A stretch of DNA of 64,000 nucleotides from Marivirga aurantiaca (GTDB taxonomy: Bacteria; Bacteroidota; Bacteroidia; Cytophagales; Cyclobacteriaceae): the NCBI RefSeq assembly GCF_016679925.1, contig NZ_JAEQBW010000003.1:372001-436000 (forward strand). The letters are read 5' to 3'. The translations under genes were made by a program, and so were the position numbers. Shown one piece after another: positions 1 to 64,000 of this stretch; the first letter of the stretch is position 1, and every line of letters starts with the position of its first letter. The notes beneath the pieces are model-generated. The model saw only the letters and a program-made list of their open reading frames with translations, had not been told where the DNA came from and searched no databases.

Positions 1-155
1 ACCTGAATAAATATGGTTGTGACTTCGTTTACCGCTTCACCAAAGAAGATAAGCGTTTGGCATCTTTGGGTAAAACAGGTATTATTTTTTTTGATTACAA
101 TAATAGAAGAATAGCCGAAATGCCTGATGAGTTTGCGGGAAAAATCAAATCCTAA
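1..155 (+). CDS. C-terminal end of a thioesterase-like protein (partial)
   Basis: An open frame enters from the left edge (codons from base 3) and stops with TAA at 153-155. About 50 residues are visible. They contain RFTKEDKRLASLGKTGI, then FFDYNNRRIAEMPDEF and a short basic tail. The pattern resembles the C-terminus of Bacteroidota 4HBT acyl-CoA thioesterases, where a GKTG-aromatic strand precedes a MPxEF tail. The assignment is only suggestive because the catalytic part lies outside the window. About 150 bp separate it from glyA. Confidence 0.45.
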   Translation, partial: LNKYGCDFVYRFTKEDKRLASLGKTGIIFFDYNNRRIAEMPDEFAGKIKS

Positions 156-305
156 AGAAGCAGGTATATAGGATTTATTATTGATGTCAGCATAAATTCC
201 TTAAGTTGATAATCCAATTAATAAAAGAACGGAAAACGTTCCTGATGATAACATTGTAAATCCCGAGATTCTGACCTAATTTTAAGGTCAAATTTGAAAA
301 ATATT

Positions 306-1580
306 ATGCAGAGAGATACCGCCCTATTTGACCTTATTCAAAAAGAACAAAAAAGACAGCAAACAGGCATTGAGTTAATTGCCTCAGAAAATTTCACCTC
401 TCCTGAAGTAATGGAAGCTATGGGAAGTGTGCTTACCAATAAATATGCTGAAGGCTTGCCCGGAAAGCGTTATTACGGTGGCTGCGAGGTAGTGGATGAA
501 GTGGAGAATCTTGCCATTGATAGAGTAAAGGAACTTTTCGATGCTTCTTGGGCCAATGTGCAACCTCATTCCGGAGCTCAGGCCAATGCCGCTGTAATGC
601 TGGCTTGTCTGCAACCCGGTGATAAAATATTAGGTTTTGACCTTTCTCATGGCGGACACTTAACACATGGCTCTCCTGTGAATTTCTCCGGCAAATTTTA
701 TAAGCCTAGTTTTTACGGGGTGGAGAAAGAAACCGGTTTGATTGACTGGGACAATGTGGAGGTAATTGCCAGGAAAGAAAAACCAAAAATGATTATTTGC
801 GGTGCTTCTGCCTATAGCAGAGATTGGGACTACGAGCGTCTCAGAGAAATAGCTGATGAAGTAGGAGCTATATTGTTAGCGGATATATCTCACCCAAGTG
901 GATTAATTGCCCGCGGAATTCTCAATGATCCTCTGGATTTTTGCCACATAGTAACTACTACTACCCACAAAACCTTGAGAGGCCCAAGAGGTGGCTTGAT
1001 TATGATGCGTGATGATTTTGAAAATCCATTTGGTGTTAAAAACCCAAAAGGTGAATTGCGCATGATGACACAACTATTGGATTCAGGTGTATTTCCTGGT
1101 ACTCAGGGTGGGCCTTTGGAACATGTGATTGCTGCGAAAGCAGTTGCTTTCGGGCAATGCCTTACAGATGAATATTTCAACTACATTCTTCAGGTGCAGA
1201 AAAATGCCGAAGTAATGGCCAAAGCTTTTATGGATAGAAATTACCAAATTATATCCGGTGGTACAGATAACCACATGATGTTAATTGATTTACGTTCAAA
1301 GGGAATTACTGGTAAACAAACAGAGGCAGTTTTGGGTCAGGCAGATATTACTATCAATAAAAATATGGTGCCTTTTGATGATAAATCTCCATTTGTAACA
1401 TCGGGTATGAGGATAGGAACGGCTGCAATTACTTCCCGTGGGTTGGTTGAGCAGGATATGGAAAGAATTGTGGAATACATTGATACCGTAATTACCAATC
1501 CTGAGAATGAGCAGAAGATTGGTGCAGTAAAGAAGGAAATTAACGAATGGATGGCGAACTTCCCTTTATTTAAAGCATAA
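306..1580 (+). CDS. glyA: Serine hydroxymethyltransferase
   Basis: PLP enzyme interconverting serine and glycine while loading one-carbon units onto tetrahydrofolate in the cytosol. The family-typical N-terminus (RDTALFDLI then [20 protein letters not shown]) and [15 protein letters not shown] are present. The PLP lysine lies in [17 protein letters not shown], and the GGPLEH motif follows. At about 424 residues it has the normal length. An upstream in-frame TTG at 294 would add four residues, but the ATG at 306 gives the usual MxRD start. tatC begins two bases after its stop, so the two are probably co-transcribed. Confidence 0.97.
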
Positions 1581-1582
1581 AC

Positions 1583-2428
1583 ATGCCTGCAGATCAACCA
1601 CAAGCAGAGATGAGTTTTCTGGATCATCTGGAAGCATTTCGTTGGCATATTGTACGCTCTTTTGCGGCAATAGTAGTTTTGTCGGTAGTAGCTTTTGCTT
1701 CTAAGGAATTTGTTTTTGGAACGCTGATTTTAGGGCCTTCCAGAGCTGATTTTTGGTTTTATCAGATGGCTTGTCAATTCGGAAAAACAATAGCTAATTC
1801 TACTGCTTTCTGTATAGAGGAATTGCCTTTTATTATCCAGAGCAGGAAAATGACAGGGCAGTTTACCATGCATATTACCTCCTCCATTGTAGTAGGTATT
1901 ATAGTGGCGTTCCCTTATTTTTTCTGGGAAATGTGGCGTTTTATTAGTCCTGCATTATATAAGAATGAAAAACAATATACCAGAGGAGCTACTTTTTTTG
2001 TGACTTTGCTTTTTATGTCAGGCGTACTTTTTGGCTATTATATTGTCACACCTATTTCAGTGAATTTTTTGGCCAATTATCAGGTAGATCCTTCAGTGCT
2101 CAATGAATTTGATATTACCTCTTATGTGTCTACTGTTACTATGTTGGTGTTGGCTTGTGGTTTGATGTTTCAATTGCCCATGGTGATTTATTTTTTAACA
2201 AAAGCAGGAATTCTCAATCCAGGACTCTTAAGGAAATATAGAAAACACTCTATAGTTGTTATTTTAGTAATTGGAGCTTTCGTAACGCCTCCGGATCCTA
2301 TTAGTCAGTTGCTCATTTCTTTACCTCTTATGTTGTTATACGAAATGAGTATTTATATTTCTACCATTGTTTACAGGAAAAATCAGAAAAAGGAAGTGGC
2401 ATTACAGAAAAAATCAGATAATTCATAA
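1583..2428 (+). CDS. tatC: Sec-independent protein translocase TatC
   Basis: Inner-membrane receptor of the twin-arginine translocation pathway. The conserved N-terminal signature MSFLDHLEAFRWHIVRS is followed by several hydrophobic spans, the FYYFWEMWRF-type loop (here PYFFWEMWRFISPALY), and the FQLPMVIYFLTKAGI and TPPDPISQLLISLPL signatures. At 281 aa it is slightly longer than the E. coli protein because of a larger first periplasmic loop, as in other Bacteroidota. It starts 2 bp after glyA and lies 12 bp before the holB-like gene. No TatA is visible nearby. Confidence 0.95.
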   Translation: MPADQPQAEMSFLDHLEAFRWHIVRSFAAIVVLSVVAFASKEFVFGTLILGPSRADFWFYQMACQFGKTIANSTAFCIEELPFIIQSRKMTGQFTMHITSSIVVGIIVAFPYFFWEMWRFISPALYKNEKQYTRGATFFVTLLFMSGVLFGYYIVTPISVNFLANYQVDPSVLNEFDITSYVSTVTMLVLACGLMFQLPMVIYFLTKAGILNPGLLRKYRKHSIVVILVIGAFVTPPDPISQLLISLPLMLLYEMSIYISTIVYRKNQKKEVALQKKSDNS

Positions 2429-2440
2429 AAGCATAGAAAC

Positions 2441-3568
2441 ATGACTTTTGCAGAAATCCCCGGATTACATTCATTAAAAAAACAGTTGGTCAAAGGTGTA
2501 AAGGATAATCATATCGCCCATGCACAATTGTTTTTGGGGAATGCGGGAACTGCCAATCTGCCCATGGCAATTGCTTACGCTACTTATCTTAATTGTGAGA
2601 ACAGGGGAGAAGAAGATGCCTGCGGTGTTTGTCCTGCTTGCCAGAAAAATGCCAAGTTCATACATCCGGATTTTCATTTCTCTTTTCCAACTGCCGCAAC
2701 TGAACAAGTGAAAGGGCCGGATTCAAAAATCAGTCAGAATTTTTTGAAGCCGTGGAGAGGCTTTATGCTGAAAGATCCCTTTGCTTCCGTGACTGATTGG
2801 GTGGCATATTTAGGTGTGGACAATAAACAGCTTAATATCTCCAGAGAGGAAAGCCGTCAGATTATTAAAAGCTTGTCATTAAAAGCATTTGAAGGTAGGT
2901 ATAAAGTGATGCTGATTTGGCTACCGGAGTTTTTACATCCTTCAGCGGCAAATGCTTTGTTGAAAATTATAGAGGAGCCAGCTGATAAAACTGTTTTTTT
3001 ATTGGTTTCAAACAATCAGGGAAAACTGTTGGGGACTATCACTTCCCGTACACAGAGTGTACATATTCCGGCCTATTCAGATGAGGAAATTAAGCAAATA
3101 CTGATAGAGCGTTACCAAATCGAGGAAAGGATAGCCAAACAACTGGCGCATACCTCACAAGGAGATCTACATAAGGCTGTTGCATTGTCAGATGATGTGT
3201 CAGATGATACACAACCGGAATTTGAACAGTGGATGAGGGAGTGTTACACAAAAGATTATACAGGTTTGGTAAAGCGATCAGATGCTTTTCATAAGTTTAG
3301 CAAAGTCAATCAACAGCAGTGGCTGATTCATGCAGAAAGTATTTACCGTGAAGCAATGATGGCCAAAATGCAAGCCAATGAGCTGATGAGGATTCCTGCC
3401 GAGCACAAAGCTTTTGTGGAGAAATTTAGTAAAACCATTTCGTTGGATAAAGTGGCGCAAATGACTGATATCCTGAACAAAGCTTCCTATTATCTGGAAA
3501 GAAATGCCAGTCCTAAAATGACATTTTTAAATGTGTCCCTGCAACTCTCAGGTATCCTCAGAAGTTAA
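2441..3568 (+). CDS. holB: DNA polymerase III delta' subunit
   Basis: Clamp-loader ATPase-like subunit. Near the N-terminus is IPGLHSLKKQLVKGVKDNHI followed by HAQLFLG. A zinc module follows (CENRGEEDACGVCPAC), then the HPDFHFSFP segment and the ANALLKIIEEPADKT sensor region, which is very typical of DnaX/HolB proteins. At 375 residues the length is normal. As usual for delta', the P-loop is degenerate (FLGNAGTANL). It is probably the last gene of a glyA-tatC-holB transcript; a repeat-bearing gap follows. Confidence 0.9.
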   Translation: MTFAEIPGLHSLKKQLVKGVKDNHIAHAQLFLGNAGTANLPMAIAYATYLNCENRGEEDACGVCPACQKNAKFIHPDFHFSFPTAATEQVKGPDSKISQNFLKPWRGFMLKDPFASVTDWVAYLGVDNKQLNISREESRQIIKSLSLKAFEGRYKVMLIWLPEFLHPSAANALLKIIEEPADKTVFLLVSNNQGKLLGTITSRTQSVHIPAYSDEEIKQILIERYQIEERIAKQLAHTSQGDLHKAVALSDDVSDDTQPEFEQWMRECYTKDYTGLVKRSDAFHKFSKVNQQQWLIHAESIYREAMMAKMQANELMRIPAEHKAFVEKFSKTISLDKVAQMTDILNKASYYLERNASPKMTFLNVSLQLSGILRS

Positions 3569-4362
3569 CATTTCTATGATACCATTTTTAGTGGATTCTT
3601 GCTAAATGCCTCAGTATCTAAAATTAAATAGGACTTGCTTGTATAATAACTTTCAAGACAACACTCGCATAATCTTTTTCCGGAAAATTTACTCACGTTC
3701 CGAAGAGCAAAATAGTAAACTATCTAATCAAAAAGAGCCTTCAATAAAATTTAGAGAAAGCATAGTTTATTTCACTCCTATCGGAGCTATGGGTATGTCT
3801 GCTGGTTTTTCTATTAGTATTTTACCCCTCTGGGGCAAATCCACCAAACTGGCTATGACTAAGTGTAAACAATTTCACAGCCCAATTACCACACATTATT
3901 AATAAAATAAAGAAGCCTGAAATTCAGATTTATACATGTAAGGCATATTGTAGTAAAGCATTCACCACAGCTCCAGAGGAGCCTGATCATAATAGCTAAT
4001 AATTACAGCCGAACCAAAGCTCCAGAGGAGCGACATTATGTCGCTATCCTGTTCAACAATTGCAAAAATAGTTTGAATTTATAATCAAATTGAGGTAAAT
4101 AATCTTTGTTCAAAGAAGGGCATTGTATTTTATAACACAGCAACCGCGTTCGGTTGTGTTTCTCACACATACAAAACTTGGCCTCGATTGCATTTTCACA
4201 AGCACTTTCCGCTTTTCATCTTTTTTAGAAGGAAATCAGCATTATTGGCAAACTGCATCCAGCTCGTTTGTGGGGACACAAAACGAGGGCAGAGATGGTG
4301 GGTTGGCTGGCTTTTGGAGAACTGCAAAATCAATTTTTATGGCATGCCTAATAGGGGGTTAT
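3569..4362. repeat. Gene-free interval with short palindromic repeats
   Basis: About 790 bp without a convincing gene between two converging units. The palindromic 13-mer gctccagaggagc occurs twice, at 3970-3982 and 4019-4031; the second copy is followed by gacattatgtc, itself a palindrome. At 4263-4287 an imperfect inverted repeat pairs ctcgtttgtg with cacaaaacgag. Related copies lie at 45374-45398 and 45636-45659, so this is a dispersed element. The short open frames here do not look like genes. Confidence 0.55.
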
Positions 4363-5181
4363 TTACATTTTCTCCAGCATTCCTTTAAAAATAACTGTCA
4401 TTTTAGGTTGAGCTACCATGGAAGCATTAATGATTTCCGGGATGGAAACAGGTTTTAATTGTTCAGGGTAGCATAAATCTGTAATTACCGAAACTGCAAA
4501 TACAGGTAATTTCATATGTCGGGCTACAATATTTTCAGGAATAGTGCTCATCCCTACCGCATCTGCACCAATAATTTCCAGGTAGCGGTATTCTGCAGCA
4601 GTTTCCAGGTTAGGGCCCGGGACACCTGCATACACCCCTTCCCGAAGATCTATTCCTTTTTCTGCAGCTACTACCATAGCCAATTTGAGCAAGTCAGCAT
4701 CATAAGCATTATACATATCAGGAAAGCGATCACCCAATTCATCCATATTCATACCGCGCAAAGGATTTTCGGGGAATAAATTGATGTGGTCATTAATGGC
4801 CATCACATCACTTATTTTTAAAGAATGGTTAAGTCCTCCTGCTGCATTAGAAATGAACAGCATTTTTATACCTAAAAGCTTCATGACACGCACAGGCATA
4901 GTGATTTGCTGCATTGAGTAACCTTCATAGTAATGGAACCTGCCTTGCATGGCTACTACTTTCTTGCCACTTAATTTACCAAAAATCAACTTACCTGAAT
5001 GTGTTTCTACTGTGGAATCGGGAAAGTGGGGGATGTCTTTATATGAAATGGTTTTTACCACCTCGATATCATCTACCAGGGCACCGAGCCCAGTGCCTAA
5101 AATGATGCCTACTTCAGGCTGGAAAAATGTTTGCTTTTGCAGATAATCTACAGCTTCCCCTACTTCTTTTATTGTGATCAT
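4363..5181 (-). CDS. punA: Purine nucleoside phosphorylase
   Basis: Phosphorolyses purine (deoxy)ribonucleosides to free base and (deoxy)ribose-1-phosphate in purine salvage. It belongs to the trimeric class (PNP/MTAP type). It has GIILGTGLGAL near the N-terminus, the phosphate-binding HSGKLIFG, QGRFHYYEGY, the base-binding FISNAAGGLN, and the class signature GVYAGVPGPNLETAAEYR. At 272 residues the length is canonical. It is transcribed toward the holB operon and stands alone. Confidence 0.95.
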   Translation of the reverse strand: MITIKEVGEAVDYLQKQTFFQPEVGIILGTGLGALVDDIEVVKTISYKDIPHFPDSTVETHSGKLIFGKLSGKKVVAMQGRFHYYEGYSMQQITMPVRVMKLLGIKMLFISNAAGGLNHSLKISDVMAINDHINLFPENPLRGMNMDELGDRFPDMYNAYDADLLKLAMVVAAEKGIDLREGVYAGVPGPNLETAAEYRYLEIIGADAVGMSTIPENIVARHMKLPVFAVSVITDLCYPEQLKPVSIPEIINASMVAQPKMTVIFKGMLEKM

Positions 5182-5326
5182 AAAATAATTTTAAGCCAAA
5201 TTGATGCAAGTATAGAGATAATCAAAATATTTTAAGAAAAATCGAAACCTTCTTCTAATAAAATAAGTTAGAGACGAAAATACATGTAGATACATGTAAT
5301 TATTAAAACCTAAAACATTAAATCAA

Positions 5327-5917
5327 ATGAAAAGTAAAATTTTATCAATTGCATTGGCCGCCTTAGTAGTGGCAGCAGCCTTCACTTTTGTTGGAAAAGA
5401 AGTGAAAGTAGATACTAAAACAAGTGAAATTGCCTGGGTAGGTAAAAAAGTAACAGGTCAACACAATGGTACAGTGGCCATAAAAGGTGGTGCTTTGGAG
5501 GTTGAGAATGGAGTAATTAAAGGAGGAGAATTCACAATTGATATGACTACTATCAATGTATTGGATTTGGAAGGTGAATATAAAGGCAAATTAGAAGGCC
5601 ACTTGCGTTCTGATGATTTCTTTAGCGTGGAAAAACATCCTACAGCTACTTTCAAGATTACTTCAGTGAATGAAAGCGAGCAAAAGGATGCTACTCATTT
5701 TATTTCCGGTGACTTAACTATTAAAGGAATTACTAATAAAATTACTTTCCCTGCGAATGTTACTTTAAATGGTGATAAAGTAAATGCAAAAGCCACATTT
5801 GCTTTAGACAGAACAAAATGGAATGTTCGTTACGGTTCAGGCTCATTTTTTGATGGATTGGGAGACAAAATGATTTATGATGACTTCGAATTATCAGTAA
5901 ACCTTTCTTCTTTATAA
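5327..5917 (+). CDS. YceI-family polyisoprenoid-binding-like protein
   Basis: Predicted exported lipocalin-like beta-barrel protein. The N-terminal signal (MKSKILSIALAALVVAAAFTF) is followed by the YceI fold: EIAWVGKKVTGQHNGTVAIK, FTIDMTTINVLDL, HLRSDDFFSVEKHPTATFKI, FISGDLTIKGITNKITFPA, and FALDRTKWNVRYGSG. YceI proteins bind isoprenoid or amide lipids in the periplasm; the specific ligand is unknown here. It is monocistronic, with a good terminator at 5941-5970. Confidence 0.92.
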   Translation: MKSKILSIALAALVVAAAFTFVGKEVKVDTKTSEIAWVGKKVTGQHNGTVAIKGGALEVENGVIKGGEFTIDMTTINVLDLEGEYKGKLEGHLRSDDFFSVEKHPTATFKITSVNESEQKDATHFISGDLTIKGITNKITFPANVTLNGDKVNAKATFALDRTKWNVRYGSGSFFDGLGDKMIYDDFELSVNLSSL

Positions 5918-5940
5918 TAGTTTTATTGATTAATAATTGA

Positions 5941-5970
5941 ATAGGGACTTTAAGTCCCTATTTTTGTTTT
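5941..5970 (+). terminator. Rho-independent terminator after the YceI gene
   Basis: A perfect hairpin (atagggactt paired with aagtccctat) is followed at once by a T-rich tract, 23 bp after the yceI stop codon. Confidence 0.9.
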
Positions 5971-5982
5971 TAAGATATTCAT

Positions 5983-6513
5983 ATGATGATGATTACAATT
6001 GTAGCAGGTACCAATAGGAAAAATTCAGTTTCATCAGAAATAGCTATTTTATATAAAGAATTATTGACTCAGTATCAGGTTGAATCAACTATTATTGATT
6101 TGGCTGAACTTCCCGTAGATTTTATAGCAACTGCCTTGTATGAAAATGCGGGCAAGAATGAAGCATTTAATCCTTACAGGGAACAGATTAAGCGGAGTAG
6201 CAAGTTTGTTTTTATCATCCCGGAGTATAATGGCTCATTTCCCGGTGTGTTGAAAGCCTTTATTGACGGCCTGGATTACCCCTCAAGCTTCAGGAATAAG
6301 AAGTGCGCTCTGGTTGGACTTTCATCAGGAGTGCAAGGCGGGGGATTGGCTTTAAGTCATATGACTGATATTTTTAATTATCTGGGGATGCATGTATTGG
6401 CTTTGAAACCGAAGTTGGCCAGAATTGAACAAAACTTTAATGGACAGATAGTAACTGATAAGTTATACAATCAATTACTGGATGAGCAAGTGAAGTTATT
6501 CATAGAGTTTTAA
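5983..6513 (+). CDS. NADPH-dependent FMN reductase-like flavoprotein
   Basis: Flavodoxin-fold oxidoreductase of the FMN_red family. The N-terminal ITIVAGTNRKNSVS is the FMN phosphate loop. The motif FVFIIPEYNGSFPGVLKAF is the flavin-ring loop (PEYNxSxPGxLK) diagnostic of the family, and CALVGLSSGVQGG follows. At 176 aa the length is normal. Members reduce FMN, quinones or azo dyes; the substrate cannot be read from sequence. Start may be any of the first ATG codons at 5983, 5986 or 5989. Confidence 0.88.
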   Translation: MMMITIVAGTNRKNSVSSEIAILYKELLTQYQVESTIIDLAELPVDFIATALYENAGKNEAFNPYREQIKRSSKFVFIIPEYNGSFPGVLKAFIDGLDYPSSFRNKKCALVGLSSGVQGGGLALSHMTDIFNYLGMHVLALKPKLARIEQNFNGQIVTDKLYNQLLDEQVKLFIEF

Positions 6514-6542
6514 GGAAAGTATTCAACTTTATCATTATGACA

Positions 6543-6578
6543 GCATTCCATAGCAATCGAACTCAGGTTAATTAATAA
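6543..6578 (-). repeat. Dispersed repeat, reverse orientation copy
   Basis: The reverse complement of this 36-bp stretch closely matches 9304-9336: both share cctgagt(t)tcgattgctat followed by gaatgc. The two copies lie on opposite strands, one on each side of the CAT/thioredoxin/Crp genes. Confidence 0.6.
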
Positions 6579-6638
6579 CGATTGGCAACTCTTCAACAGA
6601 ACCAATTTGTTCATAAACGTTATAATGAAAAAAACCTC

Positions 6639-6863
6639 ATGAACAGCGATACCGGTAAGTGGATAATTTTAATAGGAGTGGGGGTAATCTTTATCGGGAT
6701 ATTAATTTATTTTTTCCATGATAAACTACACTGGATCGGCCGTTTGCCGGGAGATATCAGGATAGAAAAGGAAAACTTCAGGTTTTATTTCCCTATTACG
6801 ACTATGATTCTAGCTAGTCTTTTGCTTACTATCCTCGTCAACCTGATTAAGAAATTTCTATAA
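6639..6863 (+). CDS. DUF2905 small membrane protein
   Basis: A 74-residue protein with two hydrophobic spans (WIILIGVGVIFIGILIYFF and TTMILASLLLTILVNLI). Between them is the DUF2905 signature IGRLPGDIRIEKENFRFYFP. The longer open frame starts at 6582 with a non-ATG codon; the ATG at 6639 gives the usual family N-terminus (MNSDTGKWIILIG) and is preferred. The function of the family is unknown. It converges on the CAT-like gene 11 bp away. Confidence 0.88.
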   Translation: MNSDTGKWIILIGVGVIFIGILIYFFHDKLHWIGRLPGDIRIEKENFRFYFPITTMILASLLLTILVNLIKKFL

Positions 6864-6873
6864 AGGGTAAATT

Positions 6874-7527
6874 TTAATGAGCTGGTGTATTTAAAAGTTG
6901 TTCTAATTTTTCAAATACCAGGCTAAGGTGATATCCATCTACCAAAGCATGGTTCACATGAATGGAGACAGGGAATGTTATTCTGCCATTTTCCTCCAGC
7001 GTTTTTCCAACAGCCACTTTCGGAATAGAGTCTCCCGTTTTAAAATGGCGAGAGTGGGAAAGTGAGCTAAACCTAAGCCAGGGAGTAGCAGAAAAATGGA
7101 TTACATCATATTGATCCGCATATAAATTAAGGCCTTCTGTATTTTTCACTTTTTCAATCTCCTCTTTCATGCCCCGGGAGAAGGAGCCAAAATCATCTTC
7201 ATAAAGGATTCTTGAAAAACCAAAGGTTTTGTCGGTTCTTAATACTGTGGCAGAGACGTGTAATTTCCCTACATCATAAATTTCATGATCAATTATTCTA
7301 TAGCGGAGCTCTTTCACCTCATTTACAGCTTTTAAAATTTGATAGGTATAAAATTGATAGAATGACAGGTGATTTAATCGGCAATATTGATATGCTTCAG
7401 TACAGTCTATTTCAACAGCTACTCCAAAAAAAGGCTCATGAAAATCTTTAAAGAATTCATAATGTTCTTTTCTATTGTAGTTATTTAAGTCAATTTTTTT
7501 CAATTCTTTTTTTGAAGGAATTATCAT
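6874..7527 (-). CDS. Chloramphenicol acetyltransferase-like (CatA family) protein
   Basis: 217 residues, the normal CatA length. The C-terminal catalytic motif is HVNHALVDGYHLSLVFEKL, with the His and Asp of the HxxxDG signature. The N-terminal half has NRKEHYEFFKDF and a YQFYTYQILKAVNEVKELRYRI segment typical of CAT. Acetyl transfer from acetyl-CoA is expected. Many environmental members do not confer resistance, so the substrate is left open. It lies 12 bp downstream of the thioredoxin-like gene on the same strand and is probably co-transcribed. Confidence 0.88.
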   Translation of the reverse strand: MIIPSKKELKKIDLNNYNRKEHYEFFKDFHEPFFGVAVEIDCTEAYQYCRLNHLSFYQFYTYQILKAVNEVKELRYRIIDHEIYDVGKLHVSATVLRTDKTFGFSRILYEDDFGSFSRGMKEEIEKVKNTEGLNLYADQYDVIHFSATPWLRFSSLSHSRHFKTGDSIPKVAVGKTLEENGRITFPVSIHVNHALVDGYHLSLVFEKLEQLLNTPAH

Positions 7528-7539
7528 TAGAAATCTTCT

Positions 7540-8451
7540 TTAATCCTCTTTTTTACTCGTTTCCACTAACTTTTTGAGTCTCTCAATTTCTTTTGGAGCT
7601 TCTTCATTCTCAGGCTCAAGTTTTATTAGTTGTTCATAAGATAGAATAGCTTGTGCATAATTTCCTGATTCAACAGAAGCTTCAGCTAAACTTTTGTGTA
7701 CTATCGAATTCCCTCTATAGTAGTAACTGTTAAAGGTAAATACCAAAAGTGCTTCCTCCTTCCTGCCGGAGTATTTTAATACATTGCCCAGTGTGTTAAG
7801 CTCATTGTATTTACCTATTTTATAATAAACATCCAGGTAATGTTTATTGACCTCTTTGTAAATGTCTGATACCGTCATTTCTTCAAATAAATCAAGCAAA
7901 TGGTTTGCTCCACGATAACTGGGGGCTGAAGGATAACCCAGAGCTATTTGTGCCAGGTCGGTCACTAAATCAGTATTAGGATACTCCACAATCCTGGCAA
8001 ATTCCTTATCGTTATCTTTAAAGATAAAAGTGGGTACCCGGTGGATTTTTAAACCTTTTTCTTCTCCATTGGGGCCTTGCTTATATAATGAATCAGTATC
8101 GTAAAGAGCAACAAAGTTAAGTTGTTCCCTTTTTAGTCCTAGTTCATCCCACAACTTGACAAATTGAGGCACCCATTTTTTACTGTCCCCACACCAGGTG
8201 CCCAGGTAAATATCTACTTCCTTACCTTCTAAATCTTTTACCCAGTTGTAGTTTTTCTTTTCAATAGTTAATTGATCATAATTTTCAGCAAACCATCCTG
8301 CATAAGTAGTATCCTGCTTTAGGTAATCAATAGGGAAAGGGCCACAAAGGTGTTGATCTCCTGTTTCATTTTTGTAGAATTGCACCTCTTGAGCAAGAAG
8401 GCTTATGTTTGTTACAAATAATAAAGTAAAGAATAGAATTGTTTTTTTCAT
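7540..8451 (-). CDS. Exported thioredoxin-fold protein with C-terminal TPR-like region
   Basis: The signal peptide MKKTILFFTLLFVTNISLLA is followed by a thioredoxin fold around residues 75-165: DIYLGTWCGDSKKWVPQFVKL, then FVALYDTD and RVPTFIFKD with the cis-proline. The active site reads CGDS rather than CxxC, so one redox cysteine is missing. This variant is common in Bacteroidota and argues against classical disulfide exchange. The last ~100 residues (residues 205-295) are helical and TPR-like (GNYAQAILSYEQLIKLEPEN). Probably periplasmic; the precise role is unknown. Confidence 0.75.
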   Translation of the reverse strand: MKKTILFFTLLFVTNISLLAQEVQFYKNETGDQHLCGPFPIDYLKQDTTYAGWFAENYDQLTIEKKNYNWVKDLEGKEVDIYLGTWCGDSKKWVPQFVKLWDELGLKREQLNFVALYDTDSLYKQGPNGEEKGLKIHRVPTFIFKDNDKEFARIVEYPNTDLVTDLAQIALGYPSAPSYRGANHLLDLFEEMTVSDIYKEVNKHYLDVYYKIGKYNELNTLGNVLKYSGRKEEALLVFTFNSYYYRGNSIVHKSLAEASVESGNYAQAILSYEQLIKLEPENEEAPKEIERLKKLVETSKKED

Positions 8452-8599
8452 TTGATTAGGTTCTGTTGGAATTATAAATAAATGTATATAATTTAAAATA
8501 ATTTCATATGAAAAAAGTGGTTAAATTCTTCCTATATTAAGTAGCTAATCCAAACCCATGGGATAGCGTATAATTCAGGGATTATATAATAAAGACAAA

Positions 8600-9226
8600 T
8601 TGGAAGCAATCAATAATATTTTAGAAAGAACAATACTCGAAGAGCCTTTAAGAAAAGAGATGCTCAGCCTGGGTAGAATGAAGAATGTAAAAGCCGGCAG
8701 AACTGTGATTTCACCAAGCCAGGAAGCCAGTGAAATGCCCTTCGTTATCACTGGGCTTTTGCGGGTAATGCGCCATGATGAAAAAGGAAATGAGGTTTTT
8801 CTTTATTATCTGGAAGCCGGGGAAACTTGTGCCATGTCAATTACTTGTTGCCTGGAAGGTCAACAAAGTACTTTTCATGTAGTAGCAGAAGAGGATTCTT
8901 CTATGTGGATGATCCCAACAGCTTACCTGGACTCATGGATTCAACAATATCCCTCTTTCCGAAGATTTGTTTTCCGATCCTACCAGGCACGTTTCGATGA
9001 GTTGTTACATACGGTGGACAGCCTGGTGTTTATGAACCTGGATGAGCGACTGTACAATTACCTGCTGGACAAGAAACAAGCTTCAGGTTCTTTTGAGATC
9101 CATAAAACCCATCAGCAAATAGCCGATGAATTGAATACCTCCAGGGTGGTAATTTCCCGCATTCTTAAAAAACTGGAGAAAGAAGAAAAGATCGAACAGC
9201 ACAGGAATAAGATAGAAGTACTGTGA
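8600..9226 (+). CDS. Crp/Fnr-family transcriptional regulator
   Basis: 208 aa with an N-terminal cyclic-nucleotide-binding beta-roll (GLLRVMRHDEKGNEVFLYYLEAGETCAMS) and a C-terminal winged helix whose recognition segment is HQQIADELNTSRVVISRILKKLEKEEKI. The cysteines CAMSITCC sit where Bacteroidota CRP-like proteins often carry them; no N-terminal FNR Fe-S cysteine cluster is seen. The chosen start is a TTG at 8600, because no in-frame ATG precedes the conserved N-terminus. It is the last gene before a 0.9-kb gap upstream of the biosynthetic cluster, so it is a positional candidate regulator. Confidence 0.88.
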   Translation: MEAINNILERTILEEPLRKEMLSLGRMKNVKAGRTVISPSQEASEMPFVITGLLRVMRHDEKGNEVFLYYLEAGETCAMSITCCLEGQQSTFHVVAEEDSSMWMIPTAYLDSWIQQYPSFRRFVFRSYQARFDELLHTVDSLVFMNLDERLYNYLLDKKQASGSFEIHKTHQQIADELNTSRVVISRILKKLEKEEKIEQHRNKIEVL

Positions 9227-9303
9227 GAATGTTTTTAAACTTATAGTCAATCAAATGATTTGGCCTGTTCATGGGGGTAGGTCACTCATTTTCCCATAAT
9301 TAC

Positions 9304-9336
9304 TTATTAACCTGAGTTTCGATTGCTATAGAATGC
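9304..9336 (+). repeat. Dispersed repeat, forward copy
   Basis: Matches the reverse complement of 6543-6578 with few differences. It is immediately followed by a GC palindrome and a larger inverted repeat, suggesting a composite repeat element. Confidence 0.6.
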
Positions 9337-9363
9337 CGTCCCCGCAAAGCGGGGCAGGCTATG

Positions 9364-9410
9364 CCGGAAAATTAAGACTTATATTTTCAAAAAAGTCTTA
9401 ATTTATCCGG
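9364..9410. repeat. Inverted repeat, about 17-bp stem
   Basis: The left arm ccggaaaattaagactt pairs with the right arm aagtcttaatttatccgg with one unpaired base. There is no T-tract afterwards, so this is more likely part of a repeat element than a terminator, although it could act on Crp/Fnr read-through. Confidence 0.65.
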
Positions 9411-10167
9411 TATCTCATGCTAAATATTAATGAGATCCGAGATGACCTCCTAATGTAGTTTTACTTCAATTTTTAAAATCGAATTCAGGATCATTGGATT
9501 CCAACCTGGAGTCGGTATCAGCTGTGGTATATCTTTTACATAATGAAAAAGATGAAATTCATATAATAGTTTTACGATAGAAGCTAAGCGAGAACCTGTA
9601 GTTTCAATTCATTTATTTCCCAATCCTCTCCTTGGAAATGGCTGAAAACCTGCCCTTTAAAGCACGTCTTTTCTTATTTCCATCTTCCGGAGATAAGCAC
9701 TTTCCTCCATATTTATCATTTAGCAATTTCCGATTGTATAGACAATCTGATAGAATGTATATGAAATCAGTATGTATGAATAAATAAATTTCATAGGAAA
9801 TAAAAAAGCACCAGATTTGAATCATACAAATTATCAATCATACTTCAAGTACGAAATTGATAAGGAGTAATAATAAAAATTAGCAGATAGACCGAATGTG
9901 GTTTACGATAGCGAAGCTGTATTTAACAAAGAATGAAACGATTGGATCAGTTTTGATCATTAATTCTTTACAGTTATGAAGATGGGATTTTTGATTGTAT
10001 CAACAGTCCACGAAGCATAAGCAGGCAGTGAGTTTAATTAAAGGTTTTAATCAGTAGTTGTTTCCTTACTTCATAGTTTGGTTTCCGCTCCTGATAAGAG
10101 AGAAAATATAAATTGTTTAAAAAGACAGCGATGGGGCTGACCTCAGCGAAGCTATATCTCGACAGCA

Positions 10168-11334
10168 ATGATAGTAACTAAACAAGAATATCTGGATACT
10201 TTATCGACCCTTAAAAGCAGGATAGACGAAAGTATAATTTCTGAAAAAGAAAGAAAAGCATTTCTTTTTACATCTATCAATAAACAGAAAGTTCTCTCAT
10301 CCATAGATCATTCATCTGATGTTGAATTTTATAAAGATACTGTTTTATATCAAAAATGGAGAGAAATAGATCAAAAGACTGAATTTAACATTCTCCTTGA
10401 AAATATACAGGCATCCGGAGACATTACTTTTTCGAATGACGCTAATCAAGGCCCATTTATTTTTTGCGGGTTCCATTACGGTGCTTATAATTTAATTCCA
10501 TTCATGTTGAAGAAAAAGGGGATTGAATTTGTAACTGTAGCTGTAGAGGAGAATATGATTGAAGATTTAGTGCAGTTTAAAAGAGATGTAAAGACAAAAG
10601 ACTTCTCCCAGAAATCAGATACTATTAAATCCAGTGGTTTTCAAGTCCTTTTACAAATGCTACAGGCATTAAAAAGCGGAAAGAATATATTGGTATTTAT
10701 TGATGGAGGAAACGGCACAACTAAAGTTAATGACACTGAAAAGCTAAGAAAGATCAGTTTCCTGAATGAAAAGATATTTACGAGAACCGGGGTGTTGGAA
10801 TTAGCCTATAAAATGAACACTCCAATTATTCCGATAGTAGCTAAAAGAGAAGAAGACAAAAGCGTAAATGTATTTTTCTCCTCACAGATCAGACTGGAAA
10901 AGGATTTGCCGAAGGAAGAAGCAATTGAAAATTGTGTCTCCCGGATTTATTCAGAATTGGAAACCTTTGTTAAAAAGGATCCGGCACAATGGGAAGTTTG
11001 GGATGTTTTGCACTTAATACTTGCCCCTGCAGAGGAGCACCCTTACTTAAAATATTGGAATTACTTCAGACAGAAGTTCAAACCTAAAAAGTTATTGACC
11101 GTCAATTCCGTTCTTCATTTTAATGAAGATGACTTTGGATTTTATCAAGATGAAACAAGTTGTTATGTCATTCAGAAAAGCTCTATGGACAGATTCAAAA
11201 TTTCATCTCTCACCTATAATGTTTTAAAGTCTCTGGAATACGAGAAAAGCAATATAAGCCGCCTAAGGCAGCTTTTACCGATAGATGTTCTATCTAAAAT
11301 ATTGAAGAAAAGAGTTTTTGTATCCTCAAAATAA
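10168..11334 (+). CDS. LpxL-like acyltransferase with a C-terminal PqqD/RRE-like extension
   Basis: Residues ~90-280 carry the lysophospholipid/lipid A acyltransferase fold: FCGFHYGAYNLIPF (the HX4D box, with Asn replacing the acidic residue), VFIDGGNGT, and FTRTGVLELAYKMNTPIIPIV. Such acyltransferases are common in aryl-polyene and flexirubin clusters, where they move the polyene acyl chain. The protein is 388 aa, about 80 longer than LpxL. The extra tail (about 305-388: HFNEDDFGFYQDETSCYVI, then SSLTYNVLKSLEYEKSNISR) has the strand-strand-helix spacing of PqqD-like peptide-recognition domains; this is my inference. It is the first gene of the cluster; the next start lies 7 bp after its stop. 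Confidence 0.72.
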   Translation: MIVTKQEYLDTLSTLKSRIDESIISEKERKAFLFTSINKQKVLSSIDHSSDVEFYKDTVLYQKWREIDQKTEFNILLENIQASGDITFSNDANQGPFIFCGFHYGAYNLIPFMLKKKGIEFVTVAVEENMIEDLVQFKRDVKTKDFSQKSDTIKSSGFQVLLQMLQALKSGKNILVFIDGGNGTTKVNDTEKLRKISFLNEKIFTRTGVLELAYKMNTPIIPIVAKREEDKSVNVFFSSQIRLEKDLPKEEAIENCVSRIYSELETFVKKDPAQWEVWDVLHLILAPAEEHPYLKYWNYFRQKFKPKKLLTVNSVLHFNEDDFGFYQDETSCYVIQKSSMDRFKISSLTYNVLKSLEYEKSNISRLRQLLPIDVLSKILKKRVFVSSK

Positions 11335-11341
11335 AATTATT

Positions 11342-12949
11342 ATGATCATTTCAACTGGTAAGAAATACAATAGCGAAGATTTTTATAAAGTAATATTCAC
11401 TAAAGATCCTATTCTTATTGCCGAAAGCACAATAAACAGAATGACCGAAAACTTCTCATTCTTGAAATCTTTTAGCAAAGGGAAAGTCATTTATGGAATT
11501 AATACAGGATTGGGTCCAATGGCACAATTCAAAATAAATGAAAATGAGCAAGTTGACCTTCAATATAATTTAATAAGGAGCCACAGTACAGGTATGGGGT
11601 CTGTTCTTGATGAACAAACCAGCAGAAGCGTAATGCTCGCCAGGCTCATATCTTTATCGCAGGGATACTCTGGCATCTCACCAGAGACAGTGCAGCTTTT
11701 AGCCGAACTGATCAATCTTGAAATATATCCCCACATCTACGACCATGGAGGAGTAGGTGCAAGCGGGGATTTGATACAACTTGCACATTTGGCTTTAGGC
11801 TTAATAGGTGAGGGTAAATGCCGATATAAAGGCAAAGACTATCCTATTATTGATGTAATGACTATGCACAACCTAAACCCAATACAAATTCAGTCAAGAG
11901 AAGGGCTGGCTATTCTGAATGGAACTTCTGCTATGACAGGACTTGGTGTAATTAACTTATTGAACGCCAAAAATCTTCTCAACTGGAGCTTGTCTTCTTC
12001 TGCTATGATCATGGAAATGGTGGAGTCATTTGATGATCATTATTCGGAAAGTTTAAATAAAGTAAAACCCCATAAAGGTCAGAATGATATCGCTTTCAAA
12101 CTAAGGAGCCATCTTGAAGGAAGTAGCTTAATTAGAAAAAGGGCTACTGAAGCTTTTCATGGAGAAAATGGCACCCGACATATTAAAACCAAGGTGCAGG
12201 AATATTATTCCATACGATGTGTGCCCCAGATTTTAGGCCCCATTCACGAAACAATTGAAAAAGCAGAAGAAATTATCCATAATGAAATCAACTCGGTGAG
12301 TGATAATCCTATAGTGGATGATGCTCAGAATGAGGTGTTCCATGGAGGTAACTTCCATGGTGACTACATTTCTTTTGAAATGGACAAGCTTAAAATTGCT
12401 GTAGCCAAGCTATCTGTTCTTAGTGAACGTCAACTGAATTTCTTAATGAATGATAAGTTAAACCAGATATTGCCGCCTTTCCTAAACCTGGGAACACTTG
12501 GGCTCAATTTAGGAATGCAGGGAAGCCAGTTTGTTGCTACTTCTACAACAGCGGAGAATCTTACCTTATCATTTCCGATGTACTTGCACAACATCCCATC
12601 TAATAACGATAATCAGGATGTAGTAAGTATGGGTTTTAACTCAGCACTACTCGCTAAGAAAGTCATCGAAAACACCTATCAGGTAGTATCGGTGCTCGCA
12701 TTAGCTATCACCCAAGGCATTAGTTATTTGAAAATTCGAAATGAGCTGTCGGCTAAATCAAATGCCATATTTAGAAAAATCAGAAGCTTAGTTCCTGTTT
12801 TTACAGAAGACCAAATATTAAGCGATCATTTGAAAATTGTAAATGAGTATTTATTGAACCTCAATAGAGAGTTGGTTGATACTGAATTTAAAAATGAAAT
12901 CAACTATGAACAAGAAGAAGAGATTTGCCCTGGTAACAGGAGCATCTAA
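11342..12949 (+). CDS. Tyrosine/histidine ammonia-lyase (flexirubin-type TAL)
   Basis: MIO-dependent lyase, expected to release ammonia from tyrosine to give 4-coumarate, the aryl starter of flexirubins and aryl polyenes. The MIO tripeptide lies in HGGVGASGDLIQLAHLAL, and YGINTGLGPMAQFKI precedes it. LQYNLIRSHSTG holds the specificity histidine region; GLAILNGTSAMTG, YYSIRCVPQILGP and FHGGNFHGDYIS follow. Order and wording match the Flavobacterium johnsoniae TAL family as I recall it, so tyrosine is favoured over histidine. A TTG at 11318 would extend it upstream, but ATG 11342 fits the family. Its end overlaps the KR gene by 44 bp. Confidence 0.88.
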   Translation: MIISTGKKYNSEDFYKVIFTKDPILIAESTINRMTENFSFLKSFSKGKVIYGINTGLGPMAQFKINENEQVDLQYNLIRSHSTGMGSVLDEQTSRSVMLARLISLSQGYSGISPETVQLLAELINLEIYPHIYDHGGVGASGDLIQLAHLALGLIGEGKCRYKGKDYPIIDVMTMHNLNPIQIQSREGLAILNGTSAMTGLGVINLLNAKNLLNWSLSSSAMIMEMVESFDDHYSESLNKVKPHKGQNDIAFKLRSHLEGSSLIRKRATEAFHGENGTRHIKTKVQEYYSIRCVPQILGPIHETIEKAEEIIHNEINSVSDNPIVDDAQNEVFHGGNFHGDYISFEMDKLKIAVAKLSVLSERQLNFLMNDKLNQILPPFLNLGTLGLNLGMQGSQFVATSTTAENLTLSFPMYLHNIPSNNDNQDVVSMGFNSALLAKKVIENTYQVVSVLALAITQGISYLKIRNELSAKSNAIFRKIRSLVPVFTEDQILSDHLKIVNEYLLNLNRELVDTEFKNEINYEQEEEICPGNRSI

Positions 12950-13661
12950 AGGGATTGGCAAAGCCATCGCACTTGAATTGGCAGATGAAGGATATAATGT
13001 TATCGTCAATTACAACAAAAGTGCGAAAGAAGCAGAAGAAGTAGCCCAACTAATAAGAGAGAAAGGCCAGGAGGCTGTAGCCTTAAGGTTTGACATCTCC
13101 AATAAAAATGAAGTGAATGATATTTTGGGAGGGTGGATTGAAAGCAACACTGAAAACTTTATTGAAATACTTGTAAATAATGCAGGAATAAGAAAGGACA
13201 AGCTCATGATTTTCATGAGTGATGAAGAGTGGGAAGATGTGATTAGCACCAATCTGAATGGATTCTTCTATGTAACCAGAAAAGTTTTGAAAAATATGCT
13301 TTTAAATAAATATGGAAGGATAGTAACCATTTCATCAATGTCCGGAATTAAAGGCAAAGAGGGCCAGGGGAATTATGCAGCCTCTAAAGCTGCACTCATA
13401 GGTGCTTCAAAGTCTCTTTCCAGGGAAGTGGCCAAAAAAGGAATAACAGCCAATGTAGTGGTGCCAGGCTTTATTCGAACCGAGATGACAGAACAAATAA
13501 AAGAAGAAAATTATACGCATGACATCAGTGTAAAAAGATTTGGAGAGCCTGAAGAAGTTGCATCACTTGTCTATTTCCTGAGTTCTCCCAAAGCTTCCTA
13601 TATAACAGGTGAAACCTTTATTGTAGATGGCGGTGATGGATCCTTCAGTCATAGAAACTAA
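12906..13661 (+). CDS. 3-oxoacyl-ACP reductase (FabG-like SDR)
   Basis: Short-chain dehydrogenase expected to reduce the beta-keto group in each extension cycle. It shows the NADP motif ALVTGASKGIGKAIALEL, NNAGIRKDKLM, the catalytic Ser (TISSMSGIKG), and YAASKAALIGASKSLSREVA with the YxxxK pair. The C-terminus is YITGETFIVDGGD. Length is about 251 aa. The open frame begins at 12876, but the ATG at 12906 gives a standard short N-terminus (MNKKKRFALVTG). It overlaps the ammonia-lyase end, implying translational coupling. Confidence 0.9.
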   Translation: MNKKKRFALVTGASKGIGKAIALELADEGYNVIVNYNKSAKEAEEVAQLIREKGQEAVALRFDISNKNEVNDILGGWIESNTENFIEILVNNAGIRKDKLMIFMSDEEWEDVISTNLNGFFYVTRKVLKNMLLNKYGRIVTISSMSGIKGKEGQGNYAASKAALIGASKSLSREVAKKGITANVVVPGFIRTEMTEQIKEENYTHDISVKRFGEPEEVASLVYFLSSPKASYITGETFIVDGGDGSFSHRN

Positions 13662-13691
13662 ATTTTTATCAATTAACAAAACAACATAACC

Positions 13692-14327
13692 ATGAAAAAA
13701 TTAATCATTTTATTAATCGTATTACTCCCTGTGGTGGGTGTCGCTCAAGAAAGTAAATTCAACACTGAAATGAACTCTTTAGTCAAAGGTTTAGATACCG
13801 CTAATAAACAACCCATGTTTGTTGACTTACTGAATGGCTTCTACAGAGTTTCAGAAATGGAAAAGGAAGAATGGTTACCTAAGTATTATGCTGCTTATTG
13901 CAACATTAGACTCTCCACGTTTTCTCAAGATCCGGACAAAATTGATGAGTATTTGGACAAGGCAATGAGTTTGTGTAAAGAGGTAGAGGATTATACAAGT
14001 AACTCGGAAATTCTTGCCATAATGGGGCGGATTGCCTTTATGAAAACCAGTTTGGATCCCATGACCCGCGGACCAAAATATAGTACCATGACGAAAGAAT
14101 TTTTGAATGAAGCACTTGCTATTAATCCTAAGAATCCAAGGGCGCATTTGATTTATTCACAGTATTACTACTATACTCCGGAATTTTTTGGGGGAGATAA
14201 AGAGACTTCATGCGCTCATTTGGAAAAATCTAAAAATGTTTTTGCAGTGCAAAATTCTAAAGATGGTATAGACCCAAGGTGGGGAGCTAACCTGACAGAC
14301 ATTCTGATTAAAACCAATTGCAATTAA
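13692..14327 (+). CDS. Exported TPR-like protein of the biosynthetic cluster
   Basis: A signal peptide (MKKLIILLIVLLPVVGVAQ) precedes a helical protein of about 190 residues with TPR-like pairs: YLDKAMSLCKEVEDY and FLNEALAINPKNPRAHLIYS. It then has YYYTPEFFGGDKETSCAHLE, a motif I recognise from a Bacteroidota TPR family of unknown function. It is presumably periplasmic. It sits between the ketoreductase and the ATP-grasp gene (30 bp and 6 bp gaps), so a scaffolding or transport role for the product is possible but not shown. Confidence 0.65.
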   Translation: MKKLIILLIVLLPVVGVAQESKFNTEMNSLVKGLDTANKQPMFVDLLNGFYRVSEMEKEEWLPKYYAAYCNIRLSTFSQDPDKIDEYLDKAMSLCKEVEDYTSNSEILAIMGRIAFMKTSLDPMTRGPKYSTMTKEFLNEALAINPKNPRAHLIYSQYYYYTPEFFGGDKETSCAHLEKSKNVFAVQNSKDGIDPRWGANLTDILIKTNCN

Positions 14328-14333
14328 AAGAAT

Positions 14334-15329
14334 ATGATTTTAATTCTTGGATATGAAAATTTTGAACAAGGTACTGATCCGGTAATTGACTGGCTTTTAT
14401 TTCACAAAGCCAACTTTATCAAGGTAACGCTGGATAGCCTGTTTTTCCGGGAAGAATCATTTCATATTGACGTAAATAATTCTAAGATATATTACAAAGG
14501 CATTGACCTTGGTAAAGAGGTAAATGTAGTTTGGTATCGAAGGTTCAAAGATGATAGGAAGATAGGCTATAAAGAAGCTAAACATGCGGATTTAAAAGAC
14601 AGCCTTTCACTGAATCTCCAGGCAGAGTTGTCTACCATTTTCGACTATATCTGCCACATATTAAAGGACAAGCTTTGGCTACCACCTCCAGAAAGGTTTT
14701 ACACTAATAAATTATTGAATCTTAACCTTGCTCAGCAGGCTGGTTTTCGGGTCCCTGCTACCTCTGTTACTAACAGTAAGCAAGTAATTAAAGAAACAGT
14801 GAATTTCCGAAAAAAAAGCTCAATTACAAAGCCTATATCGGAAGGAGCAAGGCGTTTGCTACAAGCGGGCAACTTAACCTTTATCCAATTTGCAAAAACG
14901 ATAGAAGCCAACATACTGGATGAATTACCGGATTTCTTTTTTCCGTCCTTAATTCAGGATAAGCTTAAGATAGATTATGAAATAAGGGTATTCTTTTTAG
15001 CCGGTAAATTATTTGCCACAAAAATAGAATCTTCAGAAGAAGAAAGCAGTGATGATAGACGGACTCAGGATGAAAGTAAATTGGTTCATAGTCCTTATAC
15101 TTTGCCGGAATCTGTTGCTGAAATGGTAAATGAATTTATGCGGTTAGCTAATTTAAATAGCGGCTGTATTGATCTGGCAAAATGTGAAAGAGATGAGTTT
15201 TTTTTCCTCGAAGTTAATCCGGTAGGACAGTATCTCTTCGAATCAAAAAAATGTAATTACTACATCGAACGGGAAATAGCCAACTGGCTGGTCCAAAACG
15301 ATAGGAGTAGTCAAATGAAAATAGCATGA
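14334..15329 (+). CDS. Grasp-with-spasm ATP-grasp peptide ligase (GwsG-like)
   Basis: ATP-grasp enzyme of the peptide-maturase type that activates Glu/Asp side chains to make macrocyclic ester or amide links (graspetides). The N-terminus MILILGYENFEQGTDPVIDWL matches the GwsG family pattern, followed by VNVVWYRRF. The ATP-grasp core shows SITKPISEGARR, the tandem acidic DYEIRVFFLAGKLFATKIES, and the metal-binding FFFLEVNPVGQYLFE. At 331 aa it has the usual length. It lies inside a polyene-type operon, and its stop overlaps the next start by four bases (ATGA). The substrate is presumably the peptide at 18801-18956. Confidence 0.82.
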   Translation: MILILGYENFEQGTDPVIDWLLFHKANFIKVTLDSLFFREESFHIDVNNSKIYYKGIDLGKEVNVVWYRRFKDDRKIGYKEAKHADLKDSLSLNLQAELSTIFDYICHILKDKLWLPPPERFYTNKLLNLNLAQQAGFRVPATSVTNSKQVIKETVNFRKKSSITKPISEGARRLLQAGNLTFIQFAKTIEANILDELPDFFFPSLIQDKLKIDYEIRVFFLAGKLFATKIESSEEESSDDRRTQDESKLVHSPYTLPESVAEMVNEFMRLANLNSGCIDLAKCERDEFFFLEVNPVGQYLFESKKCNYYIEREIANWLVQNDRSSQMKIA

Positions 15330-15565
15330 AACAGGAAGAAGATACAGATTTGACAGCTTATTTTGATATGGAAAAATTGCCTCTGGGGTATAAATTTATT
15401 CAGGCAATCCCTTTAAAAGATATTAAGGAGTTCAGGAGTTCAGATCGGTTTTCTACAAGTGCGCTACATTTTGCGACTTTATTTCAAAAAGAGACCCTTT
15501 ACAAACCCATTTCTGACTTAACATTTAATTTTTCCTTAACCAATGAAAAACAATCTAAAAGTTAG
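15326..15565 (+). CDS. Small protein of unknown function, coupled to the ATP-grasp gene
   Basis: 79 residues, no signal peptide, no membrane span, no cysteine. Visible segments include MEKLPLGYKFIQAIPLKD and FSTSALHFATLFQKETLYKP. The start overlaps the ATP-grasp stop (ATGA) and its end overlaps the thioesterase start by 23 bp, so it is firmly inside the operon. I recognise no family. It could be an adaptor, or a second substrate peptide of the ligase, since it has Ser/Thr and acidic residues; neither is shown. Confidence 0.6.
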   Translation: MKQEEDTDLTAYFDMEKLPLGYKFIQAIPLKDIKEFRSSDRFSTSALHFATLFQKETLYKPISDLTFNFSLTNEKQSKS

Positions 15566-15959
15566 CCTGGATGTTCCAATAAGGTTTAGTGAAGTTGACT
15601 CACTGTCTATTGTATGGCACGGAAACTATCTAAAGTATTTTGAGGATGTCAGGGAAGAGTTTGGAAGAAAATTCGGCTTTGATTACCTCTCGGTGAGGGA
15701 TTTAGGTTATGTGATGCCTATTATTACAGTAGACCTAAAATACAAAAAAGCCATTCGTTATGGTGATTTGCTGACGGTGAACATCTTTTATAAATATAGC
15801 AAGGCAGCCAAATTGTGTTTTGACTATACAATACAAAATCAGGAACAGGAATTAATGTGTACTGGATACTCAGAACAAGTGTTTTTAGACTTGAATGATA
15901 AGCTCCAGATTATTGATCCACCATTCTTTAAAGCATGGAAAGAAAATCAGAACGTATGA
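15543..15959 (+). CDS. 4HBT-type acyl thioesterase
   Basis: Hot-dog fold thioesterase of 138 aa. The signature VPIRFSEVDSLSIVWHGNYLKYFEDVRE corresponds to the 4-hydroxybenzoyl-CoA/FadM-like motif (RxxEvD...HxxYlxyfexxRe), followed by VDLKYKKAIRYGDLLTV. Related thioesterases occur in aryl-polyene and flexirubin clusters and are expected to release or proof-read ACP-bound chains. Its stop overlaps the next KS start (ATGA at 15956-15959). Confidence 0.85.
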   Translation: MKNNLKVSLDVPIRFSEVDSLSIVWHGNYLKYFEDVREEFGRKFGFDYLSVRDLGYVMPIITVDLKYKKAIRYGDLLTVNIFYKYSKAAKLCFDYTIQNQEQELMCTGYSEQVFLDLNDKLQIIDPPFFKAWKENQNV

Positions 15960-17092
15960 AAATGCACCAGGTATTTACTGTTTCGGACGGTCTGTATATT
16001 CCCTTGGGAAGCGATACCCAACAAGTTTTTAAGGAGGTTAAAGATGGTGTTTCATCGATTAAGGAAGGGCAGCGATTTGATTTCCCTGAAACAACCTATG
16101 TTTCTCAATTTTCGGATGATCCGAGTTTGTCTTACGAGGGTTCTTCCCGACTGGAGGCAATGGCTAAGCAATCGATTAAAAATTCAATTGCTAAGCTGCC
16201 AAGGAAGTTAGATACTGAAGATACAGGCTTCATAATATGTACTACTAAAGGAAATATTGACTTGCTGGAACCGGAAAAAACATTTTCACAACAATCAAAC
16301 GAAATGTATTTGTTCAGGCTGGCCAGCAAGCTCTCCACATATTTTGGAATACCTCATAAGCCTATAGTTATCAGCAATGCCTGTACATCAAGCCTGCTGG
16401 GGTTAATCCACGGAATGAGAATGATAATGTGCGGGAAGTACAAACATGTGATTGTTACGGGAGCAGATATTGTATCAGCTTTTACCTTATCAGGATTTAG
16501 ATCTCTTAAGGCGCTCAGTAGTTCTTATTGCAAGCCTTTTGATAATGACAGGGATGGAATTAATCTGGGAGAAGGGGCCGGCACAATCATCATTTCAGCG
16601 GATGCTTCTCTAAGCAGTTATCCGGAACAAATTATTTTGTCTGATGGATTTACTTCAAATGATGGTACACACATCTCAGCTCCACATAGAAATGGAGAGG
16701 GTTTGCATACCATCCTTAGGAAATTGGTTTCAAAACACGGAGCATCTACCTCAGACTTTATTTCGGCCCATGGCACAGGAACAAAGTTTAATGATGCCAT
16801 GGAAGCGCGGGCAATCACCCGCTCAGGTCTCCAGAATACTCCAATTCATAGCCTGAAACGGTATTTTGGACATACTTTAGGAGCCTGTGGAATAGTAGAA
16901 AGCATAATCTGCATTCAGGGAATGTTGCAGAATCTATTAATCCCATCATTGGGACTCAACAAACTTGGCACAGACGACTATCTTAACATGGTCAGGCGGC
17001 CTGAGGAACGAGAATTAAGATCATTTATTAAAATGGGAGCCGGTTTTGGCGGTTGCAATGCGGTCATACGATTTCAAAAAGCAGAGGCATAA
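15956..17092 (+). CDS. Beta-ketoacyl synthase (type II, FabF/B-like), first of the cluster
   Basis: Condensing enzyme extending the ACP-bound chain. The catalytic Cys is in VISNACTSSLLGLIHGMRM; the two histidines are in SAHGTGTKFNDAMEA and KRYFGHTLGACGIVES; a glycine-rich GAGFGGCNAVI closes the fold. It is about 378 aa. The start at 15956 overlaps the thioesterase stop and is preferred over the ATG at 15935. Its N-terminus is somewhat shorter and more divergent than that of the second KS at 19023, resembling ApeO-type stand-alone initiating KSs. Confidence 0.88.
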   Translation: MKMHQVFTVSDGLYIPLGSDTQQVFKEVKDGVSSIKEGQRFDFPETTYVSQFSDDPSLSYEGSSRLEAMAKQSIKNSIAKLPRKLDTEDTGFIICTTKGNIDLLEPEKTFSQQSNEMYLFRLASKLSTYFGIPHKPIVISNACTSSLLGLIHGMRMIMCGKYKHVIVTGADIVSAFTLSGFRSLKALSSSYCKPFDNDRDGINLGEGAGTIIISADASLSSYPEQIILSDGFTSNDGTHISAPHRNGEGLHTILRKLVSKHGASTSDFISAHGTGTKFNDAMEARAITRSGLQNTPIHSLKRYFGHTLGACGIVESIICIQGMLQNLLIPSLGLNKLGTDDYLNMVRRPEERELRSFIKMGAGFGGCNAVIRFQKAEA

Positions 17093-17095
17093 AAA

Positions 17096-17716
17096 ATGGA
17101 AACATTCAATTACTCAGTAATAAAATCAGGAATGATAAAGTCGAGCCAATACCCGGAGTTCAATTGGGATGGCACTACATCTGCTGATACGAATTTTCTT
17201 CAAAGTCTTTATGAAAAGATGAAGGTGGAATATCCTAAGTATTATAAGATGAATGAACTCTGTCAATCAGGTGTATTGAGTGCATTGCTCTCCCTTCCTA
17301 AAAATTATGAAGTGGATTATGATCCGGATAAACTTGGGCTAATAGTGCAAAACAATTCATCAAGCCTTGTTTCGGACTTTCCCTATTCAAAGGAATACTA
17401 TTGTACTAGAGAAAAAATATACCAACCAAAACCTTCTTTATTTACATATACACTGCCCAATATTTTGATTGGGGAAATATGCATCAAACAAAAACTTCTG
17501 GGAGAAAATTTTTTCTTCATAAGTGAAGAATTCGATCTCGAACCCATTTTGGATGAGGTAAGGTTTTTATTTGAAACCGGTGTGCTGGAAGGCTGTTTGA
17601 TCGGATGGGCCGAAGTGAATCCTGACAATATCAATAATTTCTTTTTCTTTTTAACACCTGATTCATTCAATAATCATCAATTAGGCGAGCAAATAAATCA
17701 ATTATACTTTCACTAA
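17096..17716 (+). CDS. Truncated ketosynthase-like protein lacking catalytic residues
   Basis: 206 residues matching only the N-terminal half of a KS fold: LGLIVQNNSSSLVSD, then PSLFTYTLPNILIGEICIKQ, KLLGENFFFISEEFD and the ETGVLEGCLIGWAEV strand. Where a KS has its ACSSS nucleophile elbow this protein has a phenylalanine/glutamate segment, and there is no C-terminal half with the histidines. Such KS-like fragments are known from Bacteroidota aryl-polyene and flexirubin clusters, presumably as subunits or scaffolds. It lies between the KS (3 bp gap) and the ACP (13 bp gap). Confidence 0.7.
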   Translation: METFNYSVIKSGMIKSSQYPEFNWDGTTSADTNFLQSLYEKMKVEYPKYYKMNELCQSGVLSALLSLPKNYEVDYDPDKLGLIVQNNSSSLVSDFPYSKEYYCTREKIYQPKPSLFTYTLPNILIGEICIKQKLLGENFFFISEEFDLEPILDEVRFLFETGVLEGCLIGWAEVNPDNINNFFFFLTPDSFNNHQLGEQINQLYFH

Positions 17717-17729
17717 AAATCACAAAAAA

Positions 17730-17996
17730 ATGGAAAATTTACTTAACAATCTGAAACAACAAATTATTGACCAAATCAATTTAGTGGGTCTTACTCCCGA
17801 AAGTATCGACAACGATTCTCCTATTTTCAATGAGGGACTGGGTTTGGACTCAATCGATGCATTGGAAATTGTAGTTCTTCTCGAACAACATTATGGAATC
17901 CTGGTAAATAACCCTGAAGATCTTTCTGATCACTTTGTGTCAATTAGGACACTGGCAGAGTTTATTGAAAAGAACCAGGTAAGTGCGGTAAGCTAA
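17730..17996 (+). CDS. Acyl carrier protein
   Basis: 88-residue ACP with the phosphopantetheine serine in FNEGLGLDSIDALEIVVLLE (GxDS-I/L motif). A helical C-terminus follows (SIRTLAEFIEKNQ). It carries the growing polyene chain for the neighbouring ketosynthases and is activated by the PPTase encoded 9 bp downstream. It is the only ACP gene found in the cluster. Confidence 0.93.
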   Translation: MENLLNNLKQQIIDQINLVGLTPESIDNDSPIFNEGLGLDSIDALEIVVLLEQHYGILVNNPEDLSDHFVSIRTLAEFIEKNQVSAVS

Positions 17997-18005
17997 AAAA
18001 CGGGC

Positions 18006-18644
18006 ATGCAAGCCAGGAAATCTTTCCCTATCTCAATCGGGCACAATAGAAGTTCCTTTTCTGCAATCCTCTGTATTTCTTACAATGAAATGCAAGAAAG
18101 CAAAGCACTTTTAGCTTATGGGTTGAAGCAGATTTCCCCCAAAGCACAGGGAATTAGAGTAGAGAAAGGTTTTTTTGGAGACCCGTTGCTGATTCATGAA
18201 AGTGAATCATCTTATCAGGCATCAGTTTCCCATTCATCATCGATAACCGGTGTAATAGTAACAAATGCATGTATCCCCATTGGGCTGGATATTGAAAAAA
18301 TTAAGCCCAGGGATTACAAATGTTATTTTACTGATGGGGAAAGAAGCTTGATACAGGCTCATGATAAATTTTATCAACCCGCTTTGGAAACACTTTTATG
18401 GGCAACCAAAGAGGCCTTATCCAAAGCAATCAGGCTTGGTTTTACAGTAGATGTTTCCATCTATACGGTAAAGTCGATTCAAATTAAAGATGGCATAGTC
18501 TTTTTCAAATTTGTTCATTTCCCAAGGTTTCAATGCCAGGGAATAATAATGGAAGATGAGTATGCCTTGGCAATAGCCTATCCGCTGGAGGTAGACCTTC
18601 TGTTAACAGAAGAAATCCTAAGCCTCCGGGGAGAATATGTATAG
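18006..18644 (+). CDS. 4'-phosphopantetheinyl transferase
   Basis: Converts apo-ACP to holo-ACP using CoA. It shows the Mg-binding PIGLDIEKIKPRDY motif and the second signature LLWATKEALSKAIRLGF (WxxKEAxxKA). VSHSSSITGVIV is the conserved his-ser segment that contacts CoA. At 212 aa it is of the Sfp/AcpT class. It is directly downstream of its likely substrate ACP and upstream of the 156-bp gap that precedes the peptide gene. Confidence 0.9.
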   Translation: MQARKSFPISIGHNRSSFSAILCISYNEMQESKALLAYGLKQISPKAQGIRVEKGFFGDPLLIHESESSYQASVSHSSSITGVIVTNACIPIGLDIEKIKPRDYKCYFTDGERSLIQAHDKFYQPALETLLWATKEALSKAIRLGFTVDVSIYTVKSIQIKDGIVFFKFVHFPRFQCQGIIMEDEYALAIAYPLEVDLLLTEEILSLRGEYV

Positions 18645-18800
18645 AAAAAATCAATTGAAGATTCATAAGAAATTAGTATCAAACCTTAGTAAAAGGATTT
18701 GATCATAAACATTAATTTAAAGTCATCGATGCAATTTAAATTAGTTAGGGAAAGCTGAAAACCTAAACCAGAGTAGGCAAAAAAAATAAATTTTAATACA

Positions 18801-18956
18801 ATGAATAATTTAAGAAACACAGAAAAATTACAAGAAGGTCTAGCAATGGTAGAATTAGAAGAAAGACTAGAAATGGTTCAACTTCAGTTGTCTGAAGAAG
18901 CTGCTGCTAGCTTACTTTGTGACTTCGGATCTGTTGAAGTTCAGGTTGCTGAATAA
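18801..18956 (+). CDS. Candidate RiPP precursor peptide (51 aa)
   Basis: A small ORF of 51 residues in the middle of the cluster, with its own 156-bp upstream region and a strong terminator 10 bp after the stop. The leader-like half begins MNNLRNTEKLQE and carries a tandem nine-residue repeat, GLAMVELEE and RLEMVQLQL. The C-terminal half is SEEAAASLLCDFGSVEVQV followed by AE, with three Ser (31, 37, 44), one Cys (40) and five acidic residues, suitable for Ser-to-Glu/Asp links made by an ATP-grasp ligase. Gene context (ATP-grasp, SPASM protein, PqqD-peptidase) is the main support; I recall no known precursor with this sequence. Confidence 0.72.
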   Translation: MNNLRNTEKLQEGLAMVELEERLEMVQLQLSEEAAASLLCDFGSVEVQVAE

Positions 18957-18965
18957 TTTTACTAC

Positions 18966-18988
18966 GGGCACCTACTTTTTGGGTGCCC
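18966..18988 (+). terminator. Terminator/attenuator directly after the peptide gene
   Basis: A stem of gggcacc with ggtgccc and a 9-nt loop is followed by a T-rich run (to about 19002). It lies between the peptide gene and the second ketosynthase. Such a partial terminator allows abundant precursor mRNA with reduced read-through into enzyme genes. Confidence 0.85.
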
Positions 18989-19022
18989 TTAGTTTTCTTT
19001 TTAAAACTAAAATGAGCATAAA

Positions 19023-20204
19023 ATGAAAGTGTATGTAACTGGCATGGGTATTATTTCGGCATTGGGAGTTGGGAAAGATGCGACTATTAAATCTTTAAAG
19101 ATGAATCGTTCTTTCATAACAAAGTCATCCGATCAGGAAGGTATTTGGTCAGAAAAGCACTTTGGAGAAGTTCCATTTTCAACTGAGGAATTAGTAGAGA
19201 ACTCGGAATTTAATGAAGGACTTTCCAATCGCACCCTATCATTGGGTATTATAGCGGCCCGGGAAGCTTTAAAACAATCAAATATTGAGGTTGACAAGAA
19301 CAATAGAGTTGGGCTTGTATTCTCTACAACTGTTGGAGGAGCATCCTTAACAGAAAAACATTACAAAAATTACCTTTCAGGAACTAGCACACCTAATTTC
19401 TTTAAGTCTAATGACATTACCTACAATGCCATGGCTATTAGCAGTGCACTAGGTATCACACAAAATATTTCAACAATTAACACAGCATGTTCTTCCTCTG
19501 CCCATGCCATTGCATATGGGGCAAGATTAATTAAAGGAGGGATGCTTGATCAGGTTATTGTTGGCGGCTCGGATGCATTAAGTTATTCAACCATCCACGG
19601 ATTTAACTCGCTCTGCCTACTGACGGATGGAGTATGTAAACCATTTGATAGAAATAGAAAAGGAATAAATCTGGGAGAAGGAGCAGGATTTATATGTCTT
19701 GAGTCAGAATCAGCAATTAAAAAAAGGCAATCAAAAGCACTATGTCAGCTTTCAGGATATGGCCTTACAAATGATTTCCATCATATTTCTTCTTCCTCTC
19801 CTGAGGGGCAAGGAATTCAATTGGCAATGCAAAAGGCCATGGAAATGACCAATTGTAACCCTGAAGATATTGGCTATCTGAATGCCCACGGCACAGCCAC
19901 ACCTAATAACGACCTTACAGAAGGCATAGCAATCAAAAAAATATTTAATAATCACCCACTTTCATTTAGTTCTACGAAATCAATGACAGGACATACATTG
20001 GCTGCGGCAGGAGTGATTGAGTCTATATTGTCCATACTGGCTATGAACAATAGCTTTTTAATTCCAAATGTCAATTTTGAGGAAACAATGCCGGAACACC
20101 AGATGATGCCTGTTTCCGCACCCGAAGACAAGGAAATCAATCATGTATTAACCAATGCAGCAGGTATGGGCGGTTACTGTTCATCTTTATTATACTCTAA
20201 ATAA
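19023..20204 (+). CDS. Beta-ketoacyl synthase II-like (FabF-like), second of the cluster
   Basis: Complete KS of 393 aa starting MKVYVTGMGIISALG. The nucleophile lies in STINTACSSSAHAIAYGAR; the histidines are in YLNAHGTATPNNDLTEG and SSTKSMTGHTLAAAGVIE; the C-terminus has TNAAGMGGYCSS. It is followed by a KS lacking the Cys, which together look like the KS-alpha/chain-length-factor pair of aromatic-polyene and type II PKS systems. It lies just after the terminator of the peptide gene, so it may be served by read-through or by its own promoter. Confidence 0.92.
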   Translation: MKVYVTGMGIISALGVGKDATIKSLKMNRSFITKSSDQEGIWSEKHFGEVPFSTEELVENSEFNEGLSNRTLSLGIIAAREALKQSNIEVDKNNRVGLVFSTTVGGASLTEKHYKNYLSGTSTPNFFKSNDITYNAMAISSALGITQNISTINTACSSSAHAIAYGARLIKGGMLDQVIVGGSDALSYSTIHGFNSLCLLTDGVCKPFDRNRKGINLGEGAGFICLESESAIKKRQSKALCQLSGYGLTNDFHHISSSSPEGQGIQLAMQKAMEMTNCNPEDIGYLNAHGTATPNNDLTEGIAIKKIFNNHPLSFSSTKSMTGHTLAAAGVIESILSILAMNNSFLIPNVNFEETMPEHQMMPVSAPEDKEINHVLTNAAGMGGYCSSLLYSK

Positions 20205-20211
20205 GCTCAAA

Positions 20212-21180
20212 ATGTATATTCAACAGGCTTTTCTTGTCAACACCGAATGGTCCAGCGATGCGCAGGCATTTCAGGTAATGGGTATGGACTTTTCCAGCTT
20301 CTATAATGAAAATCAAATTAGAAGAATGAACAAGATTAATAAAATCGGACTATTTGGGGCACTTAACTGTAACCGCTCTTCCGGTGATATTAATTTTGAT
20401 GCGATAGTGCTGGGAACTGGTTTTGGAGGTGCAGACTCATCGGATCAATTCCTGGAAAGCATTGTGATGGAAAAACCAAAATCTCCCTCTTTATTTATTC
20501 AATCCCTGCATTCGACATTAACCAGCCATATTGCAATAGCTTTGAAGTGTAATGGCTATACCATCACACATATTAACAAAGGAGCGGCTTTTGAAAATGT
20601 TCTGACAGATAGCATGTTGTTGCTGAATGAATCTCCTGATCATCAGGTACTCATTGGAGGTGTGGATATTTTATCTGAGCAAAAATATAACCTGGTTCAT
20701 AGTCATACTATTTCCAAATCATTAACTGCTCCTGAAACTAAGATTCCCAAACTAGGGGAGGGAGGAGCATTCTTTCATCTGTCATCGCAGAGTAATGCAG
20801 GTTCATTGGGTAAGATCTTAGCACATAAGTCTTTTCTGAAGAATGATAGTGATATGCTCAAGAATGAAATTAAAGCCTCATTAAGCAAAGAAAATATCTC
20901 TCTTTCAAATTTAGGTATTTTGTTAGGCTGTGAGTCTGAGGATGAAGAAACAAAAGAATTTTTCGCTCCTATTATGGAGCAATTAGAAGATATTAATCAG
21001 CTGATTTACTACAAAGATTATTGTGGTGAATTTCCTACGAGTACCAGCTTCGGAATGTGGTTGGGGACCAGCAGGGAAGAAACTCCGGTAAGTATTGATC
21101 CTGAAGTCAGTCATATTTTGGTCATCAATCAGTTTGACCAAACCTACCTTAGCTATGTACTCATTGAATTAATAAAATAG
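20212..21180 (+). CDS. Chain-length-factor-like ketosynthase without active-site cysteine
   Basis: About 322 aa. It has KS-like segments AIVLGTGFGGADSSD, LTSHIAIALKCNGYTITHINKGAAFENVL and VLIGGVDILSE. The position aligned with the nucleophile Cys (NTACSSS in the preceding KS) reads NKGAAFE, so the Cys is replaced. The C-terminal histidine motifs are also not recognisable. This is the pattern of KS-beta/CLF partners, which set chain length with the upstream KS. The open frame begins at 20155, but ATG 20212 (MYIQQAFLVNTEW) avoids overlap with the upstream KS and starts 8 bp after its stop. Confidence 0.75.
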   Translation: MYIQQAFLVNTEWSSDAQAFQVMGMDFSSFYNENQIRRMNKINKIGLFGALNCNRSSGDINFDAIVLGTGFGGADSSDQFLESIVMEKPKSPSLFIQSLHSTLTSHIAIALKCNGYTITHINKGAAFENVLTDSMLLLNESPDHQVLIGGVDILSEQKYNLVHSHTISKSLTAPETKIPKLGEGGAFFHLSSQSNAGSLGKILAHKSFLKNDSDMLKNEIKASLSKENISLSNLGILLGCESEDEETKEFFAPIMEQLEDINQLIYYKDYCGEFPTSTSFGMWLGTSREETPVSIDPEVSHILVINQFDQTYLSYVLIELIK

Positions 21181-21187
21181 TGAAATT

Positions 21188-22468
21188 ATGGCAAATATTG
21201 GAATAATTACAGCCCCGGTACCCGGGCATATAAACCCTTTTCTTTTAATAGGGAAGGAGCTTATGAACAACGGGCATAACGTTACATTTTTCAATATTGA
21301 AGATGTCATGGAGAAAGTATTGTCCGAAGGAATCAACTTTCATGTAATAGCTAAAGGACTTATGCCCCGCGGATCCGTGAAAAGTTTGCAGAAAAGATTG
21401 GCAGATTTAAGCGGGACCGAAGCTATGAGGTACTGGCAGGAAGATTATATCAAACTTCTTAAGTTGATGTTGATATCACTTCCAACAGCCATTGTTAAAG
21501 AAAAGATTGATTTCTTATTGGTTGATCAAAGCGATGGTGCCGGTGGGTCGGTAGCTGATCATTTGGGTATTCCTTATGTTACATTGGCCATTGGTTGCAA
21601 CATGAGTTGGGAGCCGGATTTACCCCCGGTATTTACACCCTGGGGCTATAATGCCAGTGAGGGAGGAAGGACCCGGAATACAATTGCCATGAAAAAGATC
21701 AAGGAAAACTTTCAGCCGCTGACTGACCTTATTAATTACTATAGAGAGCGATGGAATTTACCTCTTTTTGAAAGTGAATCTGAGGTTTTTCCTACCTCTG
21801 ATTTGGCTCAAATAAGTCAAATGATTAAAGAATTTGATTTTCCAAGGAAACAACTGGCAGAAAATTTTCTTTACACAGGTCCTTTTAGAGGAGTTATGAC
21901 AAAGAGTTGTGACTTTCCTTACGAGAAAAGAAATGGCAAACCTTTGGTTTATGTTTCCCTGGGGACCATTATTAATCTAAAACCGGAAATTTTTCTTGAA
22001 ATAGGAAATGCCTGTAAAGATCTGGATGTCCAATTGGTTTTTGCCTTAGGGGCACCTTTAGAGGATCATAAAGAGTTACAGCAAATTTCAGGCGATCCCA
22101 TTATTGTGCCTTATGCCCCTCAATTTGAAGTATTATCGCATGCCAGTCTATGCATAACCCATGCAGGCCTAAATACAGTGCTTGATGCTCTGGGCAATGG
22201 AGTTCCTTTAATAGCGGTTCCTATCTCTTTTGATCAGCCAGGTACAGCAGAGCGTATTAAATATCATCATTTAGGTAAAGTACTCAATATCAAATATATC
22301 AATAAAGAGCTTATCCGGGAAACTATAGCTGAAGTGCTGGAAGACCAGAACATTCAGGCAAGATGCAGAGACATGCAACAACTTTTATCAAATACTACAG
22401 GAATTAAAACGACTGTAAATCATATCGAAGAAATTATCCATAAATCTTTAAAACCTATACAAGTATGA
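21188..22468 (+). CDS. UGT/MGT-family glycosyltransferase
   Basis: GT1-family transferase (GT-B fold), 426 aa. It starts NIGIITAPVPGHINPFLLIGKEL, a typical acceptor-domain start, and contains the C-terminal nucleotide-sugar motif VPYAPQFEVLSHASLCITH, then AGLNTVLDALGNGVPLIAVP and FDQPGTAERI. Best resemblance is to macrolide glycosyltransferases and CrtX-like carotenoid glucosyltransferases, so a sugar is probably added to the polyene or its aryl head group. It overlaps the next gene by 4 bp. Confidence 0.88.
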   Translation: MANIGIITAPVPGHINPFLLIGKELMNNGHNVTFFNIEDVMEKVLSEGINFHVIAKGLMPRGSVKSLQKRLADLSGTEAMRYWQEDYIKLLKLMLISLPTAIVKEKIDFLLVDQSDGAGGSVADHLGIPYVTLAIGCNMSWEPDLPPVFTPWGYNASEGGRTRNTIAMKKIKENFQPLTDLINYYRERWNLPLFESESEVFPTSDLAQISQMIKEFDFPRKQLAENFLYTGPFRGVMTKSCDFPYEKRNGKPLVYVSLGTIINLKPEIFLEIGNACKDLDVQLVFALGAPLEDHKELQQISGDPIIVPYAPQFEVLSHASLCITHAGLNTVLDALGNGVPLIAVPISFDQPGTAERIKYHHLGKVLNIKYINKELIRETIAEVLEDQNIQARCRDMQQLLSNTTGIKTTVNHIEEIIHKSLKPIQV

Positions 22469-23532
22469 ACTTTTACAACAATGATAACATCAAGGCGGTA
22501 GACGCCAGAAGTAAAGCTTACCTCATTTCATTTGCCCCCATTGTTTTCCAGGTCACCCGAATAATGGTGGACTCCGGTATCTTGGCGGAAATCCGTGATA
22601 GCAAGAAAACGGGACTTACTCTTGAAGAAATCGTGGAAGGAAAAAACATGTCTTTATATGGTGTAAGGGTTCTGCTGGAAGCAAGCCTGGGCACTGGACT
22701 TATTTACATGAATGATGATAGGTACCTGATTGGAAAAACAGGGGTTTTCATTCTTAACCAGGAAGCCATAAAAATCAATATGGATTTTGTGCACGATGTG
22801 TGCTATAAATCGATGTTTTATTTGGATGAAAGCATTCAAAATGGCAAACCGGAAGGTCTGAAACAGTTAGGTGAATGGAATACTATCTATGATGGACTTT
22901 CAGAATTGCCTGAGCAGATAAAAACAAGCTGGTTTAATTTTGATCATTACTTTTCCGATGATGCATTTCCGGTTGCACTTCCTATTATTTTACAGGAGAA
23001 ACCTAAGAAAGTAATGGATATAGGTGGCAATACAGGAAAATTCGCCATTAAACTGGCCGCGCTGGATCCGGATGTTAACATTACTATAGTTGATCTGCCG
23101 GGCCAAATAGGTATGGCCAAAGAAAACATTAAAAGAGAAGGGCTAAGCGATCGCGTTTCATTTCATGCAATGAATGTGCTGGATGAAAGTTCAGTGATCC
23201 CAGGTGGTTTTGATGTGATATGGATGAGTCAGTTTTTAGACTGTTTCTCAGAAGAGGAAAATACGGCCATCCTTAAAAAAATAGCCAGTGGCATGAGCGA
23301 GGATTCTACTATTTACATTTTAGAAGAATTTTGGGATAAGCAACGTTTGGAAGTAGCTTCTTTCAGTCTGCAACAACTTTCACTTTATTTTACAGCTATA
23401 GCCAATGGCAATAGCCAAATGTATGATAGCAAAGTGTTTTTTAGGTGCATCGAAAAGGCTGGATTGAAAATAGAAAATGAATGGAATGACCTGGGACTAA
23501 GCACCACCCTGCTTAAAGTTAAAAAAGCCTGA
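22465..23532 (+). CDS. SAM-dependent O-methyltransferase (dimerising, winged-helix type)
   Basis: 355 aa. The N-terminal ~130 residues are a winged-helix dimerisation domain (ADSGILAEIRD-like segment MVDSGILAEIRDS, and MSLYGVRVLLEASLG). The Rossmann part has the SAM motif KVMDIGGNTGKFAIKLAAL, then VDLPGQIGMAKENIKREGL, FDVIWMSQFLDCFSEEE and the IYILEEFWDKQR strand. This is the plant-type/CrtF-like OMT2 family, fitting methylation of a phenol on the aryl group. The start codon overlaps the end of the glycosyltransferase. Confidence 0.85.
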   Translation: MNFYNNDNIKAVDARSKAYLISFAPIVFQVTRIMVDSGILAEIRDSKKTGLTLEEIVEGKNMSLYGVRVLLEASLGTGLIYMNDDRYLIGKTGVFILNQEAIKINMDFVHDVCYKSMFYLDESIQNGKPEGLKQLGEWNTIYDGLSELPEQIKTSWFNFDHYFSDDAFPVALPIILQEKPKKVMDIGGNTGKFAIKLAALDPDVNITIVDLPGQIGMAKENIKREGLSDRVSFHAMNVLDESSVIPGGFDVIWMSQFLDCFSEEENTAILKKIASGMSEDSTIYILEEFWDKQRLEVASFSLQQLSLYFTAIANGNSQMYDSKVFFRCIEKAGLKIENEWNDLGLSTTLLKVKKA

Positions 23533-23575
23533 TTATAGGTTTTTCAGCACCTAATAAATATTTCATTCGAAAATC

Positions 23576-23992
23576 ATGATAGTCAATGAAAATGCACGGG
23601 AGATTCCAGCGGTAAACAATGACTTGTTCCTGATGTCCGGATGGCAAGAAAACTGCAAAGGTTATTCTGTCAATATCCACATTAACAAACCTCATCCTAT
23701 TTTTGAGGGACATTTTCCGGGTAATCCTATTATTCCGGGGGTCTGTTTACTGGTTCTTTTCAGAAAAATATTGAATTGCTCTGAAGCATTTAAAAGCTGC
23801 CGGCTTAACTGCGATACAATGAAGTTTGTCAATGTATTGAATCCAATTCTGTACGATAGCTTTGAGGTGGAAATAGTCTCAAACAGCGAGACAAATAAAG
23901 TGAAAATAGAAGCTAAGTCCGACAGCACCTTATTTGCAGTGCTTCTCGGAAGTATAAATAAGCATTCTTATGAAATGAGCATAAATCTATAA
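23576..23992 (+). CDS. 3-hydroxyacyl-ACP dehydratase (FabZ/ApeI-like hot-dog)
   Basis: 138 aa with the HPIFEGHFPGNPIIPGVCLLVLF motif of FabZ-type dehydratases (HFPGxPxxPGV, including the catalytic His). The rest includes KFVNVLNPILYDSFEVEI. It is expected to dehydrate the beta-hydroxyacyl-ACP intermediate to give the conjugated polyene. It is preceded by a 43-bp gap, and followed by a 95-bp gap with a small GC hairpin at 24046-24061. Confidence 0.85.
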   Translation: MIVNENAREIPAVNNDLFLMSGWQENCKGYSVNIHINKPHPIFEGHFPGNPIIPGVCLLVLFRKILNCSEAFKSCRLNCDTMKFVNVLNPILYDSFEVEIVSNSETNKVKIEAKSDSTLFAVLLGSINKHSYEMSINL

Positions 23993-24045
23993 TCCCTAAT
24001 ATACCAACCAAGGGATGAATAGATTTATGGGAATTCCATAGCCTG

Positions 24046-24061
24046 CCCCGACTAATCGGGG
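24046..24061 (+). repeat. Small GC-rich hairpin
   Basis: ccccg actaat cggg plus g forms a 5-bp stem in AT-rich DNA just before the CoA-ligase start. Similar ccccg...cggg hairpins next to catagcctgcc-type sequence occur at 9340-9354, so it is probably a repeat family and not a specific regulator. Confidence 0.5.
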
Positions 24062-24087
24062 TGACAATTAGAAACAAGCATATACAC

Positions 24088-25398
24088 ATGAAAAACTACT
24101 TTACATATAGCGATCACCCGGTACTTGTTTCAAAGCCTCATCAAAATTTACAAACGGGAAAGCTTCAGGAGCTCTTTGTTTATCTGAACAGCTTTTCCCC
24201 ATTTTATAAAAAAATATTTGAGGAGAAAGGGATTGGTTTGAACCAAATCCGGGAGATAAGTGACATTAGGGAATTGCCTTTTACAGAGAAAGATGATTTC
24301 TGTCTTGGGGAAAGTTTTTACTGCGTTCCTGAAGAAAAAGTAGTTGATATAGTCAATACGTCAGGGACCACAGGTGAACCTGTAGACATTATATTGACAG
24401 ATAGCGATTTGGAAAGACTGGCTGTAAATGAATATATGGCCTTGACTTGTGCCGGTGTTTCCTCTCTGGATAAAATTCAGATTATGGTCACTATGGATCA
24501 ACGATTCATGGCAGGAGTAGCATACTTTCTTGGAGTTAAAAAGATTGGAGCCAGCATGATCAGAACAGGTATTGCTCCCATAGCTTCCCAACTAAATGAT
24601 CTTCTGAGGTTGAAGCCTACTGTATTAATAGCTGTTCCGAGTTATGTGGTGAGGCTTATTGAATATGCACAAGAAAGAAATATAGATTTAAATAAAAGTA
24701 GTGTTAAGAAAATTATTGCTATTGGGGAGTCTATCAGGAATGATGATTTTTCATTTAATAATTTAGGTAAGAAAATCGTTAAAAACTGGGGAGTTGATTT
24801 ATTTTCCTCCTATGGAGCTTCTGAAATAGCAACTGCATTTACAGAATGTAGTGCGCAGCAAGGAGGGCATGCTCCCACAGACCTGGTTCATATTGAGTCT
24901 GTAGATGAATTAAACAGGCAGGTTGAGCCGGGCCAGATTGGTGAATTGGTTGTTACTACTTTTGGCGTGGAGGGAATGCCTTTGTTACGATATAAAACAG
25001 GGGATTTGTGCCGGGTATATTATGATAGGTGCTCCTGCGGAAGAACAAGTCCAAGGATAGGCCCAATACTAGGTAGAAAAAACCAGATGATTAAGTATAA
25101 AGGCACCAAGATTTACCCTGCTTCAGTCATTGATGCCATCCACAGCCTTGATACTATTAAAGATTATTTTATTGAATTAAGCTCAAATGAATACGGGCTT
25201 GACTTACTAACAATATATCTGACAGGTATGAGAGAACCTTCAGACCTGAATATTGACGAAATAAGAACCTATATCAAGTCGAAAATCAGGGTTTCCCCAC
25301 TTGTTATTGTTGAACATTTGGAAAATATTATGAAGCGTCAACGCATCCCGCTAAAACGCAAAAACATTAAGTTTCAGGATATCAGAAAAAGCCATTAA
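24088..25398 (+). CDS. Phenylacetate-CoA-ligase-like AMP-forming enzyme
   Basis: Adenylate-forming ligase of the PaaK/F390-synthetase type, about 436 aa. The P-loop is IVNTSGTTGEPVDIIL; SSYGASEIATAFTE is the aromatic core; LLRYKTGDLCRVYYDRC is the hinge region, followed by the CSCGRTSPRIGPILGRKNQM segment and the YPASVIDAIHSL C-terminal domain. It is expected to activate 4-coumarate from the ammonia-lyase and so prime the synthase. The GTG at 24061 is unlikely; ATG 24088 is preferred because it is separated from the hairpin and matches the family N-terminus. Confidence 0.88.
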   Translation: MKNYFTYSDHPVLVSKPHQNLQTGKLQELFVYLNSFSPFYKKIFEEKGIGLNQIREISDIRELPFTEKDDFCLGESFYCVPEEKVVDIVNTSGTTGEPVDIILTDSDLERLAVNEYMALTCAGVSSLDKIQIMVTMDQRFMAGVAYFLGVKKIGASMIRTGIAPIASQLNDLLRLKPTVLIAVPSYVVRLIEYAQERNIDLNKSSVKKIIAIGESIRNDDFSFNNLGKKIVKNWGVDLFSSYGASEIATAFTECSAQQGGHAPTDLVHIESVDELNRQVEPGQIGELVVTTFGVEGMPLLRYKTGDLCRVYYDRCSCGRTSPRIGPILGRKNQMIKYKGTKIYPASVIDAIHSLDTIKDYFIELSSNEYGLDLLTIYLTGMREPSDLNIDEIRTYIKSKIRVSPLVIVEHLENIMKRQRIPLKRKNIKFQDIRKSH

Positions 25399-25400
25399 TT

Positions 25401-26612
25401 ATGAAAGACGTTATGTCGATTACCAGCCATACTCAAATTTTAGAACAAATTCAGCTGACGAAAATTGATTCCAAAAACCATATATTAAAATATCATTCAC
25501 GGCATTATAATATAGGTGAAATATTATACAAAATAATTTTTCACTTACAGAGTCATAAGCCTCTAAGGGATATTTTGGATACAATTTATCATGAGCATGA
25601 GGTGCGTATTGAAGAGGAAGAGCTGGAAAAAATTATATCAGATACTTTTGAGAAAGTAGATGCTCCCAAAGAAAAGGATACCAATTCTTATATTTATGGA
25701 AGGGTAAAATTGATCGGTAAAGATTTGATAAAAAAAATCACCCCATTTTTCACCTTTCTTTTTAAGAAATCCATCTTTCTTACGCTTTTCACTTTATTCT
25801 CACTTACCAGCTTATATTTTATCTATTACCTTTATAGTCAGGGTTTAATGGAGTCTTATTTCTCTATTGGAGATTATCCTGCCTATCTAATCGTCTATTA
25901 TGTATTAATTATAGTAATAGGCATGTTACATGAATTTGGACATGCTATAGCCGCCAGACGCCATAATATTGATTCTGAAGAAATAGGTTTTGGGTTCTAT
26001 TTAGTATTTCCGGTTCTTTTTACAAATCTAACCGCTATCTGGAGCTTACCTAAGAAAACCCGTGCCCTCATTAATATGGGAGGTATTTATATTCAGCTTT
26101 TTGTCAATGTGATACTGATTATCATTTTCTTTTTGATGCCCAAGAGCATTGAATTAGTGGTACTCGTGAAATCTGTCTTTATTATTAACAATGTGATGTT
26201 AATGATTTCTATTAATCCATTTTTCAGAAACGATGGGTATTGGATTTACAGTGATTTATTTGGTATTAATAACCTAAGTGAAAAAGCAAGCAAGTACCCC
26301 ATGGTTTTGTTTAACAGATTAAAGGCAGGGAAAATCTTTAACTTTTTCTCGCTAAAAGAGATTCCATTGGCACTATACTCTTTGCTTACCTATCTTCTTT
26401 TTGCCGTTTTAATTACCGCTTTGTGTTTGCTAACCTATAAGAATTACTTCCTGGTGAAAGATTTTTTCACCAATCCTAAGCCGGAAAGCTCTTTCGAACT
26501 TATTTCAAGTATCGCCAAAGCATTATTCTCCCTGGCTCTGAATGCAATGTTCCTTTTTGTTACTACTAAAAGGATCGGAAGACTTGTTAAACGATCTTTT
26601 ATTTGGGTTTGA
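25401..26612 (+). CDS. PqqD-like domain fused to an M50-type membrane metallopeptidase
   Basis: 403 aa. The N-terminal ~90 residues (YNIGEILYKIIFHLQSHKPL, then DILDTIYHEHEVRIEEEELE) look like a PqqD peptide-recognition domain. A membrane peptidase follows with about six spans. The zinc-binding helix reads IVIGMLHEFGHAIAARRHN (HExxH), and NPFFRNDGYWIYSDLFGINN supplies the third ligand (NPxxxxDGY). Such PqqD-M50 proteins mature or export peptides in RiPP operons; here it may cleave the leader of the 51-aa peptide. It starts 2 bp after the CoA ligase. Confidence 0.83.
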   Translation: MKDVMSITSHTQILEQIQLTKIDSKNHILKYHSRHYNIGEILYKIIFHLQSHKPLRDILDTIYHEHEVRIEEEELEKIISDTFEKVDAPKEKDTNSYIYGRVKLIGKDLIKKITPFFTFLFKKSIFLTLFTLFSLTSLYFIYYLYSQGLMESYFSIGDYPAYLIVYYVLIIVIGMLHEFGHAIAARRHNIDSEEIGFGFYLVFPVLFTNLTAIWSLPKKTRALINMGGIYIQLFVNVILIIIFFLMPKSIELVVLVKSVFIINNVMLMISINPFFRNDGYWIYSDLFGINNLSEKASKYPMVLFNRLKAGKIFNFFSLKEIPLALYSLLTYLLFAVLITALCLLTYKNYFLVKDFFTNPKPESSFELISSIAKALFSLALNAMFLFVTTKRIGRLVKRSFIWV

Positions 26613-26614
26613 TT

Positions 26615-27601
26615 ATGGAAAATTATTTCACTCAGTTCCCTCATATTGTTACTGTAGAGGGGAAGGATGCGGCTGCTATTTATGATTTCAAACATGAAGT
26701 TTGCCATAAGATTCCTTTGGTACTTTTTGAAATCATGCAAGACCTTAAGCACCACTCTTCAAAATCCATTGAATTAGAATACGGAAGTGATAATAGTGAA
26801 TTGCTTAACAAATTCTTCTATTATATTAAGGTAAAGAAATGGGGCAGATGGGGCGAACATAAAGAGCGTGTTCAGGAGTTGGATCTTAACTGGTATTGCC
26901 CGGCCCATATTCAAAATGTGCAGCTTGAGTGGAGTACCACATATTATAATTTCCCTTTATTAATGGAACAATTAAATGAATTACTTTGCCGCCATATTGA
27001 AATTAGAGCGGATTTAAGTGATTCATCTAAATTTCACAAATTCATTAAAGATTTAGGTAATCTTAATCATAAATGCTTCCGAACAGTAGAACTTCATCTG
27101 GATATTGGTTTCCCTTTAACCACAAAGTTGATAGATGACCTGGTAAATGCCAGTGCTAAGATTGAGAATGTAATGCTGTACGGTTTGGTGGATAAACCAC
27201 TAACCGAACAAAAGAGGGTAAAATGGATAAGCAGCTCCATGGCGGAGATATTAACAGAAAATAGCAATTCCGGGCCTTATGAAAATAAGTACATCGTGAA
27301 CCTCTCCTTCTTTTGTGAATCGCAACAATACAATCCTTACTACAACAGGAAAATTGGCATAACTGAAAAAGGGGCAATTAAAAATTGCCTTAAGCTTGAT
27401 AAGGTATTCGGAAATGTAAATGATCCTCATTGGATGAAAATAATTGAAACAGAAGACTTTCAGCTATTATGGCATGCCTCTGCGGATAAGATAATTGATG
27501 TCAAAGACAATGAATTAAGGTATTCATTATTTATTACCCAACCATTGGAAATGATAAATAATCAACAATTTAAACTGACAAGCAGTGAATTCAAAACCTA
27601 A
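26615..27601 (+). CDS. Grasp-with-spasm SPASM-like peptide maturase (GwsS-like)
   Basis: About 328 aa. I recognise the family pattern from the C-terminal section NPYYNRKIGITEKGAIKNCL, then KVFGNVND, which corresponds to GwsS proteins (YFNRKLxI..NGEIKN...FGNI). Six cysteines are visible but no CxxxCxxC radical-SAM motif, so cluster binding is uncertain. The middle is leucine-rich with VELHLDIGFPLTTKLIDDL. The start is ATG 26615, 2 bp after the M50 stop; a TTG at 26603 would overlap. It overlaps the next SDR by 17 bp. It presumably binds or modifies the peptide together with the ATP-grasp enzyme. Confidence 0.72.
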   Translation: MENYFTQFPHIVTVEGKDAAAIYDFKHEVCHKIPLVLFEIMQDLKHHSSKSIELEYGSDNSELLNKFFYYIKVKKWGRWGEHKERVQELDLNWYCPAHIQNVQLEWSTTYYNFPLLMEQLNELLCRHIEIRADLSDSSKFHKFIKDLGNLNHKCFRTVELHLDIGFPLTTKLIDDLVNASAKIENVMLYGLVDKPLTEQKRVKWISSSMAEILTENSNSGPYENKYIVNLSFFCESQQYNPYYNRKIGITEKGAIKNCLKLDKVFGNVNDPHWMKIIETEDFQLLWHASADKIIDVKDNELRYSLFITQPLEMINNQQFKLTSSEFKT

Positions 27602-28352
27602 AATTGCCATTGTCACCGGAGGGAGTAAAGGCATAGGGAAATCCATTGCTTTGCAACTTGCTTCAGAGGGGACTCTGGTGATCATCCAGTATTGCAAAGA
27701 TAAGGATCAGGCCACAGACACCCTGCACAACATACAGGCAGCCGGTGGGATCGCCTACCTTGTTCAGGCAGATTTTTCAAAGCCGGAAGAAGCTGAAAAC
27801 TTTTTTGAGGAAAAGATTGACCCCATCACCAAAGAGATCAATAAGGAAGATACCCATTTTGACATCCTGGTAAATAATGCAGGTGTTTTTAAAGAGGGAG
27901 ATATTCACAGTGTAACAGCAGACGAATTTGATTTCATCTTTAATGTGAATGCTAAATCTGTCCTTTTGTTGATGAAACAAGCATTTAGCAGAATAAACAG
28001 TGGAGGAAGGATCATCAATATTTCATCAGGAGCCTCAGTTCAAGCGGATTCAAAAAGTTTGCTATATGGGCTAAGCAAATCAGTAATTGACAATTTGACC
28101 CTTGCTTTAACTGCTGAATACGGCAAAATAGGTGTAACCGTAAATGCTATTGCACCGGGGCCAACTGAAACAGCTATGGTAAAGGAATTTTCCAACGAAA
28201 TGGCAAAAAAATTTATAGGTAGAAAAACTGCGCTTAACCGCATTGGTCAGCCGAATGATATTGCCAAAGTAGTTTCTTTCCTTATAAGTGAAAATGGAGA
28301 GTGGGTGAATGGCACCCGATTGGAAGTAAATGGAGGCTACAATAAAATTTAA
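27585..28352 (+). CDS. Short-chain dehydrogenase/reductase, second of the cluster
   Basis: 255 aa SDR with IAIVTGGSKGIGKSIALQL (cofactor), LVNNAGVFKEGDI, the SSGASVQADSKSLLYGLSKS stretch (Ser, Tyr, Lys) and VNGTRLEVNGGYNKI at the C-terminus. The GTG at 27585 is the only reasonable start; it overlaps the GwsS-like gene by 17 bp. It may be a second beta-ketoacyl reductase or may reduce a product carbonyl. Confidence 0.85.
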   Translation: MNSKPKIAIVTGGSKGIGKSIALQLASEGTLVIIQYCKDKDQATDTLHNIQAAGGIAYLVQADFSKPEEAENFFEEKIDPITKEINKEDTHFDILVNNAGVFKEGDIHSVTADEFDFIFNVNAKSVLLLMKQAFSRINSGGRIINISSGASVQADSKSLLYGLSKSVIDNLTLALTAEYGKIGVTVNAIAPGPTETAMVKEFSNEMAKKFIGRKTALNRIGQPNDIAKVVSFLISENGEWVNGTRLEVNGGYNKI

Positions 28353-28356
28353 AAAT

Positions 28357-29061
28357 ATGATAACTGAAAATACACTTCGCATCATTGAACAATACCAAAA
28401 CAGGCCAGAGTTCAAGAAAATGTTTGAGAAATATCACCACACACAAATCATGCACAATACAAGGGCAGCTGAAATCATAGCCCCAAAGGTTATGGAATTA
28501 GTAAAGCCTGAAAGTGTTATTGATGTTGGTTGTGGGCTGGGATCCTGGTTGCAGGTCTTTAACCACCTTGGAGTAGAAAATATTCAAGGTATAGAAGGAG
28601 AACACTTGCGAATGCGTGATCTTTTGGTGGATCAAAAACTTATCCATTTGATGGATCTGGAAAAACCGATAGAGCTTGAAGAGAAATTTGATTTGGTGGT
28701 GTGCCTGGAAGTTGCCGAACATCTTTCCGAAGAGGCCGCTGATGATTTTGTGACAAGTTTGACTGAACTGGGGGATGCCATTTTATTTTCTGCAGCAATT
28801 CCGTTGCAAGGTGGGCTTAACCACATTAATGAGCAATGGGCGGACTATTGGCAGGAGAAATTTGAGAAGAAAGGATTTGGGTTTCATGACTTAATAAGGC
28901 CTTTGTTTTGGGATAATGAAGAGGTAGAATGGTGGTACCGCCAAAACATGTTCTTGATCCTGAAAGATGGAGTATATCCTTATCAAAAAGAGGCTACTAT
29001 CAGACGCGTAGTCCATCCTGATGCATTTACTTATTACAGAAAACAGCAAGTGTCCCAATAA
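28357..29061 (+). CDS. Class I SAM-dependent methyltransferase
   Basis: About 234 aa (open frame from 28330; ATG 28357 lies 4 bp after the SDR stop and is preferred). SAM binding: VIDVGCGLGSWLQVFNHLG, ENIQGIEGEHLRMRDLL; post-motif FDLVVCLEVAEHLSEE. It resembles small-molecule or ubiquinone-type methyltransferases (UbiG-like); the acceptor is unknown. With the OMT at 22465 the cluster has two methyltransferases. A weak terminator follows at 29118-29144. Confidence 0.82.
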   Translation: MITENTLRIIEQYQNRPEFKKMFEKYHHTQIMHNTRAAEIIAPKVMELVKPESVIDVGCGLGSWLQVFNHLGVENIQGIEGEHLRMRDLLVDQKLIHLMDLEKPIELEEKFDLVVCLEVAEHLSEEAADDFVTSLTELGDAILFSAAIPLQGGLNHINEQWADYWQEKFEKKGFGFHDLIRPLFWDNEEVEWWYRQNMFLILKDGVYPYQKEATIRRVVHPDAFTYYRKQQVSQ

Positions 29062-29117
29062 TTTCGATAGATTGTCAATGGATAATCCTGATCTCCTTTC
29101 TGATTTATCCTCATTAA

Positions 29118-29144
29118 AAAAGCATGATTATTTAATCAGCTTTT
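29118..29144 (+). terminator. Possible weak terminator
   Basis: The outer arms aaaagc and gctttt, with an inner tgatt/aatca pairing and one bulged base, are followed by cctttt. It lies between the methyltransferase and the final dehydratase, so it may only partly stop transcription. Confidence 0.5.
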
Positions 29145-29179
29145 CCTTTTAATTTTTTCTAACTTAACCCATTTGATAA

Positions 29180-29623
29180 GTGCCTATTATTTCTAAAAGG
29201 GAAATATATAATTATTTGCCGCACGCAGAACCTTTTGTGATGATTGATGAAATGCTTTCAGTTGAACAAAATAAAGCTGTATCCTCTTTCAAAATTTCTG
29301 AAAACAATTTGATGTTGGACCGACAAGAACTCAATGAAGGAGGGCTGGTTGAAAACATTGCTCAAACTTTTGCTGTCAAAGCAGGATTTCAGAATATATC
29401 CAGAGGACTGGCTCCTCAGGTAGGATATGTTGCAATGATTAAGAAACTTAAGGTTTATTCTCTGGTGCCGGTAGGGGAGACAATCATTACAGAGATAATT
29501 GTAAAAACTGAAAAACCTACTTTTGTGATTGGAGAAGGGGTAACATATTGGAAAGATATTATTATTGTGAGCTGCGAACTGATGATATTTATCAATGATG
29601 AAAAATCTTCCGATGAAGAATAA
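29180..29623 (+). CDS. ApeP/FabZ-like dehydratase (hot-dog), last gene of the cluster
   Basis: 147 aa, GTG start at 29180; the family N-terminus (SKREIYNYLPHAEPFVMIDEM) fits with this start. The LPHxxPFxxID signature marks FabZ-like 3-hydroxyacyl-ACP dehydratases such as ApeP. Further on, NEGGLVENIAQTFAVKAGF is the conserved helix region. It should work beside the 23576 dehydratase; APE clusters often have two. It ends inside the stem of the terminator at 29612-29653. Confidence 0.82.
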   Translation: MPIISKREIYNYLPHAEPFVMIDEMLSVEQNKAVSSFKISENNLMLDRQELNEGGLVENIAQTFAVKAGFQNISRGLAPQVGYVAMIKKLKVYSLVPVGETIITEIIVKTEKPTFVIGEGVTYWKDIIIVSCELMIFINDEKSSDEE

Positions 29624-29657
29624 GGTCAAGCTTTATGAACCTTATTCTTCATCTTTT
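29612..29657 (+). terminator. Strong terminator closing the cluster
   Basis: The arm gatgaagaataaggt pairs with accttattcttcatc (15 bp) around a 12-nt loop, followed by TTTT. The stop codon of the last gene lies within the left arm. This marks the end of the 10168-29623 transcription unit. Confidence 0.88.
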
Positions 29658-29864
29658 CTCTTAAAGCTCATTATTAAATGTCAGGAAAATTGTAGATGGC
29701 ATTCAATACTAATCCACATAACTGCCATCAAAACGCTTCAGTTATAAAAGCTGTCACTTGATCATTCAATCCTTACACTTGAGTAAGTTTAATCTGTAAC
29801 AGACAGCGCTATTGTCTATTTTTAACTTTCTAACTTACTAAGAAAAAACCTAAATTATATAGCT

Positions 29865-30587
29865 ATGAAGTATATTCCAATATTACTCTTTTATCTGATT
29901 GCTGTTCTGATCTCCAATCTATTCAGGTTCGATATCCTGGAAATCAATCAACTACTGAGCTTACCGTGGAGTATAGAAATAGCTATTCGGTCGCTATTGG
30001 AAGGTTCGGGTATTATACTGGCTTTTCTTGCCGTATGGTTATTTTTTAAGCAATCAATTTCTCAATATTGGGATAAGCCCCAGCTAAAGGATGTTTTACT
30101 GTTAGCAGTACCGATTGTATTATATGCTTTTATAGGAGTTGAAAATAGTAGAGGTGGTAATTCACATATGGATGGGCTGATAGTTGCTGCTTCCATCATG
30201 GGTTATTGTTTCATAGAGGAAATGGCCTGGAGAAGTTATTTTCACAAAGAATTGAGTAAGCTGAACAAATCATTACGCTATTTAATCATTGGTGTGATTT
30301 GGTATCTATGGCATCTGTCTTTTCTTTCATCCGGAACATTTAACATGATTCAGGAAATTCAGTACCTGGTAATTTTTATTCTGGCAAGTTTTGCACTTGG
30401 CACAGTAGTAGAGAAAAAGCAATCTATTTATCCTGCTGTATTCCTACATTTTTTAGTGAACACTATCACTTTCTCAAATGTGCTGAATACGGTTCCTATG
30501 AATTACAAAATAGGAATAGCCGTTACTTCCTTTGTTACATGGTTCCTATTGGACAAGTTTTTTATATCCAGCCCGAAAACTTCTTGA
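29865..30587 (+). CDS. CPBP-family intramembrane metallopeptidase
   Basis: 240 aa, seven or so hydrophobic spans. The conserved motifs are FIEEMAWRSYFHKEL (EExxxR), WYLWHLSFLSSGTF (first His) and VFLHFLVNTITFS (HxxxN). CPBP/Abi proteins include CAAX-type proteases and bacteriocin self-immunity proteins. Its place between two peptide-natural-product loci makes an immunity or leader-processing role plausible but unproven. Preceded by a 241-bp gap. Confidence 0.8.
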   Translation: MKYIPILLFYLIAVLISNLFRFDILEINQLLSLPWSIEIAIRSLLEGSGIILAFLAVWLFFKQSISQYWDKPQLKDVLLLAVPIVLYAFIGVENSRGGNSHMDGLIVAASIMGYCFIEEMAWRSYFHKELSKLNKSLRYLIIGVIWYLWHLSFLSSGTFNMIQEIQYLVIFILASFALGTVVEKKQSIYPAVFLHFLVNTITFSNVLNTVPMNYKIGIAVTSFVTWFLLDKFFISSPKTS

Positions 30588-30659
30588 AAACACCAGCTAC
30601 ATTTAATGTAAACCAATTCCTTACCTAAATAATATTTACAACACATAAATTTTATCGAG

Positions 30660-31706
30660 ATGTCAATTAACATGTATTTCCCCAAGTATCCACTTTGCTT
30701 TTTTATATTTTTTATTTGTCTAAGCAATCAGGTTCAGGCTTTACAGCTTCAGGAACCGCAGGTATTGAGAGACAGTAACCGCATACATTATACGGTGGTG
30801 CATAACATAGTCCCGCCTAACTTTGGTTTTCCTCTTATTGGATTGGTTAATACTGCCAATGGAGATCAGCGCCATGTACAGGCTGGTGTAGTCAATACCA
30901 ATACCGGACATTTTAGCGGATTACAGTTTGGAGCAGCCAACATCGCCTTAAAATCTTTTCGTGGCTTACAGGCTGGTTTTCTCAATTATGCAGGCAGCCA
31001 AAGTAACGGCCTCCGATTTGCTTTTGTAAATACCACTTTAATGAATTCCAATGGTGGCCAATTTGGCGCCTTAAATACTACTGGTGGAAACCATCAGGGC
31101 ATACAGCTCGGGATGCTTAATAGTGTGGGGAAAAAAATGACAGGCATACAATTTGGTTTATTCAACAAAGCATCTTCTGCCGAAAACGCTTTACAAATTG
31201 GTTTGATTAACTGGGCAGACACCAGTTCAAACAGTTTATCTGTTGCCTTAATTCCTATTGTGAGAAAGGGAGGATATACTGCTATTGATATTGGTATTTC
31301 AGAGTTTTATCCTCTGCAATCCAGTTTTAAATTAGGAATGAGAAGATTTTATTCTAGTTTTTCAATGTACTACGATCCCAGAGTGGAGAGTTCGCTTGCC
31401 TATGCTTTTGGGATGGGCTTTGGTAAAAAATTTAGAGGATGGGAATTGCACCCGGAAATTCAAACAATACGGAATTTCTCAGGTGAAGCTGTCACTATCA
31501 ATCAATTTATGCTGAACTTTTTGGTTGATTTGCCATCGAATTTTCAGTTGATGCTTACTCCATCATTGGGGCTTCAACAGTTAGGTGGGGAAAGTATCAA
31601 AAGCCCCTGGTTGTCAATCTATTCATTTGAAAAAGATGATTATATGGGAGATGTTGGCTTTAGGGCTGGTATCCGGTACAAATTGAATATTTTTGGAAGC
31701 AGATAA
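30660..31706 (+). CDS. Exported repeat protein with LA_2272-type surface repeats
   Basis: 348 aa, signal-like N-terminus (CFFIFFICLSNQVQA). Residues ~60-190 hold about eight imperfect repeats of 15-18 residues built around GLQxGxxN: HFSGLQFGAANIA, SFRGLQAGFLNYA, NHQGIQLGMLNSV, KMTGIQFGLFNKA, ALQIGLINWA. These resemble LA_2272-type surface repeats. The C-terminal ~150 residues look like an outer-membrane beta-barrel (alternating aromatic strands, SLAYAFGMGFGKKFRGWEL, final RYKLNIFG). Function unknown. Confidence 0.7.
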   Translation: MSINMYFPKYPLCFFIFFICLSNQVQALQLQEPQVLRDSNRIHYTVVHNIVPPNFGFPLIGLVNTANGDQRHVQAGVVNTNTGHFSGLQFGAANIALKSFRGLQAGFLNYAGSQSNGLRFAFVNTTLMNSNGGQFGALNTTGGNHQGIQLGMLNSVGKKMTGIQFGLFNKASSAENALQIGLINWADTSSNSLSVALIPIVRKGGYTAIDIGISEFYPLQSSFKLGMRRFYSSFSMYYDPRVESSLAYAFGMGFGKKFRGWELHPEIQTIRNFSGEAVTINQFMLNFLVDLPSNFQLMLTPSLGLQQLGGESIKSPWLSIYSFEKDDYMGDVGFRAGIRYKLNIFGSR

Positions 31707-31824
31707 GAAACTTGGTTTTTCTGTTGTTCCTAAAGTAAGCAAACCACCTGTAGCTTATAAGGTAATACGAAATGAGGTAATTTGATGATTTTCAGAATCC
31801 AAACCATAAGTGTTTGTAAAACTT

Positions 31825-31873
31825 AATAGCCCGGCTTGTTCAATTGAGATTGAACAAGCCGGGCTATTTTTTT
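31825..31873. terminator. Long terminator hairpin (bidirectional)
   Basis: aatagcccggcttgttcaat pairs with attgaacaagccgggctatt: a 20-bp perfect stem with a 4-nt loop followed by seven T. It ends the repeat-protein transcript on the plus strand; the A-rich left side (31817-31826) may serve the opposing nusG-like transcript. Confidence 0.93.
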
Positions 31874-31921
31874 GTCATTTCTTGTTGGGTAGAAATCAGT
31901 TTTATAACTGATTTTAGTTGA

Positions 31922-32425
31922 TCAGCCTTCTATAACTTTTAAAAATTTCCGGGGAATACTCACTACAAGCTGTCTCTTAATCCCAGAGATATTGACTATA
32001 AAATAATCCTGATTTTCTTTTTGAACACATTCCCCCACCATGCCCTCAAGCGGTCCTCCAATAATTTTCACCTTCTCACCGGTAGATATATTGGAAACCA
32101 TAGGCTCAATGGCCATGCCTGTTTCTACTATTCTTTTTATTGAGGATATGTCTTCTTCACTAACAGTTGCATAATCATCTGAAAAGCTTATAAACTTTAG
32201 CGCTCCGGGATCTGTTAGACATTTCCATAAATTAGGTTTGGTCGATTTGATAAAAAGATATCCATCAAATAAAGCTTTTTTTACTTTTTTCTTTCTATCA
32301 CTCCATTGCCGGACTTCTTCAATAATAGGCAGGTAAACATTTACTCCATTCTCTAATAAACGATCCGCCACTTTCTTTTCCGCTCTTGGACTTGTATACA
32401 GAACATACCATTTTTCTTCATTCAT
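31922..32425 (-). CDS. NusG-like/UpxY-type transcription antiterminator
   Basis: 167 aa. The NGN domain is visible as KWYVLYTSPRAEKKVADRLL, then VYLPIIEEVRQWSDRKKKVK and FDGYLFIKS. The C-terminal KOW motif reads ISTGEKVKIIGGPLEGMVGE, with a short tail ending SIPRKFLKVIEG. It is a specialised NusG paralogue of the UpxY/LoaP/RfaH type, which promote transcription of long surface-polysaccharide or antibiotic operons. It is divergent from the LanB gene and close to the end of the polyene-RiPP cluster. Confidence 0.87.
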   Translation of the reverse strand: MNEEKWYVLYTSPRAEKKVADRLLENGVNVYLPIIEEVRQWSDRKKKVKKALFDGYLFIKSTKPNLWKCLTDPGALKFISFSDDYATVSEEDISSIKRIVETGMAIEPMVSNISTGEKVKIIGGPLEGMVGECVQKENQDYFIVNISGIKRQLVVSIPRKFLKVIEG

Positions 32426-32714
32426 AAAGCAATTTCAATTTTTTTTACATTTAAAGCTTCTTGTATAGTTCCCCCATATTCCTTAGCTAAAGATCACTTA
32501 GTGGACTTCAAATTGATGGCCTCTAATCTACCAGCTTATTGCTGCACGCCATGAAGTTAAATTTTTATTAACAAGCGTAAGCAACTAAAAGGATTTTAAT
32601 TATAAGGATTTATCCCATAAAATACTATCATTGGTATATAAATAAGATAATAAATATTTATTGACAATTATTTTTATTTATTTAGATTGAATTTCAAGAA
32701 CCAGAACCATCAAT

Positions 32715-35315
32715 ATGCTTATCGTTAGATCTCCCATCCTTCATTTTAATTTTAGTGAAATTGATTCTCATTACGATTTAATACTCAATAAAATAAAACA
32801 TTCTTCCAGCTCGCTTTATCATAGCATCAGACATAGGGAAATCAAAGAGCTTACCACTTTTGAGAAAAATAAGGTGTTCAAATATTACTTGAGAGGTCGG
32901 TACAGAGCCACTCCTTTTGGAGGATGGAGTTGTATGGGGATCGCAGAATTTGATAATGACTCCCATTTGGAGGTCAGCTCTATAAATGAAATTAGCTTTC
33001 GGGATTACAGTAGCATCCATGAGGATTTTGTCCAGTTAATGGCAACTGATGCTCATTTAGTGCAGACCTATTCATTGCCATCTGTTTGGCACTTGAATGA
33101 TGGTAAATATACATTTCTTGAATTTGATTTTGAGTCGAAGAAATACAAATGGTCATCCATTGATAGAAATCCTGTTTTGGATAGAATAATATCCTATTGC
33201 AAAAAATATGGAAGCTTACAGAAAGCTTCATTCAAAGGTTTTTTTGATGATGCATACGAAGAGGAAATGGATGAAATGTGGAGTTCTATAATAGGTACCG
33301 GTTTTTTGGTTCCGGCAAATTTCCTCACTACCCTAAGTTTTCCTTTAGTGACAGATAATGCCAAAGAAAATGGTAATTCCCATTTATCTTATTTCATTGA
33401 TTCCATACTGGATAGCCCTACTACCCTGAAAAAATCAATCAGGGGAGAACTGGATAAACTACCGGAAGAAGCCGCATATTTGTTTGAGGCTTATGAGTCC
33501 GGCTACCTTAAAGAGTATAGTAAAACTTTCAGGGATCAATTTGACGATAGGTTTACTCCTTTCTGTATGGCAGTAGGAAATATGGGCAGAAATTTACCTG
33601 ATCCCCAGGTTTCTTCAGGTAATAAAGAGCTTAGAAAATCCAATGTCCTCTATGAAGAATCCCGTGAGGAAATAAAACTACTTCCTCAGGAAAACTCAGC
33701 TCTCAGCTATCAATCTGAAATTTTCAATGTTTTATTCAGGTTAGGGGAAAACCAGCAATTGATATTGGAACACTTTAGTGTGGGATTTTCTATAGGATTG
33801 AACGGAAGGTTTGGTCATTGTCCCAGAGTGTATGGCAAACTAAAAGGCTTAATTAATGACCTGAAAGATAAAAATGTCATTTATGCCGATATTGAAACTT
33901 TTGACAAGCCGGAATACAATAATATATTAAAGCACAAGCCTGTCACGGAATATGTTCTTAAAACTATTTCTCCGGTAATGAAAGAGACAGATTTAGCTTT
34001 AAAGGATCTGCTTATTGGCGTTGATAGCAAAAATAAATTTATTCTCTATCATAAAATTCTGAAAAAAAGAATTATTCCAATCATTCACTCAGCATTTAAT
34101 TACAGGCTCACAACCAACCCGGTTTTGACCCTGTTATATGAAATAGCCAACCAATACAATTTAAATTCCAAAAGCTTTGCAGAATTCTCCGATTCGCAAG
34201 GGAACTGTCCCAGAATTACATTTAAAAATTTTATTCTTAGCCCAAGAACCTGGAATATTTCATATGAAAAGTTAAGTATTGATGTTGATCTGAAAAAAGC
34301 TTTTGAAATACTCAATTACCCTCATCAATTTTTATTTGGGGAGTTCGACAAGGAGTTTTACATAGACCTCAATGAGAGGAATTCATTGGAATTCTTTGAA
34401 ACTGAACTTAAGAAGAAAGGAGAAATTATTATTAAGGAGTGTTTATGGGACCATGATTTTACCGGACAAAATGGAAAATCAATTTACCCTCAGTGGAACT
34501 ATACAAAAATCCTTGAAAAACCGGAGGCGGAATTATCGGTGATTCCATTCGTTAATGCCATTGAGAAAGAAAATAAGAAATGGTTATATTTTAAAATATT
34601 TTTCTTCAAGAATAGTGTAGAAGGGTTTAGCCTGGATAACTTCTTTCTTAAGCTGGATAAAATGTGTAAAAAACTTGGGATTGATTTTTTCTATATAGCT
34701 TACAGCGATCCTGTTTTTCATTTAAGGATTCGATTTCGTCTTAATGAAGCCATTAAAAAAGATGTGGAAAAAGAAATTCTATATTTTTTGTATGGCTATA
34801 GTGAGCTTTCCCAAATATCAAAAGCTCCTTATTATCCGGAATTTTCTAAGTATGGTAAAAAGCAATACCCTATTACTGAATCAGTTTTTATTCTCGAAAC
34901 TGCTTATTTATTAAAAAATGATTTCTTTAATAAAGACTATTTAGACAGAGTGGTCATAATGACAGATCTTTTTCAAGCCATATTTTTTGAGTTTCATGAA
35001 ATAAGAATTGATGTGTTCCGTACATACTACGATACGCTCATCAAGAGAAATATTATCAGCACCGAAGATCGGAATAGTTTCAAAAAGGATTATGAAAGTT
35101 ATCAGGAAAACCTTTCAACTGAGGATACAGATTTTTGTGACACTTACAGGAAACTAATTAAAAATTATCCTATTAAAGGTTTGGACAAGGTAATTCTAAA
35201 CCACATGCATGTTTTTATTAATAGGGCATTTCTTGAAAAGTCGGCCAGGGCTGAAAATCAAATATACTATAACCTCAACAGGCTCTTGCTCAAATTAATT
35301 TATTCACCTAAATAA
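32715..35315 (+). CDS. Lantibiotic dehydratase, full-length LanB-like
   Basis: 866 aa. The N-terminal glutamylation domain contains KYYLRGRYRATPFGGWSC (LanB motif RxTPFGxF), and the conserved ENQQLILEHFSVGFSIGLNG segment. From about residue 600 the SpaB-C elimination domain begins (KKWLYFKIFFFKNSVEGF, then FFYIAYSDPVFHLRIRFRL with HLRxR). Both halves in one protein suggest complete tRNA-Glu-dependent dehydration of Ser/Thr. No LanC gene is visible near it. The C-terminus overlaps the end of the convergent response-regulator gene by 16 bp. Confidence 0.88.
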   Translation: MLIVRSPILHFNFSEIDSHYDLILNKIKHSSSSLYHSIRHREIKELTTFEKNKVFKYYLRGRYRATPFGGWSCMGIAEFDNDSHLEVSSINEISFRDYSSIHEDFVQLMATDAHLVQTYSLPSVWHLNDGKYTFLEFDFESKKYKWSSIDRNPVLDRIISYCKKYGSLQKASFKGFFDDAYEEEMDEMWSSIIGTGFLVPANFLTTLSFPLVTDNAKENGNSHLSYFIDSILDSPTTLKKSIRGELDKLPEEAAYLFEAYESGYLKEYSKTFRDQFDDRFTPFCMAVGNMGRNLPDPQVSSGNKELRKSNVLYEESREEIKLLPQENSALSYQSEIFNVLFRLGENQQLILEHFSVGFSIGLNGRFGHCPRVYGKLKGLINDLKDKNVIYADIETFDKPEYNNILKHKPVTEYVLKTISPVMKETDLALKDLLIGVDSKNKFILYHKILKKRIIPIIHSAFNYRLTTNPVLTLLYEIANQYNLNSKSFAEFSDSQGNCPRITFKNFILSPRTWNISYEKLSIDVDLKKAFEILNYPHQFLFGEFDKEFYIDLNERNSLEFFETELKKKGEIIIKECLWDHDFTGQNGKSIYPQWNYTKILEKPEAELSVIPFVNAIEKENKKWLYFKIFFFKNSVEGFSLDNFFLKLDKMCKKLGIDFFYIAYSDPVFHLRIRFRLNEAIKKDVEKEILYFLYGYSELSQISKAPYYPEFSKYGKKQYPITESVFILETAYLLKNDFFNKDYLDRVVIMTDLFQAIFFEFHEIRIDVFRTYYDTLIKRNIISTEDRNSFKKDYESYQENLSTEDTDFCDTYRKLIKNYPIKGLDKVILNHMHVFINRAFLEKSARAENQIYYNLNRLLLKLIYSPK

Positions 35316-36019
35316 CGAATAGAAAGACTGGTTGCCAGTTCTTCCCTGTAAGTATTGCTAATGGGTACTGAAATTCCATCTTCCAATAGCACCTCAGAAT
35401 GCCTGATGCTACGAATAGAGTTTTTGTTCACAATAAAAGATCTGTGGGTTCTTAGGAAATATTGTTGATTTAATGATTTTAACAAATTATCCATTGATGA
35501 GTATATCATAGGATCAGTATTGCAACGCGTTTTTATTTTTATATAATTTTTTACCGATTCAAAATAGAGAATATCGTTTAATTTGAATTTCTCAAAATTG
35601 GATTTTCCACTACTTTTCACGTAGTAAAATTTTTCGTCACTATCAGAATTGTTCTCCAGGTGATTCATACATTTATTGATAGCCAATAGAAATCGTTTGA
35701 AATCGAATGGCTTCAGTATGAAATCCTGAACTTCCAGGTTGAATCCTTCTACAGCATATTCAGAATAAGCACTAATCATGATGATAAGCATATTCTTTCT
35801 GTTCATAGAATTGATGAGGTCAATTCCATTAATCTGAGGCATATTAACATCAATAATCAAGATGTCAATGTTTGCAGTCATTAACCTGTTTATTCCTTCC
35901 AGTGGGTCTTCTAATGCAAAGCCTAATTTTAGACTGGGGATTTTTTCTGTGTAAGCTTTTAGCAAGTCAACTGATGCTTTTTCATCATCGATAATTCCAA
36001 CTGTATAATTCATGTGCAT
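35300..36019 (-). CDS. LytTR-type response regulator
   Basis: 239 aa. The receiver domain has IIDDEKASVDLL, the phospho-Asp in ILIIDVNMPQINGIDL and IMISAYSEYAVEGF, then LKPFD. The C-terminal LytTR DNA-binding domain has LNDILYFESVKNYIKIKT and FLRTHRSFIVNKNSIRSI. The start may be either ATG at 36019 or 36013. It lies about 95 bp downstream of the sensor kinase gene, and converges with the LanB gene. Confidence 0.92.
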   Translation of the reverse strand: MHMNYTVGIIDDEKASVDLLKAYTEKIPSLKLGFALEDPLEGINRLMTANIDILIIDVNMPQINGIDLINSMNRKNMLIIMISAYSEYAVEGFNLEVQDFILKPFDFKRFLLAINKCMNHLENNSDSDEKFYYVKSSGKSNFEKFKLNDILYFESVKNYIKIKTRCNTDPMIYSSMDNLLKSLNQQYFLRTHRSFIVNKNSIRSIRHSEVLLEDGISVPISNTYREELATSLSIRYLGE

Positions 36020-36114
36020 ATTATTTGTTTTTTAACGGCCGCATGGAATTCGCATGGTAAAAATTCATCCTCGGTTGGTATGTTAAGGATTCTAAAATTT
36101 ATGCTCATTTCATG

Positions 36115-37110
36115 TCAATAGTTTATAGTAATGTTAAGGTTAAAAGTGTCTGATGATATTTGTTTATCAAAAGTATATTGGCCTTTAAAGAAATAGTTCA
36201 GGCTTTTATCAATATGTGACATTCCAACACCACCTGATGGTGATTTTCTAGTCAAATTATTAATTTTATTTTCAATATGCAATTGAAATTTATTTTTAGA
36301 GGTTTCAATTGCTACTAATGGAGATTTTTCGACATCATTATAAATCCCATGGATAAAAATATTTTCCAAAACATTGATCAATAGCATCTTTGGGAGTCTT
36401 ATGCAAGAATGCTCATGGTTTAAAGATAATTTTAATTGGATAAACATTGAGTTATTAAACCTGATGTTTTGTAAGTGAAGATAAGATTTCATGATATTAA
36501 TTTCCTCTACAACACCCACCAACTCATTATCTTTGTTTAAACTATATCTTAAAATATCAGATAAGACAATGATCTTTTCCGAAACTTCAGGAGAGCTACT
36601 ATAGATATCACCATGAATCAGGTTAAGCGTATTGAAAAGAAAGTGCGGGCTAATTTTATTGTTGGAAATTTCCAATCGGTCTCTTACGGATTGGAGTTCT
36701 ATTTCTTTCTTTTCCTTCAGCGATTTTATGTAGCTTTTGGTAAACCAATAACCTGTTCCTAATAAACCAAAATAAATAAACCTCAAGCTTTCTGAAATAA
36801 CAAATTCTGTAAAATCCATTTGTACATCGAACACATATGTGTCAAATAAATGTCTCACCAATAGAAATATTCCAAATGAGATAATGAATTTTAGAAATGA
36901 AGCTAATTTGTTGATTTTTTTATTGAAGCCTGGAAATATGAAACCAGGGAATAAATAGAAAATGGCAACTGAGCTAAGAAGGTTGTATAAGATTAAATGT
37001 AAATTGTCTAACGGGATTTTGAGCAAAATCCTTGTGAGTAAATCGTAACAAAGATATACCAACCAAATACTACCATGGATTAAGACTTTTTTATTCATAT
37101 TTAAAATCAT
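36115..37110 (-). CDS. LytS/YpdA-like sensor histidine kinase
   Basis: 331 aa. Four N-terminal hydrophobic spans (LVYLCYDLLTRILL to FVISESLRFIYFGLLGTG) precede a coiled region and the His_kinase domain ISPHFLFNTLNLIHGDIY, with the phospho-His. LPKMLLINVLENIFIHGI is the N-box, and SPSGGVGMSHIDKSLNYF the ATP G-box. Start possible at 37110 or 37098 (MNKKVLIHGS). The partner of the LytTR regulator, presumably sensing a membrane-accessible signal. The small candidate peptide gene at 37209 is divergent from it. Confidence 0.9.
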   Translation of the reverse strand: MILNMNKKVLIHGSIWLVYLCYDLLTRILLKIPLDNLHLILYNLLSSVAIFYLFPGFIFPGFNKKINKLASFLKFIISFGIFLLVRHLFDTYVFDVQMDFTEFVISESLRFIYFGLLGTGYWFTKSYIKSLKEKKEIELQSVRDRLEISNNKISPHFLFNTLNLIHGDIYSSSPEVSEKIIVLSDILRYSLNKDNELVGVVEEINIMKSYLHLQNIRFNNSMFIQLKLSLNHEHSCIRLPKMLLINVLENIFIHGIYNDVEKSPLVAIETSKNKFQLHIENKINNLTRKSPSGGVGMSHIDKSLNYFFKGQYTFDKQISSDTFNLNITINY

Positions 37111-37208
37111 GCAATATGTATCAACAATAGGACTGTATAGACAAAAAAATTTTATCAGATATAATTTTTAATGTACTTCATGATACTATTTAACCAAACT
37201 ATAAGAAC

Positions 37209-37349
37209 ATGAAGAAGCTAAGCAATGTAAAAAAAATGAAATTCAACAAAAAATCAATCAATACCAGTGCTATGGGCAGCAGGAACAATCAAAAGATTTT
37301 AAGTTTGAGTAGACATTGTCTCACAACGATTACCTCAATTTTAAGTTAG
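37209..37349 (+). CDS. Candidate lanthipeptide-like precursor peptide (46 aa)
   Basis: A 46-codon ORF, MKKLSNVKKMKFNKKSINTS at the start, then a Ser/Thr-rich C-terminal stretch ILSLSRHCLTTITSILS (seven Ser/Thr, one Cys). The KKMKFNKKSI leader stretch resembles the KKLxLNKxTI motif of Bacteroidota class I lanthipeptide leaders. It is on the LanB strand, across the two-component pair, with an A/T-rich upstream region and a terminator at 37582-37611. There is no GG cleavage site. Existence of the gene is an inference from leader similarity and context. Confidence 0.5.
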   Translation: MKKLSNVKKMKFNKKSINTSAMGSRNNQKILSLSRHCLTTITSILS

Positions 37350-37581
37350 TCCTTTTACTGGCAGTGTCCTAATTCAAAAAATATATTAAATTTCAAAAAG
37401 ACTGGTGGTTTGTTGCTGAAAATCAACAATTTAAAAACCCGTTTCTCAGGTGATTTCCACACGGACTCTATAAAAGGAAACGAAAATAAGCAATTCTAAC
37501 TAAATTGTGTCCAGTAAATAAAATATACTTTACTAATTAAGCGATACTATTGCGATACGACTACCTTAATTGGAGAAGAGC

Positions 37582-37611
37582 AGGCCTATACTAATAATAT
37601 AGGCCTTTTTT
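37582..37611 (+). terminator. Terminator downstream of the small peptide gene
   Basis: aggcctata pairs with tataggcct around a 7-nt loop and is followed by a run of T. It shows that a plus-strand transcript ends here, about 230 bp after the stop of the candidate peptide; no annotated gene other than the peptide could give rise to it. Confidence 0.88.
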
Positions 37612-37831
37612 GTGTAAAGGTGTGTTGAAATTATCTTGGGCTCCGGCCAAGGAGCCTGGGGGTGTCAACATGGGAATAACTTTAATAAGCTTTTAATGCT
37701 TTGATGAAATTATCATGTTTATCTGAGTTGAATAACCATGGAATTAGAAAACAAGCCCCATCACAGGTCTGGAATATGGGGTTTTCATAATTGGAAATAT
37801 GCCTGTTAAAGAAAAATGACAAGAGAAAAAG

Positions 37832-37905
37832 TGCACCTGAAGGGAGTCGAACCCCTAACCCTCGGAGCCGAAATCCGATACTCTATCCAATTGAGCTACA
37901 GGTGC
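37832..37905 (-). tRNA. tRNA-Arg (anticodon TCG)
   Basis: A 74-nt cloverleaf on the minus strand: acceptor gcacctg pairs with caggtgc, D-arm gctc...gagt, anticodon stem tcgga/tccga with loop TTTCGGC (anticodon TCG, decoding CGA/CGN), and T-arm with TTCGACT. CCA is not encoded. It lies 61 bp downstream of sucC on the same strand. Confidence 0.93.
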
Positions 37906-37966
37906 ATATTAAATTGACAGTAAGTGATTAACAATTTGTCAACTGCTTACTGTCAATTGATTATTT

Positions 37967-39178
37967 TTAGGCCAGTGCTTCTTTCACTCTTTCTGCTGCA
38001 TCTTTCAATACAATAGCTGAAGTTACTTTTAAGCCTGATTCTTCTATAATTTTTGCACCTTCTTCAGCATTTGTTCCTTGCAAACGAACAATGATAGGTA
38101 CTTTTATGTCTCCAATGTTTTTGTAAGCTTCCACCACACCTTTGGCTACTCTGTCACAACGAACAATCCCACCAAAAATATTAATCAAAATGGCTTCTAC
38201 TTTAGGGTCTTTCAGAATAATTCTGAAACCTGCTTCTACAGTTTCTGCATTGGCACTACCTCCAACATCCAGGAAGTTAGCAGGCTCGCCACCGGATAAT
38301 TTGATTATGTCCATTGTGGCCATTGCCAAACCGGCACCATTTACCATACAACCAACATTACCATCTAATTTCACATAGTTTAAGCCTGATTCAGCAGCTT
38401 CTACTTCAGCAGGATCTTCCTCAGAAATATCACGCATCTCAGCTAAATCTTTATGACGGTATAATGCTGAGTCATCTAAATTAACTTTTGCATCAACGGC
38501 CAATATTTTATTATCAGATGTTTTTAACACAGGGTTAATCTCAAACATAGAAGCATCAGTAGAGTCGTATGCTTTATATAAGGAGAAAATAAATTTCACC
38601 ATATTTTTGAAAGCATCACCTTCCAAACCTAATTTGAAAGCTACTTTCCTGGCTTGAAATCCTTGTAAACCTACACGAGGGTCTATCCACTCTTTAAAAA
38701 TTTTATCAGGTGTGTTTTCAGCAACTTCTTCAATATCCATCCCACCTTCAGTAGATGCCATGATAACGTTACAACCTTTGGCTCTATCCAATAATATGCC
38801 TACATAATATTCTTTAGGCTCATTTTCACCAGGATAGTAAACGTCTTGTGCAATTAACACTTTGCTGACTAATTTACCCTCTTCTCCGGTTTGATGAGTG
38901 ACTAAAGTACCACCTAAGATAGCTTTTGATTTTGTAGGAACTTCATCCAAATTTTTGGCTAATACCACGCCATTTGAGCCTGTTTCTTTCACTTTTCCTT
39001 TTCCTCTTCCACCTGCATGGATTTGTGCTTTTATCACAAACCATTCAGTGCCAGTCTCTTCGTTGAGCTTTTTGGCCGCTGCAGTGGCTTCTTCCGGTGT
39101 GGAAGCAACAATTCCTTTTTGAATGGTTACTCCATGTTTTTCAAGTATTCCCTTGGCTTGATATTCGTGTATGTTCAT
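37967..39178 (-). CDS. sucC: Succinyl-CoA ligase (ADP-forming) beta subunit
   Basis: ATP-grasp subunit of succinyl-CoA synthetase in the TCA cycle. It starts [19 protein letters not shown]. Further segments are [37 protein letters not shown], and [18 protein letters not shown], then [19 protein letters not shown] and [20 protein letters not shown]. At 403 aa the length is normal. Stands alone, with tRNA-Arg downstream. Confidence 0.97.
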
Positions 39179-39424
39179 TCTTGGATAATTTTTGTGCGAA
39201 TGTACGATTTTATAAATTATTATTCAACCAGAACCGGATTAACAATTAGTATTTCTGGTTTTAAAATCATAAAGATGTTTTCCGAGTAAAAAGAATAACC
39301 CAATTCTTAAATAAGTCATTTAATTAAAAGCTAAAACTCCTATACACCTACACCTTCAGACTTCAATACTTCAACACATGTTAAACTTCCTTTTTTATTT
39401 TTCCCTAACTCTGTATAACATTAT

Positions 39425-39432
39425 TATCTTTG
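39425..39432 (+). promoter_or_regulatory. Bacteroidota -7 promoter element of the ABC ATPase gene
   Basis: The octamer tatctttg fits the TAnnTTTG consensus and ends only 4 bases before the ATG at 39437, implying a very short or leaderless 5' UTR. No clear -33 TTG is seen at the standard spacing. Confidence 0.6.
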
Positions 39433-39436
39433 CCCT

Positions 39437-40099
39437 ATGAGTATTCTTACTGCTAAAAACATATATAAAAGTTACGATGATCTTCAGGTGTTGAGTGGCG
39501 TTGATTTTTCAGTGAACGCAGCCAAATTAAGTGCTATCGTGGGACCTAGTGGGGCAGGAAAAAGTACCCTGCTTCATATTTTGGGTACTTTGGATCAGAG
39601 CGATTCAGGCACTTTAATTATCAATAATAAAAATATAGGTGATTTTAGAGGTGATGAATTAGCTAATTTCAGGAATAATACCATTGGGTTTATTTTTCAA
39701 TTTCATAATCTGTTGCCTGAATTTACAGCAGAAGAAAATATTTGCATCCCAGCCTATATTGCAAAAAAGAATAAAAGGGAAATTGGCAAACGAGTGGAAG
39801 AACTTTTAAAGGTTTTGGGTTTAAGCAACAGGGCAAGCCATAAACCTGCTCAATTAAGTGGTGGCGAACAACAAAGAGTAGCCGTTGCCCGGGCTTTGAT
39901 GAATGATCCTGCTATTGTTTTTGCTGATGAACCCAGTGGAAACCTGGATTCCAAAAATGCAGATGAATTGCACCATTTGTTTCTTAACCTTCGGGATGAA
40001 TTAGGTCAGGCTTTTGTAATAGTGACCCATAATCAGGAATTGTCTGCAATGGCTGATGAGAGGCATGAGATGAAAGATGGTAAATTAATCAAACTGTGA
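39437..40099 (+). CDS. ABC transporter ATP-binding protein (LolD-like)
   Basis: 220 aa ATPase. Walker A GPSGAGKSTLLHILGTLD; Q-loop FIFQFHNLLPEFTA; signature LSGGEQQRVAVARALMND; Walker B VFADEPSGNLDSKNADEL; H-loop FVIVTHNQEL. The PSGNLD wording and short length fit the LolD/MacB-type family that releases lipoproteins or drives MacB-like permeases. No permease gene is adjacent, which is common in Bacteroidota. Confidence 0.9.
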   Translation: MSILTAKNIYKSYDDLQVLSGVDFSVNAAKLSAIVGPSGAGKSTLLHILGTLDQSDSGTLIINNKNIGDFRGDELANFRNNTIGFIFQFHNLLPEFTAEENICIPAYIAKKNKREIGKRVEELLKVLGLSNRASHKPAQLSGGEQQRVAVARALMNDPAIVFADEPSGNLDSKNADELHHLFLNLRDELGQAFVIVTHNQELSAMADERHEMKDGKLIKL

Positions 40100-40229
40100 A
40101 TTTAACACCACACTTTTTATATAAAAAATGAGTAAAAATAGGTGATTTGCCTAAATTAAATTTGGGTTTTATGCCCATGTTTAATGCCGCTAAAATGTAG
40201 AATTTTACTTCATAATAAAATAATACATT

Positions 40230-41207
40230 ATGAGGAAATTTTACATTCTTGCTGTTTTAAGTCTGGGGCTGTCTTTAGTGCCTAAAACAAGCTTTACCCA
40301 GGATGCTTATTTCTCTCAATTTTATGCCAATCCTATTTATTTAAATTCTGCACTGGCTGGTTCGGAGGGAAATCCAAGGTTGACTTTTATTCACAGGCAA
40401 CAATGGAATGCAGTCAATGCTTTTAACTCTTCATTTTTCTCTTTTGATAATTCTTTAGGTAAAAATTCCGGATGGGCTGTCCACGCTATGAAAGATACGC
40501 AACTGGATGGTGTAATCAATAATTTGGCTGCGGGTACTACTCTTTCGCACCGAATAGCTTTAAACAAGGGCGCAGTTTTAGGTGGGGGGATTTCCTTAGC
40601 TTACCGACAAAAATCTTTCAATTGGGGAAATTTGGTTTTTGAGGACCAATTAAGATCAGGTAGTAATAATATTTATCCTACGGCCGAGCGAATAGGAGAA
40701 TCAAAAACAGTAATGTATGATGTAGGGATCGGCATGGTTTATGCCTCTGAAAAACTGATGGCCGGTATCAATGTTGCACACATCAATCAGCCGGTAGAAA
40801 GGTTCAATCCTGAATCGGAAGTAGTGCTTCCAAGAAGATATACATTGCATGTGGCCTATTCATTTCAGAAAATAAGCAGATCAAATAATGGGTACCATAT
40901 TACTCCCTCAGTTATTTATGAAAATCAAGCCGGATTAAGCTACTTAAATGTCGGTGGCTACTGGAATAATGAATTACTTACTTTTGGTAGTTGGTACCGT
41001 GTGAACCAGGCAGTGGTCTTTACTGCGGGAATTTCAATTAATCAAATCAATATTGGCTACAGTTATGATTATACTGTGAATCAATCAGCCAGTACTTTTG
41101 GTTCTACCAATGAATTTTCTGTTTCTTACAGGTTCCAGGTGAAGAAGTCGAATAAGAACTATAAGTATGCCGGCAAATGCCCGGATGTATTCAAAAGATT
41201 AAGGTAA
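40230..41207 (+). CDS. Type IX secretion PorP/SprF-family outer-membrane protein
   Basis: 325 aa, a signal peptide (residues 1-23) then the family signature QDAYFSQFYANPIYLNSALA and NPRLTFIHRQQWNAVN. Repeated amphipathic strands to the end indicate a beta-barrel. PorP/SprF proteins anchor gliding adhesins or T9SS cargo on the surface. Single-gene unit; no adhesin gene with a C-terminal type B domain is next to it. Confidence 0.9.
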   Translation: MRKFYILAVLSLGLSLVPKTSFTQDAYFSQFYANPIYLNSALAGSEGNPRLTFIHRQQWNAVNAFNSSFFSFDNSLGKNSGWAVHAMKDTQLDGVINNLAAGTTLSHRIALNKGAVLGGGISLAYRQKSFNWGNLVFEDQLRSGSNNIYPTAERIGESKTVMYDVGIGMVYASEKLMAGINVAHINQPVERFNPESEVVLPRRYTLHVAYSFQKISRSNNGYHITPSVIYENQAGLSYLNVGGYWNNELLTFGSWYRVNQAVVFTAGISINQINIGYSYDYTVNQSASTFGSTNEFSVSYRFQVKKSNKNYKYAGKCPDVFKRLR

Positions 41208-41344
41208 TTTCGCAGTAGTATAATTAAGTGAAAGAAAATAATCACTAGCTTCTGTTGCTCTGCTACTGACTTCCGTTTCCATTGTGATCTCTCCTCTGTT
41301 TTAACAAAACATGACTCTTCCTTTCTCCTTGGTATTAAATGATG

Positions 41345-41352
41345 TATTTTTG
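41345..41352 (+). promoter_or_regulatory. Bacteroidota -7 promoter element of the thiolase gene
   Basis: The octamer tatttttg matches TAnnTTTG, 21 bp upstream of the thiolase ATG. A TTG occurs at 41329-41331, closer than the usual 19-20 bp spacing, so only the -7 box is claimed. Confidence 0.5.
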
Positions 41353-41373
41353 CACAACTTTTAAACAGAAGAT

Positions 41374-42576
41374 ATGTCAAATACAGCTTATATAGTAGAT
41401 ATTATAAGAACACCTGTTGGAAAATTTGGAGGAATGCTAAGTAGCATCAGACCTGATGATTTAGCCGCACACGTCATTAAATCATTGTTGGAACGGTATC
41501 CGGATTTTGATAAAAGCTTATTGGAAGATGTTATTTTTGGAGCAGCCAATCAGGCAGGTGAGGATAATCGCAATGTAGCACGAATGGCCTCATTAATGGC
41601 CGGACTACCAATAGAAGTAGGAGGTGTAACTGTTAACAGGCTGTGTGCTTCAGGTTTGCAATCTATAATGGATGCCAGCAGAGCGACTATGCTCAATGAA
41701 GGTGGAGCTTATATTGCGGGTGGTGTGGAAAGTATGACCCGCGCTCCTTTTGTAATGGCAAAAGCAGAAAGTGCCTATTCCCGTACTGCTGAAATTTATG
41801 ATACTACCATAGGATGGCGTTTTATTAATCCCCGCTTATCTGAAAAGCATTATCCTTATGCAATGGGTGAAACGGCTGAAAATGTAGCCGAAAAATATAA
41901 AATCAGCAGAGAAGCGCAGGATGAGTTTGCACATAATTCCCAACTAAAATACGATGCAGCACATAAAGCTGGTAAATTCAGTAATGAAATAGTAGCAGTT
42001 AACATTCCGCAAAGGAAAGCGGATGATATTGTTTTTGATAAGGATGAGCACCCGAGGCTTTCGTCATTAGAGAAATTAGGTAATCTCAATCCAGCATTCA
42101 GAAAAGGTGGTTCTGTAACTGCCGGAAATTCCAGTGGTGTAAACGATGGGGCAGCAGCCAGTCTGGTGGTTTCGGAAGAGGTGCTCAAGAAATTTAACCT
42201 AAAACCAATGGCTCGTGTGGTTTCTATGGCCATTGCAGGTGTTTCTCCTGACTGTATGGGAGTTGGTCCTGTTCCAGCCACTCTAAAAGCATTAAAAAGA
42301 GCAGGCTTGAAAGTATCAGATTTAGATCTCATTGAATTAAATGAAGCATTTGCCGCACAGTCAATTGCCTGTATGCAAGACTTGGATTTAAATCCGGATA
42401 TTGTAAATGTTAATGGCGGCTCTATTGCAATAGGGCATCCACTTGGTGGAAGTGGAACAAGAATCACAGCAACTTTGCTTCATGAAATGCAGAAAAGAGC
42501 TGATACCAAATATGGTTTGGCTACCATGTGTATAGGAGTGGGCCAGGGTGCTGCTGTTATTTTTGAAAAACTTTAA
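41374..42576 (+). CDS. Acetyl-CoA C-acyltransferase (thiolase)
   Basis: 400-aa thiolase II/beta-oxidation-type enzyme that condenses or cleaves acyl-CoAs. The nucleophile Cys lies in GVTVNRLCASGLQSI, the Cys-His pair in NVNGGSIAIGHPLGGSGTR, and the C-terminal GLATMCIGVGQGAA supplies the second Cys. Functional direction (degradation or synthesis) is not determined by sequence. It is followed 9 bp later by a small membrane protein gene. Confidence 0.94.
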   Translation: MSNTAYIVDIIRTPVGKFGGMLSSIRPDDLAAHVIKSLLERYPDFDKSLLEDVIFGAANQAGEDNRNVARMASLMAGLPIEVGGVTVNRLCASGLQSIMDASRATMLNEGGAYIAGGVESMTRAPFVMAKAESAYSRTAEIYDTTIGWRFINPRLSEKHYPYAMGETAENVAEKYKISREAQDEFAHNSQLKYDAAHKAGKFSNEIVAVNIPQRKADDIVFDKDEHPRLSSLEKLGNLNPAFRKGGSVTAGNSSGVNDGAAASLVVSEEVLKKFNLKPMARVVSMAIAGVSPDCMGVGPVPATLKALKRAGLKVSDLDLIELNEAFAAQSIACMQDLDLNPDIVNVNGGSIAIGHPLGGSGTRITATLLHEMQKRADTKYGLATMCIGVGQGAAVIFEKL

Positions 42577-42585
42577 ATAATTCTT

Positions 42586-42831
42586 ATGGATTTAGTAAAA
42601 GCAAAAAGATTTGTGTCTTTTGTCTATTGGATACCTGCTATAATAGTGATAATAGGAGGAGTAGTACTTCCGCATTATGTATTTCTCGCTTTGCCCATTC
42701 CATATTACGTGGTGGCATTTTACCTGATAAAACAAACACCAAAGGATGAAAGAACGCAGATTGATTATGCAAGAATTGTCCTGATCTCAATTTCACACCT
42801 GGTGCTCTATTATTTGATGTACTGGGGATAA
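42586..42831 (+). CDS. Small membrane protein of unknown function
   Basis: 81 aa with three hydrophobic segments (FVYWIPAIIVIIGGVVLP, YVFLALPIPYYVVAFYLI, ARIVLISISHLVLYYLMYW) and a basic/acidic loop KQTPKDERTQIDY. No family recognised. It is 9 bp downstream of the thiolase and in its transcript, ending at the terminator at 42864-42910. Confidence 0.75.
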   Translation: MDLVKAKRFVSFVYWIPAIIVIIGGVVLPHYVFLALPIPYYVVAFYLIKQTPKDERTQIDYARIVLISISHLVLYYLMYWG

Positions 42832-42863
42832 TTTTACTTCCATTGCAGGTTATTAGACCATCC

Positions 42864-42910
42864 CAATGTACTTATTGTGCGATTAAACGCAATGAGTACA
42901 TTGTTTTTTT
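42864..42910 (+). terminator. Terminator after the thiolase unit
   Basis: The arm caatgtact pairs with agtacattg, extended internally by attg/caat with one bulged base each side, and is followed by seven T. Confidence 0.88.
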
Positions 42911-43076
42911 ATAAAGAGTATAGATTGATAATCCTATTTGCGGGTCTAATTATTTTTCTTTTCCGCCTTGTTATTATATTGGGATAACCATTCAAATGAT
43001 CCAATTACCATTCATTGGTATAAACCATTTTATTTCCCCAATGCTTTATTATTTTTAAGAAATTAAACTCAAAAAC

Positions 43077-45239
43077 ATGCAAAAGTTATTTCTGGCAATC
43101 ATCTTATTTTGCTCAACAGGCTTACTGGCTCAGCAAAAAATCACTATTGAAGATCTTTATGGAAAAGGCACCTTTAATCAGGAGTCCGTTTACAATGTTA
43201 ACTGGATGAATGATGGAAAATATTATAGTGCTTTGGAAGATAATCAGGTAAAGAAAATAGATGTTGCTACAGGGAAGTCTGCTGAAATTTTGGTGAAAGG
43301 TAAAAACCTGAGCCCCGAGCTAAAAATTAAAAGCTATAGTTTCAGTAAAGATGAAAGTAAGATTTTATTGGCGACAGAGGTAAATTACATCTACAGAAGA
43401 TCATTTACGGCAAAATATTATGTGTATAATTTTGCTGACGAATCTCTAAAAGCACTTTCGGATGGTGTGCAGATGTATGCTACTTTTTCACCTGATGCTT
43501 CTAAAGTGGCTTATGTATTTGAAAACAATATTTACATAGTGGATTTAGCTTCAGGTAATGAAACACAAGTCACAAATGATGGAACGATAAACGGGATCAT
43601 CAATGGTGGTTCCGATTGGGTATACGAAGAGGAATTCTACATTACCAAAACTTTTTATTGGTCACCGGACAGCAAGAAACTGGCTTTTCATACAATGGAT
43701 GAAACACCTGTGAAAGAATATACCTTGCAGAGGTGGAACGATGGAGAGCTTTATCCTGAAAACTATGTGTATAAATACCCTAAAGCCGGTGAAGAAAATT
43801 CGGAGGTTTGGATTTCAGTGTATGATTTAAAAACTGAGGAAACAACCAAAATGGATATTGGTGAAGAGAAAGACCAGTATATTCCAAGAGTACAATGGAC
43901 TCGGGATTCTAATTTGTTGAGTATTATTAGAATGAACAGAAGGCAGAATGTAATGGAAATCCTGCATACCAATGCTTCTACAGGTGAATCTAAAGTTGTC
44001 CTGAAGGAAGTTTCTGATACATACGTGGCCCTCAACTATAATGACGATTTAACCTATTTAAATGATGGGAAACATTTTCTTCATACCAGCGAAAAGAGTG
44101 GGTATAAGCACTTATATATGTATCAGTTAGATGGCAAGCTAGTGAGGCAAATTACTGATGGTAATTGGGAAGTGGAAAGCATTGTGGGTATAGACCAAAA
44201 GGCCGGGAAAGCATATTATATCAGTACGGAAGTTTCACCATTGGACAGAACTTTTTACGAAATTGGATTGAATGGAAAGAATAAAAAAGCCTTGGGGGAG
44301 CTGGAAGGGAACACACAGATTAATATGAGTAGTGATTACCAGTATTATTTAAATTATTATCATAATGCCACCACTCCACTGAAGGTGAGTTTATTCAAAA
44401 CTACAGGGAATAAAGAAATTAAAGTACTGAAAGATAATGCTGATTTGAAAAAGGCCGGTGAGAAATACGGTTTGGTAGATAAAGAATTTTTTGAATTTGA
44501 AATAGAGAATGGCATCAATTTACACGGCTATTTATTAAAACCTGCAGATTTTGATGCGGCTAAAAAATACCCGGTGATTGTTTATCAATATAGTGGGCCC
44601 GGTAGTCAGAATGTGCAACATGCATGGGCTGGCTCACAGTATTATTGGCATCAAATGATGGTGCAGAAAGGATATATAGTAGCAGTGATTGATCCTCGGG
44701 GAACAGGCGCCAGGGGAGAGGCTTTTAAGAAAATCACTTATAGAAATTTGGGTAAATATGAAACGCTTGATTTAATCTCCGGAGGAAAATATTTAGCCGG
44801 GCTAGATTACGTTGATGCAGATAGAATAGGGATTTGGGGCTGGTCTTATGGAGGTTATATGGCTGGAAATGTTATTTTGGACGGGAATGAAGTGTTTGCG
44901 GCAGCTGTTTCTGTCGCCATGGTTTCTAATTGGAGGTTTTACGATACCATTTATACCGAGCGCTATATGGATACTCCACAGAACAACCCGGAAGGTTATG
45001 ATAATAATTCCCCGCTCAGTAAAGTGGATAAACTAAAAGGTAAGTATTTAATAGTACATGGCACTGGTGATGATAATGTGCATGTGCAACATACCATTGT
45101 TTTTCAGGATGCTTTATTAGAAGCAGGAAAGCAGTTTGATCTATTCTATTACCCTGATAGAACACATGGAATTTATGAGCAGGGTGCAAGGCCTCATTTG
45201 TTTCATATGATGACTGACTGGTGGTTGAAGAATTTATAA
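43077..45239 (+). CDS. Dipeptidyl peptidase IV-like S9 serine peptidase
   Basis: 720 aa; signal peptide MQKLFLAIILFCSTGLLAQ. The N-terminal beta-propeller (DPPIV_N) contains GSDWVYEEEFYITKTFYWSP with the Glu pair that binds substrate N-termini. The catalytic domain has the nucleophile in RIGIWGWSYGGYMAGNVIL, the Asp in LIVHGTGDDNVHVQHT, and the His in DRTHGIYEQ. It releases X-Pro/Ala dipeptides from peptide N-termini, exported to the periplasm. Monocistronic. Confidence 0.94.
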   Translation: MQKLFLAIILFCSTGLLAQQKITIEDLYGKGTFNQESVYNVNWMNDGKYYSALEDNQVKKIDVATGKSAEILVKGKNLSPELKIKSYSFSKDESKILLATEVNYIYRRSFTAKYYVYNFADESLKALSDGVQMYATFSPDASKVAYVFENNIYIVDLASGNETQVTNDGTINGIINGGSDWVYEEEFYITKTFYWSPDSKKLAFHTMDETPVKEYTLQRWNDGELYPENYVYKYPKAGEENSEVWISVYDLKTEETTKMDIGEEKDQYIPRVQWTRDSNLLSIIRMNRRQNVMEILHTNASTGESKVVLKEVSDTYVALNYNDDLTYLNDGKHFLHTSEKSGYKHLYMYQLDGKLVRQITDGNWEVESIVGIDQKAGKAYYISTEVSPLDRTFYEIGLNGKNKKALGELEGNTQINMSSDYQYYLNYYHNATTPLKVSLFKTTGNKEIKVLKDNADLKKAGEKYGLVDKEFFEFEIENGINLHGYLLKPADFDAAKKYPVIVYQYSGPGSQNVQHAWAGSQYYWHQMMVQKGYIVAVIDPRGTGARGEAFKKITYRNLGKYETLDLISGGKYLAGLDYVDADRIGIWGWSYGGYMAGNVILDGNEVFAAAVSVAMVSNWRFYDTIYTERYMDTPQNNPEGYDNNSPLSKVDKLKGKYLIVHGTGDDNVHVQHTIVFQDALLEAGKQFDLFYYPDRTHGIYEQGARPHLFHMMTDWWLKNL

Positions 45240-45245
45240 GGTGAT

Positions 45246-45710
45246 GACTAAATTGGCACCGAGCCGCCAAGTTTGTGTGCTTCCCAACTTTCTGGCACCT
45301 CCTCTTGCCAAAGTTTGTGTCCTCACAAACTTTCTGCTAATTGAAAAGGTGCGTTTTAACAAACTAGACCTAACTCGTTTGTGGGGAAACAAGACGAGGA
45401 TGGGCATGGTAGTTAGTTTCTGGCTCCAGCTTGTGCCAACCGCTAGGCGTCTGACGGCTTATAGCCTTCTGACGCCAGATGCTATCGGGAGGCGTCAGAC
45501 GGTTTTGAACCGTCAGAAGTTTGGTTAGAGCTATTCCAAAACATGTCTAATAAGTGTGCAATTTGTCACTACAGTTGCCAAAGGTGCCTTCATAAACTTA
45601 CTGTGAGTGAGAGGTGTAAGCAAACTTGTTTTATACTCGTCTGTGAGACACAAGACGAGGGCGGGCATTGGAGGTCGGCAAGTTTGTGTCCTCACAAACT
45701 TGTTATCAAT
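45246..45710. repeat. Block of nested palindromic repeats
   Basis: A roughly 600-bp gap between genes filled with related hairpins. An identical 22-bp palindrome (aagtttgtg-tcct-cacaaactt) occurs at 45311-45332 and 45680-45701. Imperfect ctcgt...acgag palindromes are at 45374-45398 and 45636-45659. A GC-richer group follows: ggcgtctgac...gacgcc at 45446-45476 and gacggttttgaaccgtc at 45498-45514. The short open frames here have no coding character. Related copies lie around 4263-4287. Confidence 0.75.
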
Positions 45711-45834
45711 TTATCAAAGATGATTCTCATGTTTTTTCAGATTTATTGTACAGAAAATCAGGGAAACCCGTAAGGGTTTTTATATCCATTAATAAATCTT
45801 TAATTTCGAATTAATTTCAAAACGAATCCAATTT

Positions 45835-47109
45835 ATGAGTTATAAAGCTAATGATCCTTCTTTAAAATCGTGGGTTTCTGTCCCGGAAAATTCTGATTTC
45901 CCTATTCAAAACCTTCCTTATGGAATTTTTTCCACTAAAGAAAAGTCTCCTAGGGCAGGAGTTGCCATAGGTGATCACATTTTAGACCTGACAGAAATAC
46001 AATCTGCACAGTTATTGAATGATTTGGAGTTGCCGGATAGGGTTTTTGATCGCCCTGTTTTAAACGACTTCATGGATTTGGGGAAGGAAGTCACTGTACC
46101 TGTGAGAGAGCGTATTGCTGAATTATTAAATAGAGATAATCAGGAATTGCAGGGGAATGATCAGTTAAGGGAGAAAGCTTTAATTCCACAAGCTGAAGCT
46201 ACAATGCATTTGCCTATTCGTGTAGGCGATTATACGGATTTTTATTCTTCTGAATCGCATGCGACCAATGTGGGAACCATGTTCCGTGATCCTGAAAATG
46301 CACTGTTACCAAACTGGAAACATATTCCGGTAGGTTATCACGGGCGGGCTTCTTCTATCGTCATTTCAGGAACGCCATTGCACAGACCTAAAGGACAAAC
46401 CATTGAACCAGACGCCAAACAACCGGATTTTGGCCCCTCCAAAAGGGTTGATTTTGAATTGGAAATGGCTTTTATTACCTGCGGAGGTAATAAACTAGGC
46501 GATTCCATCAGTACAAAAGAAGCGGAAAAGTATATTTTCGGATTTACCATATTTAATGACTGGTCGGCCAGGGATATTCAGAAATGGGAATATGTGCCAT
46601 TAGGTCCCTTTTTGGCGAAGAATTTTGGTTCTTCCATGTCTCCATGGATTGTTACTTATGAGGCTTTGGAACCTTTTAAAGTAGCTGGCCCAAAGCAAGA
46701 TCCTGAGGTTTTGCCCTACTTGAAATTTGAGGGCAATTACCATTTTGATGTTGAATTGGAAGTAGCTATCGCTCCAAAAGAAAGTACTGAAAAAGTAGTG
46801 ACTCATTCCAACTTCAAGCATATGTACTGGAATGTTGCTCAACAGTTGGCACATCATACGATCAATGGCTGCAACATCAATACGGGTGATGTGTACGCTT
46901 CCGGAACTATTAGCGGTCCCAAAGAGGGTGCTTTTGGTTCCATGCTGGAAATAGCCTGGAAAGGAACTAAGCCTGTTAAAATGTCTGATGGTACAGAAAG
47001 AAAATTTATCAATGACCATGATACTGTCATCATGAGAGGCCATGGATTGAAAAATGGTGTAAGAATTGGTTTTGGAGAAGTGAAAACTGAGATTTTACCT
47101 GCCAAATAA
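45835..47109 (+). CDS. fahA: Fumarylacetoacetase
   Basis: Last enzyme of tyrosine catabolism, hydrolysing fumarylacetoacetate to fumarate and acetoacetate. It is 424 aa. Catalytic-metal region: DYTDFYSSESHATNVGTMFR, PVGYHGRASSIVISGTPLHR, DFELEMAFITCGGNKLG, then FNDWSARDIQKWEYVPLGPF and GDVYASGTISGPKEGAFGSM. Interesting only as another tyrosine-using gene in the window; no hmgA or hppD was seen nearby. Confidence 0.95.
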   Translation: MSYKANDPSLKSWVSVPENSDFPIQNLPYGIFSTKEKSPRAGVAIGDHILDLTEIQSAQLLNDLELPDRVFDRPVLNDFMDLGKEVTVPVRERIAELLNRDNQELQGNDQLREKALIPQAEATMHLPIRVGDYTDFYSSESHATNVGTMFRDPENALLPNWKHIPVGYHGRASSIVISGTPLHRPKGQTIEPDAKQPDFGPSKRVDFELEMAFITCGGNKLGDSISTKEAEKYIFGFTIFNDWSARDIQKWEYVPLGPFLAKNFGSSMSPWIVTYEALEPFKVAGPKQDPEVLPYLKFEGNYHFDVELEVAIAPKESTEKVVTHSNFKHMYWNVAQQLAHHTINGCNINTGDVYASGTISGPKEGAFGSMLEIAWKGTKPVKMSDGTERKFINDHDTVIMRGHGLKNGVRIGFGEVKTEILPAK

Positions 47110-47162
47110 GTTCATTCTCCATTAACTTGCATCATAAAAACAGCATCATATTTTATGTAATC

Positions 47163-47200
47163 CCTGTTCCTATCTTTCTGCAATGAAAGATAGGGACAGG
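47163..47200 (+). terminator. Hairpin after fumarylacetoacetase
   Basis: cctgttcctatctttc pairs with gaaagatagggacagg (16 positions, one G-T wobble) around 6 nt. It has no T-tract, so it may be an mRNA-stabilising hairpin or a terminator interrupted by the adjacent insertion at 47209. Confidence 0.6.
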
Positions 47201-47323
47201 CTCAAGTTCAATGTCGTTAAGTTAAGACAAACTTCCTTCTCCCTTTAGCTTACCAATCGGGAGAGAAGGATAAAGGTTGAGGTTTTATTTTAAAGCTTAA
47301 CTTAATGACATTGGGCTCAAGTT
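47199..47323. mobile_element. MITE-like element with 10-bp flanking direct repeats
   Basis: A 105-bp unit (47209-47313) has 18-bp terminal inverted repeats: caatgtcgttaagttaag on the left, cttaacttaatgacattg on the right (one mismatch). Inside is a second inverted pair (ccttctccc and gggagagaagg). It is flanked exactly by the direct repeat ggctcaagtt (47199-47208 and 47314-47323), as expected for a target-site duplication. It encodes no protein. Confidence 0.72.
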
Positions 47324-47528
47324 TGGAATCAGGCGGATATATTATGGAAATCACTATTACTTACTTGTCTCCTATATAAAGCCGCTGAATTCCAAGTTAG
47401 GCTCTCTTTAGTCACTTTACCCTTTTAATATTACCGTTCATAGAAAAAAATATTCTAAGTCATAATTGTCGATAATTACAATTATATTAATATTTTTATT
47501 AGGGATTTAAGTATTTATTAGGGGGAAA

Positions 47529-49067
47529 ATGGACTACGAAAAACTCACAGGAAGTTATATCAGGGGGAAGCAAATTACAGTGTTAATTGTAATTCTTGTC
47601 TCTTTAGTAGGTATGACTATAGATACTGTGGTGTATTTCAATATCTATCCTTTAGGTCAACAAATAGTTCAGTTTCTTTCCATTGGTGCTAGTTTTCTTG
47701 CATTGGTATTAATAATGGCCAATAGAAAAAGATTCTATCATACAGCATACTTGATTTGTGTTTATGGAATGTTGTTGGCTATCCTTTCCACTAGCTACTT
47801 TTATGAATATTTTAAATTGAGCCATCAAATTGACCACACCAATATTGGTCTCAGGGATGCCTATTTTGTGATCATATATATGACTATCAGTGGTTTTGTT
47901 ATCAGTAAGAAGCATATTGTGATCCAGGGAATTCTATTGAATTTGATGATTCTGTACTATACATTCTATTTAAAAAATCCTTTTTTTGTTGATAATTTGT
48001 TTGTGAACCTTTTAGCTTCGGTGGGATTTATCATTGTATGTTTTTTTCTTGTAAAAACAATCCAGCAATTTACCGATGGCTTAAATCAAGCTGTTATAGA
48101 ATCCGAGAAAAGGAGAAAGTTAAACATTATTAAAACAAGGAAATTAGAAAATTACCAGAATGCCTTGATCAATCTGACAAAAGCCGACAAACTCTATAAT
48201 CAGGAGTTGGAGGAAGTTTATGTAAATATTTGTCAGATAGCTGGTAAATGCCTTGGGATTGAACGTGTTAGTATTTGGCTGTTGAGAGAAAATTCCACAG
48301 TTTTAGTGCGTAAAACATTGTATACACATGAGCATGATGAAAATGAAATGCTCCTGGTAGAATCAAAAGATTACCCTAATTACTTCCGGGCCATGAAGGA
48401 TAAGTTGTTCATAAAGGCCAACAATGTCTACACAAATGCTGATACCAAAGAGTTTACTGATTCTTACCTTGAGCCATTGAATATTTGCTCAATGTTGGAT
48501 TGTCTTTTCCGTTTGGATGGGGAACCCGCGGGCATTATTTGTTGCGAATCTCAGGGGAAATTCATCAACTGGACTACTGAGGATGTGCTTTTTGTGCAAT
48601 CGCTTGCCGATTACATTGCCATTGCCAATAAAAATCAACAGATCAAATTCTTGCTGGAAGAAATAAAGCAAAACAATAGTAATCTGGAGGCTCAGGTAAA
48701 GGAAAACATTACAATGAATGAAGAATTAAATTCATTGAACGAGGAGTTGATGTCGGTTAATGAAAGCCTTGAAAAAGTTGTTCAGGATAGGACCTCAACA
48801 CTTCAAACGCAGAATGAACAACTGATTGAGTATGCTTTTATCAATTCCCACTTATTGCGTGCTCCCATTGCACGTATTCTGGGTTTAGCAACCATTATTA
48901 CTTCCCAGGTAGAGTTGGACAATGATAGACAACTGCTGGAGGCTTTGTCCCTGGCTACTCAGGAACTGGATGAAATAGTGAAAAAAATCAGTGATGTATT
49001 ATATGACAGCAACTATGTGAGTCGTGCCGATATAAAAGGAATGATTACCAAAAATATGATGAAATAG
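47529..49067 (+). CDS. Membrane GAF-domain sensor with orphan H-box (no ATPase domain)
   Basis: 512 aa. Residues 15-185 form about six membrane spans. A GAF domain follows at about 220-370 (CLGIERVSIWLLRENSTVLV to FVQSLADYIAIANKNQQI). Then a coiled coil (NSNLEAQVKENITMNEELNS and on) leads to a dimerisation helix whose H-box reads INSHLLRAPIARILGLATII. The protein ends about 70 residues later with no HATPase domain. It may act as a partner for another kinase. A phosphorylatable His is present. Confidence 0.75.
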   Translation: MDYEKLTGSYIRGKQITVLIVILVSLVGMTIDTVVYFNIYPLGQQIVQFLSIGASFLALVLIMANRKRFYHTAYLICVYGMLLAILSTSYFYEYFKLSHQIDHTNIGLRDAYFVIIYMTISGFVISKKHIVIQGILLNLMILYYTFYLKNPFFVDNLFVNLLASVGFIIVCFFLVKTIQQFTDGLNQAVIESEKRRKLNIIKTRKLENYQNALINLTKADKLYNQELEEVYVNICQIAGKCLGIERVSIWLLRENSTVLVRKTLYTHEHDENEMLLVESKDYPNYFRAMKDKLFIKANNVYTNADTKEFTDSYLEPLNICSMLDCLFRLDGEPAGIICCESQGKFINWTTEDVLFVQSLADYIAIANKNQQIKFLLEEIKQNNSNLEAQVKENITMNEELNSLNEELMSVNESLEKVVQDRTSTLQTQNEQLIEYAFINSHLLRAPIARILGLATIITSQVELDNDRQLLEALSLATQELDEIVKKISDVLYDSNYVSRADIKGMITKNMMK

Positions 49068-49323
49068 AAAATTTTGTTGTTGGATCATTATTTATAGAAA
49101 CCTACCGGAAGAGATGATGAAAAGCCAGCTAAGGAAATGCTTAGCATTTGTGAATGGAAAAATATCCATTTATTTTTCAGATAACCTTTGCTGATTTAAG
49201 TATAAATATTTAACATTGCAGTCCCAAATAAGCAGTGTTGTAAACATGCAGGTTTAATTGGGTGATAGTTAGCTATTTGAGCTTTCTGATCCTTTTCAGA
49301 ACTTAGTTGATTAAAGAAAAAAC

Positions 49324-49397
49324 GGGCCTATAGCTCAGCTGGTTAGAGCACTTGACTCATAATCAAGTGGTCCCTGGTTCGAGTCCAGGTGGGCCCA
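49324..49397 (+). tRNA. tRNA with CAT anticodon (tRNA-Ile2 or tRNA-Met)
   Basis: 74-nt cloverleaf: acceptor gggccta with tgggccc, D-arm gctc...gagc, anticodon stem cttga/tcaag with loop CTCATAA, T-loop TTCGAGT, discriminator A. The CAT anticodon does not tell Met from lysidine-modified Ile2. It abuts an accessory gene island (49570-54630), a typical location for integration, though no integrase or repeated 3' end was seen. Confidence 0.93.
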
Positions 49398-49463
49398 CTT
49401 TAAAGCTTGATTATCAGAGACTTAACTGAAATGTTGGTCAAAATGTTGGGCAAGAGGAAAGAA

Positions 49464-49492
49464 AGAGCCGCAGAAATGTGGCTCTTTTTTTT
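49464..49492 (+). terminator. Terminator after tRNA(CAT)
   Basis: agagccgca pairs with tgtggctct (one G-T pair) around a gaaa loop and is followed by eight T. Confidence 0.88.
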
Positions 49493-49569
49493 GCTCTATA
49501 TTTAGTTTTACAAGGTTGATAGTAATTGTTTAGTTTTTTACTTTACTATTACTCATCTTACAATATGCA

Positions 49570-49995
49570 ATGAATATTACTGATGTAGTTCAACTTTTCT
49601 CTTTACCTCTTGAAATTGTGGGGCTTACGATAACAATTTTAGAAATCTTTTATCATGACACTAGTTCGAAGCTAGAAGAACGCTTATCAAGCTATTTCCA
49701 TATTTTAGAAACCCTTCCAGTAAAAAAGCACAATAAATTAACCATTGCTTATATATTAGGTATGTTTGTTTTCGTAATTTTATCTACACAATTCTTTTTT
49801 GAATTTACTAATACCTATTTGCTTACAGTAATAGAATTTCTTGCTGTGTTTTTTGTGGGTTTAAACTTGGCCTTACATTTTTACGAATTCTATAATAGAA
49901 TTCTTCCCAATCGAAAATTATTAGCGCTTGGGTTAATTCTTACATCCGTTGGGATTATAGGAGAGATTTTTCAAGTCTTCAACATCTTTTATTAA
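49570..49995 (+). CDS. Small membrane protein of unknown function (island)
   Basis: 141 aa with four likely spans (LPLEIVGLTITILEIFYH, IAYILGMFVFVILSTQFFF, LLTVIEFLAVFFVGLNLALH, KLLALGLILTSVGIIGEIF) and a polar loop SSKLEERLSSYFHILETL. No recognised family. It is the first gene after the tRNA and is AT-rich, in keeping with the island. Confidence 0.65.
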   Translation: MNITDVVQLFSLPLEIVGLTITILEIFYHDTSSKLEERLSSYFHILETLPVKKHNKLTIAYILGMFVFVILSTQFFFEFTNTYLLTVIEFLAVFFVGLNLALHFYEFYNRILPNRKLLALGLILTSVGIIGEIFQVFNIFY

Positions 49996-50254
49996 CATGC
50001 CCTAAGTTTACTGCCTATTGATGTACAGTACTCAGGCATTAGGAGCATGATAAGTTTGCTACATACATCATTTCCTTTGTCCATAGGCGGATTCCCAGGT
50101 TGTTATTTATTCCATTTATTTTTCTAGGATTCTGTTAATGGAGCAATGCATAAATGACTTATTTTTTTTATTACTATTAATGACCACTTTAGCTTTAATT
50201 TTTTAATCATTCCTATTTAAATTATATTTATTGTCTATAACAAACACATCTAAA

Positions 50255-50812
50255 ATGAATTATAAGCAAATTTCTAACATTGACCAATCTATTTCTACTT
50301 CATTAGAGGGATTGTCAGATGCAATAAATACAATACAATTTAAGGATTCTGTTGGCTTTACCATTGAGAAAGCAGATGACCTCATAAACTTCAATGAATT
50401 ACATCATCCTGGTGTTTACCTCATAGAAGTGAGTAATTCAGATCGAGTGACTGATTTTAATGAGTGGTCAGAGAATTTTTTAGGTAAATGGCATGATGAG
50501 GCCTATAGAAAAAAATTCACTCCTAATAGTCGTAAAATGAGGCTTAAAGCTCATCTAGAATCTTCCAATATGGATTGGATTCCTCTCTATTTGGGGAAGT
50601 CCAGAAATATTGGCAAGAGAGTTCATCAACATATTCATTTAGGTTTGGACAAGCCTACTTTTGCTTTAAAATTAAGAGCTAGAAAAAATATTCAGGACTT
50701 AGCCTTTCGGCTAAGCTGTATCAAAATTGATGTTAAAAATTACAACGTTATTATGCCCTTGGTTGAAAGTCAATTGAGAAACCGCATAAATCCAATTTTG
50801 GGCAGACAGTAA
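50255..50812 (+). CDS. GIY-YIG-like nuclease-fold protein
   Basis: About 185 aa. The fold is visible as HPGVYLIEVSNSD (GVY for GIY), then WIPLYLGKSRNIGKRVHQHI (YLG for YIG with the conserved Arg/His), then VESQLRNRINPILGRQ (Glu and Asn of the metal site). The longer frame starts at a TTG (50231); the ATG at 50255 is preferred. Convergent with the frameshifted DUF4238 gene. A restriction/homing-type nuclease is possible. Confidence 0.72.
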   Translation: MNYKQISNIDQSISTSLEGLSDAINTIQFKDSVGFTIEKADDLINFNELHHPGVYLIEVSNSDRVTDFNEWSENFLGKWHDEAYRKKFTPNSRKMRLKAHLESSNMDWIPLYLGKSRNIGKRVHQHIHLGLDKPTFALKLRARKNIQDLAFRLSCIKIDVKNYNVIMPLVESQLRNRINPILGRQ

Positions 50813-50814
50813 TC

Positions 50815-51866
50815 TTAGTGCCTACCATAATTTCGCATTCTTTCATCTCTTAATTGGACCACAAAATCATCTAGAACATGGTCTTTCGCGGGTTGTGGTT
50901 GTCTGATGAACGATAGAGCCATGTTAAAACCATTATTTATTCCTTGACCAATATATTGAATATGTTCGAGCCCTTCATCATCAATAAATCTTTTTACCTC
51001 TTTCAATTCTGTAAAATCTATGCTCCTTTTCTTTTTTGCTTTTAAAGCTAATTGGTTTAAATAAAATTGATTTAATTGCTTTGTAAAAATAATTTTATAA
51101 CAATTCATAAATTGAAGGTAATTAAGTTGATCAATGTCTACTTCATTTTTAATAAGGATTATTTTTTCCTTTTTATTTCCATATTTATAAGCCCATTTAT
51201 CAAAATAAACTAGCATTAAGCTAGGTGATAGTGGGATAAAAAGCTGTAGTCCTTTTGTAAAAATACCTAAATGACCTCCAGGATGATTTCGCTTTTCTAA
51301 AAATTGGTTATATTTAACGGCTGGGTTATCAGAGACTATAAACATTTTTTTAGTCTTATTTACCAAAAGTTTCATTTCTAGATCATAAGCCCCTATCATA
51401 CCCTCTGATAAAGTTTTTATAGACTGTTCAGCTGCGTTTTTTAATCTGAATTGAAAGCCCTCACTTCTAATTTTTTTAAACGTACATCATGTTTAATTAT
51501 TTCTTGCAAATTTTTATTTACAATTTCGTTTATCAATTCTACTGAGCTTTGTGTCCTGTATGCTAATTGAAAGACGAATGTAAATAAATTAACATATTCT
51601 GTTGAATCTCTTTTGGGCAGATTTTCGGTATTTATAATAGCCTTAATTATTGGTGCGGTTTCATTTTCATTTTTGGCTAAATACTCTTCAATCACCGCAT
51701 CATTTCCATAGAAGTAGTCATCTTGAGCTTGATTTTTTATAGCACAATCAGTTTTGTAAAATCCATTTTCTACATTAAATATCGCTATCAATTTTTTTTC
51801 CAGATCTGAGGAAAAATTTCGCAGGATCATTTGTGGTCCGTAATGCTGTTTTTTCTTTTTCGCCAT
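50815..51866 (-). pseudogene. DUF4238-like gene broken by one frameshift
   Basis: Two open frames on the minus strand together match one protein. The first part (51866-51441) starts MAKKKKQHYGPQMILRNFSS, the DUF4238 start. The second part begins at 51399 (MIGAYDLEMKLLVNKT) and contains IVSDNPAVKYNQF, the conserved core of DUF4238. The intermediate bases 51400-51460 read in the second frame give GFQFRLKNAAEQSIKTLSEG, a smooth join. A single-base gain near the GGG at about 51457 (ccc on the plus strand) would restore one frame of about 350 aa. Either real decay or an assembly error. Confidence 0.75.
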
Positions 51867-51974
51867 TTTAATTCAATTATCTTAATTAATTCAAACTAAA
51901 CCTTTCATTTAAATTTAATCCCGACTTTTAATTCTTAAACCCTATCAATACTTTTTCCTTATGTTATCCATTTT

Positions 51975-53249
51975 TTAAATAAGCATTTCACTATTATACT
52001 CTTCATATATTTGTCCTATAGTTTTTAACCTTGTTTTATCTTTGAGCATTTGCATTTCTTTTAATTTATAAATGACAGAAGTTTTTGTTACATTAAAATT
52101 AAGTGCTAATCTATTTATGATCTGCATGAAGAGCCTCTGATTGCTGTTCTGTTCATCAAGGTATATTGCACCTCTACTCACACCTATCGCATCTTGTGTC
52201 CTGAATAACCAGGCCATTACGCAAGGATCTGGTAGCACTAAAGATGATGCGAATTGATTTGCTTGCCATTCAATCCAATTTTTAGGGTTTATTAGGTCTC
52301 GTTTTCCCTCTTTAAAATTTAATTTTGAGTCCTCAAATTTTTCGTAGGTTAATTGTCCTATTTGAAGCCTACTGTGCAATATAAAATGACCAAATTCATG
52401 CGCTAAAATAAATAACTCACGCTCAGTATCTAATATCGATTCATGTAAGTATATAACGTTTTCACTTCTATTAAAACTTCCTAGGAGTGCTGAAGATCCC
52501 TTTATTTCCTTAATCTGTATTTTATAATTGGAGTTTAGAAACTCTTTTAATTTTTTAGCATTCAACCCCTTTCCTACTTCAAAAGCATCAGGAACTATAG
52601 ATAGTAATTCATTCTTTGCTTGTTCAATTATGTCTTCTCTTGTGAGTTTATCAATGTTGTACGAAACATGATTAATATTTTCTATTTTTTGAAATGAGCT
52701 TAATATCACATTATCGATAAGCTCCTCCAGTGGCAATGTTGCCTCAGTAATTACTTCATTTTCAATTGTACTATTGACTAAGGGGATTTTTAGAAGATGA
52801 TTTACATTGGAATTGTAAAGTACAATATTAAAATTATCAGATGTTCCACTTTGAACAAACATGATCCCTTTATTTTTTGCAAAATTGTAACCTCCTTGTT
52901 GAAGTGGGGCATTAGCAATTAAAATTGCTTTTACGTTTAAACCACTTACTTGACAAACTTTGGTGTAGAATTCCTCTACATCATCAACAGGGATTGTTTT
53001 CCCATAATTTTTGCATTCAATAAAATAAGTAAATGAAGGTTTATTTGCCCCAGGTGGCCAAACTTCAACTGTAATGTCAAAAAAAATGTTTTTCTCACGC
53101 AGTGCTGAATAGTACCCTTTGTCTTTTCGATTATATATTTTTATATATTCTCTTAGATGAGGAATTTGTGATTCATTGATCATCCTATTAATTATTAGCA
53201 AGGATTGTTCTTCGAATTCATCACCTTTTTGTAGTGTACTCTTTGTCAT
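51975..53249 (-). CDS. Restriction-endonuclease-like domain fused to ImmA/IrrE metallopeptidase
   Basis: 424 aa. Residues ~10-140 look like a PD-(D/E)XK nuclease (FFDITVEVWPPGANKPSFTY then FIECKNYGKTIPVDDVEEFY, with the D...ExK pattern). The C-terminal half is an ImmA/IrrE zinc peptidase: ERELFILAHEFGHFILHSRL with HExxH, and WIEWQANQFASSLVLPD. The combination suggests a protein responding to DNA damage or invasion by proteolysis. Located about 50 bp after the PLD-like gene, probably the same operon. Confidence 0.78.
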   Translation of the reverse strand: MTKSTLQKGDEFEEQSLLIINRMINESQIPHLREYIKIYNRKDKGYYSALREKNIFFDITVEVWPPGANKPSFTYFIECKNYGKTIPVDDVEEFYTKVCQVSGLNVKAILIANAPLQQGGYNFAKNKGIMFVQSGTSDNFNIVLYNSNVNHLLKIPLVNSTIENEVITEATLPLEELIDNVILSSFQKIENINHVSYNIDKLTREDIIEQAKNELLSIVPDAFEVGKGLNAKKLKEFLNSNYKIQIKEIKGSSALLGSFNRSENVIYLHESILDTERELFILAHEFGHFILHSRLQIGQLTYEKFEDSKLNFKEGKRDLINPKNWIEWQANQFASSLVLPDPCVMAWLFRTQDAIGVSRGAIYLDEQNSNQRLFMQIINRLALNFNVTKTSVIYKLKEMQMLKDKTRLKTIGQIYEEYNSEMLI

Positions 53250-53301
53250 TTCTTAGTCTTTTTTGCTCGATTTGGTGTACTTTTTAAAAAACAATTGTAA
53301 A

Positions 53302-54090
53302 TCAAGCTACAGCTTTCTTCCAATTTTTCTTTAAAACGGGTCTACCATAACAGGTCTGGCCTTCAGATCCTTCTCCAGAATAATGACAATATTTCTCTTT
53401 ATAGTTTTCATCTCGATATTTGGACCACGATTCATAAGCTTTTTCAGACATTGGCCTTTTCATATTAAAGGGTATTTTAATTCCTGTCCTGATGCAGTAA
53501 CCTGTTCGATCATTATTATTTGTTCCACTAGCATTACTTTTGAATAATTGATCAATTAAATCAAGCTCCACCACAGAACCGTTGTATTCTTTTTTGATAC
53601 CAAATAGCTTTTTATCAAACCTAGCTACCTTTTTATAAATCAATTTACTTTTATCAATTACTCCATCAAAGTATGTGAAGGAATCCTGGTCTAAATTCTC
53701 ACTAACTTTATTCTCTTGTGAGGTTAAAATTCCGAATTCAATATTATTATTTTGAGAGAAATCGTAAAGGTTCATTGAGCTTAGAATCGCCCTATCATCA
53801 TTAGCATAATATTTAGCATGGAGCCTTGGCTCGTGCCTTATTTCTACAGAAGAAAATTGAGTACAAAACTCTAAGTCTTCTTTTGAAATACTTTTACTTA
53901 AATCGTTTTCATTTTTTCCAAAAACAACAATCAATTCAAAATTCTGATTTTCAATTTGAGTTAATAATGCATCTTTAATTCTTGAGTGCATTTTTACAAA
54001 TGGGGAGATAATTACAGCGTATTCATTAGCTGATTTGAATAGATTTTCTATTGCTAGGTTCAGCTCACTACCTTCTAAAAATTCTGCCAT
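53302..54090 (-). CDS. Phospholipase D-like (HKD) protein
   Basis: 262 aa. One HxKx4D motif (HAKYYANDDRAILSSMNLYD) with the PLD-type Ser/Asn pattern; the N-terminus has YAVIISPFVKMHSRI. A C-terminal region carries RTGIKIPFNMKRPMSEKAYE and CHYSGEGSEGQTC, possibly a zinc knuckle. Single-HKD proteins of this sort are often DNases that dimerise. 12 bp after the GIY-YIG-like gene; likely part of one defence-like unit. Confidence 0.72.
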   Translation of the reverse strand: MAEFLEGSELNLAIENLFKSANEYAVIISPFVKMHSRIKDALLTQIENQNFELIVVFGKNENDLSKSISKEDLEFCTQFSSVEIRHEPRLHAKYYANDDRAILSSMNLYDFSQNNNIEFGILTSQENKVSENLDQDSFTYFDGVIDKSKLIYKKVARFDKKLFGIKKEYNGSVVELDLIDQLFKSNASGTNNNDRTGYCIRTGIKIPFNMKRPMSEKAYESWSKYRDENYKEKYCHYSGEGSEGQTCYGRPVLKKNWKKAVA

Positions 54091-54102
54091 TCTATCGGTT
54101 AT

Positions 54103-54630
54103 TTATTTAATACTCTCTTTTACTGCTTCCATTAATTGTTTCTCAATTTCCATGACAAAACATTCAGTATAACCTTTGAATTTGTATCGAGGTATATAAC
54201 TTTCATTTTCAAACATTTTTTTCAGTTGAGTCTCTTCTTTTAACCCACCAACTATTTTTTCATTAAACAGCATTTTGTATTGATAGGGATAAAACCCTTT
54301 TAAAGCTCTGCTAGAAATATCATCTACTGTTAAACCTATTTTTAGAAACTCCTCTGTTCCTTTGTGCAATTTTACCACATAAAAAAACTTTGGTCTATCT
54401 AAAGCCCAGGAGTTTTTATTTGAAAAACCACTTTTTCCAGAAGTATCACAATCTGGACATCCTCTTTTATCCGCATAATGAGCCCTTGGTCGAAGCTCAA
54501 ACTCACCATGTTGATTACAAATAATAATTACCCTCGTTTGTACGCTCTTAAAATCTACTTTAGAATAATCATATTGATTACCATGAACCTTTTTTGCTTT
54601 CCTTAAAAAATCTTCTTTGGTGAATCTCAT
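54103..54630 (-). CDS. Zinc-knuckle plus GIY-YIG-like nuclease protein
   Basis: About 175 aa. N-terminal DUF723-like repeat region: AKKVHGNQYDYSKVDFKSV, then CNQHGEF...RGCPDCD (Cys/His zinc pattern). The C-terminal half resembles T5orf172 GIY-YIG nucleases: FFYVVKLHKGTEEFLKIGLT, a distal Arg (SSRALKGFYPYQYKMLF), and YIPRYKFKGYTECF. The first in-frame codon is TTG at 54651; ATG 54630 is preferred. First gene of the island's minus-strand operon. Confidence 0.68.
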   Translation of the reverse strand: MRFTKEDFLRKAKKVHGNQYDYSKVDFKSVQTRVIIICNQHGEFELRPRAHYADKRGCPDCDTSGKSGFSNKNSWALDRPKFFYVVKLHKGTEEFLKIGLTVDDISSRALKGFYPYQYKMLFNEKIVGGLKEETQLKKMFENESYIPRYKFKGYTECFVMEIEKQLMEAVKESIK

Positions 54631-55027
54631 AATAGTTAGCTTTATTAACAATGAGGAAATTTTCTCTTAAATCTGATTACAGAGAAAATTCCCCCTACAC
54701 AGTTTTACTATCTGCTTCATTTAACCCATACAATTCTTATCCTATTTGGTTTTCCAAGTAGCTTGTATTGCTTTTGGTCTTTTTATATTTCAACTGTCAA
54801 GTTACTTTTTTCTTTCAGATTTTCACGCCTTCCAATGATTAATTGAGCCCAAGGAGCTTGGACAGGTTCTATACTGGCCTTACCAAATAAAAAAACAGCT
54901 TTCTGTTTGCTTGGAGATTAATATTGATTTGCCGATTGTTCAATTAATCCTCTATTTCATTAAGCTTTACCAATTTTTCCCAGGAAAAAGCTACATGGGG
55001 AAGAAAAAAATTCTAACTTTAGAGGTG

Positions 55028-55867
55028 ATGAAAACAAGAATAATTTATTTGATATCTCTATCAATATTGCTCCTTTTAATTCCTTCTTGCGGGGAGAAGA
55101 GCCTTTTTAATAAGGAAAATGAAAAAGCCACTATAGAAATTCTTTACCCGGAACAAGGGAAATCCTATATCAAAACCTCTTTAGATTTTCCATCTTACAT
55201 GGTTGTTAAACTTACCGATCCTGACAAAAACGGAAAGTTTTTGAGGGTTTCCGGAAATGGAACTGCAGAGTTTGCCTTAAATGAAGACCCCAAATATTAT
55301 GACGATGAACCTGATACTATTCGGTTCTCCAGTGGTCTTTCCGAGCTTATTTACCCCGATGCAGAAACCAATCTCATCTCCTTAATTATTGAAGTTGAAG
55401 ATGATGCTGAAGAAAACAAGTTCAGTAGTGAGGAACTCGATTTTTATCTGACTCCTGATGAAGTCTCTATCACAAATTCAGCACTTTCAAAGGAGGTTTA
55501 TATGGGAGAGGAATATCTAAAGTTAGACTTTGATGTTTCCACCCTTTCAGGTGAACTGGGTTCTGTGGTTTCTTTAAATTTTACAACCTCTTCAAATAAT
55601 CCTGTACAGGGAACTAGTAATCATTTTGAAGTTTATAACGGCTATTGGTCGAGGGTTATTGATTTAAACGCTAATGGGTTTGAGTTGGGAACTGAAGGCC
55701 CTTTTCATAAAGTAGATCTGACCTCTCATTATAGTTCTTTAATATACGGGCCACAAATAGAAAGTGGCAATAGCCTCTACTTATTTGCGTATGTTTTCGA
55801 TCCTTTTGAAGTAAATTCCACTACATCATACATTTATAAAAGATTGGATTTGGGTATTATTCCTTAA
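55028..55867 (+). CDS. Lipoprotein of unknown function
   Basis: About 279 aa starting MKTRIIYLISLSILLLLIPS, with the lipobox Cys at position 21 (LIPSC). The rest has strand-rich stretches: FPSYMVVKLTDPDKNGKFLR, FALNEDPKYYDDEPDTIRF and LTPDEVSITNSALSKEVYMG. No enzyme motif. The open frame starts at 54911, but the ATG at 55028 gives the signal peptide. Confidence 0.7.
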   Translation: MKTRIIYLISLSILLLLIPSCGEKSLFNKENEKATIEILYPEQGKSYIKTSLDFPSYMVVKLTDPDKNGKFLRVSGNGTAEFALNEDPKYYDDEPDTIRFSSGLSELIYPDAETNLISLIIEVEDDAEENKFSSEELDFYLTPDEVSITNSALSKEVYMGEEYLKLDFDVSTLSGELGSVVSLNFTTSSNNPVQGTSNHFEVYNGYWSRVIDLNANGFELGTEGPFHKVDLTSHYSSLIYGPQIESGNSLYLFAYVFDPFEVNSTTSYIYKRLDLGIIP

Positions 55868-56341
55868 GGAGTAGGAAATTGAAATTTTCGAATTTTCTTC
55901 GTTATTTTTTAAAACTGTCCTGGCTTTTGGAGGAATGGTTGAAGGTACGTAGGAAGCTCATTATAAATACTACAATATTAGAAAACCAAATAATGTTTGC
56001 TAAGAGCGAGCGGGCTGGTCGACAAAAAGGCGGGGAGTGCGTTGAATTGTAGCATGGGAGCATCTTTTTGTCTTGATTTTTTGTATCTTTTGCATCAAGG
56101 CAAAAGATAAGGAATAAAATTTGGCTTTAAACATTTAGAACTTTAATTGAAACCTCAATATTTAGTGAAATTTCTCTTTTTTAAGGTTTTGTACTTAAGT
56201 TTAAAGCTTAAAAAACATTCATTAAGGTCAGCATATTCAGTTTTTGAGTTTAAATTCATTTTCCATGAGTAGCCTATGTAGGAAGTGGGGCACTTGACTT
56301 AGTACCCTATATTTAGCTGTTTAGGTATGATGCTGTATGAG
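55868..56341. other. Intergenic gap, nothing recognised
   Basis: About 470 bp between the lipoprotein and the amidohydrolase, AT-rich, with no gene, tRNA or strong hairpin that I can support. Confidence 0.5.
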
Positions 56342-57778
56342 TTATTCTACACCAAATTGGCCTTTTACATCTTTTAAGATTAATTGGGGATCGTAACCGT
56401 ATCCATCTTTGAAAACCAATTCTATTTTTCTGATGTGGTTTTCAACATTTCCATCGATGATCATAAAATCAGCTTTTTTACCTTTTTCGATTGAACCTAT
56501 TTCTGTATTCGAAAGCACCTTTGCACCATTGCTTGTCATAATTTTGAGGGCTTCTTCTGTAGTAAAGCCGGCTTCTTTTAGCAGTTCAAAATTTCGCTGG
56601 TCTCCAAAACCAGGCAGTATATGTCTGCCCGCATCTACACCTGCCGTCAAAGTGCCGCCCATTTTAAAAAACTGGTGTTCAAATGCCATTATTCTTTTTA
56701 ACCTGTTTTCTCTTAAACTATCTTTTGAATCGAGACTGCCATATCGTTCCTTGCTTTCCTGATATTGAGTAACTAAAAAGGGTGACATTGCATTTAAAGT
56801 TCGCTCATCTGCAAAAGCCCTATGGGGAATACTAGATTCGAAGATCGCCAAAGTGGAAGTCAAAAACACGTCCTTATCAATCATTAGTTGATGAAGTTGC
56901 TTAACCTCCCTGCTGGAAATAATAATAATGTCGATATATTCCCTTGATCCATCACATTTGCCGAAAGTTTTATTTCCTCTGAAGTCGCTTGTACTGTTTA
57001 GTCCGTGTTCTATTCCGTCAATACCAGAATTTGTAGCTTCTTCAAAGGTGATTGAACATAAATGGCCTGTTACTTTTGCATTTTGTTTATGCGCTTCATC
57101 AATGATAATCTTTAAGTCATTTGGACGTGTATTTCGATATACTTTAAACCACCGGACGCCTTTATTGACCCAATATTGAATAGTATCTCTAATATGTTTT
57201 TCATCTCGAGGAATAATCATATTTGGATTACCACCGGGGCCTGTAAAATACGGGCCACTGGTTATTATATCAGGTCCTATAACTTGACCTCTTTCAATTT
57301 TTTCAGCTAATTCAATTTCCTTTTGTGGAGATGCCGAACCGCAAGTTTGAATAGTTGTTACACCAGAGGCTAAATAAAGCTTTGAGGCAACCTCTCCAAC
57401 GAATGGAAAACGGGGAATATGAAGGTGGTTATGCACACCCACAATTCCGGGAATTATGATTTTTCCACTCAAATCAATTGTAGTGGCATTTTTCGGGATG
57501 TCAATTTCGGTATTTTCACCAACCGACTGAATATAACCATCAGAAATGATGAGCGTTTGGTCTTTTTTTATGGGATTTCCGTTGCCATCAATAATTGTTG
57601 CATTAGTTAATGCCAGGGTTTTAGAATTGTGCTTTACATATTTAAGCACATTTTCAGAAAGTTCTACTCGCTGTTTACTTGTATTATTGAATGAGTTCTG
57701 AGCTACTGATTCAGGGTTAGATGTATTTTTACAACTTGCTAATACTAATAGCAAAAGGATGAATGTTAAGTGTTTCAT
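56342..57778 (-). CDS. Exported amidohydrolase (imidazolonepropionase-like)
   Basis: About 478 aa, lipoprotein signal MKHLTFILLLLVLASC. Amidohydrolase fold: SGKIIIPGIVGVHNHLHIPR (HxH), WFKVYRNTRPNDLKI with the metal-bridging Lys, VTGHLCSITFEE, GIDGIEHGLN, TLTAGVDAGRHILPGFG (Asp), and GSIEKGKKADFMIIDG. Family members hydrolyse dipeptides or cyclic amides. The frame extends to 57823, but ATG 57778 gives the signal peptide with the expected lipobox. Confidence 0.85.
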   Translation of the reverse strand: MKHLTFILLLLVLASCKNTSNPESVAQNSFNNTSKQRVELSENVLKYVKHNSKTLALTNATIIDGNGNPIKKDQTLIISDGYIQSVGENTEIDIPKNATTIDLSGKIIIPGIVGVHNHLHIPRFPFVGEVASKLYLASGVTTIQTCGSASPQKEIELAEKIERGQVIGPDIITSGPYFTGPGGNPNMIIPRDEKHIRDTIQYWVNKGVRWFKVYRNTRPNDLKIIIDEAHKQNAKVTGHLCSITFEEATNSGIDGIEHGLNSTSDFRGNKTFGKCDGSREYIDIIIISSREVKQLHQLMIDKDVFLTSTLAIFESSIPHRAFADERTLNAMSPFLVTQYQESKERYGSLDSKDSLRENRLKRIMAFEHQFFKMGGTLTAGVDAGRHILPGFGDQRNFELLKEAGFTTEEALKIMTSNGAKVLSNTEIGSIEKGKKADFMIIDGNVENHIRKIELVFKDGYGYDPQLILKDVKGQFGVE

Positions 57779-58024
57779 TAAATATTTTTTATGATTACTT
57801 TTCTTCTGATTTTCAAAATCCATAGGTCTGGACTTTGTTTTTTTTCATAAAAGTATCTGTTTGAAAAACTTTTTGCAAGTAGCTTATAGATTTTTAGCGG
57901 CTGTTAGATTTGTCAAATAATTGTATGCAGTTAGTCTATATGATGCTCTCTAATTGGTAGTTAAATATGTAGAACTTACTATATTGTTTGTTATCATCAT
58001 TTATTAATTGACAAATTCTTAATA

Positions 58025-59422
58025 TCAATTAAAAATATTCTCCGGATCATATTTATTTTTGATTTCCTGTAGTTTCTTATGGTGGCTACCTTGTGCTCTT
58101 TTCACATCTTCAGTTTCGGCATCTTCGAAATTAAGGTAGGAACTTCCTTCCGTAAAGGGCAACAGTTCCCTGATGGCATTTTTTGTCCATTCTATATTTT
58201 CCTGGTCAGGAAGATGCTTTTCCCAGTTCGATTCTATTGCTATAAGGTGTTGGGCATTACGGTGCGGGTAGGCAGTTTGGGAGTGAGGAACCTGATCAAT
58301 GGCTCCTCCCAGTTGCCAGATATCCACCGTTGTAAGAGGTGATGGACGGTTTTTACCTAGTTCAATAAACATTGAAATGGCTGCATCGCTAAGTTCTTTA
58401 GCCACTATTGACTTCCAGTAGTAGTGCAATTCCTGTTTGGGGTAGTCTTCATCAAAAAAGGATTGGACATTAGTATAAGGCATAATTCCGCTGAAATCAG
58501 CAATGGGCTGCCCTAACTCACGGTAAGGCTTTAACACTTTTTCGCCCTCTTCCACTTTGCCTGTGTACATAGAAGCGATTAAGATGTAATCTTCGTTGTG
58601 CCACTTATCAGGAAAAGGTTCCCCGGCTGGTACTGTTCCATAAATTAGAAATGTACTAACCTCATTTGGCATGGAACGGGACTTTTCACGATAAGACTTT
58701 ATTATTTGTTCGGCTTCAGTAGCCGGATAAAATACGGGGCTGAAGAACACCTCCGGACCCACGGGGTGTGCCTGGAATTCGAATGTTGAGACCACGCCAA
58801 ATCCACTACCACCTCCTTTTATGGCCCAAAATAAGTCAGCGTGTTGCTGCTCACTGGCTATAATTTTTTCGCCATTAGCCGTGATCACTTCCGCGCTAAT
58901 TAAATTATCGCAAGCCAGACCGTATTTTCTGCGTAGCCATCCTATGCCTCCACCTAGCGTGAGACCGGCCACCCCGGTGGTAGAAACCACGCCTCCCGGC
59001 ACGGCTAAGCCTTGTTTTTGGGCAGCGGTATCCAGTTCTGCCCAGGTGGCACCTGCTTCCACTTTTATTTTTTTGCTTTCAGCATCCACCGATATTTCCT
59101 TCATCTTACTAAAATCTATCATCAGGCCACCATCACACACGGCACTTCCCGCTACGTTGTGCCCGCCTCCTTTTACCGAGAGGATAAAATTGTGTTTTCG
59201 TATAAAAGCCAAAGCAGTCTGGATGTCGGCCGAATTTTGACACTGAACAATGAGAGCCGGCTTACGGTCTATCATCCCATTCCAAACGCTTCTGGACTCG
59301 TCATAGCCCTCTTTACCAGCTAATAGTAGAGTGCCCTGAAGGTGGTTTCGAAAATCTGAAATCTCCTTTTCCGATAGTTTTTTTAAAGTATTGTCTTTAC
59401 TTACAGTTTTTATAAAGTCCAT
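58025..59422 (-). CDS. FAD-linked oxidase with berberine-bridge-type C-terminus
   Basis: About 465 aa. FAD-binding PCMH domain: ALIVQCQNSADIQTALAFIR, FILSVKGGGHNVAGSAVCDG (His for 8-alpha linkage), VEAGATWAELDTAAQKQGLA, GVAGLTLGGGIGWLRRKYGL. The C-terminal BBE segment: SHHKKLQEIKNKYDPENIFN. These oxidise varied carbohydrates or alkaloid-like molecules. Divergently oriented neighbours none; the ECF sigma factor lies 60 bp upstream on the same strand. The start may be 59458; ATG 59422 preferred. Confidence 0.87.
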   Translation of the reverse strand: MDFIKTVSKDNTLKKLSEKEISDFRNHLQGTLLLAGKEGYDESRSVWNGMIDRKPALIVQCQNSADIQTALAFIRKHNFILSVKGGGHNVAGSAVCDGGLMIDFSKMKEISVDAESKKIKVEAGATWAELDTAAQKQGLAVPGGVVSTTGVAGLTLGGGIGWLRRKYGLACDNLISAEVITANGEKIIASEQQHADLFWAIKGGGSGFGVVSTFEFQAHPVGPEVFFSPVFYPATEAEQIIKSYREKSRSMPNEVSTFLIYGTVPAGEPFPDKWHNEDYILIASMYTGKVEEGEKVLKPYRELGQPIADFSGIMPYTNVQSFFDEDYPKQELHYYWKSIVAKELSDAAISMFIELGKNRPSPLTTVDIWQLGGAIDQVPHSQTAYPHRNAQHLIAIESNWEKHLPDQENIEWTKNAIRELLPFTEGSSYLNFEDAETEDVKRAQGSHHKKLQEIKNKYDPENIFN

Positions 59423-59481
59423 ATGTATCCTTTTTTGTTTTATACTAGAGGGATACATAAGGCTAGAGAAAAGTTCATTTT

Positions 59482-60465
59482 TTATGTCGCTTGATGAGGA
59501 TTTATTTTTCGAGAGGCATAATGAATGTGGGCTTTATGTACTTTTCCATGATGATGGAACAGCACCATACTACCATAAGGCGGGCAATGATATGGCTTAT
59601 CTGGCGGATTGATGATAGGACCTTCTACAATCACCAGGTTGTTTGAGTTAGTAATTTGATTGGGCCGAAAACGCACTCCGCTTTCCAGGTCTTCGTCCCA
59701 CTCCTGTGCCCAGCGCTGTAAACCCCGGCTTATTTTTCCGCTTGTAAAGCGTATATAAAGATCTTTTTTAAAAAGATTTAAAAACCGATGCTGTTCTCCC
59801 GAATAAAAAGCAGGCCAGGCTTCACGGAACTGCTCTTCCTGTTCACTTCGGGCACCATCGCAGATGTCAAGATTTTCTAAATCACCCATTTTTTCAACCA
59901 GCTGACGTAGTTCCTTTTTGGCTATGGCTACTCTGCTGCGTACAGTGCCTACCGGGATGGAAAGCAGTGTCGCGATTTCCTGATAGCTGCTATACTCGCT
60001 AAAAAAGCGTAGCAGGATTACAGCCTGTTTCTTTTCGTCTAAATGAGAAATCCAATGCATTACACCCTGGTGAAGTTCCTTTTTTTCCTGCAATTTTTCA
60101 AAATCTGAGGGTTGGATCCATTTATCAGAAAGTCTAGCTTGAAGAGTATTTCCATCTTTTACAAATTTACTCTGGCTTCGCTTCACTAGCAGGCATTCAT
60201 TGTTGAGCACACTATGCAGCCATGTATTGAATTTACCTGCATCCCTCAACTGCCCTATCCTGGAAAAAGCCTTAATAAACGTATCTTGTAACACATCTTT
60301 GGCTTCAGGGCTGGAACCAAAAAACTGAAGAGCCTTTGCGTAGAGAGCCGGTTTAGTTTGATTAAAAAGAATTGTAAAACATTGAATATCTCCTTGTTGT
60401 GAAAGCCTCACTAACTCTTTTTTACGATTTGATGTAGAATTACCTTTTTCTGTTTCAACTCTCAT
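59482..60465 (-). CDS. ECF sigma factor with SnoaL-like C-terminal domain
   Basis: 327 aa. Region 2: GSSPEAKDVLQDTFIKAFSR; region 4: YSSYQEIATLLSIPVGTVRSRV. A ~110-residue C-terminal domain (YSGEQHRFLNLFKKDLYIRF to SMVLFHHHGKVHKAHIHYA) looks NTF2/SnoaL-like. Sigma factors of this design (ECF41-type) control adjacent oxidoreductase genes; the downstream FAD oxidase fits. The DGGGR motif of ECF41 is not obvious. Confidence 0.83.
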   Translation of the reverse strand: MRVETEKGNSTSNRKKELVRLSQQGDIQCFTILFNQTKPALYAKALQFFGSSPEAKDVLQDTFIKAFSRIGQLRDAGKFNTWLHSVLNNECLLVKRSQSKFVKDGNTLQARLSDKWIQPSDFEKLQEKKELHQGVMHWISHLDEKKQAVILLRFFSEYSSYQEIATLLSIPVGTVRSRVAIAKKELRQLVEKMGDLENLDICDGARSEQEEQFREAWPAFYSGEQHRFLNLFKKDLYIRFTSGKISRGLQRWAQEWDEDLESGVRFRPNQITNSNNLVIVEGPIINPPDKPYHCPPYGSMVLFHHHGKVHKAHIHYASRKINPHQAT

Positions 60466-61313
60466 GCTTACGTCCCATTTAAGTTTATCCTCAACTAGTT
60501 AGAAAGTATCTTTAGTTATTACAACCGTACCAGATCGAGTATTTAATTCTATTGGAAACAACGGACAAGTATATGAAACGGTTTGGCAATTCAAAGCGAT
60601 TACCCATCAAACCACTACTAAGCATATTCTAAAATGTCGCCCGCTTGGCATTTCAATACACTACAAATTGTTTCTAAAGTACTAAACCTTATTGCCTTCG
60701 CTTTTACCTGTTTTTAGTATTGAGAGGTTCAATAAAGTCAAACCAACTTTGTCTGAAAGTTCATTTCTTTCGGGTTCATGTCTTTTTATTTAATTATTGA
60801 GCACTTTATTAGTGCTAGTGGCAAGTATTTTTCATTTCACAGATGACCACATGCTTTCAGTTACCGAAAATGTCTGTCCGTCTCCTTCGATGATATATGC
60901 CACACAAGTGTCAAGGGAGGTTTAGTCTGTCTTCTGATGGTGTATCCATGTTTATAAAGAATGGATGATCAAAAAGCGATATGTTTTCTTTACGTTTTAT
61001 CATTTTTTCACCATTCGTTTTGCCGCTTTGCAAGGCGGTTTTTAGAGGCAATCAAGTGTTAATCAAAGATGCATAACTTGTCCCTTAACGGAAAAGTGAT
61101 TTAACCGTTGAGCCACCACTTTTGAGCAGGTGCTGTCAAAGATTCAGGCTTTCTTATTAGTATAATACTCAACATTCTATTTCTTATCTTAAGTCAATGG
61201 ATCTAGCTTAATAGTAGAAGTACCTTTACCAATGGTATAAAAATAATATTGTTGGTTATATGAAGAATATTCTCAAAAGCACATCCAGGCTGGGGTTTAT
61301 AGCTTATGGCTTT
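60466..61313. other. Gene-free interval
   Basis: About 850 bp upstream of the sigma factor gene and downstream of ada. I see no gene or RNA. A short imperfect hairpin occurs near 61019 (gccgctttgcaaggcgg then TTTTT), possibly a terminator. Confidence 0.4.
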
Positions 61314-62363
61314 CTACTCATTACCTGCCATTTTTTCTTCATGTTCTAATAAATATTTTTTTCGCCAGAGTCCGCCACCATAACCTGTTAATTGTCCGTC
61401 AGAGCCAATAACTCTATGGCACGGAATTAGAATAGAAATTCTGTTCATTCCATTTGCATTGGCCACTGCCCTTACGCTTTTATGGCTTCCAAGTGCTATT
61501 GCTTGCTCTTTATATGATTTTGTTTGTCCGTAAGGGATGAGTTGCAATGCAGTCCAAACTTTATTTTGAAAATCAGTATCGGGTGTATGTAGTGGAACAG
61601 AAAATTCTTTTCTATTACCTTTAAAATATTCTTCTAACTGTACTTCTAATGGGGCAAAATGTTTATTATTTCCTTGAATAATCGTTGCATTTAAGAGTTT
61701 GGATATCGACTTTAATTCTGTTTCCAACATTTTTCTATCGGTAAACTCTAATAGGCAAATTCCTTGATTAGTAGCACAAACAAGCATTGTTCCTAAGGGT
61801 GTTTCTATTCTTTTTAAGTCAATTATACTTTGCTGTCTGCCTTGTTTTGGTGAAACGCCAAAAATATTTTTAAAACTGTCGCCAAAACCACTCAAAGATT
61901 CAAAGCCTGTGTCAAAAGCAGTATGTGTTACGCTTTCGCCATTTTGTATTTTTTTAAATGCCGAGTTTATTCTAAACATTCTCTGATAGGCTTGAAAAGT
62001 AATTCCGTGATTTTTTAAAAACCATCTTCTTATTTGGCTTGGTTCTATTCCTTTTTGTTTAAGGTCATAGTCTTTGAATTTTAAAGTCGGATTTTCTGAA
62101 AGTTCATTTATAATTTGTTGAAATTCTATTGGCGTATGATTTAACGTTTTTAAAGGATTACAAACTTTACATGCTCTATAACCTTTGAGTATGCACTCTT
62201 TTGAGGTTTTCAAAAATTCAACATTTTCTAATTTAGGTTTTCGGGCTGTGCAGGAAGGGCGACAAAAAATTCCTGTTGTTTTAACTGCCGTAAAAAATAC
62301 TCCTTCAAACGAAGTGTCTTTTTCAACAATGGCTTTATACATTATTTCTTTTGTCAATTCCAT
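61314..62363 (-). CDS. ada: Bifunctional Ada-type regulator/methylated-DNA methyltransferase
   Basis: 349 aa. The N-terminal Ada zinc domain has FFTAVKTTGIFCRPSCTARK, then GYRACKVCNPL (methyl-phosphotriester-accepting Cys). An AraC-like HTH follows (SEN...GFESLSGFGDSFKNIFG). The C-terminal MGMT domain has SILIPCHRVIGSDGQLTGYG with the acceptor Cys in PCHR. Repairs O6-methylguanine and induces the adaptive response. Ends 2 bp before the following isocitrate-lyase-like gene starts upstream (overlapping transcription unit). Confidence 0.93.
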   Translation of the reverse strand: MELTKEIMYKAIVEKDTSFEGVFFTAVKTTGIFCRPSCTARKPKLENVEFLKTSKECILKGYRACKVCNPLKTLNHTPIEFQQIINELSENPTLKFKDYDLKQKGIEPSQIRRWFLKNHGITFQAYQRMFRINSAFKKIQNGESVTHTAFDTGFESLSGFGDSFKNIFGVSPKQGRQQSIIDLKRIETPLGTMLVCATNQGICLLEFTDRKMLETELKSISKLLNATIIQGNNKHFAPLEVQLEEYFKGNRKEFSVPLHTPDTDFQNKVWTALQLIPYGQTKSYKEQAIALGSHKSVRAVANANGMNRISILIPCHRVIGSDGQLTGYGGGLWRKKYLLEHEEKMAGNE

Positions 62364-62365
62364 TG

Positions 62366-63136
62366 TTAAAACAAGGCATTAAATGATTGTTCAGTCAAAA
62401 TTTTTGTTGTCATATTTTCCAATGAAGTATAGGCATAATCATTTAAAAAATTCCCCATACTTATTCTCTTTACTCCAAGTTTTTCAAGTGTTTCAAAATT
62501 TGGCAATTGTGGTATACACATTACATTTAGTGGTAATTTAGTTTGTAAAACAATTTCTGCAATATCACTTTCTTGTATAATGCAGGGCAAAAATATTCCG
62601 TCAGTACCTGCTTGTTCATAATTCTTTATTCTTTCCGTTGCCACTTGTAGTGTATTGGGAATATTCAAAAGAAAAACATCGCATCTTACATTGATGAAAA
62701 TTGAAATTTCTTGTTGAGTTAAGATACTTTTTACTTCTTGTAATAGTTGAGAAAATTGAAGAATGTCTTTAAGTTTTCGTTCCTCATTTTCTATAAAGCT
62801 ATCTTCAATATTTATTCCTACAACACCTAACCTTTCTAATGCAATGATATTGTTAGCAATTTCTGTTGAAGTTTTTCCATAACCAAACTCAATGTCCACA
62901 GAGAGAGGAAGCGTAACACTTTTTTTAATCCTTTTTACTACAAATAATAAATCGGAAAATGGCATTTGTTCTCCATCTTCGTAACCTAACGAATAGGCAA
63001 TCGCAGCACTTGAAGTTCCAATTGCTTGAAAGTTTAACTTTTCAAATATTTTTGCACTCTGCACATTCCAAACATTTCCAATAATCAAGGGCTGTGTCTG
63101 ATTATGTAATTCTTTAAATTTTAAATAAGTTGTCAT
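62366..63136 (-). CDS. Isocitrate lyase/PEP mutase family protein
   Basis: 256 aa (beta/alpha)8 protein of the ICL/PEPM superfamily: PLIIGNVWNVQSAKIFEKLN, TSSAAIAYSLGYEDGEQMPF, LPLSVDIEFGYG, and GVVGINIEDSFIENEERKL with metal-binding acids. Members are C-C or C-P lyases such as oxaloacetate hydrolase-like enzymes; the exact reaction is uncertain. It lies 2 bp upstream of ada on the same strand, and the pairing is often seen. Confidence 0.82.
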   Translation of the reverse strand: MTTYLKFKELHNQTQPLIIGNVWNVQSAKIFEKLNFQAIGTSSAAIAYSLGYEDGEQMPFSDLLFVVKRIKKSVTLPLSVDIEFGYGKTSTEIANNIIALERLGVVGINIEDSFIENEERKLKDILQFSQLLQEVKSILTQQEISIFINVRCDVFLLNIPNTLQVATERIKNYEQAGTDGIFLPCIIQESDIAEIVLQTKLPLNVMCIPQLPNFETLEKLGVKRISMGNFLNDYAYTSLENMTTKILTEQSFNALF

Positions 63137-63414
63137 TTCTTAATTTGTTTGTACAAAGGTACTCCTCGGCACTGTCGTCATACAACCGAAAAATTAACAA
63201 GTATTTTTTTAGAGTGTGGCTTTAAAATGGCGGGTAACATAAATTGTATGATTGGTGGCAGAATGCATGGCGCTTGCCTGTCAATCCATAACTTAGTTTT
63301 GGAGGACTAAAAACATTTAGCACTTCGTCTGCCATTACTTATACAAAATATGTATGCCGATTATCGACATCCCTTATCTGGCAAGCTGTGGGCTTATGGC
63401 TCACGGCCGTCTAC

Positions 63415-64000
63415 TCATTGGCTGTAGTTTTTATTTTTTTCAAAATGTTGCAATACCCGCATTGCTCTCAATGTATTCCATCTACTCGGTTTGCCAGCTT
63501 GTTCCATTATAAAGTGTACTTCTCCGGGATGAGCGGCTTGCATATTCCAAGATCCATCTTTATTCCGTTTTTTAAGAATTATCATAACAGCTTCCTCCAT
63601 TCTATTATCCCATTTTGTTTCAGCTTTTTGGAAATAATCTAATGCTCTAAGAATATCATACCTCCATCTGCTCGGATACGATAATTTCAAAAAGTCCTTG
63701 TGAATGATTCTACCCGTTCGGTCAGAAAGGAATAGTCTATGAATCAGTATAAATTCTTCAGCACTTTTAATGGCGTTTGAAATGTCATCTTTTCTGTAAA
63801 TGAAACCTGCTTTTTGAAACTCAAGCAGTCCTTCAAGAACCGAGATAGTTGAATGCAAAGAACTATGACTTGCCCCGCTTCTTGTTGTTCTACAATTGAA
63901 TCCACCATCAGGCATTATTTCATTGAGAAGACTATCTACAACGGATTTCAATTCCTTTTCAGGAGCATTGAAATAAGATGCATAGTTTAAAAACATACCA
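63415..64000 (-). CDS. Partial prenyltransferase/squalene-cyclase-like protein
   Basis: C-terminal ~193 residues of a longer protein cut by the right edge. Helical repeats of an alpha/alpha barrel type are visible: ELKSVVDSLLNEIMPDGGFN, RRT-like SGASHSSLHSTISVLEGLLE, YPSRWRYDILRALDYFQKAE and NKDGSWNMQAAHPGEVHFIM. The DGGFN and DGSWN turns are the QW-like motifs of terpene cyclases and prenyltransferases. Function unknown. Confidence 0.55.
   Translation of the reverse strand, partial: GMFLNYASYFNAPEKELKSVVDSLLNEIMPDGGFNCRTTRSGASHSSLHSTISVLEGLLEFQKAGFIYRKDDISNAIKSAEEFILIHRLFLSDRTGRIIHKDFLKLSYPSRWRYDILRALDYFQKAETKWDNRMEEAVMIILKKRNKDGSWNMQAAHPGEVHFIMEQAGKPSRWNTLRAMRVLQHFEKNKNYSQ

Follow-up and report, generated by a model that had tools for sequence, protein, structure and literature searches.

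A flexirubin-type aryl-polyene gene set mixed with grasp-with-spasm genes in Marivirga aurantiaca, a candidate pathway to an acylated graspetide

Organization of the operon

The window, a stretch of 64,000 nucleotides from Marivirga aurantiaca, carries at positions 10168–29623 a run of 23 ORFs on one strand (+), in which a flexirubin-type aryl-polyene set is mixed with a divergent grasp-with-spasm (gws) set (Table 1). Neighbouring ORFs overlap or are separated by short gaps for the most part. The ORFs named in an earlier note on this DNA were all recovered on this strand and at the same coordinates, and the mixture of polyene and peptide genes that it described is real. Its label of aryl polyene is right for the synthase and can be narrowed to the flexirubin type, with FlxA and FlxY above the NCBIfam cut-offs, FlxB narrowly below and FlxJ not reaching its own. 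The overlap at 27585 exists as described, and so does the ATGA overlap at 15326, but the partner in the latter is a 79-aa LPL-type gws accessory and not a polyene gene.

The acyltransferase (10168), the TPR-like protein (13692), the glycosyltransferase (21188) and the methyltransferases (22465, 28330) had been left uninterpreted, and the likely coupling enzyme had not been named. In the loci of other genomes that contain the same mixture, here called hybrids, the gene for the TPR-like protein is kept directly 5' of GwsG in L084, L086, L087 and L099, and downstream in L083. The short ketosynthase-like protein occupies an equal position in the canonical flexirubin clusters L106-L108. A lantibiotic dehydratase at 32715, considered as an additional maturase, was only a weak, fragmentary neighbour in Chitinophaga tropicalis, and a search for the RimK family across the own genome gave no match in the window.

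Table 1. Features of the mixed operon and its 3' neighbour, with window coordinates and the evidence for each
Feature	Coordinates	Strand	Evidence
LpxL/LpxM-type acyltransferase, extra C-terminal RRE-like domain (residues ~308-388)	10168..11334	+	Pfam PF03279, 45 bits
Tyrosine ammonia-lyase (TAL) FlxA	11342..12949	+	NF053541, 758.6 bits (cut-off 700); ASG motif
SDR ketoreductase, FlxB-like	12894..13661	+	NF053542, 332 bits (cut-off 340), narrowly below
TPR-like protein, signal-peptide-like start (by eye)	13692..14327	+	No family with meaningful E-value
GwsG-type ATP-grasp peptide macrocyclase	14334..15329	+	Nearest TIGR04192 GRASP_w_spasm, 193 bits (cut-off 230)
79-aa LPL-family gws accessory ('LPL...KPIS' motifs)	15326..15565	+	Homologues immediately 3' of GwsG in numerous gws loci
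4HBT-type thioesterase	15543..15959	+	TIGR00051, 65.9 bits (cut-off 68.7)
Ketosynthase KS1	15956..17092	+	Cys-His-His present
Short KS-like protein	17096..17716	+	Without active-site motifs; no family match
Acyl carrier protein (LDSID)	17730..17996	+	NF006617, 68.9 bits (cut-off 70)
PPTase-like protein	18006..18644	+	By eye; no NCBIfam match at E 1e-10
RiPP precursor, 51 aa; leader ...VELEERLEMVQL, core QLSEEAAASLLCDFGSVEVQVAE	18801..18956	+	Homologues in other loci
Hairpin, 9 pairs, 6 GC, attenuator-like	18966..18988	+	Directly 3' of precursor stop
Ketosynthase KS2	19023..20204	+	Cys-His-His present
Chain-length factor (CLF)	20212..21180	+	PF13723; without active-site Cys motif
MGT-family glycosyltransferase	21188..22468	+	TIGR01426, 182.8 bits (cut-off 260); 42% homologues in L099, L102
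FlxJ-like methyltransferase	22465..23532	+	NF053543, 517.1 bits (cut-off 560)
Hot-dog dehydratase 1 (by eye)	23576..23992	+	Homologues in L101, L102 and canonical L108
4-coumarate:CoA ligase FlxY	24088..25398	+	NF053551, 524 bits (cut-off 520)
M50 intramembrane metalloprotease, daptide/epipeptide-protease-like	25401..26612	+	PF02163; NF041824, 66.5 bits (cut-off 300)
GwsS-type protein without SPASM cysteines	26615..27601	+	Nearest TIGR04193 SPASM_w_grasp, 131.7 bits (cut-off 175)
Second SDR reductase	27585..28352	+	
SAM methyltransferase, weakly UbiG-like	28330..29061	+	23 bits (cut-off 103); 44-48% homologues in L099, L102
FabZ-like dehydratase 2	29180..29623	+	39.3 bits (cut-off 113)
CPBP-type membrane protease (by eye), possible operon member	29865..30587	+	Homologues adjoin hybrid in L099, L102

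Precursor peptide and maturases

The ORF of 51 aa encodes a conserved precursor peptide, with the leader given in Table 1 and a core containing SLLCDF. Conservation of this small ORF between homologous clusters, on which the earlier note had made its proposal depend, is found in each of the five other hybrids, at 33-55% identity across the full length of the short protein, and homologues are also present in L095 and L113. In the alignment, a short peptide with a conserved leader and a variable C-terminal core lies beside maturases, which is the pattern by which a RiPP is recognised. Two or more copies occur in three of the five other hybrids, while the own genome has a single match; searches of a phylum sample and a class sample, which overlap, each gave 2 of 395 genomes, the own genome and G210 in both cases.

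The motif [ST]x3D, chosen after the data had been seen and with a shuffle test that ignores relatedness, occurs in 8 of 9 distinct cores from the hybrids and in all 5 L095 cores used. This count omits the second L101 copy (core identical to the first), an L084 precursor truncated at a contig end, and five of the ten leader-bearing ORFs of L095, which are near-copies or cut by Ns. One hybrid precursor, in L084, lacks Ser-x3-Asp, and beyond this stretch the hybrid cores have little in common. No acceptor residue is fully conserved; the C. tropicalis cores have no Cys. The 79-aa ORF was rejected as a precursor, its homologues 3' of GwsG identifying it as an LPL accessory.

The designations GwsG-like (14334) and GwsS-like (26615) hold as far as the nearest families are concerned, but both maturases score below the NCBIfam cut-offs; against TIGR04192 (cut-off 230) other hybrid GwsG proteins reach 224.6 (L083), 203.9 (L087) and 188.1 (L099). 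The SPASM cysteines are absent in 18 of 18 distinct GwsS rows of the window's clade, and of 17 distinct canonical GwsS rows 16 have the four-Cys set, the remaining one having three (alignment of 41 rows including duplicates, the GwsS of MAG G712 not being recovered). The LPL gene is directly 3' of GwsG but not beside GwsS, which is 11 kb away; its homologues in L087 and L099 were identified by eye. The LPL family is described for graspetide systems in passages of PMC8939145. Lastly, the protein at 25401, previously read as a PqqD-M50 fusion, is confirmed as M50 (PF02163 34.9 bits, cut-off 27.2; HEFGH at residue 177), but not as PqqD at its N-terminus, which gave no Pfam match and, by hhalign against the RRE-like domain of the acyltransferase, a probability of 8.5.

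Acyltransferase with an RRE-like domain

The predicted model of the acyltransferase (10168) has the LpxM/PatA fold and matches LpxM 5knk with an E of 5e-11. Its C-terminal domain, modelled with a pLDDT of 89.1, shows a winged-helix RRE fold, with strands followed by three helices, and Pfam gave no match to the C-terminal domains of these acyltransferases or to the N-termini of the M50 proteins. With Foldseek, the top 15 rows for this domain had E values of 0.024-0.54, the best being 0.024 and none below 0.001, and 14 of the 15 are what we take to be RRE-bearing RiPP proteins. In the VIA structure comparison (Z at most 8.0) the leader-binding domain of NisB was tied for the top row, and non-RRE winged-helix proteins were also listed, so that this comparison draws no sharp line between RREs and other winged helices. 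RiPP recognition elements are the best match to the predicted fold.

In 3 of 3 clusters read, the canonical flexirubin acyltransferases are 293-296 aa long, do not carry the extra domain and have an intact HX4E motif. In 7 of 7 aligned acyltransferases of the type found in the window the Glu of this motif is replaced (N, I, Y, R, L, L, L), as it is in L113 (L), and the motif His is kept. Consequently, any acyl transfer would have to proceed by a different mechanism, if it takes place at all. The acyltransferase, the M50 protein and the leader occur together in 8 of the 8 genomes with the leader, seven of which were reached through GwsG, and in two of them (L095, L113) no polyene genes are nearby. 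In L095 this set adjoins an arginase-family enzyme and in L113 a radical SAM enzyme; the 12 plain gws loci showed neither the acyltransferase nor the M50 protein within their fetched flanks. The acyltransferase is proposed as the likely enzyme of polyene-to-peptide coupling.

Distribution and phylogeny

Linkage of polyene and gws genes in relatives, the other point on which the earlier note had made its proposal depend, was tested, and the search for the gene mix in other Bacteroidota found it in five further genomes (C. tropicalis, Flavobacterium chilense and three MAGs), with different gene orders and partly different content. Among 18 GwsG relatives from a genome-contig scan, which used two short patterns and misses distant kin, five have polyene ketosynthase genes around them on their contig, one (L095) lies with precursors, M50 and acyltransferase but without polyene genes in 21 kb, and 12 are plain gws loci with no polyene genes in the fetched flanks, an absence that is weak where these are short (L085, L092 and, most of all, L093 with 4.7 kb). 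GwsG itself was matched in 14 of 194 genomes of an order sample (E 1e-10) and in 15 of 395 of a phylum sample (E 1e-20), own genome counted in both; most of these matches were viewed with ~1.5 kb of flank and five with ~19 kb. Two congeners in the family sample had no FlxY match at E 1e-40.

Chance does not account for the mix, since similar interleaving is seen in five other genomes with differing order and partly differing content. It spans at least three families (Chitinophagaceae, Flavobacteriaceae, Lewinellaceae), re-ordered but with much of its membership kept. The compact set of C. tropicalis is contiguous and includes precursor, M50, TAL, KS1, short KS, ACP, KS2, CLF, FlxY, acyltransferase, GwsG, LPL and GwsS, with no SDR or dehydratase match near the cluster. 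In F. chilense ACP, KS2 and CLF are beside GwsG, and the 39-kb contig has no match for TAL, FlxY, KS1, short KS, thioesterase or either dehydratase; this species may borrow from its own separate flexirubin cluster, or may make another product. Second pieces of two MAGs (L101 with L084, L103 with L086) were paired by content and not by assembly.

The six hybrid GwsG proteins, window included, form one clade (99/95) in a tree of 59 rows, and the 19-row clade of the window's GwsG (100/100) is placed inside a 41-row clade (100/100) with 22 canonical gws rows. In the CLF tree the hybrids are on one side of a branch (98/97); in the KS2 tree they are not all together (2 changes), and in a KS1 tree of six rows they group at 66/80. 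An ordinary flexirubin cluster was rejected on the separation of the CLFs and on the separate canonical flexirubin clusters kept in three of the other hybrid genomes. A reading of the operon as two adjacent clusters run together was likewise rejected, given six genomes with a re-ordered yet largely retained membership. After both lines of enquiry, linkage and conservation of the small ORF, the suggestion that polyene and peptide are joined or co-produced stands.

Comparison with known systems

The flexirubin clusters (flx of Chitinophaga pinensis, passages of PMC3992019) share with the window the FlxA TAL and the FlxY ligase, for both of which curated cut-offs are exceeded here, and the order TE-KS-short KS-ACP...KS-CLF is common to the window and to L106-L108. 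The window CLF is, however, just ~23-32% identical to canonical CLFs, and its acyltransferase, apart from the extra domain and the HX4E loss, is weakly similar to that of L108 (27% over 95 aa), no match being listed to L106 or L107. Moreover, the window adds precursor, GwsG, LPL, GwsS and M50, and NCBIfam recognised no DarA/DarB dialkylresorcinol genes among the 23 operon ORFs. With the grasp-with-spasm graspetides, 'branch 5' with LPL proteins (passages of PMC8939145), the window shares homologues of the ATP-grasp, LPL and GwsS proteins and the Ser/Thr...Asp core motif, but its leader lacks the GG motif and the polyene set and acyltransferase are added.

Goadvionins and lipolanthines, polyketide-RiPP hybrid lipopeptides (passages of PMC13060382), are alike in having a dedicated acyl chain, with a cluster-encoded acyltransferase as the proposed agent of its attachment to a ribosomal peptide. 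They are lanthipeptides with GNAT acyltransferases, whereas in the window the enzyme is LpxL-type, the acyl chain an aryl polyene and the peptide a putative graspetide; no GNAT acyltransferase was matched among the 23 ORFs by NCBIfam or, for 10 of them, by Pfam. Selidamides, lanthipeptides fatty-acylated on side chains (passages of PMC13060382), resemble L095, which pairs an arginase-family enzyme with the acyltransferase and in which Arg may be turned to Orn and then acylated. The differences from selidamides are an LpxL-type instead of a GNAT enzyme, graspetide enzymes instead of a lanthipeptide synthetase beside the precursors and, in the window, the lack of an arginase and of Arg or Lys in the core. 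Surveys have recorded polyketide cyclases and a polyketide synthase close to graspetide genes (passages of PMC13097080; PMC8939145, branch 6), and those passages mention neither an aryl polyene nor flexirubin genes nor an acyltransferase.

Proposed pathway and alternatives

With a probability of roughly 0.55, the operon makes a single conjugate, an aryl-polyene-acylated graspetide. FlxA and FlxY would supply 4-coumaroyl-CoA, which KS1, KS2, CLF and ACP, with the SDRs and dehydratases, would extend to an ACP-bound aryl polyene. The coumaroyl priming put forward earlier agrees with both starter genes of the window, but not with the contig of F. chilense, where neither TAL nor FlxY was matched. 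In parallel, the 51-aa precursor would be bound through its VELEERLEMVQL leader, and GwsG, aided by LPL and the cysteine-less GwsS, would esterify Ser37 with Asp41 (S-LLC-D) in a Ser-x3-Asp ring. The LpxL-type acyltransferase would dock on the same leader by its C-terminal RRE-like domain and pass the ACP-bound polyene on to the peptide, probably to the N-terminus, Cys40 or a Ser, so that the peptide would replace dialkylresorcinol, the flexirubin acceptor. Leader removal by the M50 or the CPBP protein and decoration by the glycosyl- and methyltransferases might follow, in this putative order.

Because the acyltransferase carries an RRE-like domain, the evidence favours joining over mere co-production, and we infer that the link is covalent; the lack of local starter genes in F. 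chilense lowers confidence in this reading. That same lack would suit two products of one operon, a polyene pigment and a separate graspetide (e.g., a signal or toxin) never joined, as would the lost HX4E Glu and the polyene-free precursor/M50/acyltransferase sets of L095 and L113. This is nevertheless unlikely: across no fewer than three families and within one GwsG clade the mix retains many of its genes despite changes in their order, the RRE-like domain is part of the acyltransferase, and no dialkylresorcinol gene was recognised among the 23 ORFs as an alternative polyene acceptor.

Quite improbable is a peptide acting as a temporary carrier, on which the polyene would be loaded and tailored before being set free as a small aryl polyene bearing sugar or methyl groups: the glycosyl- and methyltransferases, the hybrid cores alike in little but S-x3-D and an RRE-like domain suited to loading would fit, but the macrocyclase GwsG and the differing L095 and L113 cores suggest a mature peptide product. 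Slightly less probable again, the acyltransferase would be a pseudo-enzyme whose sole task is to present the leader to M50 at the membrane, with the polyene exiting via the thioesterase of the operon; the HX4E Glu lost in 8 of 8 points that way, whereas the retained motif His and LpxM/PatA fold, and the similar thioesterase of canonical flexirubin clusters, point against it.

A wider reading of the acylated conjugate, offered tentatively at a little under even odds, is that RRE-bearing LpxL-type enzymes are a new class of RiPP acyltransferase, defining in Bacteroidota a new family of acylated RiPPs with one recruiting leader and a swappable donor and maturase, of which the window would be the polyene-graspetide member. 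The donor would be either an ordinary fatty acid or an aryl polyene that a dedicated flexirubin-like synthase provides, and the core maturase GwsG, GwsG plus arginase, or radical SAM.

Significance

A limited literature search, largely of titles and abstracts, found no description of a joint flexirubin/grasp-with-spasm pathway. If the conjugate is real, a candidate coupling enzyme would lie outside the GNAT family, and the precise leader and core can be tested and would give a handle for finding other acylated RiPPs. Such a product, with its light-absorbing polyene, would be easily detected by UV/Vis and mass spectrometry, and a pigment pathway that marks the Bacteroidota would be linked to ribosomal peptides.

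Organization of the operon and its surroundings

The earlier note had described polyene and peptide genes mixed in a single operon, and the ORF reading of the window confirmed it with 23 ORFs, every one on the + strand. Neighbouring ORFs mostly overlap or stand a short distance apart, the widest gaps being 156, 118, 95 and 66 bases, and the first and last of these flank the ORF of the 51-aa precursor. Of the 19 terminator-like sites listed, against 14.0 expected, a hairpin directly 3' of this ORF has the most GC pairs; a hairpin right behind the precursor gene is a common arrangement in RiPP loci. The flanking genes are listed in the table. Inspection by eye of the ORF list for 31.7-48 kb of the window showed no LanC. 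The trio of lantibiotic dehydratase, LytTR regulator and histidine kinase also adjoins gws genes on a Hymenobacter canadensis plasmid (L114), with weaker matches upstream of the Chitinophaga tropicalis hybrid (L104), and a Flavobacteriaceae MAG (L084) has another UpxY-type antiterminator some 3 kb upstream of its GwsG.

Positions of the operon, its neighbours and related precursor loci
Feature	Position	Strand	Remarks
CatA-like O-acetyltransferase	6874-7527	-	CatA_like_1, 133.6 bits vs cut-off 300
Hybrid operon	10168-29623	+	
Hairpin	18966-18988		
UpxY-type antiterminator	31922-32425	-	downstream of operon; 144.7 bits, cut-off 100
Lantibiotic dehydratase	32715-35315	+	thiopep_ocin, 67.9 bits, cut-off 48.45
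LytTR regulator	35300-36019	-	convergent with dehydratase
Histidine kinase	36115-37110	-	convergent with dehydratase
Leader-bearing ORFs, arginase-family enzyme and acyltransferase, Neolewinella aurantiaca (L095)	196-7572		locus coordinates
Precursors, radical SAM/SPASM enzyme, acyltransferase and M50, genome G210 (L113)	8781-13169		locus coordinates

The polyene genes and the maturases

The tyrosine ammonia-lyase (TAL) and the CoA ligase of the window score above the curated FlxA and FlxY cut-offs, respectively, while its FlxB- and FlxJ-like proteins fall narrowly under theirs. In vitro activities of FlxA and FlxY from C. pinensis are reported in PMC3992019. The order TE-KS1-short KS-ACP...KS2-CLF is that of canonical flexirubin clusters; the Cys-His-His residues are kept in KS1 and KS2 and not in the CLF, and the ACP carries LDSID.

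On the peptide side, both GwsG and GwsS are related to the grasp-with-spasm maturases and score under the NCBIfam cut-offs. Overlapping GwsG, the 79-aa ORF encodes the small protein, marked by LPL and KPIS motifs, that follows GwsG immediately in many gws loci. In PMC8939145 this protein is named the LPL family and is always placed directly upstream of the SPASM enzyme, whereas in the window polyene genes separate it from GwsS. All four SPASM cysteines are present in 16 of 17 distinct canonical GwsS proteins and absent from 18 of 18 in the window's clade, for which reason GwsS of this clade is, judging from its residues, more likely to serve as a scaffold than as an iron-sulphur enzyme. The GwsG subclade of the window and L083-L102, whose GwsS partners lack these cysteines, has a motif near FEQGTDPVIDWL and takes in 12 loci whose fetched flanks show no polyene genes.

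Recurrence of the hybrid

In samples of Bacteroidota genomes, no relative of GwsG exceeds 39% identity. The window's GwsG, aligned with the best relative then known, was scanned against a contig set in which 84,980 species are each represented by one genome; this retrieved 18 loci, whose hybrid status was judged by a search with all 23 operon proteins. Five are hybrids with polyene genes: C. tropicalis (L083), the Flavobacteriaceae MAG (L084, with L101), two Lewinella MAGs (L086 with L103; L087, which runs on along its contig into L102, so that nearly all genes of the window's set recur there) and Flavobacterium chilense (L099). A further 12 are gws loci in whose fetched flanks polyene matches are absent, and the remaining one, in Neolewinella aurantiaca (L095), is described below. 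The hybrids differ in gene content. SDR and dehydratase matches were looked for near the compact cluster of C. tropicalis, a cultured strain, and none was found.

The six hybrid GwsG proteins form a starred clade (99/95) within a 19-row clade (100/100), and this, with the five further genomes, goes against the refuting case named in the earlier note, in which polyene and Gws genes occur separately with no linkage. A starred branch (98/97) splits five hybrid CLFs from 23 canonical or other CLFs, in a tree whose long branches warn of error; five of six hybrid KS2 proteins group together (99/97), that of C. tropicalis being placed elsewhere. The simplest account is a single union of the two halves, which would then have been passed on together, by descent or exchange, and have lost some members later.

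The F. chilense locus encodes ACP, KS2, CLF, glycosyl- and methyltransferases, SDR, GwsG, GwsS, M50, acyltransferase and precursor, and its whole 39-kb contig gave no match to TAL, FlxY, KS1, short KS, thioesterase or dehydratase. Its starter units would have to be borrowed from its separate flexirubin cluster, or others used. Separate canonical clusters of this kind are present in three of the five further hybrid genomes (F. chilense, L106; the Flavobacteriaceae MAG, L107; C. tropicalis, L108), and that of C. tropicalis contains a second TAL.

Precursor peptides

The most conserved region of the precursors is the leader, [VIA]xLE[ED]RLE[MT]V, while the cores vary: SLLCDF in the window, Lewinella and F. 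chilense, SICTD and SGICK in the Flavobacteriaceae MAG, SLSLD in C. tropicalis, and SARCD, SVRCD, SDRCD or TRRCD in L095. This leader, shared by the window, the hybrids and L095, answers the objection that the small ORF might not be conserved. The M. aurantiaca genome holds a single precursor match. Of 9 distinct hybrid cores, 8 contain the pattern [ST]x3D, against a mean of 2.5 after shuffling and with none of 5000 shuffles reaching that count; all 5 L095 cores used contain it too, a count reached by 3 of 5000 shuffles. Because the precursors share ancestry and the pattern was picked on sight of the data, these counts make this stretch a hypothetical candidate ring site rather than proving a ring.

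An acyltransferase with an extra domain

The ORF at 10168 encodes an LpxL/LpxM-type acyltransferase (PF03279), whose predicted model matches LpxM 5knk best (E 5e-11) and also PatA. Its homologues in the hybrids and L095 have 342-400 aa, whereas the canonical flexirubin acyltransferases from three of the same genomes, two of them recognised through 42-57% identity to the others, stop short of the extra domain at 293-296 aa; of these three, the L108 enzyme alone matches that of the window (27% over 95 aa). The glutamate of the HX4E motif is kept in all three canonical enzymes but absent from 7 of 7 window-type enzymes, as well as from that of G210. Modelled alone, and with confidence (pLDDT 89.1), the extra domain shows strands followed by three helices. 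Fourteen of its best 15 PDB matches, weak even at the top (E 0.024), are to proteins bearing a RiPP recognition element: TbiB1 with leader, TigE, ThcOx, PbtF, McbBCD, a sactipeptide rSAM enzyme and a lasso B1 protein. VIA gives the leader-binding region of NisB and an unrelated regulator the same Z of 8.0, and lists further winged helices.

A portable cassette and its possible product

In L095, GwsG, LPL, GwsS, M50, the acyltransferase and an arginase-family enzyme accompany ten leader-bearing ORFs (one runs into Ns) with mostly RCDR cores. No polyene genes lie within its 21 kb, and the whole genome gave one KS2 match at E 1e-30 or better, 34% identical. With the arginase-family enzyme and the acyltransferase side by side with gws genes, acylation of ornithine is possible in L095. 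A third context is found in G210, where three precursors with the window-type leader and NGCCS[FW]TDS cores accompany M50, a radical SAM/SPASM enzyme and an acyltransferase aligned with that of F. chilense through the extra domain (22%, E 2e-10), GwsG and polyene genes being unmatched in 20 kb.

Leader, acyltransferase and M50 thus occur together in 8 of the 8 genomes where the leader was seen, seven of them reached through GwsG, so that G210 is the only independent draw; what differs between contexts is the core maturase and the source of the acyl group. The flanks fetched for the 12 plain gws loci gave neither acyltransferase nor M50. This pattern is the strongest reason to think that the peptide is the substrate of the acyltransferase and that, in the hybrids, the polyene synthase is its specialised acyl supplier. 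Neither refuting case of the earlier note was borne out, and its interpretation, a polyene joined to or co-produced with a modified peptide, is supported. Covalent joining of polyene and peptide is the mechanism that the evidence favours, to which we give a probability of roughly 0.55, our confidence having been lowered by the gene content of F. chilense.

Polyketide-type enzymes have been noted near other graspetide loci in two surveys (PMC8939145, PMC13097080). From the known PKS-RiPP hybrids, goadvionins and lipolanthines (PMC13060382), the window would differ in acyltransferase type, acyl group and peptide class, and a polyene-graspetide would be a novel variation on such hybrids.

Follow-up and report, generated by a model that had tools for sequence, protein, structure and literature searches.

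The window, by which we mean the whole 64,000-nucleotide stretch of Marivirga aurantiaca DNA analysed here, carries between positions 10168 and 29623 a set of genes that combines a flexirubin- or aryl-polyene-like type II polyketide synthase (PKS) with a RiPP-type system. The PKS part includes FlxA and FlxY, the two marks of a flexirubin cluster, both above the curated NCBIfam cut-offs, FlxB just below its own, two ketosynthases (KS1 and KS2), a chain-length factor (CLF), an acyl carrier protein (ACP), a phosphopantetheinyl transferase (PPTase), a thioesterase, dehydratases, and transferases for glycosyl and methyl groups. The RiPP part comprises an ATP-grasp protein of the grasp-with-spasm type, a 79-residue LPL protein, a SPASM-w-grasp-like protein and an M50 protease. 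The features, all on the forward strand, are:

10168–11334 (+), LpxM/PatA-type acyltransferase with a C-terminal RRE-like domain at about residues 312–388 (PF03279, AlphaFold2 model, fold matches)
11318–12949 (+), FlxA tyrosine ammonia-lyase, for the aryl starter (NF053541, 758.6 bits, cut-off 700)
12876–13661 (+), FlxB-like ketoreductase (NF053542, 332 bits, cut-off 340)
13692–14327 (+), 211-residue protein with a signal-peptide-like N-terminus, conserved in the hybrid clusters; no Pfam or NCBIfam match
14334–15329 (+), ATP-grasp peptide ligase of the grasp-with-spasm type (TIGR04192, 193 bits, E 7.5e-57, cut-off 230)
15326–15565 (+), LPL-family small partner, 79 residues, LPLGY; homologues directly after the ATP-grasp gene in related loci
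15543–15959 (+), 4HBT thioesterase
15935–17092 (+), ketosynthase KS1
17096–17716 (+), conserved 206-residue protein, present too in a canonical flexirubin cluster
17730–17996 (+), acyl carrier protein (PF00550)
18006–18644 (+), phosphopantetheinyl transferase (PF01648)
18745–18779 (+), DUF805b RNA element (RF02914), probably folding as a pseudoknot and presumed to lie in the 5' leader of the mRNA for the precursor
18801–18956 (+), RiPP precursor gene, 51 residues (ORF, homologues, dN/dS)
18855–18881 (+), leader motif LEERLEMVQ, residues 19–27, presumed to be bound by RREs (alignments)
18909–18923 (+), S37-L-L-C40-D41, predicted Ser-Asp ester site enclosing Cys (S-x3-D counts)
18966–18988 (+), intrinsic terminator-like hairpin between the precursor and KS genes
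19023–20204 (+), ketosynthase KS2
20155–21180 (+), chain-length-factor-like KS
21188–22468 (+), UDP-glycosyltransferase-like protein, with a counterpart in the Lewinella cluster
22465–23532 (+), O-methyltransferase, with a counterpart in the Lewinella cluster
23576–23992 (+), FabZ/FabA-like dehydratase (weak scores)
24061–25398 (+), FlxY acyl-CoA-ligase-like protein (NF053551, 524 bits, cut-off 520)
25401–26612 (+), M50 site-2-type membrane protease with an N-terminal RRE-like domain at about residues 5–88 (PF02163, AlphaFold2 model, fold matches)
26603–27601 (+), SPASM-w-grasp-like protein with no radical-SAM or SPASM cysteine ligands (TIGR04193, 131.6 bits, cut-off 175)
27585–28352 (+), SDR reductase
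28330–29061 (+), SAM methyltransferase
29180–29623 (+), second FabZ/ApeP-like dehydratase

Upstream of the cluster lie a CRP/FNR-type regulator gene (8600–9226, +), which is a candidate cluster regulator, and a gene for a chloramphenicol-acetyltransferase-like protein (PF00302; 6874–7527, −). Three kb downstream is a gene for a LanB-like lantibiotic dehydratase (32715–35315, +; PF04738, PF14028 and TIGR03891), which possibly represents a separate RiPP system; a lanthipeptide route through this enzyme was considered and set aside as a part of the conserved system, the fetched stretches of the homologous clusters showing no such dehydratase.

The ORF at 18801–18956 is translated as MNNLRNTEKLQEGLAMVELEERLEMVQLQLSEEAAASLLCDFGSVEVQVAE, with a leader running from M1 to about L28 and a core of about Q29–E51, the cleavage boundary being putative. 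It is present as a single copy in the 5.0-Mb, 99.98% complete genome. The first-pass annotation had proposed an overlooked modified-peptide precursor gene here, and several of its observations hold: the 156-bp upstream region is real, the preceding gene stopping at 18644, and Ser31, Ser37, Cys40, Asp41 and Ser44 stand at the positions claimed. The nine-residue tandem repeat that it read in the leader (GLAMVELEE/RLEMVQLQL) has to be given up, because its two halves agree at 4/9 positions here and at 1–5/9 in sister precursors, so that the repeat is incidental and not conserved; what the alignments indicate as conserved is a single block, LEERLEMVQ. The features that are real are this motif of the leader, the core with S-x3-D and Cys, the RNA element, and the two partner enzymes bearing RRE-like domains.

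Homologues of the peptide were reached by three independent routes, namely BLAST, the genes around a maturase homologue and a profile search. BLAST within the family returned a homologue in a Cyclobacteriaceae genome (G048), the genes around the best-matching SPASM homologue included one in Hymenobacter cavernae, of which strain CGMCC 1.15197 has the cluster, and the profile search of the phylum gave a further one in Edaphocola (G634). When the leader motif was back-translated and run against genome contigs, loci in Flavobacterium, Chryseobacterium, Arcticiflavibacter and Lewinella and additional ones in Hymenobacter were recovered, while matches in coaD-like and large ORFs (L060, L064, L067, L069 and L080) were discarded as chance. 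We stress that loci from the leader scan carry LEERLEMVQ by construction, so that an unchanged motif in them proves nothing; the three other routes yielded loci that do not depend on the pattern.

The family thus assembled extends to six or more further genera of Bacteroidota; its leader reads [V/A]xLEERLEMVQ, and its tail, which contains Cys, is variable. Its members are 46–61 residues long, with the N-terminal half nearly fixed, the C-terminal half variable and Cys always present, and several loci contain two to six tandem copies. Values of dN/dS lie at 0.04–0.3 in most same-genus pairs and reach 0.5 in a few, which indicates purifying selection; the value of 1.0 for the window and G048 precursors is taken across a divergent alignment, and distant or saturated pairs are uninformative. 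The check that the first-pass annotation had itself proposed, conservation of the reading frame in homologous clusters, therefore bears it out: the frame is conserved in Hymenobacter, in Lewinella and in the compact Cyclobacteriaceae cluster, and also in Flavobacterium, Chryseobacterium, Edaphocola and Arcticiflavibacter. The shortness of the ORF would be compatible with a chance open frame, but the homologues refute this reading and the purifying selection speaks against it as well, leaving it a negligible probability. No Pfam or NCBIfam model matched any precursor examined, and BLAST found the peptide in none of the nine congeners searched, which indicates that the cluster is patchily distributed. 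A short ORF with a conserved leader, a divergent core and adjoining maturation enzymes has what distinguishes a RiPP precursor, and we regard the 51-residue ORF as almost certainly one.

Every precursor with sufficient flanking sequence has two constant neighbours, a gene for an M50 protease and one for an LpxL-like protein, regardless of the presence of PKS or ATP-grasp genes (in G048 the LpxL-like gene is cut at the contig end and gives a weak match). In the window the LpxL-like gene stands apart, at the cluster's far end. In the AlphaFold2 model of its product (mean pLDDT 75.5), the core has fold matches of the LpxM/PatA type (5kn7, E 1.5e-10; Z about 20), while the C-terminal domain matches the RREs of TbiB1, ThcOx, TigE, MccB and PbtF at Z 5.8–7.5, a range where common arrangements score too and in which other winged-helix domains also matched; Foldseek gives TbiB1 with a probability of 0.99. 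The precursor-linked acyltransferases keep the His of the HX4E motif but not its acidic residue, which makes acyltransferase activity uncertain. The acyltransferase of a canonical flexirubin cluster (F. cupreum) has an intact HX4E and lacks the RRE-like extra domain. For the M50 protease (mean pLDDT 78.6), the catalytic core matches the site-2 proteases RseP, SpoIVFB and MjS2P at Z 9–10.5, the N-terminal domain matches TbiB1 (Z 8.0), lasso B1 (7.6) and PqqD (6.5), and H177, E178 and H181 are invariant; we presume this protein to be the leader peptidase. Although the RRE matches are overall of middling Z (4–8), both partner enzymes are predicted to carry RRE/PqqD-like domains of the type that binds RiPP leaders.

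The position of the gene among PKS genes in three lineages would also suit a conserved small accessory protein, such as a PKS chaperone or adaptor, rather than a precursor. This is very improbable: precursors occur in tandem copies, with a fixed N-terminus and a variable Cys-containing C-terminus, the family occurs without a PKS and is elsewhere paired with radical SAM/SPASM proteins, and the partner enzymes bear RRE-like domains.

Turning to the chemistry of the core, the ATP-grasp ligase is conserved across the homologous clusters and its EVNP motif is kept in most homologues and replaced by close variants in the rest; used as a query against the genome contigs, the protein gave no match. 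The LPL gene lies directly 3' of the ATP-grasp gene in nine compared loci, and PMC8939145 describes the LPL family, in graspetide loci of Bacteroidota, as a putative chaperone of the precursor. The SPASM-like proteins of the window, Hymenobacter, Lewinella and G048 are without the CxxC ligands retained in remote relatives (G596, G426 and G409). With neither CX3CX2C nor SPASM ligands radical SAM chemistry is unlikely, and because the cysteine ligands have been lost a scaffold role is the likelier one.

The spacing of Ser, Cys and acidic residues to which the first-pass annotation had drawn attention proves meaningful, since S-x3-D enclosing a Cys occurs exactly in the precursors linked to an ATP-grasp gene: 10/10 of these have it, versus 0/13 of the others (Fisher p 9e-7, a value that overstates the case because the sequences are not independent). 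The linked precursors come from Cyclobacteriaceae, Hymenobacter and Lewinella. Counted as linked was the Lewinella locus L065, which comes from a fragmented MAG that has the ATP-grasp gene on a different contig; part of the cluster of Hymenobacter piscis (L063) is likewise on another contig, and Chryseobacterium and one Flavobacterium genome, with remote ATP-grasp homologues elsewhere, were counted as not linked. The Lewinella core is near-identical to that of the window peptide (..SLLCDFG..). Ser and Asp are thus conserved in the core of ATP-grasp-linked precursors, as in graspetides, and the simplest prediction, a moderately likely one, is that an ester joins Ser37 to Asp41.

Another possibility is that the ATP-grasp protein acts otherwise, for instance by coupling the peptide or the polyene to an amino acid or small acid, with Ser and Asp kept for a different reason; PGM1-type ligases provide the model. 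The TIGR04192 score under its cut-off, the small size of the ring that S-x3-D would form and the missing GG cleavage motif are in keeping with such an activity, whereas the perfect tracking of S-x3-D with ATP-grasp linkage and the retention of EVNP and of the LPL partner count against it, and we judge it improbable. A GG motif with a C39 peptidase/ABC transporter is usual, not universal, in graspetides; no such peptidase/transporter was found among the cluster genes searched, which have the M50 protease instead.

The homologous clusters of Hymenobacter (L046/L045; L092) and Lewinella (L089/L090) contain, within the fetched stretches, KS, CLF, ACP and AMP-ligase genes together with ATP-grasp, LPL, SPASM-like, M50 and LpxL-like genes and one or two precursors, and the gene content of the Lewinella cluster is almost identical to that of the window. 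In all three lineages the RiPP and PKS genes are interleaved rather than side by side. DarA is needed to make dialkylresorcinol, the normal partner molecule of flexirubin. No DarA was found in any of seven genomes (six with the hybrid cluster, the window's own included, and G048), and no full-length DarB orthologue either, the hybrid-cluster genomes giving weak KASIII-type matches only, which in the window's genome are partial; by contrast, both DarA and DarB are present in 4/4 controls, genomes that encode a FlxY homologue. A different acceptor for the polyene would therefore be required, and the acyltransferase-fold protein with its RRE-like domain would be the obvious link between polyene and peptide.

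The main rival to a hybrid product is that the locus makes two that are never joined: an aryl polyene, free or esterified in some other way, and a graspetide-like peptide made independently of it under the guidance of RREs. The compact cluster of G048 (L044:7917–12559) can be read this way, as it has the precursor, ATP-grasp, LPL, SPASM-like and M50 genes with no PKS nearby, and so can the Flavobacterium, Chryseobacterium and Edaphocola loci, with precursor, LpxL-like and M50 genes but not this PKS. It sits less well with the interleaving of RiPP and PKS genes in three lineages, with the lack of a DarA match in hybrid-cluster genomes and with an RRE-like domain on an acyltransferase-fold protein, and we consider separate products rather unlikely. 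The G048 cluster also encodes an arginase-family protein with an additional N-terminal domain of about 100 residues, a possible peptide-arginase system.

We therefore favour, as a probable though not secure account, that the ORF is the precursor of a hybrid RiPP/type II PKS pathway with an aryl-polyene/graspetide-like product. In this pathway, the RREs would likely hold the LEERLEMVQ leader, and the ATP-grasp ligase, scaffolded by LPL and the degenerate SPASM-like protein, would form the Ser37-Asp41 ester, a step we rate as moderately likely. It is plausible that the PKS would build a 4-hydroxyphenyl polyene on its ACP and that the RRE-bearing acyltransferase would transfer this polyene not to a dialkylresorcinol but to the peptide, perhaps at Cys40, which is conserved, or elsewhere in the core. 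Removal of the leader at the membrane by the M50 protease is moderately likely, whereas decoration of the product by the methyl- and glycosyltransferases is speculative, as is the idea that the dose of precursor is kept high, or is regulated, by the DUF805b RNA together with the terminator that follows the gene. Against the hybrid, the ATP-grasp and SPASM models score under their NCBI cut-offs. Moreover, the LpxL-like protein is found in PKS-less loci too, and the acyl donor therefore need not be a polyene.

The RNA element lies 21 nt before the ATG and scores 36.5 bits in cmscan (gathering cut-off 35.6). It also precedes the precursors of G048, Hymenobacter, Arcticiflavibacter and Flavobacterium, some of these sister elements being below the Rfam cut-off or found by pattern only; no match to the pattern was seen ahead of the precursors of Lewinella, Chryseobacterium and Edaphocola. 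Several sister loci, like the window, exceed the gathering score of DUF805b, but these elements differ from the Rfam description in standing ahead of RiPP precursors and in having a second covarying helix that is missing from the Rfam structure line. This helix, G[CU][CU]/[AG][AG]C (18749–18779 in the window), crosses the Rfam helix. Across 15 sequences both helices covary, with 93% of cells paired versus 76% in shuffles; the second is 100% paired and two of its three pairs have changes on both sides, although the pattern used for the collection permitted C/T and A/G alone at those positions, which favours pairing somewhat. The covariation supports the prediction of an H-type pseudoknot. The genome has a second above-cut-off DUF805b on contig 11 (L053:1674–2164), upstream of a predicted 147-residue lipoprotein, and in G582 (L048:14384–15880, −) the element stands in front of a different graspetide-type precursor, one with a GG motif (MKKLLEKLTSVDNYQLVDLNKARGVFGGYSVSHDTSVSNDTS...).

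The strong terminator noted by the first-pass annotation stands as a structure: the hairpin at 18966–18988 has nine pairs (GGGCACCTACTTTTTGGGTGCCC) followed by a T-rich tail, and among the terminator-like matches in the region it ranks first by number of pairs and by number of G-C pairs. As a statistical signal it does not stand out, the region having three such matches versus 2.4 ± 1.8 in shuffles, which is no excess. A gene for a UpxY-family transcription antiterminator (31922–32425, −; NF033644, above cut-off) also lies in the window, and its product could help RNA polymerase to pass this internal terminator.

Among known systems, the locus resembles the Bacteroidota grasp-with-spasm graspetides (ATP-grasp branch 5 in a passage of PMC8939145) in encoding ATP-grasp, LPL and SPASM-type proteins together with a short precursor that has Ser and Asp in its core. 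It differs from them in the absence of a GG motif, in the leader LEERLEMVQ, in a SPASM-like protein without cysteine ligands, in the M50 protease and acyltransferase with RRE-like domains, and in being embedded in a type II PKS cluster. FlxA, FlxB-like and FlxY proteins, KS pairs, CLF, ACP, dehydratases and thioesterase are shared with flexirubin and aryl polyene clusters; the lack of DarA/DarB for the dialkylresorcinol half, the acyltransferase with its RRE-like domain and the interleaved RiPP genes are not. Daptide and epipeptide maturation proteases (NF041824 and NF058609) likewise belong to a membrane HExxH protease family in RiPP clusters, but the window M50 protein, for which an N-terminal RRE-like domain is predicted, differs in scoring low against these models (daptide_HExxH 66.5 bits, cut-off 300; 40.1, cut-off 225). 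Lipolanthines, goadvionins and selidamides are RiPPs joined to a lipid or polyketide and rely on lanthipeptide-type or GNAT enzymes. The proposed product shares with them the idea of a ribosomal peptide acylated by a PKS or FAS chain, while the enzymes differ: here the acyltransferase-fold protein is of the LpxM/PatA type and has an RRE-like domain, and the PKS is of the flexirubin type. Lipolanthines also feature in PMC10435860. Within the open-access literature searched we found no paper on a flexirubin-graspetide hybrid, on a RiPP with a lipid A acyltransferase or on DUF805b, and an earlier description is possible. A hybrid of a cross-linked peptide and a coloured fatty chain would be a kind of molecule of which we found no description there.

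For the phylum as a whole, we see an even chance that there is a Bacteroidota RiPP family defined by the LEERLEMVQ leader and the M50/acyltransferase pair, both membrane enzymes with RRE-like domains, and that this family in three lineages, Cyclobacteriaceae, Hymenobacter and Lewinella, has merged with a PKS and an ATP-grasp ligase to give aryl-polyene-acylated, ester-bridged peptides. An apparently ordinary flexirubin-type pigment cluster would thereby become a pathway predicted to yield a peptide/polyene hybrid from a substrate that is defined. LEERLEMVQ, DUF805b and the acyltransferase with an RRE-like domain together provide a search key for the precursor family, which escapes the current models of Pfam and NCBIfam, and the family in turn gives the structured RNA DUF805b a concrete context. 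The enzyme class that we propose, an RRE-guided LpxM/PatA-type acyltransferase, may be of use in lipidating peptides.
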